In this document: piece after piece, positions 1 to 64,000 of the stretch
How the letters are laid out: every line of letters begins with the position of its first letter
How positions within the stretch are numbered: position 1 is the first letter of the stretch
NCBI RefSeq assembly: GCF_000002075.1
Contig: NW_004797468.1
Coordinates: forward strand, 22,109-86,108
Length of the DNA stretch: 64,000 nt
Direction of reading: 5' to 3'
From: Aplysia californica
Taxonomy: Eukaryota; Mollusca; Gastropoda; Aplysiida; Aplysiidae
Translations under genes and position numbers: made by a program
The notes under the pieces: model-generated
What the model saw: only the letters and a program-made list of their open reading frames with translations
What the model was told of the DNA's origin: nothing
The model's database searches: none

Positions 1-102
1 AAAGGTGCCCTCAACTGGCCGCCATGTTTTAGTTTCAATTCCTCACAGCGAATCGGCGATCGCGAAGAGGGAGTTCCGCTTCTATAAGTGTAGAATTCTG
101 TG
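1..102. repeat. hAT-type MITE, right end only (second copy at 10493)
   Basis: These 102 bases are essentially identical to 10745-10846, the right part of the hAT-like MITE at 10493-10846, ending in the same AAGTGTAGAATTCTGTG. The left part lies before the window. Near identity between copies about 10.7 kb apart suggests recent movement or duplication. Confidence 0.8.
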
Positions 103-912
103 AGGTTATGTTAAAATTCCTGGGTCAAGCGTTTCCACCGAAAATCGGAAGTTTAGATTCAGTTTTGAAACGTGATTTCGTAGTTTATGCGACTTTGTTT
201 TATCGCGATGCCAAAATTATAGTCCAGACACCACTCTTACTCCTAGTACTTTTACACAACAATATGTATCATTATTTTGCCCACTACAGAAATGTAAGAC
301 TCCGTTTTATAATACTGATACGATTGGACTCTAATTGCCAAACCACTGTTATTGAGAAATCAATATTTCTGAGTGCTAAATAGATCTAGGGCTAGTCTAG
401 ATGGAGATCTAAATCGTCAAAATATTTTGTTCTCCCCAAAATCACTACTTTTTGGTGAAATTACACTAAAGTGCCACCCAAGACATGTATAGGTTTATTC
501 CAAATGCAATTCTGAATAATTCCATATGTATACGATTTGTGTTTGTGATCCTTTTTCCAGATTATTTTTGAAAAATTTTTTTTTTCAATATTGTATGTTA
601 TATGATCGAAAAGTACAAATATTATGGAATGTATGATAAATAACTGCAAATTTTTCAATATTTTCCAGTTCTATATATTCATTTATTATGGTTATTTTGA
701 TGTATCATTTGACTAGGTGCAACATTTTTTTTTAGTTTCACCAAAGATTATTAATTTTTTATTTTCAAATTTTATCCGCATCGAACCAAAATTGTGTTGC
801 ATAATCGCCTCTTGCGGTGCAGGGACCAAAGTTGAAAAATACACTAATAAACATTACAGATGTATTCTACAAACCATACTGAAAATTTTGGTATTATATA
901 ATAACATGTTGA
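103..912. other. Unassigned AT-rich stretch
   Basis: No exon, RNA gene or clear repeat recognised. Short open frames here have no family resemblance that I can name. Confidence 0.5.
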
Positions 913-1587
913 TAGTGGAATCCTGTTATAACAAGAGGGAGGGGACTGGTACGAAACGTCCGTTATAGCAGGATTCTCGTTGTAATTGTAAGGGAGCCAG
1001 TAATAAATTCAAAGGATAATAAAGTAGCTAGAAAGGCTACTCTATGAGTTTGGCGTGCTATTTCTTTTTGTTATCTCCTCTGATGATGGTTTTGTTCAAC
1101 ATGACCTTTAGGTCTGACTTATTATAATCAAAAATTGAATCAGGTTTCTTTCTCTAGCTCTAGCGATGTTGACAGCTCGGAGCCGGTGATCAGATCATGA
1201 GAGGCATGATAGACCTAGATAACCTATACTAGGCTGGCCTATCACTATCAGGCAATGCGTTCTGCTTCACAAGGGCTTGTCTGCGCATGCAACACCCTCC
1301 CCACTCATTCGCTCTGGCCTTCATTGTGGGCACACACGGGTTCTCCCATTCTTTGTTTCGCTTGATCACAACAAGTTTCTCAACTGGCGAGGTTTTAAAC
1401 CTTGCCAGTTGAGAAACTATACGAAGTGCACAGCAGAAGGAATATTCCGCTATAACCGACTCGCGCGTTTATCTGATTGCGCTATGGCAGTATTTTATTT
1501 ACAAAGATAAAGAAAGGAAAAAAAACGGTAATGTTTTTATAACAGACTTCTCGTTATTTCAGGACTCGTTATGAGTGGATTCCACTG
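913..1587. mobile_element. Pogo/Tigger-like MITE (GTTATAACGAG type), copy 1
   Basis: Ends read GTGGAATCCTGTTATAACAA on the left and, inverted, CAGTGGAATCCACTCATAAC on the right, flanked by TA on the right. The left terminus has lost the first bases. The interior is homologous to the better preserved copy at 19965-20772. Starts with CAGTGGAA, TA target and subterminal GTTATAAC repeats are typical of pogo/Tigger derivatives. No transposase is present. The copy contains a 42-bp palindrome at 1376-1417 that its sister lacks. Confidence 0.75.
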
Positions 1588-3453
1588 TATTAACTGTATT
1601 TATTTGAATTTGTGGCCCCAAAGACCTTTTAACTGCGCACTAGTCATCATCTCATTTCGCCCTCCCGAAAAAAATTCGTTCACAAGCTGAAAATAATACA
1701 TAGCGAATGAATTAACAGGGATCGGATATAACAAGACTTTTTCTCTACTCCCATCATCCCTGTTATATCAGGTTTCCACTGTAGTTTGTTTTCTTCATTT
1801 TGATTGATCTTGCTTTAGACGGCTACCTTTCTCCTCAACAATGGGTGGCCATCTTAGTTCTTACACAGGTGTGACTGTCTTTTATAGATCAATAAGGTAT
1901 GATGATATCATGTCTAAACAACTGAGTTCAGATCCCTTCACTTTCAGTCTTACTTCTCTTCTCAAAACGTTGGATATTTTTAAAAGTTAGGATTAGAGAA
2001 AGACGAGTACAGACAAAAAACCCCCAAAAATTGATGGCAGTCCAGTATGTACAGTTTATTTCAGAATCAGCCTTCATAGTGGCAGCATCGGTAATAATAA
2101 ATAACACGGCTGTGTCCGGACAAACAGAAGATTTATCATTTCAAGAGCTCACATTAGATTCTGCTGAACAGAAGACACATGATCTTTCAAAACATCCTGT
2201 AAAAGTTCTTGAAATCATGTCTGATGTTGACATCCCCCCAAGAAAAAAAAAGATTGCTGTTAATATTGTAAAACACTTCCCTCAACTATGGATTTCCAAG
2301 GATTCCTCAGTGCGCCACACCAGTCAGAGCAAATACTGTGGAACTTGGATTTAACGAAAGGAGACATATTCCAATTTTAAAAAAAAAAGTAAATTAAAAT
2401 CAACAAAATAACTAGGATTTAAAAAACACTTATATATCATGAGTGAACTCGGGTTCAACCAAGTTGGCTGCCAGGCAAACAGCTTCCACTGATGCGGCTT
2501 CATGCAGTTTTCTACCACAATGAACCTCGTCTACTCTGATCGCATGTGCATCATTACTTTACTTTCTTAGGTGAGACTCGTCTATTGTGTACATCAGTAC
2601 ATCTTATACAATCAATCAGAAGCCTTCTATAACACCAACATGAGCGTTGTTGATACGTGCATTAGACATGATGTGTCTTAGTGTGTGTCTAGGCAGCCAG
2701 CACACATGCGGGTTTGTATAGGAGAGGAAAGAAATGGGGTTTGGGGTAGGCACATGTGTTTCTGGCTTGGAAGGTTGGCAGTCATATCCACCTATTCCCC
2801 ACGGATACTGGACAATGAAATGCTAGCTGCTAGCTGGTCTGTGGAAACAAACCTTGCCGTATTCAAGGCCCTACATTGTAAGGCAAATTGTTGCTCAGAT
2901 TGCTATTCATAAGTTTTAACGAACACCCGGATTCAATTAAATTGAAGGCCAGGCCAACAGCGAGATAAATGCCATTACATTTTTTCTATTATTATTTTCA
3001 TGTCCTCAAGTGAAAAGAAATGAGTTGCATTTGTCAATAACACCCTTTTTTGGGTGCGTTAAATTTTGCTTCCTGTCACAACTGTCAGCAACTTTCTCTT
3101 CTTTACAGGTTCACTACAAAAATGGAGCAGGAAGCAAAATGATAATTAAATGGCCTACGACACAATATGTCATTCAAAGACTGACCACATGACATTTCAC
3201 CACAGCACTGTGTTTTTTTTCAAGCACAACAAAAATCCTTACCGCAGCATCAAACCCTGATCTTTTGCACATCAGTTAAGAGTTAAGTCCATAACAATAC
3301 AGTCACAGTAAATAGCATAAATTATTTCATGATGAATTTCCACAAAGCAGCGAAAGTCTTCAACCTGGTCTGTACCATTTTAATGTCTAAATAGAGCAGA
3401 GCACCACAAACAAGAAACAGGCTACTACCTTTAGTGTTTATTCAGAAGAATTA
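1588..3453. other. Unassigned stretch with one 107-codon open frame
   Basis: Mostly featureless. An open frame at 2031-2354 (+), 107 codons, has a fairly coding-like composition (PVKVLEIMSDVDIPPRKKK) but no family I recognise and no obvious splice partners. The segment 1735-1783 resembles one end of another CAGTGGAA-type MITE (inverted CAGTGGAAACCTGATATAAC), but I found no partner end. Confidence 0.4.
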
Positions 3454-4373
3454 TACAGGGTGAGCCAAAAAGTTCCCATACAGAGGGACAAACTAAAGAA
3501 CCAGTTCAACTCACTTGAGTCTGGGGTATTTTCAGAAATACATGCCCTGGAGCGGGTATTTCACGAGGTTTTTTCAAAGTTCACAAGAATTTAACCACTT
3601 ATTTAGTCCACATATGGCCTATATACCGTGACGGCCCCCAGGTAATCTTATTTAGGCCATAGCTCAAACTACCCTTTTCACACGACATATTTCGCAACGT
3701 TGCACATTTCTCATAATTTTGTAAAGTGTTGTCTCAAGTGCATAACTTACAAATCATAATATAATGAAAATAGTAAGAGCGCACAATACAAAAATTTTTT
3801 GCTCAAATCCCAGTGGTTTGAATTGAGGGCCAGATTTTTTCCTTAGCAGCAAAAGCTAGGCTACCATTTTGGCACACTTTGGTCAAGTGAAAAAGTCAAA
3901 TCCTCCTAATGGACTTCCGGGTCAAATTTGGTGCATATAAAAAAAGGGTGTACACAACGTGCTGAAGACTCGAGGGCATGGCACTCTCTAGTAGGCCTAG
4001 TAGTACAAGTAGTAGGCAGTTTAGTGAACGTGCACTTGGCTAGGTGAATCGGCCTCAATACGGCCCATAGATTTTTGTGATCGTCCGTGAAGCCTCGCAT
4101 TTTGATGGGTCTAAAGAACTCACAGTTTTGTGAATTGCGCTGCCACATCTGATAGGTCTACATCTTTTTTAAAAGGAAAAGAAAGATCTTCAAAATGGCA
4201 GTCTACGCGTGAAAATCGATTTGGTAGACCTGGAAATATTTGCTTCCAAAAACAAGGCAATTTTTACAACACGATGAAATATAAACTACTGGCTGATACT
4301 TTAAGAAGTATTATTCATTTCAGCATCTTTTGACACCTGGGTTGTATAGGTTCAAGTTATCACAACGCTAATA

Positions 4374-5383
4374 CAGAAGTCTCCGCCAAAGATCCCACCG
4401 CTTATGGTCCCGGTTCTCCTGAGATCCCGCTGTTTTGGAAAAACATAATTTTTATTACATCCCGCACTGCAGGAGCTACATTTGGCTAAGATCCCGCTTT
4501 TCAGGTTATAATTTAGTTATTTTTTTCTTTATTTAAGAAAAAAAAGAAAAGAATAAGAAACCTGGGCTCGCTCAGCTGATCAACCCAGTAGCAAAGATGT
4601 GCGATTATTGTTTGGTCTGTCGTGTCACGGATCATCCACTCTCATGAATGCGATCACACCTTTGTTGCTAATTTTGATAAGCGGTTACAACGTTTGCCCC
4701 AGACAGGATCGCACCAAGGAGTGAACTCATTGATGCCTTGCTCTCCCCGATCACCTGAGCGGTCCGCCTGATCTTAATCACACACTAGGTGGGGAGGGAC
4801 TATAAGCAATCATCAGACCCTAGATCAGATGCATTCCATCAAATTATGATCTCGTGGACGCTTACATTTTCCCGACCATCGCTCTCGTCTCTCAGTTTTG
4901 CACTTTAACTTCCTAGACAGACTGGCGCCCATACTCGTGGACTGTCTGATTGCCTCTGTATAATGAGGTCATCTGTTGGCAGTGAACCTGCCTTTCATTT
5001 ATTTGGTCGGTTTTATCCCAGCACAACGATTTATGATGCATCATGACATGGGCGGGGAACTCCATTAGAGATGGAAGGCAATACATTTTTGGTGTGGGGC
5101 ATTACTTGAAGCCAACTAGTTCCCATCTGACACAGTACTTTTAAAAAAGTCCCCCCCCCCCCAAAAAAAAAAAAAAGGAAAAACTGACTTCTGAAAAGAA
5201 CTTTTAGTGCCCAGGAATCACGTCAGTTCATTTTAATAAGGAGAGGTCATTTTACAGATTTTGGGCTTGACCATGAGTTACTGTGGATTCTTCCTCCCTG
5301 GTCATTCGGCTAAGATCCTGATTCGCCTAAGATCCCGCACTTTCGTTGCTCCCGAGCACCAGGATCTTAGGCAAAGACTACTG
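4374..5383. mobile_element. Pogo-like MITE (AAGATCCC type), copy 1
   Basis: Ends CAGAAGTCTCCGCCAAAGAT and, inverted, CAGTAGTCTTTGCCTAAGAT, each flanked by TA (4372-4373, 5384-5385). Multiple subterminal copies of (CT)AAGATCCCGC lie near both ends, as expected for transposase-binding sites. The interior holds a C-run followed by an A-run near 5151-5175. No coding capacity. It is inserted in the mariner-like element 3456-8034. Confidence 0.8.
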
Positions 5384-6009
5384 TACTAATAAAAGGGCTT
5401 TCCGTGCAAATGCATATGGTACAAAGGCCAAACTGCCGAATCTACCGGTCAGTGACAAACGTGTTGCTTCGGCGATCCATTTATTCAATACTATTAGAAA
5501 TCTAATGCATGCGGCTATGGAAATTGTGATGTACTGACTGACAAAAGAATTAAGCTTTTATTTTTTACATATATTTGGCTTTTGAATAGTGCAGATGATA
5601 ATTAAATCTAGATTCCCTGTCCAGAATCAGTAGTAGTAGGCTAGAGAAGCAGCCAGAGAGCTTAAATCTGCTTGATCTAACTTATTAGGCTGTGCCTTTT
5701 GGCTTTGGAATTGAAATAAAACTTGAATAGCACAGTTTTAGTTAATTTTAGATTCATCATCTAACTATATTTTCCAGAGTTCATAAATAACAATTTCTTC
5801 ATAACAATCACTTTTACTTTTATCAAATCCAACTTTTTTTCTGATCTGTTTTGTGCAAATTTTTAAAATTACTAGTAGAGAACACAGTTGCCTCTGCTCA
5901 GTCTTCAGTTTCAGTACATAATAATTTTGTTATTATTTTCTAGATATTTTAACTTTTTGTTGTTTTTAACATTACCGGTATCAAATTAAGCCATTTTCTT
6001 TTATAAGAA

Positions 6010-7493
6010 CAGAGATGCCAACCACAGAAAACCGAAATGAGTATTGGGAAATATGAAAATGTGTATTTTCAGGGGAAAATGTGTATTCCCCACGACCGAC
6101 CAACTACTAATAGTAAAATGTTCAGGGTGTCCAGAAATATTTCCTGAAAAAAATTACAAGCTCAGCAGCTCGAAAAAGGGAGCACACACGCGTACAATAT
6201 ACATGTATCCAGTCAACAACATGCAAGTGTTAAATGTCGTACCGGGGTCTGGTTTGACTTCAGTATTTCAGTCTATTATATTATATACTGGTAACATTTT
6301 CCTCTCATTATTATATAAAAAATAAATCCTGCTTTGAGAGTTGGGAAGGGCCTTGAACAAGAATTTCGACTATTAAGAACCAGTCCGGGTGTCATGATTC
6401 ATAATGTGAACTGACAGACTCAAATTATTGCTCAAACTCAGAGAAAAGCAATAACTTGAATGGCTCAAGTAGACCCATGCACTGTGAGAGTTGTAACAAC
6501 TGTGGCAGGGCAAGACGCAGTGACACTGAAAATCTGCCAGTCTTGAACAGAAAGCTACAACATACACTGTAGGTATAATTTACTTTCACCCATCCAATGA
6601 AACTCGAACACTTTATTTCAATAACTCAGACTTGCAAAGTATGAAGGGTCCCGATTCCGCATACGGCCTGCACCAACACGCGCTTTGCAGAAAGCTCTAA
6701 TCAAAATTCTGAAATGTGCTTCCAAGTTTTTGCCCTCTGGTGTTGCCTTAACCCCCCCCCCCCCAAAAAAAAACCCCTAAAAAAATCAATAATCTCCTCC
6801 CCTCTTCCGTAGTCCTATACTTCGCAACGCCGTTACTCCCACCAAAGACGGTCTTTACTCACACGATGCCGCATTTATTTATGATGCGAATGCGCGCAGG
6901 TTCAGTGACCGGTCATGATAGCGAGCCAGACAATCTAAAAATCGGATGACACTAGTATTTTCTTTTCTCTTTTTTTTTTCCACAAGTGACAGCACAGAGA
7001 CGAGTCCGAGCATTGATTAAATTTTATTTGCACGGCGACATTGCGTTTATACTGCACAACCTGCAAGTCACAAATGTTGCGTTATCAGACAACTGCTGGC
7101 AAACTTCTCGGTGGTAACGAAAGCGAAAGTAGATCTTGATTTTCCAGATCGAGCCTCACATACGCTTCCGCCTGCCGCCATAGCTGCCTATTCGCGTGAA
7201 AGAGAAACGTACTCTCCGGATGGGGAAATGCTGAACGAATAATATCACAATCGCGACCGGCAAAAATGAACTTACTGACCTTATCGGACTTGGTTTTCAA
7301 ATATTCCAGTTCTGCGATACTGAGACTATTTTGACAAAAGATGGGACTTGAGATAATTAGGTTTACTCGCCCAAGCTGAATCTCGTATTTTTCGCATTCC
7401 AGAATGCATATTTTTTCATGAAAAGTCGTATTCGCGTATTTTCGGCAAAAAATCGTACTAAAATACGTAAAATCATACTGGTTGGCATCTCTG
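6010..7493. mobile_element. CAG...CTG element with 6-bp TSD (family 1)
   Basis: Perfect 15-bp terminal inverted repeats CAGAGATGCCAACCA, flanked by TAAGAA on both sides (6004-6009 and 7494-7499). The interior from about 6880 to 7320 is homologous to 39050-39430 in the element at 37801-40148, including GCCTGCCGCCATAGC. No transposase recognised, so it is probably non-autonomous. The superfamily is not certain: 6-bp duplications are known for IS3EU and Dada-like groups, but the assignment is inference. Confidence 0.8.
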
Positions 7494-8328
7494 TAAGAAT
7501 AGCATTAGCAGGGGTCTGTTAAGACAGCAAGTCTCTGGCTCATATTTTTTGTTTTAAATTGTGTTAATCAATAATGAAAATTTCTAATTGATAATAATTG
7601 ACAATGAAAACAGTACAGTTGTCATGAATTTTGAAATGGAAGAAAAATGTGGGAAAAAATAATGAGGCAGACTATAATTGGTAAAAAAAATTGCAAGTGC
7701 AAGTGAAGATCATAAGATGATTTTGTTATTTTGTGGTCATCTTTACGCATTTTATCAAATGTTCCAGTGGGCCTACTACAATGTCTCTGAAGAACATTTT
7801 GCTTGACTTTATTAACTTTTTTATGCACTTGAAAACATAAAATATAGTTTCACACAAATATATATGTCTCAATCATGTACAATCTCCATTTCAAAACATT
7901 AACCATTTTCTTCAATAAACCCCTTACACTAAAAAAAGACTCTACACCCAGTAATTGGGTTATCAGAAATATAGTTAGAAAGATCATACAGGAATTCCTG
8001 TTTTCGTGGGAACTTTTGGCTCACCTTGCATCTGTATAAAATGAAATTTCAGTAATTCCACAGAAAAATCTAATGACCTCTGACCCCTTGGCACCATTTC
8101 TGTGAAGCATGCAGCATCATATCGCTAAATTTTAAAAAAGAACTGAATTATATTAATGCGCTTACCAATAAATGCTAAAATGGCAGTCACAATCTTTTAC
8201 AACATAATAACAATGAATTGCACCTTCAAGACAAAAATGATTTCTTATTCAAGAAGGAGGAAAAGCTGTGAACACCCTGAAAACTAACATGAGGACAGTT
8301 TTGTATATATTTAAAAGCCAGTTTGTCA

Positions 8329-8478
8329 TCAATGGGACTCCAGCTCCTTCTCCACCAGCTGCTTGTACTCATCGATTCCACCGTCAAGAGAGGTCACCAC
8401 GCCTTTACTCACCACCCACAGCTCCTTGCAGATTTTACGAATCAGTCTTTCGTCGTGGGAGACTAGGATCACACCACC
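8329..8478 (-). CDS. ABCF3: ABCF3 terminal exon: ABC2 H-loop and stop
   Basis: Last coding exon, acceptor GGTGTGACAG|GG, 49 codons and TGA at 8331-8329. It opens GGVILVSHDERLIRKICKEL (H-loop LVSHDE), then WVVSKG and a C-terminal tail ending KELESH. The 3'UTR must lie below 8329. No AATAAA is obvious on this strand in the first 290 bp, so the transcript may end inside the mariner-like element at 3456-8034. Its last codons and some 3'UTR (8316-8350) recur at 8665-8699. Confidence 0.95.
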   Translation of the reverse strand, partial: GGVILVSHDERLIRKICKELWVVSKGVVTSLDGGIDEYKQLVEKELESH

Positions 8479-8559
8479 CTGTCACACCAACAGAAAAAAT
8501 TTAGAATTTGAGTAAAGAGTCTATTGACACAATTATAATATTCATAGTGCAGGGGAAAA

Positions 8560-8949
8560 GTAAGTTTAGTTTAGTTTTAGTAGAGTTTTTATGGCGCTCG
8601 CAATGCATAAGGTCATATGAGCCCCACGGGGTGGATGTCAACAGAGAAGTCCATACAGGAAATCAGCCAGTTTGTCATCAATGGGACTCCAGCTCCTTCC
8701 GAGGGTGTGGTTACTCTGCTCACCTCTCTAACTTCAACAGCACAAAGTCTGCTCCGACTATCAAGGCACCCCGGAAATAGCGGGTCATAAGAGTGTGACA
8801 AACATACAATAGAAGTAGAGGAAAAATGACGATATTAAGGATTAGGAAAGAAAAAGCAGTAGTTCCCTGTTGCAGTTCAGGCACAGTTATGAGCATGGCA
8901 TTGATGAATCAGCCTATTTACAATTCTATTGTGCATAAGAACATGTTAA
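8560..8949 (-). repeat. SINE-like repeat P with LINE-derived tail, copy 1
   Basis: On the minus strand it ends in the tail GCGCTCATATGACC...GAGCGCC shared with the window's main LINE, then a short TAAAACTAAAC-type terminus. The body matches copies at 9140 and 33815. Unusually, 8665-8699 inside it is a 35-bp perfect copy of 8316-8350, the end of the ABCF3 last exon, replacing two bases of the consensus. The 5' part stops at TTAA (8946-8949), where the sequence changes to CCCTATCCGTACG, perhaps a piggyBac-like terminus. Confidence 0.65.
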
Positions 8950-9139
8950 CCCTATCCGTACGTCGTGTCTTACTATTGTATCCATACGACGTGGTGAACT
9001 CTGTGCCACCACTTTCCAAAGAGGAAATTTACTCGTTAATCCGATCCGTACGCTTTGCATAGCAGTCTGTCAAAATGATTTTTTTTAGTAATTTGACTAT
9101 CGTGGAGCTCCCATCTCAAAGTCATGTAAACTGGCTTTT

Positions 9140-9530
9140 TTGTTTTGTTTTAATAGAGGTTTTACGGCGCTTGCAACCGCATAAGGTCATAAGAGCACCA
9201 AGGGGTGAATGTCAACAGAAAAGTCCTTACAGGGAATCAGACTTACTCTGCTCACCTCTCTAGTTTCAACAGCACATTGTCTGCTTCGAATATCAAGGCA
9301 TCCTGGAAATAGCGGGTCACAAGAGTGTGACAAACATACAAAAGAAGTAGAGGAAAATAACGATAGTAAGGAATAGGAAAGAAAAAGTTGTAGTTCCCCG
9401 TATTCCCTATGTTATTCCGGCACAGTGTGAGCATGACATTGATAAATCAGCCCATTTACAATTCTACTGTGCACAAGAAAAAAATGTTAATATCCCCCCT
9501 TTGGGAATGGCGTAAAAACACTTCAGTCAG
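9140..9530 (-). repeat. SINE-like repeat P with LINE-derived tail, copy 2
   Basis: Same family as 8560-8949 and 33815-34400, with the shared tail at its low-coordinate end and a body lacking the exon fragment. It gives the undisturbed sequence GGAATCAGACTTACTCTGCT at the point where copy 1 carries the ABCF3 insert. Confidence 0.7.
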
Positions 9531-9797
9531 TAGCACTGCCTTCTATCTAGATTCTATTGTGCATTCGCTAGTAGCAGCTATTGTATAGGAGTACAGGCGA
9601 GACGAGATTTGACTTTCAGTAAAAATGGATACATTTTTGAAAGGAAAGAACGCCTTGAAAACAAAAGCCGCTGAACGTCAGCTTCAGTTTACCAAACGCA
9701 CACATGTGTTTGGCGGAAAACTGTTCTGTTAGTGCGTACGTAATGTGGTACTTGACCACATCCGTAAATCGACGACAGTGGACGGGCATTTCTGTGT

Positions 9798-10037
9798 TTA
9801 CGCCATCTTTACCCGCGGCTTTTCCTTCTGGGGTGTTTCTAATCTAATTGCGAGCTCTACCTCTAACTTTAGAATGTTGGGACCATTGTTGGTGCTTGGT
9901 TGTGGTAAGGGTGGTCTTTTATCTTCAAATAATTCTCCTACATATTCTACCCATCTTCCTAGGACTTCTTTTTTCTCAAACAACATAATTGTCTTTTTTA
10001 CCTTCAACGCCTCCTGACAATCAATGACATTGTTCAA
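9798..10037 (-). mobile_element. RTE-like LINE scrap (endonuclease-RT linker)
   Basis: An 80-codon open stretch with EVLGRWVEYVGELFEDKRPP, then LPQPSTNNGPNILKLEVELA. The pattern RWxEYxxELF...D.RP....GP.IL..EVE.A is the region just before the reverse transcriptase core in RTE/Proto2-type LINEs often annotated as craniofacial development protein 2-like. Only this linker survives; neither endonuclease nor RT follows. Confidence 0.65.
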
Positions 10038-10492
10038 ACTGCCAGCTCACCTGATTTTGAAATTATCAGTATAGTGTCTCATTTCCTTGAGTCACACTGT
10101 TGCTAGTATTTTAAGTTGTGGGCTTGTGTTTCTAAACAAAAATAAAGACTATGCTGCTAATTGCTGGGTTTTAAAATTTTATTTACTGGGTCTGTAGTGC
10201 TACTTCTCAGCGTATGATTAATTGGTACTTATACATTTAAAGCAGTATGGAAAATAAAGTTTAGACATAGTCGCAATCCTTGCAGAATATTGACATTTTC
10301 CATGCAGAAAACGACAGTCAGAATGATTCAAGAATGGTACATCAAAAATGAAAAGACACAGCAAGGATGTACACTTAAAATAAATTAAGAATAAAAGAGA
10401 TATGTCACGATAAAAATATTTTCCTACAGTTGTACCAAAAGTGAAATAAGCGCCCGTTAACTGTCAATCATAGACTTTAAGACTATGTATCC

Positions 10493-10846
10493 CACAGAAT
10501 TCTACACTTCTAGATCCCATCCCATTATTTAAAAAAAACAACAAACCAACAATACAAATACAAAAACATTGTAACATTGCCAATTATGACATATTGTTGG
10601 CAATAAAAATGTATTAGATCTAGACTATTTCACTATATTTCCTCTTCGAAGAAAGTTTTAAAATACTGATGTAAGGTGTCTTCCAAGCCCTACCACTAGC
10701 ATCAGCGTGCATAGCAACGCGAAGCCTCGCTGTGCGGCGCAGCCAAAGGTGCCCTCAACTGGCCGCCATGTTTTAGTTTCAATTCCTCACAGCGAATCGG
10801 CGATCGCGAAGAGGGAGTTCCGCTTCTATAAGTGTAGAATTCTGTG
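10493..10846. mobile_element. hAT-type MITE, complete (354 bp)
   Basis: Perfect 17-bp terminal inverted repeats CACAGAATTCTACACTT, flanked by an 8-bp duplication ATGTATCC (10485-10492 and 10847-10854). An 8-bp duplication points to hAT. No coding capacity. A second right end lies at 1-102. Confidence 0.88.
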
Positions 10847-11312
10847 ATGTATCCTTATGCGTGACGCAACGTTACGTTGCGCGCGACAGCAGTCCCGAGG
10901 TGTGTTCGTCGCGCACAAATTTTCAGTCGCGTGCGATAGAAGTGACAAAAGTGTCTCCTTATGTGTGACTGGTAAATCCTGTGTGCGACGGGCAGTTCAC
11001 AACAGAGAGACAGTGGCAAGTTATTTTTGGCACATAGCCTCGAGCCTTGCCTTCACCAACACACACAAACACACTCCCCACACACGGCGTGTCGACCGTG
11101 GGCACGTCTTGGCTAGGTATTTAGACCTAAACCTGCCACACCCCCCAGTCTGTCTCCCGCTACGAGACTCTTGATCGCTACATGAACCGATCAGACGCGA
11201 CAGTCGCGAGTGACGTTACGTCGCGTGTAAGGAGACATTTTCTTTACAATCTTACTTGATTGATTTTAGAGCGAGAAGGACCAGACGTGACGTTACGTCG
11301 CACATAAGGAGA
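10847..11312. mobile_element. MITE with TGTCTCCTTATG ends and repeated subterminal motif
   Basis: The left end TGTATCCTTATGCGTGACGC and the right end, inverted, TGTCTCCTTATGTGCGACGT are near mirror images. The motif recurs internally near 10950 (TGTCTCCTTATGTGTGAC) and 11205-11240 (inverted). The first bases coincide with the hAT MITE target duplication, so that MITE inserted exactly at this element's left terminus, and the true left end lies at about 10486. Its own target duplication is not clear. Confidence 0.6.
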
Positions 11313-12225
11313 CAACCTCAAAAAAAAAAATCACTTGTCAGTAGCTTTAGCAACAATTTACCGACTTGGTCGAGTCAGTATTAATATTAATATAGATCTA
11401 TTCTTTGAAGCCATCTTGCCCTTTCTCAGCTACACTACCAAACCTACAGTGATAGATTACCCAAACTGCTATCGATAGGGTTCAATTTGAGTCGAAGTTA
11501 GCAAAGGCAACACTCCGTTTTGATGTTACCTTCCAGTCTGTTTTGACAAAGGTCACAGTCGTGCGGGTTGCGCCGCCTACGCGACAGGAGAGAGAAGCAC
11601 CTCGTTCTGCTGTCAGAGTCCGGGCTTAAAACAAATACACTTTTCCCCTCCATTTCCCACCTTCACCCTAGCTAGGCTATAATTTCTATAATAAGCATTT
11701 GACACAGTGCCGCACTTTGAAATTAGAACAGTGTCCTGAGAACTGAGTAAGGCAAAGAAGAGAAGAACCTTTGAGTACTATTGGAAATTGTTGTGTGCTA
11801 AATCTGTTCAATGTGTATGTGGGTGTGTGTTTAGTGCAGTGTACAGTACCTGGTTCTACACTTGATCTGCATGGAACAGCGTCATTGGTAAGGTATCAAT
11901 TGACAGTGACAGAACACAGGTTTCATATACAATTTTTATATGGTGAGTGCAGGTCGAGACTTTGAATGTGTGAGTAAAAATGGAGCCTAAATCTTTGGGT
12001 AACATAGGCCTACAGGGGGCAGGGCTAAGAGGCGGTTGCTTCTTACTTTCTTTTTGTTCTCTAGTATACCGTAGTAGCATTTTTTGTTCCGTGTCGATAA
12101 AGTCAGTTTGTATCCATATTTCAGAGGCTTCAATCAATGTCTTGAAACTTTATAATTTACATTTAAAAGTTTGTTATGGTGTGGATTTTTTTCTACTAAA
12201 TCCTTTTCATTAATTCATACATTCC

Positions 12226-12360
12226 CCCCCCCCCCCCCCCTCTCTCTCTCTCTCTCACGCACACAAACAAATACACACATGACGTGCATGCACACACACA
12301 CACACAAACCTAAAGACATACTGGTAAAAGTATACCATTGACTGTCTGTGTGTGTGTGTA
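12226..12360. repeat. Simple repeats: poly-C, (TC)n, (AC)n, (TG)n
   Basis: A C-run and (TC)n at 12224-12257, (CA)n around 12290-12306 and (TG)n around 12346-12358. Confidence 0.9.
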
Positions 12361-12543
12361 TGTGTTGTATGGGCGCAGTTTTGAGGGGGGAGGGGGGCAA
12401 GAGGTATCATTGGGCGTTACAGCTGGTCAGTTCTGCAAACCTCAAGCCGCCCCTGCTCATAACATAAAATACTAGCAAGAAGTGAGACCCATAGAAATGA
12501 GACACCATAGTATAATTTCAAAATCAGGTGAGCTGGCAGTTTG

Positions 12544-13774
12544 AGCTCGACACATTTGTAGCAGATTACACAAACTTTGTACTCTATTCTTTTGGTAACA
12601 GGCAGTCAGCGAAGGCCTTTCAAGACTGGTGTTACATATTTTTCTTTTGAAATATCAATATGCTGCACAATTCTGAGCTGTCAGAATTCATTTGATGGGG
12701 AAAGCTGAGAAACAAAGCCGATCTTGAAATCCCGTCTGGATAGAATTAGAATCTAGATCTAGATCAAGTTTGTTTATAAAAATAAAGAACACTCTAATTT
12801 CCCGCTTCCAGTGAGAGGGAGATCCCTCTAATGTCGTCAGCTCGGATAAGTTTAATTTCTTTTTGGCAATTCTACGCCTGAAAGCATAATAATGCTGCAA
12901 AATTCTGCACACAAAAAAAAAAAAAAATTACGCGGTGCCATGGGTGAAGTTCCACAGTACGGTCGATCCATTTTTCCATGGCAGCGCCGTGGTTGCAGTG
13001 CTCATAGAAAACCACAATGACAGATTTGCGCCATTACACCACCATCTGTCAACTGTCTCAGTTGTACGATACTTATACTTATAAAACTCATGTAAATTTA
13101 CTCCGTTGAACCGCTGACAAGCTGGCCGCCAGAAGTACACAGTACACACTAGGTTACACACAGTGCACGGCACATCCACTCGGGGGTTGCTTGACAATCT
13201 TTCACACACTAGTCTACAACCTAGACCTACGGCGATTTGCTCCCTCTCCGCCCATCCCATCTCCTTACCCTTGACTTGTAGATTTCAGGCAATATGGATA
13301 GATCTACAGCGATGTACTGCAAGCGAGAAGATTACGAATAATATAAAACATAACTTTGTAAGTCACCATCAAGTTTCTCTCCCCGCGTGATTCCGACTAA
13401 ATTTGATGCACTGGTTATAAAATGCTGCTCTATTTAGACCTTGGTCAATATAACAGAAGAAAAAAAAAACGGAATTAAATTTTTGTCGCCTAGAGAAACT
13501 TTAACGGACCCTTGCCATCATGTTCATCTCAAGGGATATAGGGTACAACAGGGTGTGACTGTAGTTCCTTTCTGAAAATTTTTCTCTCTAAAATAAAAAA
13601 TCAATGCACATATTTTCTAGTTGCAACAGTTTTTTGTTGGTGAAAATGCGCTGTTTAACTGAAATTTATTATTGCTCTATATAAAGATACAGCAACACCA
13701 ATCAACCTCCACCTTGTAGACCATGACCAACCACCAGAGAGTGGAAGTAGAGATGACTGGATATAGACAGTGAT
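12544..13774. other. Unassigned intron sequence
   Basis: Part of the 5.6-kb ABCF3 intron. No exon, RNA gene or repeat boundary recognised; short open frames on both strands carry no known motif. Confidence 0.5.
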
Positions 13775-14005
13775 ACATTTTTCTAAAATGTAGATGTTTT
13801 TTCACTCCTATTGACACAATTTCGATTATTTACAAGGCGGGCTTCTAACCCTGCCTGTCAGGGCCAAGCTGGGCTGAAAGGGATACAACATCACAGCAGA
13901 AAGGCAGAGATACCAGATAAAATTCTCTCCACTCAGGAATTGAACTAGAGTCTCCTGCGTGTGACAACAGAGCGCCTAACCGTTACACCACAGGACCAGT
14001 GTACA
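13775..14005 (-). repeat. tRNA-derived SINE X, copy 1
   Basis: On the minus strand the head carries an A box in GGTGTAACGGTTAGGCGC and a B box in TAGTTCAATTCC. A body with CTTTCTGCTGTGATGTTGTA follows, then AATTGTGTCAATAGGAG. A diverged copy lies at 46752-46945 on the plus strand. It is not a functional tRNA, because it continues into a conserved body and lacks a closing acceptor stem. Confidence 0.7.
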
Positions 14006-14068
14006 GAAAGTAAAAGTAAAGTAAGTAAGGCAGTTCTACAAGCAGAACCACTTTGACAATTGTCTTAC

Positions 14069-14156
14069 CTTGAACTTGTTCAGAGCTTCCCCTAAGGCCT
14101 CAATAGTCTCCATGTCCAAATGATTCGTCGGCTCATCAAGGATGAAAAAGTTTGGG
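14069..14156 (-). CDS. ABCF3: ABCF3 exon: ABC2 Walker B
   Basis: An 88-bp exon reading [20 protein letters not shown] and then [20 protein letters not shown] is Walker B with the catalytic Glu plus the D-loop, intact. The acceptor is GCCAACAG|C and the donor is TTCAAG|GTAAGA. The flanking introns are 9.1 kb upstream and 5.6 kb downstream in gene order. Confidence 0.95.
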
Positions 14157-14543
14157 CTGTTGGCAGAAACACGAGTTACAACATGAAACGCACCCTTTAC
14201 TTCAGGGCGACAAAAGTAGCCACTTTTTGAAAACAGCCTTATTTCTCAACAGCTCCCCCCCCCCAAACAATTCACAGATAGGATAGACTTTATAGCTTTC
14301 CAAAGTTATTTTAAAAATAGTAGTCAACTTTAACTCTATTTGACTGCAATGGTATTGTCTAGAATCTGAGCATAGTTGGGCGTTATGACTGGTGGCTATA
14401 GAAGCAAACAGTTGTCAGACATGTGGTATTAAATATCAACAGTAAAGTTAAGTCTGAAAATTTATATATGATTGAAAAAAATACTGATTTCAAAAGGAGG
14501 TAATTATAGAGTGACTTGAAATTGAAAGAAGTTAAGGGAAATG

Positions 14544-15432
14544 CAGTAGTCTCTGCCTATGCTCCCATAGCTTGGGAGCAAGAAAATTGTGGGATCTTAG
14601 GTGAACAGGATCTTAGCTCACAGACCAGGGGAGAATCAATGGTGCCTCATGTTCAGGCCGAAAATCAGTGAAATGGTCTTTCCCTACTCTAAAAAGAACT
14701 GACACCTTGGTGGGTTTATGACATAAGGCGAGCAAAGATCAGTGGACAACCTAAATGGCCAATCACAATGGCACAAACCAAGTCATTTTCACTTATCCAA
14801 TCCTGAGTCTCAAGATCTAACCTATTCCATTGTTGCTCTCTTTTATCTGTCCAAAATTTGAAGCTTTCCATCCTCTGTTATAACGCACCACTGTGCTGTG
14901 ATCGCACCAAATAAAATTCAGCCCGTCTTGCAAACTGGGGTATTGAGACAACTGCTGCGATCGCCAGGGAAACAAAAGCACTAAGGAGTTCAAAGTTTGA
15001 TGTGATCCCATCTGATGACGACCTATAGGCCATACCTACACACCTTGTGATGTAAGTTCACATGGAAAGCTCAGGTGCAGGTGTGATGTTTTGAGAAAGC
15101 AAACATGTCGATGACTTCAAACCATGGTGAGATCCCATTGGTGACAAAAATTGTACCTTCTCATTGCAACAGAGATCTGATCACATTCATGAGAGTGAGC
15201 CAACGGGCTGCACAATGATTGCAAATTTTCACAGCTTGCTTGATCAGCTGAGCCTGCCCGCATTTTTTTTCCCTAAATTATGATCTGAAATGCGGGATCT
15301 TAGCCGATTGTAATTCTTCAGAGCAGGATCTTAGGGCGGATTTTTGTGCAGTAAAAATGCTGTTTTCCTAAAACATTGAGATCGTAAGCGAACTGGGAAT
15401 GTAAGCGGTGGGATCTTAAGGGTAGACTACTG
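14544..15432. mobile_element. Pogo-like MITE (AAGATCCC type), copy 2
   Basis: Ends CAGTAGTCTCTGCCTATGCT and, inverted, CAGTAGTCTACCCTTAAGAT. Subterminal GGGATCTTAG copies link it to 4374-5383. The flanks are TG and TT rather than TA, so the target duplication has decayed. It lies in the 9.1-kb ABCF3 intron, 387 bp above the Walker B exon. Confidence 0.75.
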
Positions 15433-15649
15433 TTTTTTTGTGTGGAAAACTCAAAAAATGAATTATGAAGCTATTTATCACTATCACTAAAGATCAGGTA
15501 AAGAAACGACTGAATTGTATCATCTTAACTTAATACAATGAAATGAACATTCGCTCCGTAACGAAATAAAACAAAAACATTTAAGATTCCATTTCTTTGT
15601 TTTCGCGTTCCCCAGCTAGATCAACCTGAGAGCAACTGAATTTTAAGTA

Positions 15650-18600
15650 TGTGAGTTCTTTTTGAGTTAGTAAGGTCCCTTGGCTTCAGGTAGCCACATT
15701 CCCATTTCGAAGGTCTTTCTTCTCTTCTTCTTCTTCTTCTGGCTGGCCTCCGTTAGGAGGGCGGCAGTCTGCCTCAGGCAGACAGGTAAGCGGCAACCTC
15801 TTGTGGCCTCGTCCAGAGTACATCCGGGCCCGGTCTCGCGTTGTTCTCCAAAAGTGGGCCTTGATGTGCTTCCCCCCGCGGGCACTCATACAGTGAGTGC
15901 TGCAGGTCGTCAGGACTTGTGCCACACGCTAGACAGGAATCATTGGGAGCGGAGCCTGTTGCATGGAGATACGTCTGCAGGATGGGGCTCTTCGCGTTGC
16001 ATTTTAGCTGCAATAACACTCTTCTCTGTCTCACGGTAAGGTCTCTCTTTTTGTCCTTCTCCGGTGGTGGCTTCACCTTTCCCCCGATGGAGTCGTGCAC
16101 TCACACTTTCTCCCACGCGTGGGCAATGATGTAACGCGAGATGCATGAGCTTGCTGACGCGATATCGACTGGAGTGTTGGACTGGTCGAGGCAGCCTCCC
16201 TTGTTGGCCAGGGCGTCAGCTCGGTCATTCCCGTAGATGTCTCAATGTCCTGGTATCCATTGTATGTGAAGGTGTAGTGGCAGATAGTGGTCCACATTTT
16301 GTCCTCTATCTCAGTACGCACTGCAGTTACTCCGGATATTAAGTGTTGAACAACTGACTGGGAGTCTGTGAAGATGTGGATTCTTTGAAAACGTGGTTGT
16401 TTTTCGAGCCATTGCAATGTGCCGAGCAGGACGGTAGTTTCAGCTCGGTAGCTGCTTCCGTGTAGTCCCGTGGGCATGGATACGCATGTTTCCTCCCCAG
16501 AAGATTTGTCTAGACACCAGTATCCTCCTCCACATAACCTGTAGCCGTCGGTGGCATGGCCGTCAGTGAAGATATCGAGGTCGGATGTAGGCAATTGGCG
16601 CACAGTCTCGAGAGCTGCTTCACGTCGCATATTAGGTGGATCTGTTATTGTCGTAGACACTGCAAGTTTTGAGTTGATTGTGAGGTTGCAGGGGTATTCC
16701 ATGGGGGAGTTGTACTCACTGGCCGTAAGGGTTCTCTGATTAGATGTTCTAGTCCTGCGTTATTAGAGCTCTGTCGGCCCACTTCCCTCCAACTGTTGAC
16801 GGACTTTAAACGTATTTTTGATGTTCCTTCAGCTGAGGCACGGATCGGGTTGTCTTCTGGGACTCTTTTTGCTCTCTCGTATGCCACAGCAATTGCAATG
16901 TTAGACTTAACCTCAAGTGGGATGAGGCCAGCTTCGTTTGTGAGCAGCATAGCATTTGAGTCTTTCGTACACCCGGTAATTATTCTGGCTGACGAGTTTT
17001 GAATAACATTTAAGGTCTCATGATTTGTTTTGGCCGTTGCTGGGTACCAGGCTTCGTGGGCATACTGGATGGCTGATCTGATGTACACGATGTACACCAT
17101 ACATAGATCTTCTTTGCTGCATCCCCAGTCTGTGCCGGAGAGCCTGCGGAGGAGATTGACTCGTGGGGCCAGTTTATTCTTTAATTTATTATTTATTGAT
17201 ATGTTCTTTAAATGTTAACTTGCAATCAAAGGTCACGCCAAGGAAGGTAGGTGTTTTGTTATGGGCACCTCCTCATCTCCCACTGTAAGCTGGGTACGCC
17301 AGGACATTTCACGGTTCCATGTTGTGAAAAAAGAGTATTCGCATTTCGCCACGTTAATTTCCATCTTCCATCGTTTTGACCAATCGCAGATCTTGTCCAG
17401 AGCGGCTTGAACCATCGTGGCGGCAGTGTCAAGATTTTCATGGGACGCCCATATTGCCAGGTCGTCAGCGAAGAGGCTGGTGTTGGTGTCTACCGGTAGG
17501 TCATCTACGATGTCGTTGATGTACGTGAGGAACAGAAGTGGTGATAATACTCCGCCCGGAGGGACGACGGCCAGGAAGCGATACTAGCGACTTTCTTTTC
17601 CCTCAAAACAAACTCTGGACCTTCTGTCGTCTAGATAGGCCTTGATCTTTCGTTGTAGACAGGTGGGCATTCCTAAGGCGTTTATCTTGTAGACGAGTCC
17701 AGTATGCCACACCTTGTCAAAGGCTCTTGAAAAGTCTATTAGACAGAGTATGGTTCTCTTTGCTTTGTGTCTTGGTCCAGAGTTGTCCGGAAGGTTGTCA
17801 GATATGTGTTGGGTTATCCTGGCGATCTGGTCCTATGTGCTACACTGTGGCCGAAAACAGGCTTGCATATTGCATAGTTTTTGCTGGGTTTCCAACAAGA
17901 ACGTCATTCTCACTTTTACTAATCTCTCCACGGCGTCACTTTTCGCCCGATTCTGTTACTTTTAGTTCGCGTGACTCAGCAGCCCGCCGGAGCTCCCCGG
18001 CTCGGGGTCACGGGGTTAATGAGCCCTGAGGCGACTTTGCCGGTGTCGGTCGGGAAGTTCGCATTTTAGACTATGTTTAAAACGATATAACTTCTTCCCC
18101 ATCCCACACAGCAAACCATTACGCGGATGTACTAAAAGCTCAAAGTCTTGAGATTTATTCTGCGTTATAATGGTTAGTTTCTTTTCCTTAGTTTTTGTTC
18201 TAGACAGGTGTTTGTAGAGTACCCAATTTGTCCTATTTTAGTAACAAAGTTATGAATAAATGATTGTTATTTTAAAAAATGCACGACAGATCTCTCCAAA
18301 TTCTGTGTTAAACTGACTACGAATATCATGTCTTTTACCATGAGAAATCTTAAATCTGCGGTAGTAGTAATAGTCAAGTTATAAGAGAAGAAAGATGCAC
18401 ATCTGCATATTTTTAACTAAAGACGATCAGCGTTAGCTCTTATTTTACTATTAAACAAGAGAAAGTTACTCTGCGTTTGTTCATGAACCATGCTGTGTCT
18501 GTGGAAGCCTGCATACAACTAAAAAGATATAATATAAGCGATTTAAAAAACCACAAAACCGTGTAAATACATGGGTAGAGATAAACTTCTAGTATGGAAT

Positions 18601-19565
18601 AAAAATAATGACAGCTAAAACATTCATTCTTAGTTTTTGTGTAGGAAATATGCGCGGACACAATTATGAATATAAAGAAATCAGTCACATTGTCAGTTAT
18701 TGCAAATGGTCATAGAAACGTAAAAAAAAGCTGCAAAAGTCTGGTGGTGATTCAGTGTCCCTGGAAAGCTAGAAATTATTCTTATAACCCAATTACGAGA
18801 AGTCATCCTTATTATTCAGTCCACTTACAAAACCTAGACTTAGCGTTTTAAGAAAAGTAAGCAATTTCTGGAGTGTAACAGATACTGTTCGTGTATTAGA
18901 TCTACGTTGAAGATATATTCTAGCACTAAAATCGATTTGTACTTTTCATTGAGAAACTTCATGATAACTTTTATAAACTTTCGGTGAAAATATGCGAATA
19001 TTCATGATTATATTAGACACATAAAGTTGTATTTGGAGGAATTACTTCGTAGCGAATTGTGTGCCCGATGGATAAAATTGCAAAATTACAGCCTTCTATA
19101 ATAAGCGCAGATACCATCTTTTCTGAGTATCTGCACTAATGTTATGTCGTTCATATTCCAAAAGTTCGACAGATTTTGACGATGCGTTTTTTTTTATATT
19201 GATTTTTTTTCATTCACACTAGTCCCCCAAAAATTACAATTTAGCATTGCCGACTCCAGCGCGTCTAACGAAATAACCAGACAAGTTACAATGTCTGTTC
19301 TTTTTTGAGTCTCAAGAGCAGAAATACGTGCTTTGGGTGCACTAAATGAGAATTACCATAAATATAAGGATACACCTTAAATTGTACGTTGAAAAGTACC
19401 AAAAATTAAGTCGGCCCAGACAGAGCGGCGACAGGGAGCTGACCCCCGTGACCCCGACGTGATAAGGCGCCCGGCGGGGAACCCCCCGCGGCAACTAAAA
19501 TTCCACTGCCGGTGCGCCGTGTCTCGTATAATTTTTCGAAGGTCTTCTATGTTTTTATACTGACT
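15650..19565 (-). mobile_element. RNase H-bearing LINE (I-group-like), 5'-truncated
   Basis: Read on the minus strand: RT core with FSRAFDKVWH (motif A), VVPPGGVLSPLLF (motif B) and SLFADDLAIW (motif C). A connection region follows, then RNase H with catalytic acids in DIFTDGHATDG, SSYRAETTV and HIFTDSQSVVQ, then a C-terminal CLACG...H...C zinc-like motif ending near 15770. Several frameshifts break the frame. The RT continues across the Chapaev-like insert 17929-19521: FEKLYER lies at the upper flank and LVKVRMTF below it. The element is 5'-truncated near 19565. Confidence 0.8.
17929..19521 (+). mobile_element. Chapaev-like TIR element H, copy 1 (1593 bp)
   Basis: Starts CACGGCGTCACTTTT and ends CCGGTGCGCCGTG, with a short CACGGCG inverted terminus and TCTC duplicated on both sides (17925-17928, 19522-19525). 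Removing it rejoins the LINE reading frame, which independently supports both borders. Both ends carry GC-rich subterminal blocks sharing TCGGGGTCACGGGG in inverted orientation. CAC termini with 4-bp duplications fit Chapaev (CMC); that superfamily call is inference. No transposase was recognised. Confidence 0.75.
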
Positions 19566-19611
19566 AGATTATTTTCAGTTTTGGTATGAATTAACTTTGG
19601 TATGAATTAAC

Positions 19612-19700
19612 TTTGAATTTTGCTCAGGTCGAAGCTGAAGCCTACTCATAGATTAGAGGACCATCAAGGGATCTTTAACATGGTCAACTTGCACACTGGA
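19612..19700 (-). repeat. Fragment of the tRNA-SINE seen at 49978-50497
   Basis: TTTGAATTTTGCTCAGGTCG...CAACTTGCACACTGG matches 50073-50150 of the complete SINE, with its GAAGCCTACTC and CAAGGGATCTT blocks in the same order. Neither head nor tail is present. Confidence 0.6.
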
Positions 19701-19786
19701 CAAGATAAAAGGTAGAAGCAGAGTGTTGACACATAAACTAGCCTATGAATTCACCAGTCAATGATAATGACTGCTAAATCAAAATG

Positions 19787-22762
19787 TGCCACGACTCTGT
19801 GGAATCAGGCGTTTGTCAATTTTTGAACATATCGTCGGCCGATGAATCTAAACGTCTAACTCTGATTTCGTAAATTTTGCAGGAGAGACAAAAAACTGAA
19901 TTCAATGGCACTTATGGGGATTTACTGCCTTCAAATGCATTTGACTGAAATAATGACTCAACTACAGTGGAATCCTGTTATAACGAGAGGGAGGGGACTG
20001 GAGCAAAATGTCCGTTATAGCAGGATTTTCGCTATAAGGGAACCAGTGAAAATCCAAGGGAAACTGTAAAGTACGCCTAATCAATGAGTTTGGTGTTCTG
20101 TTTATTTCCTTTGCTATCTCCTCTGATGATGATTTTGTTCAACATGACCTCTAGGTCTTACTTGATCAAATATCGAATCAGGTTTCTTTCTCTAGCGCTA
20201 GATCTAGCGATGTGGACTGACAGCTCGGCGTTGTCGATCAGAAAGAAAGGGCTCTAGGCTAACTCGCCCGCTGTGTTTTCCCTCACCCCACTCCACCCTG
20301 TGGTGCATTCTGTCTGCTTGCGCGCGTCACACATTCGCTCCATCCATCACATTGCTGTGACCTCTCCATCCTCGCATCGGAGAAGTGAGAGGCATGGTAG
20401 GCCTTGATAATATAAACTAGGCTTACGCTGGCCTATCACGCGATGCGTTCTGCTTGTCTGCGCATGCCACAACCTCCCTACTCAGTCGCTCCGGCCTTCA
20501 TTGTTGACCCACATGGGCTCTCCCATTCTTTGTTTGGCTAGTTGACAAACAAGTTTCTCAACTGGCGAGATTTTGCATTATGTATAATTGGCCTAAGCAC
20601 TGTGCATAGCAGCAGCAATATTCCGCTTTAACCGACACGCATGTTTGTCTGGTAGGTCTGTAGCAGTATTTTATTTACAAAGGTAAAGAGGAGAAAAAAA
20701 CAGGGTTTTAGAATAGTGTCTTTATAACAGACTTCTCGTTTTTTCCGCACTCGTTATAAGTGGACTCCACTGTATTCGTGTATTTATATAAAAATTGCCA
20801 AAATTTTGTTATTTTAAGTCCAAAACCAGAGTAACACTACTCACTTTTGGATTTGTAAGCGTCTAGTTGTCGACGAACAAATTGTTCGATTAGAATTCTC
20901 AAAACCCACCTCGGACGCCACGCGCTTCTCTACGTCTAACTCAGTAATTGTGACACGTTAATGTTACCGAAAAACTTGAAATCCAAGAGTAAGTCAACTA
21001 TAAACGACCTGGTCTAATTAAACTCAGGTTGGTCAGTTTGGTGAAATCAGAAAAGTAATAATGAGTCAAATACTTGACAACATAAGGCTTCACTTTCCTA
21101 CTTTTTTCCATTAGCCTGACATAATCAACTGGGCAGTAGATGTGCTGTGAGCACTGTCCACCTCCATCTGTGTATAGCCCTTCTCTAGGAATTTCAGTGT
21201 TACAGTCTTACCATTGACAGAACTTAATTTAACAGTGCAGAACTCATTGTGACGTTGCGGTTCTGATACATGTAACCACATCCATCTGAATGTACAATAT
21301 ATTAACCCGGAGTCAAATCAGAAGACAAAAAACATCAGCCACACAAGGAGCAAATTCATTTGCAGTAAGAGATTGTAGTACAAAGCAGATGCATTAGTGC
21401 GTGGATATAGTAGAGCTGATTGCAGGTCCATGGTGATGCATTTGATTTTGGGGTTGGCATGCATTTTTCCTTGACTGTTATCTTTTGATCCTGTGCAAGT
21501 TTAGCTCTCAAGTGATGCTGATTGTATGCCCCCTCTTCTGCATTTCCCTCCTAAAAGCCCACACAAAGATCACACCTATCTTTTCGAGGATGAAACAACG
21601 GCAGGTTCATAGTATTGAACTCCTCCTTAAATTTGAAGGTAGAAAGTACCCTATCCCCCCTCCCGAACTCACTTTTCTTTTTATACAAACGCGGTACACT
21701 GGCTGTAAGCTCTGGAAAACAGGTTTCAAGTATAACTCACTGAAGTCCCTCCGGCAATAGTGAGATGGCAACTTGGGCAGATCACAAAGACACTGTTTAA
21801 GTGCCTTTGATTCTGTAGTCTCCTCCCTCATAATTTTTCTCTGAACTGGAACCTCACCCTCTGCTACACCCAACCCACATGTGAGAACATTGTGAACCCA
21901 CTAGTTACAGAGTCCTGTAGAACTTAAAAAGAAAGCCTTACACACGTTGACTCTGGCCCCATTCACCCGCAGATGGTACTTCATAAACCTTGATCTTCTG
22001 CTTTCTTCCTCCTTTTCTCCTCAGGCTTGACACAGTTGACCAACCCTTTAACGAAAGCAGCCTTTTCTGGTTTGGAAAAAGTCCAAACATAATCAAACAC
22101 CCCCTTTGGAGCAAAGCGTGATTGCCGTGTCCAGTGGTGGCGACCAAAACAAATTAGTCAGTTAGAATTTTTCTGTCATGGAAGTAAGTCGGAATGTACG
22201 GTTAGAATTTCTCTATTATAAAACAAGACTTTTTTGAGTCAAAAGTGTTTGGGATTTTAATAGGACGAAGCCATTCGTCAAGTTGATCTTTTCTACGGAA
22301 AAACACAATTAGAGAAAATCTCGGAGTTAGACGGTTAGCATTCTCGGCCTACGATATGGAGTTATTTGTATCATTTTAATGTTTGTTTGTTTTTCTTGCT
22401 TTCGATGAAAAAGATATCCATCTGTCTTGAACAGAAGTCAAGACTTTTGAGGTTGAAAGAGGTGATGGTCATCTGGTGTCAGAGGTAAAATTAATGAGAA
22501 AATGGGCACCAAAGTTTAGTAACTTTACTTTAAAAGCCTGAGTGTCCTTGCAAACTGCATATTCATATATTTTGTGTCTTTGATCATTTTTCAGTTAAAT
22601 TCACACAGAAATGTATTTTTAAGAGGACGTACAAGGTCTTGAGCCAAAAATCAATATTCAATAAACAATGCGACACTGGCGAAAAAATGCTGGTAATTTC
22701 GATTTCATTATACTGACGAGTGCCTGATTTTACCGCAATGCCTCACAAATGCTTTTGACACT
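19787..22762. mobile_element. TIR element U, copy 1, interrupted
   Basis: Left end GTGGAATCAGGCGTTTGTCA; right end, inverted, about AAAATCAGGCACTCGTCAGT. Just inside, a second inverted pair (19837-19867 and 22318-22358, core GAGTTAGACG) supports one element. The part 22380-22745 is shared with copies at 30310, 32790 and 42370. The pogo-like MITE 19965-20772 sits inside. The remaining 20775-22380 has no recognised coding sequence. Superfamily unknown. Confidence 0.5.
19965..20772. mobile_element. Pogo/Tigger-like MITE (GTTATAACGAG type), copy 2
   Basis: Ends CAGTGGAATCCTGTTATAAC and, inverted, CAGTGGAGTCCACTTATAAC, flanked by TA on both sides (19963-19964, 20773-20774). It is 808 bp, homologous throughout to 913-1587, with GTTATA-type subterminal repeats and no transposase. 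Confidence 0.85.
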
Positions 22763-23266
22763 TTTCATTCCCCACACTGTCCTGATCTATCTCATCTGAC
22801 TATTATTATCACTTCCACGGTCTAAATGATAGTTAACAAATTGTGTGTTTCTTTACTCGACACAGAGTTCTAATATCACCGCTCAGTCCAGCCATGTCGG
22901 CTTTCCCACACAACCTCCTTGAAAGCAATCGGTTTTCTCTCGTAAACTGTCAATAAGATGCTATGTTTTTATATAAATTTTGTTTTGGGTTGTTTCTAAA
23001 TTTTATGACAACCTCCAGTTATATCAAAACATGAATTGGTGTTATATGAGTTAGTTTTCTGACGGCACTGCTCAACACATATATATCAGTGTGGGGTACA
23101 GAGAGAGTTAAAGTGAAGCATTTATAGTGATCTCACAAAATTATACTTCTCATCTCATTGGACAAATATATGAAAGGCAGATATATGCATGAAATTCTTA
23201 TTTTGTTTGACACATCTTCCATTATCATGCGCAAAGTAACCAACAAAATTTGCTTTCATCACTCAC

Positions 23267-23399
23267 TTGGTCATACTCATAACAGCAAACGCCACTCGGC
23301 TCTTTTGCCCCCCACTGAGACTTGAGACTGGTCGGAGTGCAAGGTCACCAGACACTCCAAATGAGCCTAGCTGATTGCGGTAGACTTCCTGTCCTTGAC
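23267..23399 (-). CDS. ABCF3: ABCF3 exon: ABC2 signature motif
   Basis: A 133-bp exon, acceptor TTCTGCAG|GT and donor ACCAA|GTGAGT. It contains VSGDLALRPVSSLSGGQKSR and then VAFAVMSMT, that is, the ABC signature LSGGQ of the second domain. Split codons at both ends join correctly to the P-loop exon (Gly) and to the Walker B exon (Asn). Part of this exon (23279-23307) recurs at 30076-30104. Confidence 0.95.
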
Positions 23400-23559
23400 C
23401 TGCAGAAAAACAAGTAAAGTTTTAAAAGGTCAGTACTTTTACTTATCACTCTTTCTGTCCTCTTATACCACACAGTGTCAAGGGGAGATGCAATTGTCCG
23501 ATGTGGGCTGTTTGGATAGTCATGCTTTTCTTGGAGGCTGTTTTTTTGAGGGTCTAGTT

Positions 23560-25376
23560 TTTGGTTTAGTTTAGTATGGGGTTTTACAGCGCTCGCAACT
23601 GCATAAGGTCATATGAGCGCGTGAAATAATTTGTTTTTTTTCTCAACAGTTTATTTCTTGGCATGATACTGGTCAATATTTCTATTTAAAATTGTAAAAA
23701 CACTAAAAAATCAAGAGTAAATAGATTTTAGATTTAAATTTAAAACAACTTTCTAAATGACACTAAAATTTCATAACTTTCTATAAAGGCAAATGGCCTT
23801 TATAAAATCCAAAATTCTGTTGGGATCAACAATGGAAAAAATGTCGTGCAAATTTTAGCATTTAAAGTATTTCCTTCGGGTCTCTCCGAAGTCTAGACAT
23901 TCGGTTCTAACGGTAAAATCGGCGTCGCATCCGACACAGAGTGGCTTCTCTTCTCCCTGAAGGAGGTGTTTGTGTGTTAGGGCCGTGTGCCCGATGTGTA
24001 ATCCAGTAAAAATAACTTCATCTCTTCTGGAGAGGCCCGAAGGATTTCGCGGTCCCAGTTTGGGTCTAATGTTGTGTAGTTTGTTATTAGTTTGTTTTTT
24101 CTAATGACTCTCCCACAGACTGGAAGTGTACTTTTTGACTTTATATTTTAAAGTCAGTCTGTGGGAGAGTGTTCGTCGTTGATCCCAACAGAAAGGATAT
24201 AAGGATTTCTTCGCCAGATCATCTAGCTGCTCGTTTCCTCGGATGCCCACATGGCTAGATATCCATGCGAACACGATATTTTTCCGTTTCAGCTAAGGTG
24301 TGTATTTTCTGTTGTAGCATAACTATTTTGGGGTTTAGGAGAGTGTAGTTTGTGAGTGAGGTGATGCAAGACAGAGAGTCAGAAAGGATAAAGAAAGATT
24401 CATTAGGAGATTTTCTATGGAGTCCAGTGTCATGTCAATGGCAGTGGCCTCCGCAGAGAAAATGGAGGCTTCAGGATGGAGTCTCCCCTGGTGTGGACTG
24501 TTTGAAGATAGGGCAGCGGCGCCCACATCATTGTCTTTTTTTTTCTGTGAAGATAAACTCCAAACCGGGGTATTTTTCTATAAGTTTTTTGTATTCTGCT
24601 TTAAATGTTTTGGTGTTTGTGCTTGCTTTGTTGTGTGTGGTCAGCTGTAAGTCTACTTTTGCTTTGGTGAGGTGCCATGGAGGGAGGTCAGGGAAAAGAA
24701 ATTGTTGGATGTTTTGTTTGGGAAAGTGTATGTTTTTGAGGTCCTCAAGGATTCTGAGGCCGAAGGGTTTGATGAGTCTTTCATTGTTTTGGAATTTGTT
24801 TATGGTTTCTGGGTTTGTTTTAAAAATGCAGTTGTGTGCTGGGTTCTCTGGTGTTAAGCTCTGTTTAATTGCGTATTGTAGTGCAAGTTGTGTGCATCTG
24901 AGTGTGAGTGATGGTATGTTTGCCTCGGCCTGGAGGCTCTCCACCGGAGAAGTGCGGAAAGCCCCCAGAGCGAGGCGGAGTCCTTGGTTTTGCACTGGGT
25001 CTAGCATTTTGTGTGGTCTTTGTTTGGTTTGGGTATTGACCAAGACTCCGGAAAGGAGTGCGACCGCCACAAGTCGTTGTATATGTCTAGTAGGAGTGTA
25101 AGTGTTTCTGTGGGTAGGTGTCTGATGATCTGGTTGTGGATGTCATCCGGTCCTGGGGCTGTATTGCCCAGGTCCGAGATGCACGATGTTAGTTCGTCTA
25201 ATGTGAAGTCTGCATGGTAGGTTTCAGTGTTGTTTGAGTTGAGTGGAAGTTTAGGTGTTGTTGTTCGCTTTTAGTTTTGATGTTTTGAAAGGTGGTGTTG
25301 TAGTTTGCTTGGGATGAGTTTTTGGCAAGAGATGTAGCTATTGTGTTTTGCGATGTCTACCAGTGTTTCAGCTGGG
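23560..25376 (-). mobile_element. Main LINE family, damaged copy 2
   Basis: The minus-strand 3' part of the family represented at 51726-58891: tail at 23575-23625, C-terminal zinc-like region, RNase H region and the RT-RNase H connection (LDPVQNQGLRLALGAFRTSP). The RT core is missing through an internal deletion of roughly 0.9 kb relative to the full copy; the join near 25010 lies at a shared GTGTGG. A further deletion of about 20 bp follows. The copy is 5'-truncated near 25376. Confidence 0.85.
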
Positions 25377-26139
25377 GTGAAATATTTGAAGTTGGCCAAA
25401 ATTTTAAATACATCACAGTCAATGTCCAAATCAGATACGTTATTCAAGCACACATTTTCAATAGCTTGATTTAAAACTGGTTTATTCGGAATCAAGGTTT
25501 GGTCTCCAAGAGATGTCTTTGTTGTATCATCTTTTGACCCGAGTTTGACTTAAATTTTGCTTATTGCAAAATACTTCCAGCGCTACTAAAGGGATCCATA
25601 ATGATGTCAATGTGGTCAGATCATTGCAGCCAAAATCAAACTTTTACGTAAGAAATATAGCAATCTGACAAGACTGTATCACAAACACTCTCAGGAGACG
25701 TAATGCTAGTCTTTGTGGAGCACCAGTCGTACTTAATAAAATGCTCAAGTTGAAGGGAAAAAAGGAATTGTTGTTTCATATCACCAAGAAGAGACAAGGA
25801 CAGATCGAATCTGCCAGACAATGTTATAGTTGATCGAAACATCAAGTCACAAAAAAATTAAGAAGGAAGACTATGTGCCGCCATAATACATTCAATTATC
25901 CAGTTGGACAAAGAAATTTACTATCACAATGCAGTATCATTGTTCTATAATGACGCCGAACTGTGAGAATGTGCTAGACATACTACGATGTCAAATGACT
26001 GGTCAGCAAAGTAATACGAAGTTGATCAGTGAACATCTGGAGGACATTAAAAATTTACTCAAAATTTATTTTAACAACAACAATAATCACCACACAGAGA
26101 AGCAAACAAATACAAACTTCAGTAACATATAACATATAC
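25377..26139. other. Unassigned stretch above the P-loop exon
   Basis: No family recognised. On the minus strand 25380-25540 is open and coding-like (NVSDLDIDCDVFKILANF), possibly part of another decayed element. 26066-26110 is rich in AAC/CAA repeats. Confidence 0.4.
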
Positions 26140-26320
26140 CTGGGAACCTGTTGGCTAACAGCTGCACAGAGTGCACCCCCATGTCCAGCTGGTCCACATG
26201 GTGCTGACTAAAGTATCCAATGCGTAGGTTCCTGTGGGCATGGCGGTGACCGCTGCATGGCTCCAGCTCAGCCAGAAGTAGCTTCAGCAAGGTTGTCTTT
26301 CCTGCTCCATTGTCTCCCAC
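26140..26320 (-). CDS. ABCF3: ABCF3 exon: ABC2 Walker A and Q-loop
   Basis: A 181-bp exon opening at the P-loop VGDNGAGKTTLLKLLLAELE (Walker A GxxGxGKT) and carrying the Q-loop segment NLRIGYFSQHHVDQLDMGV, ending in NRFP plus one base of a Gly codon. The acceptor is ACTCAAG|GTG, weaker in pyrimidines than its neighbours, and the donor is CCCAG|GTATATG. GYFSQHH is characteristic of ABCF3 among animal ABC-F proteins. Confidence 0.96.
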
Positions 26321-26527
26321 CTTGAGTAGGGTGGGAGGATGGAGGGAAGAGAGGAGGAGGAGGAGGAGGGGGGAAGGAAAGGGAGGACAAAAACACATCT
26401 TTAATCAAATCTGAAAGAAGGAAAGTCAAGCATTAATTTTTTGTGTGACCTAACTTAACTAGACCTCTTTCATGAGGACATTCAGTGGTAGATCACACGA
26501 GTCAAGTGCTTTTCGTGTTTTTTTGTC

Positions 26528-28815
26528 AAAGCTTTAGTTTATTAAGAGTTTTATGGCGCTCGCAACTGCATATGGTCATATGAGCGCGCAAAACATGAGT
26601 TGGTTGCATTCAAAACAGTTCACAGCACGGCTTGATTCTGGTCAACATTTCTACAGTGGAACTCCGATTCAACTAGGTCGCCGGGCCTGACCTAAAATCT
26701 TGTTGCATCCAAGTGTTCGCTATAGCAAACAGGAGGTTTTGTGTAGATAATTACAGGCACTGAGCAAGTAATGTATAAAGAGAAATCACAAGTTGAGCGT
26801 GAAATGCCTGCATATTATGAGCTGTGTTTAAAAAAAAAAGACCGAATCGTTCAATTATACACGCCTGTGTCATCTCGATTGTTTACCAAAACGTTGTGTT
26901 GCTGTGTAGAGCCTAGCATACGGCAACTTTTGATTCCATAAACCAGCGCACAATTCATTATGTTGATCTACGTCAAGACTAGCTTATTATTGTAATAATG
27001 ATCAGTTGCCGAAGGAAAAAAAAAAGACTGATGCGTTTGTATACGCGACGTTCTACGCCCGTACCGCAAGTGCCCCCTCCCCTCCCCGACATGCGCACAC
27101 AGCCACATGTGTGCAGGCCGCCCATCCGACCGCGATACACGCCAGAGTAGACACGTGCACATGCCAACAACACATGTGTTGGTATGTAAAAAGGCCGCTG
27201 ATTGGTCGCATGCAATCGGCTAAATGAATAATGGTTCCCGATGCAGGTGCAATGGATGGTTTCCGCGAATAGATAAAGTTCGTTCTGGGAGAAAAATGAG
27301 CGAAGCCACATCTGCGGGGACTGTTCACCCTGGAAGTGACCTCGTTGAATCCGAGCTCGCTGATTTCAGTGCTCGTTGAATCCAGGTTATTTTTTATTGA
27401 TTTTAAAGAAGAAAAAAACGGGGAATCTATCTCATCTCGTTGAATCCGAGTTGTCGTTGAATCCGAGCTCGTTGAATCCGTGTTCCACTGTATTAAAATG
27501 TTATAAATTCGTGGTATACAAAAGTTATTATTAATAACGCTATTCACAATTTATTGTAAAGGCCTATATAAAATCAAAAATTCTGTTAAGATTAATGATG
27601 GAGAACATTAAAAATACTTCCTTCGGGTCTCTCTTAAGTCTGGACATTCAGTTGAGAGGTATCAAATGGAGAAATCTGTGTTGCACCTGACAAAGAACGG
27701 TTTTTCATCTCCCTGTAGGAGAGGTGTGTCCGATACGTAATCGAGTAAAAATGACTTCATCTCGTGGACCCAGTTTGGGCATGATGTTGTGAAGTTTATT
27801 GTTTATTTGTTTCTCCCAATGTGTCTCCCACAGAATGTAGTGCAGTTTTTTACTTTATTTTTAAAGTCAGTCTGTGGGAGAGTGTTGGTCGTTGATCCCA
27901 ACAGAAGGGACAAGAATTCCTTCGCCAGGAAATCCACCTCCTCGTTTTCTCGGATGCCCACATGGCTAGGTAGCCATGCAAACACAATACTTTACCCAGT
28001 TTCAGTCAAAGCGTGTATTTTTCGTTGTAACTTAGTAACCTAACTATTTTTGGGTGTATGAGAGTGAAATTTGTAAGTGAGGTGATGCAAGACAGAGAGT
28101 CAGAAAGGATAAGGAAAGATGTGTTAGGGGAATTTTCTACGGAGTTCAATGCCATGTGGCCTCCGCAGAGAAAAAGGAGGCTTTCGGATGGAGTCTCCTC
28201 TGGTGTGTCCATAATGGAGTCCGATTTAGAGCCACCTGTGAAGATTAGCTCCACACTGGGGTATTTTTCTATAAAAGTTTTTTTTGTATTCTGCTTTACA
28301 TGTGTTGGTGTTTGTGCGTGCGTTGCTGTGTGTGGACAGCTGTAAGTCAACTTCTTCCTTGGTTAGGGGCACATCGCTCTGATTACCAGAGTTGTGCCAG
28401 GGCTACCCCCTGAGTCATACTCTCCACGAGAGTGTACGGGACCCTCCAGTCAGGATTGACCCAGGGACTGAAGTGGGCTTCAGCTCCCAACACCGATTGA
28501 GTGGCATGGGCCTTGCCACCCTCCTGTCTAAGAGGAAAAACCTGGGCCAAAGAGGTGTACTAGTGAGGGACAGTCCACAGACTGATCTCACCTCACGGTC
28601 AATGAGGCGCCCACTTCCTGGGTTGGATGACCTCTAGTTTTGCTGCTAATGAGATCAGTGGTGGAAGAAGAGATAGAAGAAGAAAGGATGAAGGAAGGAG
28701 AAGAGGAAGATACACCAAAGTAGATCTCACACATGGATTCCAGAGGGTTGGGGTCTATGTGAAACACTTCATCATTGGAGGGGTTTCACCTCCTGCAGAC
28801 AAGGGGCTGTCATAG
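26528..28815 (-). mobile_element. Main LINE family, damaged copy 3 with MITE inside
   Basis: Minus-strand copy with tail at 26540-26640, C-terminal and RNase H parts at 27559-28345, then a direct jump to the 5'UTR at 28365-28815, which is nearly collinear with 58380-58860 of the full copy. About 4.2 kb (ORF1, endonuclease and RT) is absent. The TA-flanked MITE 26654-27490 interrupts its 3'UTR. The open frames left are short and non-functional. Confidence 0.85.
26654..27490. mobile_element. Pogo-like MITE (GTTGAATCCGAG type)
   Basis: Ends CAGTGGAACTCCGATTCAAC and, inverted, CAGTGGAACACGGATTCAAC, each flanked by TA (26652-26653, 27491-27492). At least five TCGTTGAATCC(G/A) repeats crowd the right end. 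The related LINE copy at 23560 reads GGTCAATATTTCTATTTAAA without the insert, so it provides the empty site. Length 837 bp, no coding sequence. Confidence 0.9.
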
Positions 28816-29726
28816 CTTTTATTATTAAGTACAAAGTAACATATATCTTTCACCATCACTCACTCGATCATATTAATGACCCTCCCTGTCAAAATCAGTC
28901 ATATGAAGGAAATTTCAAAAACTCCATAATTTCCAAAAACTATCACCATTTCACTACAATTTGGAAAAATAATGAGGTAAATGAGACAATATCTGAGGAA
29001 AATATGGAGCTTTTAAGTATGCAACTTGAAAAGGAGAAAACGGGCTCTGAAGTTGAGCAACATGCTTCCATAGCAACTAGGGTCTTAGAATTTAGATAAA
29101 GACTTGAAATTTTGAAGTTATCTTGGCTATGCCACTACAAGGCAACACACAGAAGTAGAAAACTATTCTTTCACAGAAAAAAAGCTTATGGAAAAAACAA
29201 AATTTTAACGAGAATGGTCTTCACTTCAAAAGCAACAACATGTTAGCATTGTAGGCCCTACTAGGTACCAGAAACTGAATTTTCAAAGCAGCTGTATGTC
29301 AAATTATCTGTTCCATATGAAAGGCAAGTGTCTCCTGTGAATTTTGGTACCCTACTTCTACCTCTCAGTCAATTGTTAAGAAAATGGAAGCTGTTTTAAT
29401 TTAATATATAATAGAATATTGCTAAATTCGCTAACTGGCTGCAACCCCATGCTTGACAGATAATAAAAGAGTACCGAGTGCCCTAAACATCTCCACATTT
29501 TAACAGTGTACATATCACTATTACATAGAAATGGAGCCAATTTTTTTTCAAGACTGTGAGATCATTACAAATCAATATTTTATCGCCTCAAACACGATGA
29601 TCTGTCGTTATGCCAATAAAAAAAAAAAACACTGAGCGCTGTCACTTTTTAGCCTTTAGAGTCTCGTAGCTCCAAATAGCACTTTGTGTTTTATGACTGA
29701 TTATGACCGGGGTGGACACATTTATA
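28816..29726. other. Unassigned stretch with a weak ABCF3 exon-border echo
   Basis: No gene recognised. Positions 28831-28875 resemble 23231-23276, the intron-exon border of the ABCF3 signature exon (CAAAGTAAC and ATCACTCACT shared in order). This is weak alone but interesting beside the clear exon fragment at 30076-30104. Confidence 0.4.
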
Positions 29727-30070
29727 ATAATAATAATTGCATTTATATAGCGCATATCCATGCTCAAGAGCATGCTCTATGCGCTTTACAACCATTATTA
29801 CCCCAGCAGACCCTCTGAGAACACTCAGAAACATACTCGGCTTCCGCGGAAGCATATAGTGCAAGCTGCGGATTTCACGCGCTCAAACACTATCAAACTG
29901 ACAAGATCGTTCACTGTCTATAGCCGAGTACCCATTTCCACCCGGGTGAAGTGAGGAAAATTTGTGCGAAGTGCCTTTCCCAAGGACACAACGTCGGGCC
30001 TCTGACGGGATTCGAACCCACGACCTCAAGGTTGCGAGTCCGAGAGCTTAACCACTAAGCCACCGACGCC
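29727..30070 (-). repeat. tRNA-derived SINE Y with ATT tail
   Basis: On the minus strand the head GGCGTCGGTGGCTTAGTGGT (A box) is followed by GGGTTCGAATCCCG (B box), a body of about 200 bp, then TGTAAAGCGCATAGAGC and GCGCTATATAAATGC, and an (ATT)n tail. The 3' domain resembles the conserved Nin-DC-type domain known from mollusc and deuterostome SINEs (inference from memory). Imperfect duplication ACATTTATA / ACATTATAA flanks it. Confidence 0.75.
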
Positions 30071-30075
30071 ACATT

Positions 30076-30104
30076 ATAACAGCAAACGCCACTCGCCTCT
30101 TTTG
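30076..30104 (-). repeat. Ectopic fragment of the ABCF3 signature exon
   Basis: Twenty-nine bases, one mismatch, matching 23279-23307 inside the ABCF3 exon that encodes GGQKSRVAFAVM. It lies in a different intron, immediately beside SINE Y. It is too short to be an exon and lacks splice sites. Confidence 0.7.
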
Positions 30105-30235
30105 AATACAGAGAAGCACATCGACACAATAATAGTCATTTAGTAGTGGGAAAAAGTAAGACAGACAGACATAAACAACAAAGGGAAAGTAAAGAAGGAC
30201 CTACTACTGGTGCCCTCCACCAACCACCCACACAC
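30105..30235. repeat. Interspersed repeat T, copy 1
   Basis: Shares about 130 bp with 34455-34610, including AGAGAAGCACATCGACACAA and a GACAGACAGACA stretch, ending in CCACCAACCACCCAC. Probably a short SINE; no tRNA box was identified. Confidence 0.6.
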
Positions 30236-30309
30236 TCCCTTCTTATCAGCTGTAATGAATTTAAATGCTTTACATGCCTATCAACGCAATAGAAATTGAG
30301 AAGCAGCCA

Positions 30310-32525
30310 GCGTGGTGAAATCAGGCGCTCGTCAAAATAATTAAACCGGAGAAACAGACATTTTTATACCAGTTTAGAAATTTGTTAAAAAAATTTAATT
30401 TTTGGCTTAACCTCTTTTATGTCCACATAAAAACACATTTCCATGTGAATTTTACTGAAAAACATTGGTTAACACTTTGCCCTCACGGGAAGCCGGAGTG
30501 ATATAGCGTGTACCGCACTTGTATCATGGTCCGTGGGAACAAGTGTTGCGCGCTCTACCCGCTGCGTGGGTGGAAAATGTTAAAGGCACAAAACATGTCA
30601 TTTTTCAGTTTTCAAAGACTTTTTACCTATTTGGAGTTTCCAAAATTAGGGGGCCATTTTCTCGCTAATTTCACCAATGAAACCAGGCGACCTCACTACC
30701 TTCATTCGCCACGGCGCACCGGTAGAGGAATTTTAGTTGTAGCGGGGGGGCTCCCCGCCGAGTGCCTTATCACGTCGGGGTCACAGAGGTCAGCTCCCTG
30801 TCGCCGCTCGGTCTGGGCTGACTTCATATTAGGTACTTTTCAACATACAGTTTTAGGCGTATCCTTTTATTTATGGTATTCATCATTTAATGCACCCAAA
30901 GCACGCATTTTTGCTCTTGAGACCCAAGAAACAACAGACATTGTAACTTGTCTGGTTATTTTGTTAGACGCACTGAAGTCAGCAATGCTAAATTGTAAAA
31001 ATTTTTGTACAAGTGTGAATGAAAAAAATCAATATAAAATAAAAAGCAAGACAAAAACTGTCGAATTTTCAAACATGAACGACATAGTATTAAAATTAAA
31101 TGGTATAGGTTTAACGCCCCTATCAACACTAAAGTAGCCTAACCACTAGGCTACCGACGCCACTCGACATTGCATTGGTGCAGATACCCAGAAAAGATGG
31201 TATCTGTGCGTATAATAGGAAGCTGTAATTTTGCAACTTTATCCATCTGGGCACAATTCACTATAAAGTAATTCCTCCAAATACAACTGTATGTGTCTAA
31301 TATAATCGAGAATATTCGCATATTTTCTCTAAAGTTTATCAAAATTACCCTGACGTCTCTCTATGAAAAAGTGCAAACCTATTTTAGTGCCAGATTACAT
31401 CTACAACAAATACACGAACAGTATACTATCAATCAGTAACGCTCCATAAATTATTGCTTATTTTTCTTAAAATGCTAGATCAAGGTTTTGTAAGTTGACT
31501 GAATAACAGGGATGACTTCTCGTGATTGTATTAGAATAATTTCTAGCTTTCCAGTGACACTGAATCAGCACCAGGCTTTTCCAGCTTTTATTTTCGTTTC
31601 TATAACAATTTGCAATAACTGACAATGTTCTGATTTCTTCACATTCATAAGTGCCCGTGCATATGTCCGACACAAAAACTAAGAATGAATGTTAGCAGTC
31701 ATTACTTTTATGCCATACAATAAGTTCATCTCTACCCATGTATTAACACACTTTTGTGTTTTTAAAAAATCTCAGTATATCTTTCATACAACTGTATGCA
31801 GGCTGCCACAGACACAGCATGATTCATGAACAAACGCAGAGTAACTTTCTCTTGTTTAATGGTAGAACAAGAGCTAACGCTGAATGTCTTTAGTTCAAAA
31901 ATGCAGATGCGCATATTTTTTCTCTTATAACTTGACTATTACTACTAGCGCAGATTTAAGATTTCTCATGGTAAAAGACGTGATATTCGTAGTCAGTTTA
32001 ACACAGATTTTGGAGAGATCTGTCGTGCCTTTTCAAAATAAACAATAATATATTCATAAGTATGTAACTAAAATAGGACAAATTGGGTACTCTACAAACA
32101 CTTATCCAGCACAAAAATTAAGGCACAGAAATTAACCATTCTAACGCAGATTAAATCTCAAGACATTGAGCTTTTAGAACATGCGCGTAATGGTTTGCTG
32201 TGTGGAATGGGGAAGAAGTTATATCGTTTCAAACGTAGACAAAAATGAGAACTTCTTAACCAACAGCGGCAAAATCGCTTCAGGGCTCATTAAACCCGTG
32301 ACCCCGAGCCGGGGAGCTCCGGCAGGCTGCTGAGTCACACTGACTTAAGGTAACAGAATTGGGCGAAAAGTGACGTCATGTCGTAAATATCTTGAGTTCT
32401 ATTCAAGATAAACGGATATTTATTTCATAGGACGCAAGGCAAAAAAATCAGCTTTCAGATGAAACCAATAACTCCAAATGCCAAAAATTGATAAGCACCT
32501 GATTCCACGGCGTCGTGACACAATT
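30310..32525 (-). mobile_element. TIR element U, copy 2, split by element H
   Basis: Minus-strand copy of U: terminus GTGGAATCAGGTGCTTATCA at about 32510 and the other, GAAATCAGGCGCTCGTCAAA, at about 30325. Its two halves (32385-32520 and 30310-30709) become contiguous with the uninterrupted copies at 22420 and 42480 once the Chapaev-like insert 30710-32380 is removed. No coding sequence. Confidence 0.65.
30710..32380 (-). mobile_element. Chapaev-like TIR element H, copy 2
   Basis: Inverted relative to the copy at 17929 and collinear with it from CATGACGTCACTTTTCGCCC to GGTGCGCCGTG. Flanks are TCGC (30706-30709) and TCGT (32381-32384), a 4-bp duplication with one change. About 80 bp of SINE-like sequence near 31110-31165 (tRNA head with CCTAGTGGTTAGGC) is inserted in it. 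The open frame at 30508-31137 crosses an element border and is not a gene. Confidence 0.75.
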
Positions 32526-32789
32526 TAAGAGGCAAGATGTTTCAACACTGCCTTTTAGGGTCAACCTGGGATGTGCTGGATACCGCACCCTAGCAGAAAG
32601 ACAAAGGCACTAAATAAAATATCGCCCTCTGGAGTTATTACCAGTTTCTGAAATCCTGCAATCCAGCACCCCGTTTTCCAATAGGGGTGGGGTGGTAATG
32701 TGTCTTCCTAAAGAAAACACCAAAGTAACTTTTCATCACAAAATGATCCACTATCTAAAGGCCACCAGTGGAATGATGTTTAATAGCCA

Positions 32790-33155
32790 CAAGCAGAAAA
32801 GTGATTGAATGTTTGGTGAAAAAAGTACCAATCGATTTTGAATCAAAGTCGAGACATTTGCAATTGAAGGAGGTGGAGTCCGCCTGGTATGAGAGGCAAA
32901 ATAAGCGAGAAAATGGTCAAAAGTCTGGTGACTTCCAAAGCTTGAGTGTCCTCGGAAACTGGAAATTTACTTTTTTATTGCCATAAATAAACGTTCTTCG
33001 GTAAAATACACACAGAAATACATTTCTAAAAGGATGTAAAAGGTGTAGAGTTAAAAAAAAGAAAATTTGAAAAAAAAAAGGTCAAATGACCAGAAAAATG
33101 CCGGTTTGATTTCATTATTTTGACAAGCACCTGATTCCAACACACAGTCTCACAT
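32790..33155 (+). repeat. TIR element U, partial copy 4
   Basis: Collinear with 22420-22762 and with 42480-42725. It includes GCGAGAAAATGG, the block ACACAGAAATACATT, and the right end TTGACAAGCACCTGATTCC at about 33120. The left end is not preserved. Confidence 0.6.
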
Positions 33156-33552
33156 TTCACATAAGGAAAAACGACTTCAAACTATATTTTAAAAATTGGA
33201 CCTAAATTTCAAAAACGAATATCATTTTCGAATTCAGTATCCCCAAATTACTTTTAAGCCGAAAGCAAATTTTTTGTAAAGTATGAGACAAATTAATACA
33301 CAGAAACGCATCCTCATTCCTTGTCATAGATCAGATAAAGTAAAACCTGCAAAACTTTAGCATATGTTTGGCCCAGTAGTCAACTGAGCATTTTCACTAG
33401 GAAGAAAAGATGAAGAGACAAGATATAACAGAGACTGTCACACATCAACAACTCCGCTTACTTTTTCACCATTAGAGAGATCTCCATGTATTAACCCCCC
33501 CACCCCCAACACAAACACAGAATCTTCTTCCGACTAGGAAGGATGAACTTAC

Positions 33553-33682
33553 TATACATATCCTTGAGTCCATGTTGGCATTCACGCAAACTTTGTTGAA
33601 GAGAATTTTTTCCTTGCTGTAGTAGAAAGTCATGTCATCCAGCTGGAGGATAGGAGGAGAGAGTTTGTCGCAGTCTTGGAAC
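33553..33682 (-). CDS. ABCF3: ABCF3 exon: start of ABC domain 2
   Basis: A 130-bp exon, acceptor GTTTCAG|G and donor TGTATA|GTAAGT. It reads FQDCDKLSPPILQLDDMTF, then YYSKEKILFNKVCVNANMDS and RICI. SPPILQLD followed by an aromatic pair is the usual start of the second ABC domain of ABCF3; the YY pair supplies the A-loop aromatic that stacks on adenine. The next exon opens with V of VGDNGAGKT. Confidence 0.95.
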
Positions 33683-33814
33683 CTGAAACAACATTCAGTT
33701 AGAATACAATTATTACAATGGAGTCCACTTAACAAATGAAGACTTTGCAGGAGGAAACAGAGGAGTCACATTTGCAATTATTCAGGGCTATACTGGATAT
33801 GCACTATTACTTTA

Positions 33815-34400
33815 GTTTTTCAGTTTTGGTTTTGGCAGAGTTTTTACAGCGCTCCCAACTGCATAAGGTCATATGAGCGCCAAGGGGTGGATGTCAACAG
33901 AGAAGTCCTTACAGGGAATCAGACTTACTCTGCTCACCTCTCTAGCTTCAACAGCACAAAGTCTGCTTCGACTATTAAGGCACCCGGAAAATAGTTGTTT
34001 GTTTTAGTAGAGGTTTTACGGCGCTCGCAACTGTTTAAGGTCATATGAGCGCCAGAAGATTAGAGGTGTTACAAGAGAGTAACAAACATAAAAAAGAAGG
34101 AGGGGAGATAAGGACGATAGATGTTTGATAGGAAAGAAGAAGCAAACCACATCAGAGCACCTGCCAACCACCCACCCCCGGAAATAGCGGTCACAAGAGT
34201 GTGACAAACATACAAAAGAAGTAGAGGAAAAATGACAATTAGTAAAAATTGGGAAAGAAAAAGCAGCAGTTCCCTGTTGCAGTTGAGGTACAGTTATGAG
34301 CATGACATTGATGAATCAGCCCATTTACAATTCTACTGTGCTTAAGAAAATATTAATGTCCCCCCCTTGGGAATGGCCTAAAGACACTTCAGTCAGTTGC
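33815..34400 (-). repeat. SINE-like repeat P, copy 3, with SINE W inside
   Basis: Fullest copy of family P, with the LINE-type tail at 33838-33880 and a 5' end near CCATTCCCAAGG at 34365-34380. It is split by the W element at 33995-34178. Outside the insert it aligns with 8560-8949 and 9140-9530. Confidence 0.75.
33995..34178 (-). repeat. SINE-like repeat W, copy 1, nested
   Basis: Inserted in repeat P with duplication CGGAAAATAG / CGGAAATAG (33985-33994, 34179-34187). It ends in the same hairpin tail as the LINE (stem GGCGCTC / GAGCGCC). The body ATTAGAGGTGTTACAAGAGA is shared with 44172-44344. Confidence 0.8.
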
Positions 34401-34454
34401 ATTGCCTCGGGGGGAGTTACTATGGTTTAACATAACGAGTGCCTACCATTTGCT

Positions 34455-34610
34455 TGTTTGTTTGAGTAAAGAGAAGCACATTGACACAATAATGGTCATT
34501 TAGTGGTGGGAAAAAGTAAGACAGACAGACAGACAGAAACAAAACAGGAAACGTAAAGAAGTAGGACCTACCAGTAGTGCCTTCAAACCACCTGCATCCA
34601 CCATTTAAAA
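34455..34610. repeat. Interspersed repeat T, copy 2
   Basis: Second copy of the repeat at 30105-30235, slightly longer, with GACAGACAGACAGACA and ending in CCACCTGCATCCACC. Confidence 0.6.
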
Positions 34611-35259
34611 GGGACAAAAATGACATGGACTTTAAACAAAATAAACGGAGAAATTTTGGTACTTCTTCAGGGCAAGAAGTCCTGAACTTTAAAAGAAAAT
34701 TTTCAAAAATCACAAAAATTGAGACTGTTGTTTTTTCCCCTGTAGTCTTTAAACAGATTGCTTGAAATCTTCCCATTTTACCTTAATAGGCCTGAGCCTG
34801 ATTACTGTCACTCTTCTGCTCACCAAACAGCAGGGTATATTTAGCAGTTGACACACAGAAACTCAGGCATACACATTCAGAAGAGAGGGGATTTTAGGAA
34901 GTGCAGATGATTGATGACAAAATGGGTGTGGTCTGCCATGTCTATTTCAGCTCAACATATGAGGAGTCCATGGGAAAAACAGGAAGCCACAAACTGAAAA
35001 TCATGAGGGTATCAATTTTGAATGCTTGTTGACTCACAACAGTATTTCTGTTCAACTTTTGGTTGATTATTATTGTTAGAATTCCCATTCAACAAACATA
35101 ACAGTAAACTATCAGTCAAACAAATAATACAGACCTCCACATAAGTCAAGGACCACCTCGACAGACAGTCATGATTTTTTTTTAATCCGAAAAAAAAAGA
35201 CAGCACGGAATGTTTCAAAATTTTTTGCTCTGAAAGTGTTAATGGGTTACCAATGCGTG

Positions 35260-36169
35260 CAGCAGTCTCTGCCTAAACGCACGCCATACAAAAGCATGCT
35301 CCGCTCAAATGCACGCTTTCATCATCCGACGGGTTTTTTTACTATATAATTTAGATGTACAAACGCACGGTCACCCCTTCTAAACGCACGCTCCGATCTG
35401 CGAAACACGCTGACAGGTAAAGCTTGACCAAGGGAAATTGTCACTACGACTACTGTACGATCTGCACAGCTTGCATAAGACAAGCCAAGAAAAACGGATA
35501 TTAGGCGAGACTGCCCCTTACGCCAAACAAAGAGAGTGATGGACAACGTTTTCACACCCAACTTTCCAGACACATAGGTCCTCGACTGGTCGGTAAAATG
35601 TTGGGGGGTTGGGGGACTGAATCGTTATTTGATTGGTCACTGGAAATGCATCTCTTAGAGAGAAGGTTTCTGACTGGTGTTTGAGTGACTGCTTGTTGGC
35701 TAATGTTTACTTAGACCTAAGCCTATGATGCGCAACACGTGTGAATTCTCATTCATGAATTTACAGTCGGGGGTGGTTGCTTGGAAAGCCACATAGCAGA
35801 GCCGTCGTCTCTATGACTATCACCAACAATTTTTTTTTAAGCTATCGGTTCCCGACATTTTATGGTGCATTCAATACATCGAGTCTGCCCTTCTGCCCCC
35901 CCCCCCCCCCCTCACAGCCACACACACGGACCCATTCAACGCCTTTGCAGTCTTAACCACAGTCGGGGAATCTTTTACAAAACCGTCACGTGTCGTCACA
36001 TTATCGGCCCAAAGTGACCCCCACCCCAAAAGGAGGTCACTAGAATAACAAGGCAAGGAGATGACAGTGTGCCTTCCTCCCTTTGCTAAGGTTCATGTAA
36101 ACCCACGCTCCGTATAAACACACGCTAAGGAGCCCTCCCGAGCACCGTGCGTTTAGGCGGAGACTACTG
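35260..36169. mobile_element. Pogo-like MITE (TAAACGCACGC type)
   Basis: Ends CAGCAGTCTCTGCCTAAACG and, inverted, CAGTAGTCTCCGCCTAAACG; TA follows the right end (36170-36171), but the left flank has decayed. Subterminal copies of (TA)AACGCACGCTCC occur near both ends. The outer bases match the AAGATCCC-type MITEs while the inner repeats differ. It contains a C-run at 35898-35912 and no coding sequence. Confidence 0.8.
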
Positions 36170-36194
36170 TACAGCAAAGCTTCCTAAACCACCA

Positions 36195-36600
36195 CATGCA
36201 GCACGGAAATCCTCAGGGAATTTTAGCCAAATTTGCTGTTTTTTATCGACTTTTGCGAGATATCATGGACACTCCTCAGTTAAACTGTCTGATGCATGTC
36301 ATAACCGGACGTACGTTCTTGAACTGTGCTCACTTTGTGACAACATTAGCCCCCGTTTGCGCAAATTCCAGTATCGCATCAACATGCTACCAAGACGGAA
36401 GCTGAGAGACTTTGATCGTGCCACAGCTATGGCATGGCTGCAGGATGGCGTTGGAGCATGAGAAGTTGCCAGAAGGCTTGCAACGTCACACTCTGTCATT
36501 GTCCGCTTGAGGCAGCACCATCAAGCCACTGGATCAGTCCAAGAACGCCCACGTGCAGCCGACCTAAGAAGACCACTCAGGGTGTTTGCAAGTGGTCCTT
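36195..36600 (+). mobile_element. Tc1-like transposase fragment (N-terminal HTH)
   Basis: From 36384 it reads MLPRRKLRDFDRATAMAWLQ then DGVGA, a TGA in frame at 36459, and EVARRLATSHSVIVRLRQHH then QATGSVQERPR. This is the first helix-turn-helix of Tc1-type transposases (RKLSDFDRGRAIGMLQ-like start, TIVRLRQRYQQTGSV-like end). The catalytic DDE domain is absent; similarity stops near 36590. It is adjacent to the MITE ending at 36169. Confidence 0.8.
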
Positions 36601-37800
36601 AAGTTGAAGTCTGTATGAAGTTATGAGTCTCCAAGCTTTTAAAATTGACGCCCTCACAAACTATGCCTGTTTTTCCCATGAACTCTTCATATTTTAGTCC
36701 CGATGCAAACTATTCCAGGCAAAAAATGGTCACCATTACATTGTTTTCTGTAAATGACCATTTTACTCCCCTCAAAGAGATATAAAAATATATTATTGGC
36801 GAGGTGTTAAAATGTCACAAGCCCAGAAAACAACATTCTTCAGGACAGAGAGAAAACAGTTTCGAAACTGATGCAGAGAGAAGATAAAGATATTTATTGG
36901 TTGAGATAAAATTATTTCATGTAAAGATGTTTTTGTAATGAGATCATTGGCTATGCACAAGGTTCGATCCCCTTTTAGGACTGATAAATCAAGCCAATAC
37001 TCACTGCTGTTTATTGTGTCAAAAGCCTGGTTTGCTAGAGGACAAATCAGTATACAGCTTACCACAATTTTTATAGATATTATTGACAGTTTGTAGACCT
37101 TTAAAAGATGGAACACAAAAGATATAGGCACTGTTAGACAAGAAACAAGAAATGGTTTTTGAAGAGACTGGTTTACTAGTTAATTACACACATAGTCAAA
37201 TACGCTCTTGTCAATTTTTAGAACATTCTTACACATAATAAAGTGATCTGATTAATGTGAAGAATAAGAAATTACAGAGATTAAAAGTAAATTTTAAGTT
37301 CTGGATAATGACTCATTTTTTGTATGTTTCTTTTGTGTTAAATTAGAGACCAATGTTTTTAATTTATTTATCGTAATAGCATTTGAAATTTGCTAAAATG
37401 TTATATATAATACATGTAAATCTGTTAAATGGTAATCGGAATATAATTACATTTTCGTCTAAACTGCATCCTAATTCTGACACAAAAATCAGTGCAAAAA
37501 ATGGACCAAATGAAGGCAAAATTTCCATAACGAAAATGTTCATAACTTTGGAACAACTAAAGATGATTACACAATTAAAAAAGCATGATTATCTGGAAGG
37601 AAAAACCATTTTAAAGCCTATTTTTGAAAATATCCAAGCAATTTGAAATTTTCACTGAACTGCCTAAGTTGAAAGAGAACATTGCAAATCAAATTGGCTA
37701 TATCGGCCAGCACTCATGTACACAAGTGATTTGCAGCTTTTAAAAATGAGTGCCCATATAAATTTATCACTTTGATTTGAATTTTTACTTAAACTTTAAA
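36601..37800. other. Unassigned AT-rich stretch
   Basis: No exon or repeat border recognised. An open frame at 37383-37646 (+) has low-complexity AT-rich composition and no motif. Confidence 0.45.
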
Positions 37801-40148
37801 CAGGGCTGCCTACCTCAAAGTTCCCATTTAAGGTAGATTCAGGGTCATTTTCAGGTAGATTGGCCCAAAATCAGGTAGTACAAAGACAAAGAAGAAAAAA
37901 AAAGATGATCGTTGCCCCATCGAACGCGCTTGCTTTCCGTGATATTGGGTAATTATATTTTGAAAACTTATTTGTGCATGTTTGTGTGTGTGTGTGTGTG
38001 TGTGTGTTGTGTGTGCATGTTGTCATGCTCTCGCATGTGTCCATATATGTGCATGGGGAAGGAAGGGGGTGTATGGGTGTGCACAAGTTACGATAAACAG
38101 TGTGTATGAAAGGAGGCGAGGTTGTTTTAAAAAAAAAAAAAGATTTTATGGATTATCGTTCAAGGCACCTATCATTCAGTATTGAATCTGGAATTGAGTT
38201 CAGGGTGATTGCCAAACTGACTTCAAAACCCCTTGAAATACCAATAGAACTAAATTAAAAAATAATTTTCCCGACACTAGCATAGAACACTGATAAGTCC
38301 TTCGTGACTTAGGTATGACAGACAATTCATTTTAACGAGTTTTACCCTAAAAATACAAAATGAATCCTGATCTGGGCCTGAGGAGAGGCAAGAAGAACAT
38401 CAACTGCCAAAACCATGTTTGGTTTCAGCAATCAAGGATTTTAAAAAGCATGCAAATGCAAGACAAAACTTATTTATAAAACCTTTATAGTTAGGCTCAC
38501 GGCAGAGCAAAAAGTGAAAATAAAAGAGAGCGTGTACCGATAGAGCCGGAGCTGGAAGGACTGTGAGAGTGTGGGATGTAGCGATGCTGAAAACCTGGCA
38601 ATCAGTGAACCACTGCATCATGGACTAAGTATTGATTTTTTTCAAACTGCTAAATCACAGTACCAGTATTTAATCAGCAACAAGCCATCATGATGCATAG
38701 GCATCCAACATAGAGCTTTCTGAGGGTTGAAAATGGCATTTTCTCATTGCACCTATTCAATTTGTCATCACTGACAAATCCGGAAACACCAACCTTGAAG
38801 ATACAATCATCACACCTGTGCTCAAATGTTCCCACATTTACGCACTCGATTGTCGAAGGTCAAAACCACTTCCACTTATCGTTTTCATTTTAGCATCAGT
38901 TTCTTGCACCGCAGCCTTTTACTGCTGCCGTAGACTTTAAGGCATCAAACACCTCCCCTCAATTCTGACGCCCTGCAACACACCTACTTTGAATTAACTT
39001 TGATTAGGCTTTCCCCAACAACCACCGGCCGGTCCCTTGCTCAAGCCGTACTCACGAACTCTCACAGGTTCATTGACCAGTCACGATGACGACAATCTAG
39101 AAATTGGAGGACGCGTGTTTTCTTTTTCTCCCTTTTTTGGTCATTATAGTGACATCAGTGAGAATATCGATTTAATGTTTATGGATACACTGTGCTTTTT
39201 TCGCACAAACTGCAGGTTACAAATTTTTATTAACTGTAAATCTAACGTCAACGAACTATCATTGGACAATTATCTGAGCGGTAGCGAAAGCAGATTTTGA
39301 TTTTCCCAATGGAAAATTTCAGTATTACACCTACACTTCCGCCTGCCGCCATAGCCGCTCATTCACGCGAAACGTACTCTCGGACTGGGGAAAGCCGAAC
39401 GTAATATCACAAACGCGACCACTAAAATATGGAACTCAGAAGGCTTTTCAGATTTGGTTTCGAGGACTTTGTGCATTTTGCGATTTTTTTTCTTCAGATT
39501 CCCGGGTAATAAATTCCTGCAGTCCCCTGGCGTAGAATCCTTTTTTGGTACTGACCAATTCTCTAGACCAAGACAGATTTTAGAATGTTTTGCTTCGATA
39601 CTGATTTTCCTTCTATATTCACAATTCTGTTTCCTGGATAAATGAATTAAATGCACAGATTTTCCAGCCGCAGCAAAAACTGAAGATAGAAAGAAAGAAT
39701 GAATGAAAAGAAGGACGAAGATTATCTATTGTGAGTAGACAGATTTCAGCCGATATGCATGTGAAAAAACTATTGCTGACCGAACAGCACAGATAGACAA
39801 TGGTCAAGTGTACGAAATGCGCAATCTGGCAGTTTCTAAAACAACTTATTGCCGAGAGTTGCCGTAAATATCTGACAAGTTACGGAGGCAAGTGCTGCTG
39901 CTCTCTCTCTCTCTCTCAACGCATGGAGTTGATAATGATATGATGATGCGGCAAGTACGGAACATTCGGAATGTACGGATTTCCGTAAAAACAAAGAAGA
40001 ATGGAAGCACTGCAGAATGGTTTTTTTTTCTGTTTATTCTCTCGGCACCCATCGAAAATCCGGTAGTTTTGACACCTTATCGGTATGTCGGTAGAACAGG
40101 CCCAAAATCGGTATCTACTGGAAAAATCGGTAGATTTAGGCAGCCCTG
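37801..40148. mobile_element. CAG...CTG element with 6-bp TSD (family 2)
   Basis: Ends CAGGGCTGCCTACCT and, inverted, CAGGGCTGCCTAAATCTACC, flanked by TTTAAA on both sides (37795-37800, 40149-40154). At 2348 bp it is the longest of its type here. 39050-39430 is homologous to 6880-7320 of the element at 6010. It contains a (TG)n tract near 37983-38010. No transposase recognised. Confidence 0.85.
37983..38013. repeat. (TG)n microsatellite
   Basis: About 12 TG units, then a TTGTGTGTG variant, inside the element 37801-40148. Confidence 0.9.
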
Positions 40149-40775
40149 TTTAAAGTTAAATGTTAGTGTAAAAACTTTTACTGAATAACCGATGAAAAAG
40201 TGTAGCGTTCAGGCATTTCATTGTGCATGTGTTACAAATTTTAGGTATAAATTTTTATGTTTTCATTTCTTTTTTCGAAAAAGTTATTCATTTTAAACTT
40301 TGACATACCCTGTTTGCATAGTTACATTTTCAGATTCCAAAGTACTGATTTAAATTTATGAAAACCATTAGATTTATTTGGTTTTAGAGGCAGACCTTTT
40401 CTTTGCCGTCACCCTGTTCAACAATAAAATCACACACTTTAACTCCTTGTCTCAGTCAAGCCGTACCCAGCAGCTCGCGGTCGGAACCGCTGCGCTGGTG
40501 AACCGCAATGCAGTGGCTCTGGCACATTCCTTTACGGCTTCAACATCAAATTACTTTTCGCCAATTTCCGAAAACAGCTCTCTTTTACTGGTTGTTCATT
40601 CACAATATGAAATATTATCAATATATAAGTTCACTTGTTTCGACTTCATGACCAATTTGGTGAAGTATATGTCACTTTAAGATTTCATACAAAAAAAAAG
40701 GGCCCCTGCATGGTGGATTTACTCCCCTTGGAGATAAAGAGTTAAACCTAGTTGTGAAACAACAATAAAACTTAC
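40149..40775. other. Unassigned stretch below the linker micro-exon
   Basis: No element border recognised. An open frame at 40378-40680 (+) has no family I can name. The string GAGATAAAGAGTTAA at 40729 resembles the end of the candidate piggyBac-like element at 41131. Confidence 0.4.
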
Positions 40776-40820
40776 TTTATTACCACTTCAGTCTCCTTTT
40801 CCACTGGTTTCAGCTCAGGT
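40776..40820 (-). CDS. ABCF3: ABCF3 exon: end of linker (45-bp micro-exon)
   Basis: A 45-bp micro-exon giving PELKPVEKETEVVI with split codons at both ends. The acceptor is TTTCAACAG|A and the donor is ATAAA|GTAAGT. The residues match the stretch PELKPV...EVV of vertebrate ABCF3, which immediately precedes ABC domain 2. It is isolated by introns of 6.3 kb and 7.1 kb, so a gene finder could easily miss it. Confidence 0.9.
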
Positions 40821-41130
40821 CTGTTGAAACAGAAATGGCAAACATTATCATCTCTTAACAAAACAACTTCCTGTTGTATTTTGAGCAAAGCAGCTTCATG
40901 TGACAAAGGGAAAACAGAGCAGATAACATTTTATATACCAACAAAGGACATACTACAAACCAATGATTTTTTTTTTTCAAATGATATGGATACCCACTGG
41001 TCTGTTCATGTAACCCTCCATCCCCCGCCCCCAACACACACCTAAACAAGATGATAGTATTGCTTTCCTTCAGCCTTCCTCAAAAATAACCCAAAGCTAA
41101 AATGATAGATGTAATTACAACGTACCTATG

Positions 41131-41845
41131 TTTTTTATCCGGGCTACGAGTATACTCATAACGAAGACCAGTCTGGGCTACGAGTATACCCGGAACAGCG
41201 ATACGCTCACGTCAAAAGAAGCTAGTTCTGCTTGTAATTACCAAAATACGCAAATACGGCGATGCTAACTCAGTCTGAATATTTTAAAATTCCAATGAAC
41301 AGCAGTTTCTTTGTTTTTGATTGGTGTAGAAGCTTGAAAGTTGTCTCGAAAACACACGTTCACGACCAACGAAGTACTTTTTGAAGTGGCACTGGGTTGT
41401 GAGGGGGAATGATACTAATTTGATGAAAGTGACTCTGAATCAAGGGCTGTAAATTCCATTGTGGATGATAACAAACAGGATTTAGACTCATCTAATAGCG
41501 ATTCAGATCACGGTGAAGGGGTCAGTACTGGAATCATGCTGTATCGATGGGTAGGGCTAGATCCATAAATCCAATGGGACGTCATGGGCATGGCAATCAG
41601 GGTCAAGTTGGAAGGTGGAATACACCTCAAAATCTACATTCTGCAATTGGTGTAATTCCTAACCACATACATTCACAAAAACTACATTCAATTTCTAACA
41701 ACTGCCAAATTTCCTTAAAACGTAAGAGTAAACATAAGAGATAGACCACTTTGAAATATACACACTGAATTCTAACTCATATTGCGCGGCAGCCCCAGGA
41801 CGGGGACAGAGTCAGCGGGGGCACGGCCAGGATAAAAAGAGTTAA
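41131..41845 (+). mobile_element. Possible piggyBac-like deletion derivative
   Basis: Right end inverted TTAACTCTTTTTATCCTGGC; left end TTTTTTATCCGGGCTACGAG, sharing TTTTATCC. TTAA is seen only on the right (41842-41845). An acidic open stretch at about 41425-41565 reads DESDSESRAVNSIVDDNKQD and continues with SSNSDSDHGEG, resembling the acidic N-terminus of piggyBac transposases. Two direct repeats of GGGCTACGAGTATAC lie at 41141 and 41175. No DDD domain. The call is tentative. Confidence 0.4.
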
Positions 41846-42369
41846 ACTGAAGGTTTTATATGAAAATAGCAATTAACAGAAGGAAAATATAACCCCCAAA
41901 ATTTTACTTCGATTTGATCAACCCCCCTAAACCAAAAACCCGCTAAACATAAGAAAATCAGGCAGTCCCACAGATTTCAGTTTAATACACTGATATATTG
42001 TTGGATGAAGCATTGCCATTTTGACCACACAGCAATATATCGGTGTTAAGCAGTGGGGTCGGAAAATGACTTGTATATATTGTATAAACCCCAGTTTATA
42101 TTTTTTATGAGAATAAAAGTTGATATAAAATCTAGGAACAGAGGGGAACTAAATTTAAATCAAAACATAGGGTCGTATTGGCAGTTTGAGATTGCTTTCA
42201 CAGAGGTTTCTTCTTGTTTTTGAAGGCAATTTCAAATCCAGCTGATGAGGCTGGGCTGAGCAATGATAGTAGCCCTCTGCGTAGACTGAAGAAGAACATA
42301 ATTTGTGAAGTATTATTTTAGAAAATGGATGCAATGACAGTGATTGAGGAGAGATGAAAAGTGTCAAAA
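41846..42369. other. Unassigned intron stretch
   Basis: AT-rich sequence between the piggyBac-like candidate and element U copy 3. Nothing recognised. Confidence 0.5.
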
Positions 42370-42730
42370 GCATGTCACGATGCGGAGGTATCAGGTGCTT
42401 GTTAATTTTAAGGCATATAAAATTATCAATATCATCTCTTAAAGTTTGTTCACTTGTCTTGCATTTCGTGAAAAAAACCCCCATCTGTCTTAACAGAAGT
42501 CAATATATTTGCAATTGAAGGAGGTAGGGGCCGCCAGGTATGAGAGGTAAAATTAGCGAGAAAATGGTTGCCAAAGTTTGGGGTCCTCCCAAGCTTGAAC
42601 ATTTTTGGTAAGATCCACACAGAAACGAGTTTTTAAAAGGACATAAAAGGTGTTGAGCCAAAAAAAAAATAAGTAAAAAAAAAATTGTACAATGCTAAAA
42701 AAGAAGCGGGTTTCTTTGATTTCATTGTCT
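42370..42730 (+). repeat. TIR element U, partial copy 3
   Basis: Left end near ATCAGGTGCTTGTTAATTTT and body CATCTGTCTTAACAGAAGTC...GCGAGAAAATGG matching the other copies. It is cut at about 42728 where the LINE copy at 42730 begins. Confidence 0.6.
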
Positions 42731-42897
42731 TTAGTTTAGTTTAGAAAAGAGTTTTATAATGGCTCTCACAACTGCATAAGGTGATATGATGCATTCACAA
42801 CAGTTCACAGAACGGCTTGGTTTTGGACAATAATCAGATTAAATGGTTAAAAATTTCAATCCTAAAAAATAACAATTTACATTTAATTGAAATAATA

Positions 42898-44574
42898 TAG
42901 TTTTTTCAGATCAAATGTACACATAGGAAATACAAACGCCACATAGGAAATACAAATGCCACATAGCAAGTTCAAATGCCACATAGAAAGTTTCACGCCA
43001 CATAGAAAGTTCAAATGTTCAATAGGAAATTTTAGTGCACGATTGTGCGTAACAAGTTCAAATGTACAAATAGCAAATCCAAATGTAACGCAATAGCAAG
43101 TTCAAATGCCAAATAGCAAAAGCAAATATCCTCCACAAAGATTATTCAGCGTGAAAAGCATTGTAATGTGCTCAAACTGAGTTGACGACAATCATAAGCA
43201 GTTTAATTTTAAGGTGAATTGATCACCATTTAAAAAATCCCAAGGATACTCCCGAAGAAAAACATTCAGATAGGACTGAAGCAACTAGACATCAATATGC
43301 AGCATGGCTGATGCAGAACATTTAGCGGTATGAATTTGCCTTCATCGATGAGGCTGGTAGCAAGCTGTTGACGAAGAAAAACCGATGAAGAGCACAGAGT
43401 GGTCAATGCTTTTTTCGAGTAATGCAGGGTCGAAGGGGACCGAACTGTACGATGCCACAGGGGCCTAATTTGCTGTCAGTGACGAGGGTGGCCTGGTCTT
43501 TCACGACTTTCAAGTAGAGGGAATGGCAGCTTTCGTTTCAACCCATCCATCTAAGAAACTGGTCCAACAATCCCCACAACGAAGTATGCTTTGTATGTAA
43601 CAATGCTCGTGCACAAAGGCAGGCTTTAAATGGCAACTCATCAATAGATTGGGGAAGAAATATCTACCCCCCAACACACCTTTTCTTAACATCTACGAGT
43701 ACGAGAACGCTTGTGAATTTGGAAATACGATTTGAAACCGTGGCTCGGTGAAGCAAAAGACCAAATGCTCACTCAGCTGACTCATCAACAAAGGATGGTC
43801 ACACTTGCCCAGACGATGGAGCAAAAAAGTCAAGCTGTGACTATAGTGAAAATGGCAGCAGCCTTCAGATCAATGCAAGCTTATAAGCCACAGCGTTTTG
43901 TCGTGCAACAATAAGTTAGTAAATAAAAGTAAACTTGGCTTTAGATTTCACTCAGTTAGTTCTATAATATACCAACAGTTTTTTTAATTAGTATCATACC
44001 ATTCCTTTTGGTTTGAACATGTGGGTTTATTTTCGGTTTTTAACATAATTCAACTATTAGTTTCGTCTCACATGATTTCTTCCTTGTGTCACCACACAGC
44101 TTGTCTAACTTTTTCGAGGCCATAAAAACCCAAACCCTTCTATATACTTCTTATACTTTTAGCCTCCTTTTTAGTTTTAGTAAGAGTTTTACGGCACTTG
44201 CAACACAATAAGGTCATATAAGTGCCGAAGATTAGAGGTGTTACAAGAGAGTAACAGACACAAAAAAGGAGGAGAGATCAGGATGATAGATGTAAGATAG
44301 TAAAGAAGAAGCAAAGCACACAGGAGCACCCGCCAACCATCCACTTAGCCTCCTTTTACTCTAGTTCAAGCATATTTACATTTGAACTTGTTATGTGGCA
44401 TTTGAATTTGCTATGTGTTACATCTGAGATTTCTATGTTTACATTTAAACGTGCTATTGTTGTATTAGGACTTTTTATGACGTCATTTGTATATTTGGAT
44501 TTGCTAGGCGTAATTTGGTCTTTCTATGCGGTCTTTGAATTTGTTATGTGTATATTTGAACTGAAAAAACTGTA
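42898..44574 (+). mobile_element. IS630/mariner-like element with repeat-built TIRs
   Basis: Ends TAGTTTTTTCAGATCAAATG and, inverted, CAGTTTTTTCAGTTCAAATA, flanked by TA. Arms of about 200-240 bp are made of degenerate ~20-bp units of the form TTCAAATGCCACATAGCAAG, about eleven on the left and inverted on the right. Between them, plus-strand remnants of a DDE transposase are visible: FAFIDEAGSKLL at about 43330, YLPPNTPFLN at about 43660 (compare LPPYSPFLNPIE), and a C-terminal WLGEAKDQMLTQLTHQQRM ending at 43914. Stops and frameshifts make it inactive. SINE W (44172-44344) lies in it. Confidence 0.75.
44172..44344 (-). repeat. SINE-like repeat W, copy 2
   Basis: Flanked by a perfect 13-bp duplication TTAGCCTCCTTTT (44159-44171, 44345-44357), proving retroposition. 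The tail hairpin has changed to CGGCACTT / AAGTGCCG, with both strands of the stem altered in concert relative to CGGCGCTC / GAGCGCCG. The 5' end on the minus strand is GTGGATGGTTGGCGGGTGC; no A or B box is obvious. Confidence 0.88.
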
Positions 44575-45104
44575 ATATTTACATTTCACTGTAAAAGGCC
44601 AGTGGCCTTTATAAAATCTAGGATTCTGTTGGGATCAACGATGGAGAACAGATCTTTCAAATTTCTACATTTAAAATACTTTCTTTCAGTCTCTCCAAAG
44701 TCCAAACATTTTGTTTCTCATATCCATGCAAGAGGTACTTGTGTGTTAGGGAGGTATGTCCAATACCCAATCGAGTAAAAATTACTTCTTCTCTTCTGGA
44801 GAAGCCTGAAAGTTTTCGTGGGCCCAGTTTGGGCATGATACTGTAGAGTTTGTTGTTTTGTAGTTCATTCCAGTGTTTCTGAAACTGACTGGAGTAGTAG
44901 TTTAAAACTTTATCATTAAAGTCTCCGTGGAAGGTTGTTCTTCGTTGACCCCAACGGAAAAGACAAGGATTCTTTAGCCAGGAGATCAACCTGCTCGTTT
45001 CCACAGAATCCCACATTGGTAAGAAGCCATGCGAGCATAATATTCTTTCCCGGTTCCATTAAAGTGTGGATTCTCAGTTGCGAGTATCTCCATCTGTGTT
45101 CCAG

Positions 45105-45359
45105 AATGAGATTAACACTACAATTAAAACAAGAGGACCCCTAGCAAAATACTCTGAAAAGCACAACAAACGAGATGTCCTATACAAAGTGTATGACTTA
45201 AAGGGGTTTGGGAATGCAAGTGACCCATCTGGAAATGATGACTGTATGGTCAGTATAAGGGATTGGGCCCTTGTGAGTTGTGATGAGAAAGAATACCAAA
45301 GAGAAGTGACAGGGAAAAGTGTGAAGGTGAATGCCATGTCAAATTTTACAGAAACCTAA
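45105..45359 (+). CDS. Possible terminal exon of an unknown plus-strand gene
   Basis: After an acceptor-like TCTGTGTTCCAG, 84 open codons begin NEINTTIKTRGPLAKYSEKH and end VNAMSNFTET, stop TAA. The composition is coding-like, without low complexity. AT-rich sequence follows, with AATAAA at 46014. I recognise no family and found no upstream exon on this strand, so it could equally be a decayed mobile-element gene or chance. Confidence 0.25.
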   Translation, partial: NEINTTIKTRGPLAKYSEKHNKRDVLYKVYDLKGFGNASDPSGNDDCMVSIRDWALVSCDEKEYQREVTGKSVKVNAMSNFTET

Positions 45360-46129
45360 AAGTTCCTTGGAACGAGAGATGAAATTTACTGTACTATGAT
45401 TCTTTTGGTCTCAGGTCAGTTTAAATTTCAGCTTTAAACTTCAGTTTGTTCCATTGTGGTATGCTTCAGAGTTGCAAACTTCTTTTCTTTGCCCATTTCT
45501 ATCATTACTTTGAAGATTTGCATATTTTGTATGAATGTGACATACATAACTTTTGATGTAACACATGTAACGCTACGAGTTTTACATGAATTCAATCCCA
45601 TTCTAAAAGATTCAGGGACTGGTTTCACAAGAACTTATATTACTGAGTTATGTTCTATCGTCAACTTAACACTTTCATGGAAAGCATTTGATTATAGCTC
45701 TTTTTTTAATTGTGAAGAAAAACTTCCGTATGTATTGTTTTACGTGTGTTACAATGCCATGAGAGGTGGAGATTATGTCCAATATGGTCATAACATATGC
45801 ATTTAACCAGGAGTTGTTTTTGCATTCCAGCAAAGTACTTGCTAGGAGTGTGTACAAAAATAAATATAACAGGATTACTTTATTCTATCATTGGAAAAAA
45901 AATCCCTTACTAAATGATATTTTTGTCATTGTCTTGACATTTTTCTTTCACCCTTTTCTCCATGTGTTTTTTGTATGGAAGATATGGTTTCTACCTTTGA
46001 GTTCAGAACTACATCAATAAACCTTTCTAGTCAATATTTCACATGGTGTTTTTCACATTTTGGTGAATCGCTCATGGTATGAGTCATAAGTAGAAGACTA
46101 CATCTAAAACTTGAAAAGTTGAGAAGTAC
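45360..46129. other. Unassigned stretch
   Basis: AT-rich, no element recognised; could be 3'UTR of the preceding candidate. Contains AATAAA at 45859 and 46014. Confidence 0.35.
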
Positions 46130-46262
46130 AAAAAATTAAGTCAGCCCAGCCAGGGCAGCGACAGGAAGCTGAACCCTGTGACCCCGACGTGATAAAGTGC
46201 TCAGCAGGGAACTTCCAGCTGCAATTAAAATTCCACTGCTGGTGCGCCATGCTCTCATTTTT
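46130..46262 (+). repeat. Chapaev-like element H, right-end fragment
   Basis: About 130 bp collinear with 19385-19521, including TGACCCCGACGTGATAA and the terminus GGTGCGCCATG. The rest of the element is missing. Confidence 0.75.
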
Positions 46263-46751
46263 ATTTTCTTGAAAACAGTGCCTTTATGAAATTTAACATA
46301 AAAACCCTAATACCGGAAGGAATTTCATCATTCTTATTTTTGTCTTTTAGGGAATGAATGTGCTACTCATAATATGAAATTTATATAATACAACCGCCTC
46401 TTTGCCTGATACATGGCTTCAAAGTTCACTTTTTGAGATTAAAAAAAAAAAAAAAATTTCCCTTCCGACTCTTTCAATTTCAAATTAGGCTATAACTACT
46501 TCCCTTTGAAAGCAATATTTTTTTTCATATATTGATTGTATATCTTCCAACCTTTCCACTGGTGTAAAAATGACATATCTCTGACAACTATTTGCATCTA
46601 TAACCACCGATCACCACCTACGCTCAGATTTTAGATAGACAAAACCATTGTAGTCACAAGCCTAGGCCATGGCTGATATAAAAAGAGTTAAGCGAGCTCC
46701 ACAGTACATCCATTTCACCAAGCAACTCATAAGTCTAGCTATTTCTTAGTA
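46263..46751. other. Unassigned stretch
   Basis: A-run at 46441-46456; ATATAAAAAGAGTTAA at 46676 resembles the end of the piggyBac-like candidate at 41131. Nothing else recognised. Confidence 0.4.
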
Positions 46752-46945
46752 CCAGTGTCTGTGGTGTAGTGGTTTTTAATGTCATATACCGGAGACCTGA
46801 GTTTGATTTCTGAGCGGGAAGAAAATCTTTATCGAGTGTCTCAATCTTTCTGCTGGGATGTCGTATTCCTATTAGCGTGGGTTGCCAGCCTGCCTCCTAA
46901 ATGAATGAAATTGTGTCAATGGGGATGTAACAACAACTACATTCA
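46752..46945 (+). repeat. tRNA-derived SINE X, copy 2
   Basis: Plus-strand, diverged copy of 13775-14005: A-box region CTGTGGTGTAGTGGTT, B-box region GAGTTTGATTTC, then TCTTTCTGCTGGGATGTCGT and AATTGTGTCAATGGGGATGT in the same order. Confidence 0.7.
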
Positions 46946-47136
46946 AAATTAAATTGTTTTCTTATTCAAGCAAAAAAATTCTAAAAACAGCATTAATTTT
47001 AAAACACTCCCTTTCCAATACTCCCAAGTTACAACTAAATCTTGTTCTCTTTTGAAGAGTAGGGATTTTTAGAATCAATCATGACAAAACCCACAAGATT
47101 CATACAGTAAAATTCAAATCAGGGTCATAAACTTAC

Positions 47137-47213
47137 AACTTCTCCAACAGTTTCAGTTTACTTTGGACTTGAGCAGCTCTGTTTGCATTGTACCTAAATC
47201 GGTCAATAAACAC
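47137..47213 (-). CDS. ABCF3: ABCF3 exon: linker
   Basis: A 77-bp exon giving VFIDRFRYNANRAAQVQSK and then LKLLEK, with a split Leu codon at its end. The acceptor is TTTTCAG|GTG and the donor AGTT|GTAAGT. The RFRYNANRA block is a hallmark of the ABC-F linker helix. Together with the previous exon it forms the coiled-coil-like spacer between the ATPase domains. Confidence 0.95.
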
Positions 47214-47494
47214 CTGAAAAAGAAAAGTCAATTTTTAAAAATAGCACAACAAAGAATTCAAACAAAGTATCAACAGGATTTCTCTAAAAAAATAAGCAAC
47301 TCACCATTTAGTTTAATGTCATGAAAACGTAAATTGTATTCTACATAAACACGTAAACAAAGTACAGTCATTTTGGCATCAAGCCCTTGGGCAGTTTCCA
47401 TTGTTTTTGAACACCGTTGCAGCAACTGGCATACTGATATTTCAAGATCTGACGTTTATGCTTTTTGGAATTTTAATGAATAATAATAACAAAG

Positions 47495-48202
47495 ACAACA
47501 CTGGTGTTTAACTCCTCCGGCCAACCATACAGCGGCACCTGGCTTCACGCACTCCCTTCTTCTTCCCTCGGTTGTCTCCTTGACAATGATAGCCTCCGTA
47601 TCAGAGTGGCGACGAGACTCGGCCTCAAAGTGTGCGAGCCTCACACATGCCGTTGTGGATCATCAGGCGATAACTTTGGCCTACACTCACTGTCCTATCA
47701 TCGGAGTGGTGGTCGTCTCCCATGTCATGCCGCCCTCAACGACACCGTGAAGCGTGCGTTCGATGCATCCGGCCTACATTGCATCCTTGAACCCTTCGGC
47801 CTCGACCGGGGCGACGGCAAAAGGCCGGATGGCATCATCATCTTTCCATTCAAGGGTGGCAAAAGCCTCATGTGGGACGCCACATGCTCCGACTCGTTCT
47901 CACCGCTGTCCATCACCTCCTCTGCCTCTGCTCCTGGCAGTACGGCAAAGAAGGCAGAAGAGTCCAAACTTTGGAAATATGCAGGCCTCAGCGATCGCTA
48001 CCACTTCGTACCAGTGGCCGTCGAAACGTCCGGCGCTCTCAGTCTCCTGACGACCCAGTTCTTCCAGAAAGTTGGTCGTCGGTTAATAAATGCCACAGGT
48101 GACCAACGAGAGACGAGGTGGTTGTTAGAGAGAATTTCTCTGGCCATTGTTAGAGGCAACGCCTTTTCAGTATTGGCAGCCCCACTGGCGCACGAGCAAT
48201 GA
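47495..48202 (+). mobile_element. R2-type LINE, C-terminal endonuclease domain
   Basis: An uninterrupted reading frame of about 235 codons to TGA (48200-48202). Order: WLHALPSSSLG (a motif after RT), a zinc-like CEPHTCRCG...HSLS with the last Cys replaced by Tyr, the block LEPFGLDRGDGKRPDGIII, then GKSLMWDATC. The latter two fit the (K/R)PD-x(12-14)-(D/E) catalytic pattern of the restriction-like endonuclease at the end of R2/NeSL/CRE-type LINE proteins. The element is 5'-truncated, with no RT upstream. GC content is well above the surroundings, and the open frame suggests a fairly young insertion. A GATA/GATG tail follows. Confidence 0.7.
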
Positions 48203-48214
48203 ATTACAGCTCCC

Positions 48215-48352
48215 AATAGATAGATGGATAGAAAGATGGATAGATGGATGAAAGTAAGTATAGATAGAAGGATAGATAGATGGATGGATGGATAGATGGA
48301 CAGATGGAGGGATGGATGGATGAATGGATGGATGAATTGATAGATAGATAGA
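48215..48352. repeat. (GATA/GATG)n microsatellite
   Basis: About 138 bp of GATA and GATG units starting 13 bp after the stop of the endonuclease frame, probably the 3' tail of that LINE. Confidence 0.9.
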
Positions 48353-49043
48353 TGTGATCTAAACGATGAAGACAAGACAGTAAGATGGAGAGGGATATTG
48401 TATAAGAAGAATATACTACATTATTATGTTGTCTCAGCTCTTGTGGAGAAATATAATCGTATCCCCTCTGCACCAAAGAGCACCATTATCCTTTTTTCGC
48501 GTTCTTTGTGGCTAAACATACATCAAGGTGACGATGGACGAGAAAAGTCAAGATCCAGAGTAAAAATAGAAATGTGGGCTTCAATGTCAAGGATAGTTTT
48601 ATTATAGCAGACTCGGTTAACAAATTACTTGTTTTCATGTTATCGCTCAGAATGTGTGAACATACTGTGTAAGCTTCCTAGATTTAGTCTAGCCATATAT
48701 AGTCTCATTTCTTGCTCTCAGCTGAATTCAATAAAGACAAAGGTGATTCCAACAGCTCAGGGAGAACAATGCTGAACCAGAGCAGATGACCTTAGTTTGA
48801 ATCCCCAATCTGGCGTTCTCTAACCAACTAGACTCAGTCTTATCAGAGACAGAAGTTCAAGAGGCAGGGTCTCACCCTTTAAATAAAATCTTACAGCGTT
48901 TAAAGAAACCTGAAGGGGAAACAGCACCAAAGCAAGACAATGGAATGAAAGACTGGATGGGGAAAAAAAAAGAAAAAGTAAATTGTCCATGATGATGTAA
49001 CAATACAAAGTACAAAGCAATTCAAGGGATCTCTAAAACAAAC
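48353..49043. other. Unassigned intron stretch
   Basis: No exon recognised. 48755-48840 has a B-box-like TTTGAATCCCC but no A box in place; it may be a worn SINE. Confidence 0.4.
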
Positions 49044-49244
49044 CTGTATGTGGTCTCTGTACTGCTTCTGTGCTTCATACTCCTTCCTCTGGTTCTTCAG
49101 TCTTTCTTCTCTCGTCTTGTGGAAGACTTCATAGTTACCTCGGTAAGAGTCTAGTTGATAAGAGTGCAGGTGAATTATATCTGTTGAAACTGCATCCAAG
49201 AACAGGCGGTCATGGGACACTACAAAAATAGTGGTTGGCCAATT
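49044..49244 (-). CDS. ABCF3: ABCF3 exon: ABC1 H-loop and start of ABC-F linker
   Basis: Sixty-seven codons, open throughout, acceptor CCCCAG|AAT and donor ATACAG|GTTTG. The exon starts at NWPTTIFVVSHDR, the switch/H-loop of ABC domain 1 with the catalytic-site histidine. It then continues through LDSYRGNYEVFHKTREERL into the charged linker ending in EAQKQYRDHIQ. In ABC-F proteins this linker joins the two ATPase domains and reaches the ribosomal tRNA sites. The match to ABCF3 is strong in both parts. Confidence 0.95.
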
Positions 49245-49662
49245 CTGGGGAAATACAGCAGCAATACCAAAGCTTTTTTCAACATAGAACATAGGCACTA
49301 CAAACCTATAAACCACACTGATGTAAAGTTAATGTTTCTATAGCAAAATGTTCATATTTTGTCACACAGATTGACATACCAATGTTGCTTATTCTCATAA
49401 TAAATAATTCATTACTGACAGAAGAGGGAAATTAATTCATTATTGCTGCCTAGAAGAGGTAACTAGAGGCAGTCACTGGTTTTTCAGTAAATTTGAAAAG
49501 AAACTTCACAGCGATTGCCAACAATGAAACGGCAATCACACATCATGAGAATCATACATTTATTAGTCACACTTTAGAAAAATTTTTCCTCTAAAAGTTA
49601 GCATTGAGTACAACTTTAAAGATTCAATGGTATTATCAACAGAAATGGAGATGCAGTTTTAC

Positions 49663-49718
49663 CTGTAAGTAATTTTCAAGCCATATGATAGCTTTCATGT
49701 CCAACATGTTCGTAGGTT
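49663..49718 (-). CDS. ABCF3: ABCF3 exon: end of ABC1 Walker B / D-loop
   Basis: First exon visible in gene order. It reads PTNMLDMKAIIWLENYLQ, preceded by two bases that complete a Glu codon with the missing upstream exon, giving the ABC-F Walker B/D-loop DEPTNMLD. The acceptor is a T-rich tract ending in CAG, and the donor is CAG|GTAAAA. The 56-bp length is two bases plus 18 codons, in phase with the next exon 418 bp downstream. The preceding exon, which should carry the LSGGW signature of ABC1, was not found up to 64000. Confidence 0.9.
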
Positions 49719-49977
49719 CTGAAAAAAACCAAAACAAACAATACAACTCGTAAAATGAGCCTGCATAAACAGAATATGACTTTAAAAAATGTATTTCTTT
49801 CACTTACGCACACAATTCCCCGCTCCTTTTAGAGGAAGTCAAAATGAAAAGGAGCAGGAAGAAAGCTGAACTGAAAGTTACTCTAAGAAAAGGAGTTCAT
49901 AGAAAGGCTTTTTGTTACCAGAAAGTTTGAGAAGCCTTTCAGTGATTCAGTAAGAGACTTTGGATACGAGTGGCTTT

Positions 49978-50497
49978 TTTTGTTTTGGTTAAGTGTTTTA
50001 CGGCGCTCGCAACTGCATAAGATTATATGAGCCCGCGGGACACACCTAATATTTTCAGTTGGTAGGAAATTTTGAATTTTGCCCGGGTGGCGGCCGAAGC
50101 CTACTCTTATCGATTTTAGACCACCAAGGGATCTTGTGCAACTTGCACACGGGCCCTCTGAAATTTTTCGCCCTTGTCCGAGAAGGCTAGATGTAGATCT
50201 TTCCTACCAGAAGATCAGGGGTGTGGCTGAAAGACAGCAGTAAGAAGAAGCGAAGGAGTAGCAGTAGGAAGGCTGCAGAAAGAATCAGGAGCCCAGAGGA
50301 AGGGGAAAAGGAGATGAGGGGGTGAGGGCAGAAAGAGGAGACGAAAGCAGACGACAGAACATTGCTAGAGAGCAGGAAATGAGGTGAAAGGAGACAAATT
50401 TAGAGAAGGAAATTTTTCGGCCGCTACCCGGAATCGAACCCGGGACCTTTGAATTAGAGGCCAACACCTTAACCTCTAGACCACGAGAGCTCCCCAT
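49978..50497 (-). repeat. tRNA-derived SINE Z with LINE tail
   Basis: On the minus strand the head is GGTCTAGAGGTTAAGG (A box) and GGTTCGATTCCGGG (B box), followed by a body of about 350 bp and finally the tail CTTATGCAGTTGCGAGCGCC of the main LINE family. The tRNA-to-LINE-tail architecture is classic for a SINE that borrows LINE machinery. A body fragment also lies at 19612-19700. Confidence 0.85.
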
Positions 50498-50801
50498 AGG
50501 AGTTGCTGTTATTAAAAAGTAAAAATGAGGAGCAGTGTAGTAGTAAGTTTGGTTTTTATAAATATAGTTTCCCTGGTTTAGAGGAGTAACTCATTGTCAC
50601 ATCAAAGACAGACCACACTGCAATTTCAAACGATGCACTGTAGTGACTCTCCAAACACTCAATTAACTCACAACACAGCAACTGACATGACCATGACTTC
50701 GCCCGGACCTGCCAAGTGCTCAAATGAAAATACCGCCTGACCCGACTGTCCTACACAGTCAGTCGAGTAGAAAATTCCAGTGAGTAAAGACCTACCTACA
50801 T

Positions 50802-51365
50802 CAGACCTGCCACTCTATGAAATCTAAAAATCTGGATTTCTGAGTTAAAAAATCAGGATCTGGTGAAAAAAATCGGGATCAACAGCAAATCAGTCATAAA
50901 GGGCACTGGGGAAGCCGGGGGGGGGTGTCCTGGTTCCCTTTTAAGAGGCAAGTAGGCAAGTATGCAAGGCAAAACTTTCACAGCATATATGTACTCGAGT
51001 CGAAGTTGGATAGACTGGGGGAGCGAAGGTCGCAGTGATGCTGAAACACTCGTAGTCTTGAAAATAGCTGAGACGTAACTCTAATCATCCACGCAAAACG
51101 CCCGCGTTTTAACGTTTGACTTCCATCACATCGAAAAAAAGATCGCGCCAAGGTTATTTATTTTTTTTCTTATTCCTTTCCCCTTAATTAGTACCTGTAT
51201 CACGGCACGCACTTTAAGCCCAAGTGTCAAAACAATACCCCCCCCCCCCCCCCCCCCTCCCCAGTATCAGGATACTGGCAATCAAAATCGGGAAAATCGG
51301 GATGCTTGAGATTTGGGGCAAAAAATCGGGATATCCCGATTAAATCGGGATGAGCGGCAGGTCTG
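50802..51365. mobile_element. CAG...CTG element with 6-bp TSD (family 3)
   Basis: Ends CAGACCTGCCACTC and, inverted, CAGACCTGCCGCTCATCCCG, flanked by CTACAT on both sides (50796-50801, 51366-51371). It is 564 bp, with a C-run at 51238-51257 and repeated AAATCGGGAT near the right end. It sits exactly where the LTR end of the gypsy fossil should meet its primer-binding site. Confidence 0.85.
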
Positions 51366-51725
51366 CTACATTGGTGACCGCGATAAGTTGAAACGCAATT
51401 TCAACTTTGTGTGTTCGATCTTGGATTATATGTTGGATCATATTTGAGCGGGTTTGCATTTTCATCACAGCCCTTGCCGCCTTACCATCCCTTCAAAATA
51501 TGTGACCATGATCGTCAAGTAAGTGCAGTTTTGATTAAACTACCAACATTTTGGACAGCTGGGCTGGAAACTTGGTGCACCCAAACTGAAGCACAATTTG
51601 CTCTGCGGAATATCACCCAAGACGAAACTAAAAATTACTTAGATGTTGCCGCCTTCAACAACAGCATAGCTACTCGGGCACTTTCGATATTAACCAACCC
51701 ACCAGAGGACAACAAATACAGCATG

Positions 51726-52993
51726 TATGTATGTAGTATAGGGTTTTACGGCGCTCGCAACTGCTAAGGTCATATGAGCGCGCGAAACACAAGTTGTTCA
51801 TCTTCGCAAAAGTTCACTCCACGACTGGTTAACTAATTGACTTTAAAATGTTAAAAAGTTAAAATATTTAAATTCGGTGTAAATATATTTGTGATTTAAA
51901 ACAACTCTTTTAAGTAACAATAAAATTTTTTAAATAGTACGTTTTCATTTTACAATTTGCAATAAAGGCCAATGGCCTTCATAAAATTCAAAATTTTGCT
52001 GGGACCAACGACGGGAAAAATATCTTGTAATTTCTTGCATTTATAATATTTCCTTCGGATCTCTCCTAAGTCTAGACATTCTGTTAAAATGTGTCTAATG
52101 TTCAAATCTGTGTTGCATCCGACACAGAACGGCTTCTCATCTCCCTGTAGGAGGTATTTGTGGGTCAGGGCCGCGTGTCCGATGCGCAATCGAGTAAAAA
52201 AGACTTCGTCTCTTCTGGAGAGGTCTGAAGGATTTCGCTGTTCTAGTTTGGGTTTTATTTCATATAGTTTATTATTTTTCTGCTTTTCCCAGTGGCTCTC
52301 CCACAGACTGGAGGTGTACTGTTTGACTTTATTTCTAAAGTCAGTCTGTGGGAGTGTGTGTGTGTGTGTAGTACAGGGTTTTACGGCGCTCGCAACTGCT
52401 AAGGTCATATGAGCACAAGTTGTTTACTTTCGCAAAAGTTCACAGCACGATTGGTTAACTAATTGACTTTAAAATGCTAAAATGTTAAAATATTAAAATT
52501 TAGTGTAAATATATTTGTGATTTAAAACAACTCTTATAGGTAACAATAAAAATTTTAAATAGTACGTTTTCATTTTTCATTTTACAACTTGCCATAAAGG
52601 CCAATGGCCTTTATAAAATTCAAAATTCTGCTGGGAACAACGACGGAAAAAATATCTTGCAAATTCTTGCATTTATAATATTTCCTTCGGATCTCTCCAA
52701 AGTCTAGACATTCTGTTAAGATGTGACTAATGGTAAAATCTGTGTCGCATCCGACACAGAACCGCTTTTCATCTCCCTGTAGGAGGTATTTGTGGGTCAG
52801 GGCCGTGTGTCCGATGCGCAATCGAGTAAAAATGACTTCGTCTCTTCTGGAGAGGTCCGAAGGATTTCGCTGTTCTAGTTTGGGTTTTATTTCATATAGT
52901 GTATTATTTTTCTGCTTTTCCCAGTGGCTCTCCCACAGACTGGAGGTGTACTGTTTGACTTTATTTCTAAAGTCAGTCTGTGGGAGTGTGTGT
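51726..52993 (-). repeat. Two extra tandem copies of the LINE 3' end (period 632 bp)
   Basis: The last 632 bp of the LINE (C-terminal coding region plus 3'UTR) occur three times head to tail, at about 51726-52361, 52362-52993 and from 52994 as part of the full copy. Both internal joins are the same: tail GTTTTACGGCG, TAGTAC, a (TG)n run, then CTCCCACAGACTGAC of the next unit's truncated start on the minus strand. The two upper copies are almost identical, and the lowest is more diverged. Confidence 0.92.
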
Positions 52994-53213
52994 GTGTGTG
53001 TAGTACAGGGTTTTACGGCGCTCGCAACTGCTAAGGTCATATGAGCACAAGTTGTTTACTTTCGCAAAAGTTCACAGCACGATTGGTTAACTAATTGACT
53101 TTAAAATGCTAAAATGTTAAAATATTAAAATTTAGTGTAAATATATTTGTGATTTAAAACAACTCTTATAGGTAACAATAAAAATTTTAAATAGTACGTT
53201 TTCATTTTTCATT

Positions 53214-56200
53214 TTACAACTTGCCATAAAGGCCAATGGCCTTTATAAAATTCAAAATTCTGCTGGGAACAACGACGTAAAAAATATCTTGCAAATTCTT
53301 GCATTTATAATATTTCCTTCGGATCTCTCCAAAGTCTAGACATTCTGTTAAGATGTGACTAATGGTAAAATCTGTGTCGCATCCGACACAGAACCGCTTT
53401 TCATCTCCCTGTAGGAGGTATTTGTGGGTCAGGGCCGTGTGTCCGATGCGCAATCGAGTAAAAATGACTTCGTCTCTTCTGGAGAGGTCCGAAGGATTTC
53501 GCTGTTCTAGTTTGGGTTTTATTTCATATAGTGTATTATTTTTCTGCTTTTCCCAGTGGCTCTCCCACAGACTGGAGGTGTACTTTTTTACTTTATTTCT
53601 AAAGTCAGTCTGTGGGAGAGTGTTTGTCGTTGATCTCAGCAGAAGGGATGAAGCTTTCTTTGCCAGGTCGTCTACCTACTCGTTTCCTCGGATGCCCACA
53701 TGGCTTGGTATCCATGCGAACATGATGTTTTTTCCTGTTTCGGATAGTGTATGAATTTTCTGTTGTAGCCTAACTATTTTTGGATGTAAGAGTGTGTAGT
53801 TTGTGAGTGAGGTGATGCAAGACAGAGAGTCAGAAAGGATAAGGAAAGATTTGTTAGGAGAATTTTCTACAGAGTCCAGTGCCATGTCAATGGCAGTGGC
53901 CTCCGCAGTGAAAATGGAGGCTTCAGGATGGAGTCTTCTCTGGTGTGTATTGTTGGGAGATAGGGCGGCGGCGCCCACTTCATTGTCTTTTTTGGAGCCA
54001 TCCGTGAAGATGAGCTCCGCACCGGGGTATTTATCTATTAGTGTTTTGTATTCTGCTTTAAAAGTTTTGGTGTTTGTGCTTTCTTTGTTGTGCGTGGTCA
54101 GCTGTAAGTCTACTTTTGCCTTGGTGAGGTGCCACGGAGGGAGGTCGGGGAAAAGAATTTGTTGGATGTCTTGTTTGGAAAAGTGTAAGTTTTTGAGGTC
54201 CTCAAGGATTCTGAGGCCGAAGGGTTTGATGAGTTTTTCGTTGTTTTGGAATTTGTTTATGGTTTCTGGGTTTGTTTAAAAAATGCTGTTGTGCGCTGGA
54301 TTTTCCGGTGTTGAGCTCTGTTTAACTGCGTATTGTAGTGAGAGTTGTGTGCGTCTGAGTGAGAGTGGTGGTATGTTGGCCTCGGCCTGGAGGCTCTCCA
54401 CCGGAGAAGTGCGGAAAGCCCCCAGAGCGAGGCGGAGTCCTTGGTTCTGTATTGGGTCTAGCATTTTTAAGATGTGTGGTTTTGCCGATCCGTAGACTTG
54501 ACAGCCGTAGTCAAGTCTGAACCGGACAAGGGAGATGTACAAGTGGAGAAGGTGTTTTGAGTCCCCGCCTCACTCCGGATTCGATAGAATTTTCAAAGTG
54601 TTTAACGCTTTCTGGCACCTCACTCGAAGGTCTTTGATGTGTGGTATGAATGTGAGTTTTTTGTCGAAAATGATGCCGAGGAAACGAGCTTGGTCCTGGA
54701 CGGGAATCCTTTCCCCGTATAGTGTCAAATCCGGCTGCAGCACACGTCTGCCTGTTCGGCAGAAGTGTACTGCAACCGTCTTTGATGGGGAGAACTTGAA
54801 ACCGTTATTGTTTGCCCCCGATTCGAGTTTGTGCAGCTGCGTTTGCAGCTGCCTTTCCATACATCTCAAATGAGGATTTTTCGAACGGCAGCATATCAAA
54901 AAGTCGTCAACGTATAACGAGCTGTCTATGCTGTTTTGGAGGGTTTTCATTATGGAATTTATTTTAATTTCAAATAGGAGAGGAGAAAGGATGCTCCCCT
55001 GGGGGACTCCTTCCTCCTGTTGGTGGGGGTCTGAAAGGGAGGATCCGACATGAACCTGGAAGGAACGGTTCTTCAGGAAGTTGCCAATGAAGGCAGGGAG
55101 GTGACCGCGTATGCCGAGTGCACGCAGGTCTCGAAGAATGCCGTACTTCCAGGTTGTGTCGAAGGCTTTTTCTAGGTAAAAAAAAATGGCGATCATGTGG
55201 CCCCTTTCAGCGAACGTCTCGCGTATAAAGGTCTCCAGGCGGACCTGGTGATCCAGAGTGGATCGAGTTTTCCTGAATCCGCACTGGAGACCGCTCAGCG
55301 AGCCTGTCGTTTCCAGAAACCACATGAGTCGCCTGTGAATAATTTTTTCAATCAGTTTGCAGAGACAGCTCGTTAGTGCTATAGGTCTGTAATTGGATGG
55401 GTGTGTGTGGTCTTTGTTTGGTTTGGGTATTGGAATGACAGTGGCGAGACGCCAAGACTCCGGAAAGGAGTGCGACCGCCACATGTCGTTGTATATGTGT
55501 AGTAGGAGTGTGAGTGTTTCTGAGGGTAAGTGTCTAATGATCTTGTTGTGGATGTCATCCGGTCCCGGGGCTGTATCGCCCAGGTCCGAGATGCATGATG
55601 TTAGTTCGTCTATTGTGAAGTCTGCGTTGTAGGTTTCAGTGTTGTTTGAGTGGAAGTTTAGGTGTTGTTTTTCTCTGTTAGTTTTGTTGTTTTGAAAAGT
55701 GGTGTTGTAGTTTGCTTGGGAAGAGTTTTTGGCGAGAGATGTAGCTATTGTGTTTGCAATGTCTACTTGTGTTTCAGCTGTGGTTCTATCCGGCCTCTGG
55801 ACGTGCCGAATGGTGTCTGTGCGTCTACCTAAGAATTTTTTAGCAATTTTGAAAACTTGGTTGAGTGGTGTCTGGCTGTTGATTTTGGAGATGTATTTTT
55901 GGAATGATTGTCTTTTGCTCTCCCTGAGGCATCTACGTGCCACAGCTCGAGCCTTTAAATAATTGATCTTGTTTTCTACGGTGGTGTTGTTGACGGCCTT
56001 TCGATACGATGCCTTCTTTTTCTTTACTGCGTCCTCACATTCCCAAGAGAACCAGATCTTGTTCCTCCGGGGTTTTGTTTTTGTTTTTGGTATGTGTTTG
56101 TGGCATATTTCTAAAAGCTTTTCGTGGAATTTATTGTAGTTGTGGTCGAAATTGGGATTAAGAATCTTGGAACATTGATTGGCAAACCCGTCCCAGTCGG

Positions 56201-56905
56201 CTTTTTTGAAGTTGAAGCGTTCTGGGATCGGGTCGTTTTGGAGGCTATTGTTTTTTAGGAGAATTGGGAAATGGTCCGTACGGTCATCCAGCACAGACCA
56301 CTCAAGATCTGGGACTAGGTCAGGGGTACAAAAGGTGAGGTCAAGGGATGAAGTGCCATAAGTGGCTCTGTTTCTGTAAGTTGGGGATTTATCATTTAAG
56401 AGACATGTTATTTTGAAATAAAAAGTTTTCTATTATTTTTCCTTTCTGGTCAATAGGTTTGTCTCCCCAAAGGGGGCTGTGGGCATTGAAATCACCTAGC
56501 AAAATAAAGGGTTTTGGAAGCTGAGCCTTTAAGTCATTTAGTTGGGTTATTTTGAGGGGTTATTTTGAGGGGGTAATTTGGTGGGATATAAACTGAGCAG
56601 ATCGTGATTGGTCTGTGCAGGGTGACCCGTACGGCAATAGCCTGGAGGGTCGTCTTAAGATGTACTTGTCTGTGGAGTGTGTGGTTGTCGGTGTAGATGG
56701 TGGTACCACCGGAAGCAATCTGGCTCTCCGTGTGAATGTGATGGTAGGCAGTAAATCCTCTTAAGTCTATGGTTGAAGCCGGGGCGAATTTTGTTTCTTG
56801 AATACAGGCCACCCGTGGGCACAGTGTGGCCTGTAAATGTTGCAATTCTGCAATGGAAGGTCGGATTCCGCCGGCATTCCATTGCAGGACCGCTATTATG
56901 AATTT
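53214..56905 (-). pseudogene. LINE ORF2: endonuclease, reverse transcriptase, RNase H
   Basis: Begins IIAVLQWNAGGIRPSIAELQ and carries the APE endonuclease (CIQETK, SGGTTIYTD). A frame break near 56550 coincides with a tandem TTATTTTGAGGGG. A 574-codon open RT segment at 56294-54570 has APGPDDI, NYRPIALTS, GFRKTRSTLDHQ, GVPQGSILSPLLF and YVDD. Motif A reads FFYLEKAFD where FFDLEKAFD is expected, so the first catalytic Asp is Tyr. More frame breaks follow near 54570 and 54270. RNase H lies near 53980-53640 (LILSDSLSCI), and the C-terminal CVGC...H...C motif near 53390. Inactive, but with few breaks. Confidence 0.88.
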
Positions 56906-56924
56906 TTACTTTTTAATTTGGATC

Positions 56925-58349
56925 TCAAAGGCCCCGGCTTCGAAGAAACACTCTGACTCCTCCTTGCGGGGGAGGTAGAGTGTTTTCTAGGTTGCCGTCC
57001 TGGATTGGACGGCGGTCTAGTGGGGGATTTGGAGGAGTGACAGACTCCGCCCTTCCCGGGGTCAGACCGGGGAGGGGGGTCGGAGATGTCTTCCTCCATA
57101 GGCAGGGGTTTGTCTGCTGGAGGGGTAGGGGGAGGTGGAGCAGACCGAGGGGGCTGGGAAGGGGGAGAGGGGGCTGGGGGGAGGGGAGAAGGCCCACCTC
57201 ACACTCCATCAGAGGGATGGGCTGTGAGGTGGAAGAAGAAGGAGAAGAAGAAGAAGGGATAGAAGAGGGGTGAGGGGGAGAAGAGGGGGCGGAGGAAGAG
57301 TCCTCCCCGTCCTCACCTAAAACCCCATAGCGGTTAGAAAGTGGCACCTCAAGGGGGGTTGCCACAGGGATAGTAGTGGGCTTTTTGTACTTAGGCACAG
57401 AGACTTGCCTGTTGACCGCAGGCTTTGGGAGGTCGGCAGTAGAATTACTTGCCGACCTCGTGACCATCTGGGTTGCCTTTGAATATGACTGGCCAATGAC
57501 TGGGGTTGTTATTGGCGGGCAGACAACCTTACGGGCCTCCTGGAAGGAGCAGCCATTTCGTGCCTTGTATTCTTGGATGGCGCATTCTTGGAGCCAAGTC
57601 GGGCACTCCTTGCTGAAAGCTGTGTGCTGGCCGTGGCAATTGGGGCAACAAGGACTAGCCTTGCATTCCTTCTCAGGATGCCCGGTCTTGCCACAACGAG
57701 GACACACGGCTGCGTGACGGCACCGTGACTGGCTATGGCCGAACTTCTGACACTTGAAACAGCGCAGAGGGTTCGGCACATAGGGTCGTACGTCGAGTAT
57801 CAAGTAAGATGCCCGAACGGTGGCTGGAGGGCGACACGATTCGAAAGTGAGGACAATCGTGTTCGTTTCAATAGTAGTCTCCCCCAGCCGAAGAGTAATC
57901 CGGCGGGCTTCGACCACTCCCTCACAGTGCTGCACAATCTCTTCCATGGAGCAGCCTTTCAGCTCATGGCTGCGGACCACGCCCTTCGAGCGGTTAAACT
58001 TCTGGTAGTGCTCAGACTTACATGGAATACCGCCGAAGGTCGTGGTATCCAGGAGTTTGGTCACTTCGTTCTCGGTTGCGCACTTGACAAGGAGTGCACC
58101 ACATGAAAGTTTCTGTACACATGTGGGAATGTATCCCAGAACTTTCCATAGTGCGTCTTTTGTACTGGAGATGGCCACGTACGGTTGCCTCAGAAGCTCC
58201 TTGGGAGGAGGGAGGAAGGAGGCATCGGTAAAGGTCCTTTTACCGTTTTTTGAACTTTTGCTCGGCTCGGCGGCCGCACCCGTTTCCGCGAGCCGAGACT
58301 TCTTCACGTTGGGAGCTGGGGAAGGGTCTTTAGGGTTTTTAGTATCCAT
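56925..58349 (-). CDS. LINE ORF1 protein, gag-like with three zinc knuckles
   Basis: Intact 474-codon frame from ATG at 58349, no stop. The N-terminal half holds an RRM-like region (residues about 50-180, unconfirmed). Then come three knuckles at about residues 198-255: CFKCQKFGHSQSRC, CPRCGKTGHPEKEC and CPNCHGQHTAFSKEC. The C-terminal third is low-complexity Ser/Pro-rich and probably disordered. The protein should coat LINE RNA. It lies in a LINE whose ORF2 is broken, so it may still be translated without supporting autonomous movement. Confidence 0.88.
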   Translation of the reverse strand: MDTKNPKDPSPAPNVKKSRLAETGAAAEPSKSSKNGKRTFTDASFLPPPKELLRQPYVAISSTKDALWKVLGYIPTCVQKLSCGALLVKCATENEVTKLLDTTTFGGIPCKSEHYQKFNRSKGVVRSHELKGCSMEEIVQHCEGVVEARRITLRLGETTIETNTIVLTFESCRPPATVRASYLILDVRPYVPNPLRCFKCQKFGHSQSRCRHAAVCPRCGKTGHPEKECKASPCCPNCHGQHTAFSKECPTWLQECAIQEYKARNGCSFQEARKVVCPPITTPVIGQSYSKATQMVTRSASNSTADLPKPAVNRQVSVPKYKKPTTIPVATPLEVPLSNRYGVLGEDGEDSSSAPSSPPHPSSIPSSSSPSSSTSQPIPLMECEVGLLPSPQPPLPLPSPLGLLHLPLPLQQTNPCLWRKTSPTPLPGLTPGRAESVTPPNPPLDRRPIQDGNLENTLPPPQGGVRVFLRSRGL

Positions 58350-60519
58350 GAGAGTTTTCTAACGGAGCCCAACAAGGGGACACATTGCTCGGATGACCAG
58401 AGCTGTGCCAGGGCTACCCCGGAGCTATACTCTCAACGAGAAAGTACAAGACCCTCCCGTCAAGATTGACCCAGGGCTTGATGGGGTTTCAGCTCTCAAC
58501 CGATTGAGTGGCATGGGCCGTGCCACCCTCCCGTCTAAGAGGAAAACCTGGGCCAAAGAGGTGTGTTGGTGAGGGACAGTCCGTGGACTGATCTCACCTC
58601 AACCGCCAGGTACCCGGTTTCCCTCCACACGGGTCGCACCTCACGGTCAATGAGGCGCCCACTCTGTGGGATGGGTGACCTCTCTTTTTACTGCACTTGA
58701 GGTCAGCGGTGGGAGAAAAGATAGAAGAAGAAAGAAAGAAGGAAGGAGAAGAGGAAGATACACCAAAGTGAGTGTCGCACACGTATCCTAGAGGGTTGGG
58801 GTCCGTGTGTGACACTCCGCCTTTGAGGGGGCTGCACCTTCTACAGACGAAGCAGTGGGTCTATTTAAATCCCCCTGACCCACGGGGGGTAAAATACAGC
58901 ATGCTGAAAACATTTTTGTTGTCGGCATATCGGTTGTCTGATACGGAAAGAACATCAGCGCTCTTTAAACTACAGGGGTTGGGAGACTGTAATCCGTCAG
59001 AGCTAATGGACTCCATGTTAGGCCTCCTGGGAGCCCACGAACCGTGCTTCCTTTTCAGACACTTATTCCTATAACAGTTGCCTGAATACGTGAGAGCACC
59101 CCTGGCAACATTCGACCATCTCGACAGCTGCATGTTAGCATAAGATGCCGACAAATTATTCCTTGCCGTTGCTCCACCAGCGACACTAATGGCCGTCAAT
59201 TGCAAAACGGCTGCTAGCAAGCTCAGACCTTCCCACTCAAGCAGGTGTATGTTTATACCACCACAGACTCGGATCAAATGCCAAAAAATGCATTCCCCCA
59301 CGCAGTTACAAAGCCTCCAAAAAAATGTCTGCGGTTCAGGGAAACGAGTAGGTGGGTCAGCAGAATTCAGTCTGGCTTCAGAACCTTCTGTGGGCCAAAA
59401 AAAGCTCAACTGATTATCATGGACCCTGTCTCTGGCCGCCGTTACATCATCGATACGGGAGCCCAAGTTTCGGTTCTTCCAGAAACATGGTGGGACAAAC
59501 AGGCGAACACTTCAGGCTCTCCACTTTTAGCCACAAATGGTAGCAAAATCAATACACGTGGAGCGCTCCCGCTCAACACCACCCTTCATTTCCAAAACAA
59601 TGCTCCAGGCCTGTCATTGACGATGCAAAGCGGACCCTACCTGGTGCTGACTTCCTTCGTCCCTGCAACCTACTGGTAGACATTTGTGGTCAGAAACTGA
59701 TAGCGGCTCAATCTTTCCAAGTATACCCATGTACTATCAGTCAAATTTCATGTTCTCAGCTAGCCATAGTGGACCCTGAAAGCAATAAATTCAGGAAAAT
59801 ATTAACAGAGTTTCCTGAAATCCTTGAACCAACCTTTTCGGCCTCCGAAGTGAAGCACAGTGTTTTTCATTTCATCACTACCACTGGTCCACCCGCAAAT
59901 GCCAAAGCACGTCAACTACCTCCGACAAACCAGCTATTGCCAAAGCTGAATTCCAGAATGGGAATAGGAAATTATTAGACGATCTAGCAGTCCCTGGTCT
60001 TCTCCTCTTCATATGGTTCCAAAAGGTAACACAGACTGGCGACCTTGTGGCGACTACTGTGGACTCAACAATAGAACGACCTCAGATCGTTATCCGATTC
60101 CCCACATTTAAGACTTCTCAGCACGACTCGCTGGCAAAAGTATCTTCTTCAAAATCGACCTCGTTCAAGGTCAACACCAAATCCCAGTTGCGCAGGAGGA
60201 CATTCTGAAAACTGCCGTCATCACACCATTCGGCCTATATGAATTTCTACGCATGCCGTTCAGCCTTACAAACGCCGCACAGGCATTCTAGCGTCTAATG
60301 GACTCCGTCCAGCAGGACATTTCGTGTGCATTCATTTATCTGGATGATATACTCATTGCCAGCTCATCATCAGCTCAACATATTAAAGATCTACGGCAAG
60401 TTTGTAGCAGACTCAAAGAAGCGGGCCTAGTTGTCAGGTTAAAAAAATGCGTGTTTGGAGAGACTGAAATCGAATTTCTAGGCCATCGAGTCACACGAGA
60501 TGGATCTACATCTACCCCA

Positions 60520-62160
60520 CTCACGGCTGTACACGAGCAATACTTTAGTTCTACCGGCACCCCGCAGCGCCCCGACGCTCAGCGTAACTCGAACCAGCCA
60601 TTACCAACGGGTCAAGAGGTCAGCGCGATGAAAATGTTATTGCTGCAGTTTTCAGCTTTGTTTAACCTGCGACTAAGCCCAAACTACAACACTAACTGTG
60701 CATAAAACCGTATACTTTGAATAAGCATCATCTGACATATTTCTTAGAGCAATCATGCAACTAATTAAGATGAAGAAATACGAGATGACGAAGAATGAAA
60801 AGTGGATAGATATTTAAACATTGATAGAGGGTCATGATTTATTTCATTAAATTTGAACATGTTAGCTGCTGTCGATTTTGACAATTCTAAGATATTGGGT
60901 TAGAAATTGAGTAAAGTTTCAAAATCACTTGGCTGCATCTGTGTGTCGTTGCCTAAAGCAAAGATATTAAGTCTTGAGTGGAGATTCGTGGCTTTTCGCA
61001 ATATGTCCGCAGTTCCCCAAGTCCAGCTGTCACATGTGACATCTCTCGATAAAAACGTATCACTCTAGGATCGCGGGTATCACCAGTCAGGGTGTCAGCA
61101 CTTATAACTGCATTTAAGCCTACTGTCACAATATCGGTAAACACACTATATCATTATTATTACATTTTAAGAGATGCTAGATGTAGATTTGAAACAAAAC
61201 ACATACAAAAAAATATTGTGAACACTGAACAAAAAACTTCTATATCATATTAAAGAAGAAAGAAGTCACAGAAAAACGACACAAAAGTAGAAACTTACAC
61301 CATTGGTACATACAGTATACCTCTCCCTACTAGATTTATAAAAAGAATTGAAACTGATGGTGAATTTACGAAGTTATTGACGTTTAAAATTCAAATAACA
61401 CTGAAAAAGGATCCGACTCGATAGAAACACGTCTCGGGGAACGTATAGATCTATATAATTTTTTAAAAATTAATAAAAAATCACAGAAAAACGACACAAA
61501 TTTGAACCTTGCACAATTTGTACAGTATACCTATCCCTACTTGATTTAAAAAAAAGAATTGAAACTGATGGTGAGTTTACAAGGTTATTGACGTATAAAA
61601 TTCAAATAACACTGAAAAACGAATCCGACTCGATAGAAACACGTCTTGGAGAACGTCTATATAATGTTTTAAAAATTAATTTAAAATCACAGAAAAACGA
61701 CACAAATTTGAACCTTGCACAAATAGTACAGTATACCTATCCCTACTAGATTTTGGAAAAAGAAATGAAAGTGATGGTGGCTTTACGAAGTTTTTGGAGT
61801 TTAAATTCAAATAACCCTGTAAAAGGAATCCGATTCGATAGAAACACGTCTTGGAGAACGTAGTTCGATAGATTCAAGGTTGTGAACTGAGATCGACCAA
61901 AGTTATATCGTCTTGTAGGGGGAAAGCTTGGCTTTAAAATGGTGGGTCATATGGTGATATCACATCTTTAGATCTGGAGATATCGGGGTGGGAATGACAC
62001 CATAATAATTTGGAGGAAATGCATTACGCTGGCAGGCGGGGGCGCGCCACTGGCGTCACGGTAGTGAGCACAGCTGACCGCGGATTTAATGACCAACACA
62101 TGGGTGGCACTGCCCGCTGGCACGGAGCAACTAAAGGAGCGGTTTCCGGGCAAGTTGAAC
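60520..62160. other. Unidentified 1.6-kb insertion in the gypsy fossil
   Basis: This segment separates two parts of the retrotransposon's reverse transcriptase region. It shows no LINE, SINE or TIR signature that I could confirm. It contains the tandem array 61266-61862. 60540-60640 is GC-richer than the rest. Exact borders are uncertain by tens of bases. Confidence 0.55.
61266..61862. repeat. Tandem array, three units of about 210 bp
   Basis: Units start at 61266, 61481 and 61687 with TCACAGAAAAACGACACAAA, and each contains CAGTATACCT(A/C)TCCCTACT and GATAGAAACACGTCT. Spacing is 215 and 206 bp; the third unit is shortened near 61862. Divergence between units is moderate. Confidence 0.88.
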
Positions 62161-64000
62161 AGCCATGCACTCCCTTCCAAAGTCAAAGCTAAAGAAGAAT
62201 TCCCCCAGCCAACCCCCTACAAAGAATTCCAAGAATTTCTGTGAAACGTCTACCATCGCTTTCTACCTCGACCTGCATCAGTACTACGCCCTCTCTACGA
62301 AGCTCTGAAGGGAGAAAAGAAGAAAGCAAAACTTTGCTGGACGGAACAGATGACTACAGCCTTCCAGGCCAGCAAACGCATGCTTGCCGACTGCACTCTC
62401 CTCTCGCATCCCAGAACAAACGTTCCCATCGCCTTAACCACCGATGCGTCAGATCACACAGTAGGCGCTGTCTTTGAACAATATGTTGATGAGGCCTGGC
62501 AACCTTTAGCATTTTTTAGCAGACAACTTCGAGAGCCAGAACAACGGTACAGTACATATGATCTGGAGTTATTAGGACTCTATCTTGCCATTCATCACTT
62601 CTGACTTTTGCTTGAGGGTAGGTGCTTCACAGCAGTCACCAATCTTAAGCCTCTGGTGGACGCCATGTCCAAGTTATCCCCACCCTGGCCAGCTCGCCAG
62701 CAACATTACCTGACATTCATCTCAAAATTCACCACAGACATACGGCACATTTCAGGGAAGGAGAACGTTGTTGCAGACTGTTTGTCCCGAGCCATTTTCC
62801 AGACCACATTGGGACTGGACTACAAAGCAATGGCTGAAGCCCAGACGACAGCGCCTCTTCTCCAGGATTGTGCGCAGTTTCAATGGCTATCGAATCTGGA
62901 GGACCAGAACTGCAGTGTGATATTTCGACCGGACATCCTAGACCAATTGTATCTCCAGCATTTCGTCAACAGTTCTTCGATTTGTTTCACAGCCTCTCCC
63001 ACCCAGGAAGGAAGGCTACAGTCTACCTGATACCTCAGAGATTTGTTTGATATAGGCTAAGGAAGGAAGTCAGCAAGCGGGCCAAGGAAGGTACGGACTG
63101 CCAAGCTTCAAAAGTGCAAAAGCATACCAAGGCACCCATCGAGAAGATTTCAGTGCCTGAAAAGAGGTTCAGTTACGTTCATGTCCATCCTGTAAGTCCT
63201 TTACCACCTTCAAAGGGCTTCACTCACCTTTTCACAATCATCGACAGAACGACACGAAGGCCAGAGGCTATCCCACTCAAGGACACCTCAACAACAGAAT
63301 GTGGCCATGTGCTAATCAACCACTAGATCACCCATTTTGGCATCCCCATCAACATCACATCTGACAGAGGCCCTCAGTTTACTTCTGCCTTGTGGAGGGA
63401 AATGGCCGAGCGCCATAGTACAATCTTCATCATTCAACAGCCTATCATCCTCAACCCAATAGACTGATTGAGCGATTCCACCGGTCCCTTAAGAGTGCTC
63501 TCAAAGCAAAGACTCCAAAGCCCGAACTGGCTCAATGAACTGGGATGGGTACTGCTCGGTTTGAGACTGCCCCAAAAGAGGACCAGGAAATTTCTGTTGC
63601 GAGCTAGTGTATGGAGAACTACTCAGAGTACCGGATAAATTTTTTACCAGTGACACTTCACCATTCGACCAGTCACGCAGCCTCACTAACTTACGATCCA
63701 AAATGCAGTCACAACTAGCCAAGGGGACATCACTGCACTGTGCACCTACCTCCAACATCCACTCGTCACTAGACACAGCCAAGTTCCTGTTCATCCGCTG
63801 CGATGCTCACCAAAAACCCCTACAGCGCCCGTATACTGGTTCGTACAAGGTTTTAGAAAGGCATGACAAAACCTTTCTTGTCGATCTAAGTGGTCACACG
63901 GAACACATCTCTGTCGACCGAATCAAACCAGCGTTCGTGGATCTGTCACAACCAGTACGCGTTGCTCAGACACCAAGACGTGGGCGGCCTCTGTCTTCAT

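Follow-up and report, generated by a model that had tools for sequence, protein, structure and literature searches.

A 3′ hairpin tail shared by a LINE and short repeat families in Aplysia californica: a probable LINE/SINE partnership

Many SINEs carry the tail of a partner LINE (PMC3747384). In maize and sorghum, L1-clade LINEs and SINEs have a common 3′ end of ~50 nt that forms a hairpin in which stem changes compensate each other and loop bases are conserved (PMC3747384), and in Aedes aegypti the tRNA SINE Gecko has its 3′ end in common with I-clade LINEs (PMC3747384 Table 1). A single LINE tail can serve several families, as in the salmonid SlmI, HpaI, and OS-SINE1, which are described on the tail of the RSg-1 LINE in work cited in PMC3272025 and known here through that citation. 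HaSE1 and HaSE3 of Helicoverpa armigera have part of the body as well as the tail in common, their partner being an RTE LINE and their heads being derived from tRNA and 5S (PMC3272025). The reverse transcriptases (RTs) of ZfL2 elements need a paired stem and tolerate stem swaps, with specificity residing in the loop (PMC4176376). The general principle is already published, including compensatory stem changes and the use of one LINE tail by several SINEs.

The window considered here is a 64-kb stretch of A. californica DNA, analyzed over its whole length, in which the same hairpin tail ends LINE copies as well as members of three short repeat families (P, W, and Z; Table 1). The arrangement is very probably an ordinary LINE/SINE partnership of the stringent type, in which the tail module of the LINE has been captured by at least two unrelated non-autonomous lineages (P/W and Z) that are copied in trans. 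It adds another SINE-shared LINE tail, probably of the I group, for which few pairs are on record. As in UnaL2/UnaSINE1 and ZfL2-1/ZfL2-2, a 3′ stem-loop, predicted in the present case, lies near the end of the element and is followed by short repeats, and in eel it is likewise shared with SINEs. However, UnaL2, ZfL2-1, and ZfL2-2 belong to the L2 clade, whereas the present LINE, known here from sequence alone, has an RNase H domain and an ORF1 with putative CCHC knuckles.

Table 1. Positions of the tail-bearing elements, their hairpins, and associated features in the window
Feature	Position	Strand	Remarks
Exons of a gene that we take to be ABCF3-like	8332-8478, 49050-49223	-	
P1	8565-8949	-	Hairpin tail 8593-8625, one GxG mismatch
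P2	9138-9541	-	Hairpin tail 9166-9199, one CxA mismatch, one U-G
Lb, 5′-truncated LINE copy	23567-25378	-	Tail 23588-23621, E 1.6e-19; 83% identical to La over 1.5 kb
Lc, LINE copy interrupted by other sequence	26536-28807	-	Tail 26555-26588, E 2.2e-18; 72-77% identical to other LINE copies
P3, split by W1 insertion	33813-34407	-	Hairpin tail 33848-33881
W1, inserted in P3	33995-34175	-	Hairpin tail 34020-34053, fully paired; fold z -3.40
X42, old LINE copy split by later insertions	42737-45080	-	LINE matches 42735-42830 and 44594-45080
W2	44172-44344	-	Hairpin 44193-44226 with two-pair change; fold z -3.12
Z, SINE with tRNA-like head	49976-50495	-	Hairpin tail 50002-50035, one GxG mismatch
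La, full-length partner LINE	51726-58891	-	ORF1 with putative zinc knuckle; endonuclease, RT, and RNase H domains; 3′UTR; 3′ end triplicated
La1 hairpin tail, terminal unit of La	51750-51782	-	Motif and profile matches; fold z -1.04
La2 hairpin tail, internal duplicated unit of La	52385-52417	-	Motif and profile matches; one U-G pair
La3 hairpin tail, internal duplicated unit of La	53017-53049	-	Motif and profile matches
Second short hairpin in P/W module	8770-8812, 9303-9345, 34178-34220, 34056-34098, 44228-44270		

The element RNAs correspond to the minus strand, such that each element has the motif at its 3′ end, which on the plus strand is the left one. As RNA, the tail reads GGCGCTCATATGACCTTATGCAGTTGCGAGCGCCGTAAAAC, with CTAAAA-like repeats, (CTAAAA)n, behind it. 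The module spans ~41 nt and consists of a 6-bp stem, a conserved loop of ~20 nt, and GTAAAAC, with the short repeats behind it; by inspection, the part that P, W, and Z have in common reaches from the stem base to GTAAAAC. The SINE 3′ end is homologous to the LINE 3′ end, as defines a stringent-type pair, and the boundary of this homology at the hairpin base makes the presumed minimal recognition module easy to test.

Across the whole 64-kb window, a 20-mer motif from the tail has 10 matches with up to 3 mismatches (0.00 expected), and a second tail motif has 13, of which 11-12 are real; the match at 8783 sits in a P body and is not a tail, and that at 55189 is chance-like. A profile made from eleven copies and searched against the window returns 12 matches with E values of 1.6e-19 to 4e-9, every one on the minus strand. 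The original prediction, that the string occurs about twelve times and ends the LINE copies as well as P, W, and Z, is thereby borne out, no such matches being expected by chance. Searching the literature for the motif brought up nothing but unrelated papers, and degenerate tail patterns have no matches in viral or prokaryote contigs. One 19-mer match in a viral contig (L001) was discarded, its surroundings being bacterial-virus-like and the rest of the motif absent.

All 12 tail-bearing copies, which represent ~10 independent events between 8565 and 53049, share the strand of the ABCF3-like gene, a pattern that was noticed post hoc. Insertions in introns are usually biased toward the antisense orientation, and the tail-bearing copies run contrary to this bias.

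The partner LINE La is bounded by a 12-bp TSD, CATGCTGTATTT, at 51714-51725 and 58892-58903. It encodes the endonuclease (Exo_endo_phos_2, 3.9e-10) and RT (RVT_1, 9.7e-35) that characterize a LINE, and an RNase H domain (RNase_H, 1.7e-8) is placed after the RT, as in I-group LINEs. The element is probably a member of this group, a label taken from domain order only. ORF1 gives a weak zf-CCHC match (E 0.014, below the curated cut-off) with CxxC..H..C motifs visible in the translation, and ORF2 is split across several frames. A scan with the RT protein returned nothing from viral contigs and, among prokaryotes, a single RT of 20% identity in Corallococcus, which is not a useful relative.

The 3′ 632 nt of La are present three times, head to tail, within the one TSD-bounded element (51726-53627), and the tails at 51743, 52378, and 53010 therefore derive from one LINE insertion. 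The units are 93-99% identical (A/B 99.2%, A/C 93.4%). Both junctions have the identical form (AC)n-TCCCACAG, resembling the LINE-internal ACACTCTCCCACAG, and the triplication may have arisen either by template jumping or by later unequal exchange. In the self-comparison of the window, the identity of Lb, Lc, and X42 to La falls from 83% to ~67%. Lc is flanked by a near-perfect repeat, AAAGCTTTGACA/AAAGCTATGACA, and the tail of X42 (42738-42789, E 4.3e-9) is the degenerate twelfth copy.

The tails of the LINE copies have diverged far less than the adjacent 3′UTR. La3 and Lb are identical at 37/39 tail positions and 33/59 3′UTR positions (p 1.2e-5), La3 and Lc at 36/39 and 37/57 (p 0.0015), and Lb and Lc at 37/40 and 46/71 (p 0.0008); in pairs with X42 the difference is weaker (p 0.045 to 0.59). 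An identity of 92-95% in the tail against 56-65% in the 3′UTR supports selection on the tail. This conservation is better evidence of function than the paired stem change in W2 described below.

Tail sharing between LINE and SINEs had been proposed at the outset, and it is well supported: the tail is common to them, TSDs are present, the LINE encodes endonuclease, RT, and RNase H, and the tail is conserved beyond the 3′UTR. Most likely, the LINE RT binds the 3′ hairpin module of its own RNA. RNAs of P, W, and Z with the same module would also be bound by it and copied in trans, the stem presumably being needed, and target-primed reverse transcription would start from the short repeats behind the hairpin.

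TSDs are also found among the short repeats. W2 has a perfect one of 13 bp (44159-44171 and 44345-44357), W1 one of 8 bp or more (TTTCCGGG or slightly longer), and Z an imperfect one (10/12, AGCCACTCGTAT/AGCAACTCCTAT); for the P copies, the search for TSDs found none. The bodies of P and W have a module of ~80 nt in common: P2 and W1 score 63, where the null mean is 19 (z 15.7), and each P-W pair scores above 200/200 shuffles. The bodies of Z and P are unrelated (z about -1). A common module of W and Z is weak and is not claimed (W2-Z is reached by 4/200 shuffles, W1-Z by 55/200). The clearly separate short lineages thus appear to number two, P/W and Z, in addition to the LINE. Of the three or more unrelated families originally counted, Z with its tRNA-like head looks separate, whereas P and W are related through the ~80-nt module.

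In this respect P and W resemble HaSE1 and HaSE3, two families that share part of the body together with the tail, although those have an RTE partner and tRNA and 5S heads. No tRNA match is found in P or W with Rfam or ARAGORN, and lacking a recognized pol III promoter, they may not be classical SINEs. They could instead be 5′-rearranged non-autonomous derivatives of the LINE, or other RNA copies, a doubtful reading to which the body module common to both families and the 5′ shortening of P1 relative to P2 and P3, like that of LINE copies, would lend themselves. Against it, W repeats are of a defined short length and both copies are flanked by TSDs, and the self-comparison of the window matches no P or W body to the LINE. 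Within the P/W module lies another short hairpin, formed by GTCAC..GTGAC in P2 and P3 and by GTTAC..GTAAC in W; between the families, one of its pairs differs on both sides. In P1, 35 bp (8665-8699) exactly repeat the end of the last exon of the ABCF3-like gene (8316-8350), ~350 bp away.

By inspection, the head of Z is A- and B-box-like, with a clear B box, GGTTCGATTCC, yet neither Rfam nor ARAGORN reports a match there. Z, with its tRNA-like head, resembles Gecko in sharing its 3′ end with a LINE; the two pairs are likened by description, the clade here being taken from domain order. Several SINEs on one LINE tail recall the salmonid RSg-1 case as it is cited, with another LINE and another host, and with two clearly separate lineages here. 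A 16-nt inverted repeat in Z (50083-50098 and 50416-50431) pairs the end of the tRNA-like head with a site near the 3′ end.

The consensus stem has 6 bp, GCGCTC/GAGCGC, to which RNAalifold adds four weak inner pairs. P and W alone have a seventh pair, and an eighth that is Watson-Crick occurs in no copy but W2 (in W1 it is a wobble). The general stem of the hairpin proposed at the outset is therefore 6 bp long, the 8-bp stem being confined to W. In the seven-pair stem as first drawn, 86.8% of cells pair, more than in 500/500 shuffles and in all slid versions. Fold energies are moderately better than those of shuffled sequences (z -3.4 to +0.6). Folding is strongest in the two W copies, where z lies beyond -3; elsewhere z is mostly -0.5 to -2.1, and single copies outside W are often unremarkable, from -2.14 to the +0.63 of X42, which has lost the hairpin fold.

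Both arms of the W2 stem have changed together, as originally reported, to CGGCACTT/AAGTGCCG. Two pairs are altered on both sides, G-C to A-U and C-G to U-A, giving the tail pattern GGCACTT...TTATTGTG...AAGTGCC, and all seven pairs are kept (eight counting the C/G at the base). These are the only two-sided changes among the copies, and W2 is the only copy that has them; the compensation in maize and sorghum tails extends across several elements. The double change is compatible with selection on pairing, for which it is weak evidence and no demonstration.

Coincidental decay could also produce the W2 stem, a tentative account to which we give somewhat less than an even chance. Three of the four stem substitutions in W2 are CpG transitions, the dominant form of decay in these tails (7/72 CpG against 4/285 non-CpG sites in the other nine simulated tails), in a window whose CpG observed/expected ratio is 0.68. 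As the GCGC core is palindromic, deamination of CpG on both arms often hits partner bases, and pairing is kept by luck. If four stem changes are assumed, two compensated pairs arise with a probability of 0.006-0.046 that varies with the weight given to CpG. In a CpG-aware simulation with fitted rates, some copy of ten reaches at least two compensated pairs with P = 0.033 and a set reaches at least two compensated cells with P = 0.12, values that are rough, since W2 was part of the fit and the copies were taken to be independent. Pairs are broken in other copies, in keeping with decay. The retention of every W2 pair argues the other way, as do the mere 16/500 shuffles that attain two double-changed pairs and the perfect TSD, which suggests that W2 may be too young to have gathered its seven tail mutations by decay.

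W2 may alternatively represent a W subfamily whose tail was acquired whole from a different LINE subfamily, in which case the tail changes would have come in together and the pairing change would have arisen in that LINE. Exchanges of this kind, of a SINE 3′ tail from one LINE to another, are considered in PMC8010984. W1 and W2 differ at 12/55 tail sites and 14/118 body sites, the W2 loop carries three adjacent transversions, unlike point decay, and the TSD of W2 is intact. This history is nevertheless unlikely: the window contains no LINE with a W2-type tail, the comparison rests on two W copies, and part of the W1-W2 tail difference is the loop change of W1 itself.

The further proposal that structure, and not sequence, is recognized finds no support. 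Independent variation of stem positions, which had been named as the pattern that would count against it, is present as unpaired core changes in P1 (GxG), Z (GxG), P2 (CxA), and X42 (AxA plus a gap). The covariation term of RNAalifold over the window copies is +0.02, which is no gain. With W2 left out, changes fall as often in the core stem (5/108) as in the loop (8/177); conservation of the loop is no lower than that of the stem, and both appear to be kept. A more specific scheme is rather improbable. In it, the RT of this LINE group would recognize the loop by its sequence and the stem by its shape only, and W2 would be a live subfamily whose stem drifted by compensation, possibly alongside an unseen LINE subfamily with the same changed tail.

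Other repeats lie among the tail-bearing elements. Those at 30101-30225 and 34461-34592 are alike, and neither has the hairpin tail. At 29997-30069 the minus strand is tRNA-like (Rfam, 31.7 bits); this stretch, also without the hairpin tail, adjoins the repeat that recurs at 34461-34592. Farther along, a tandem array with a 206-bp unit occupies 61266-61861 in 2.9 copies.
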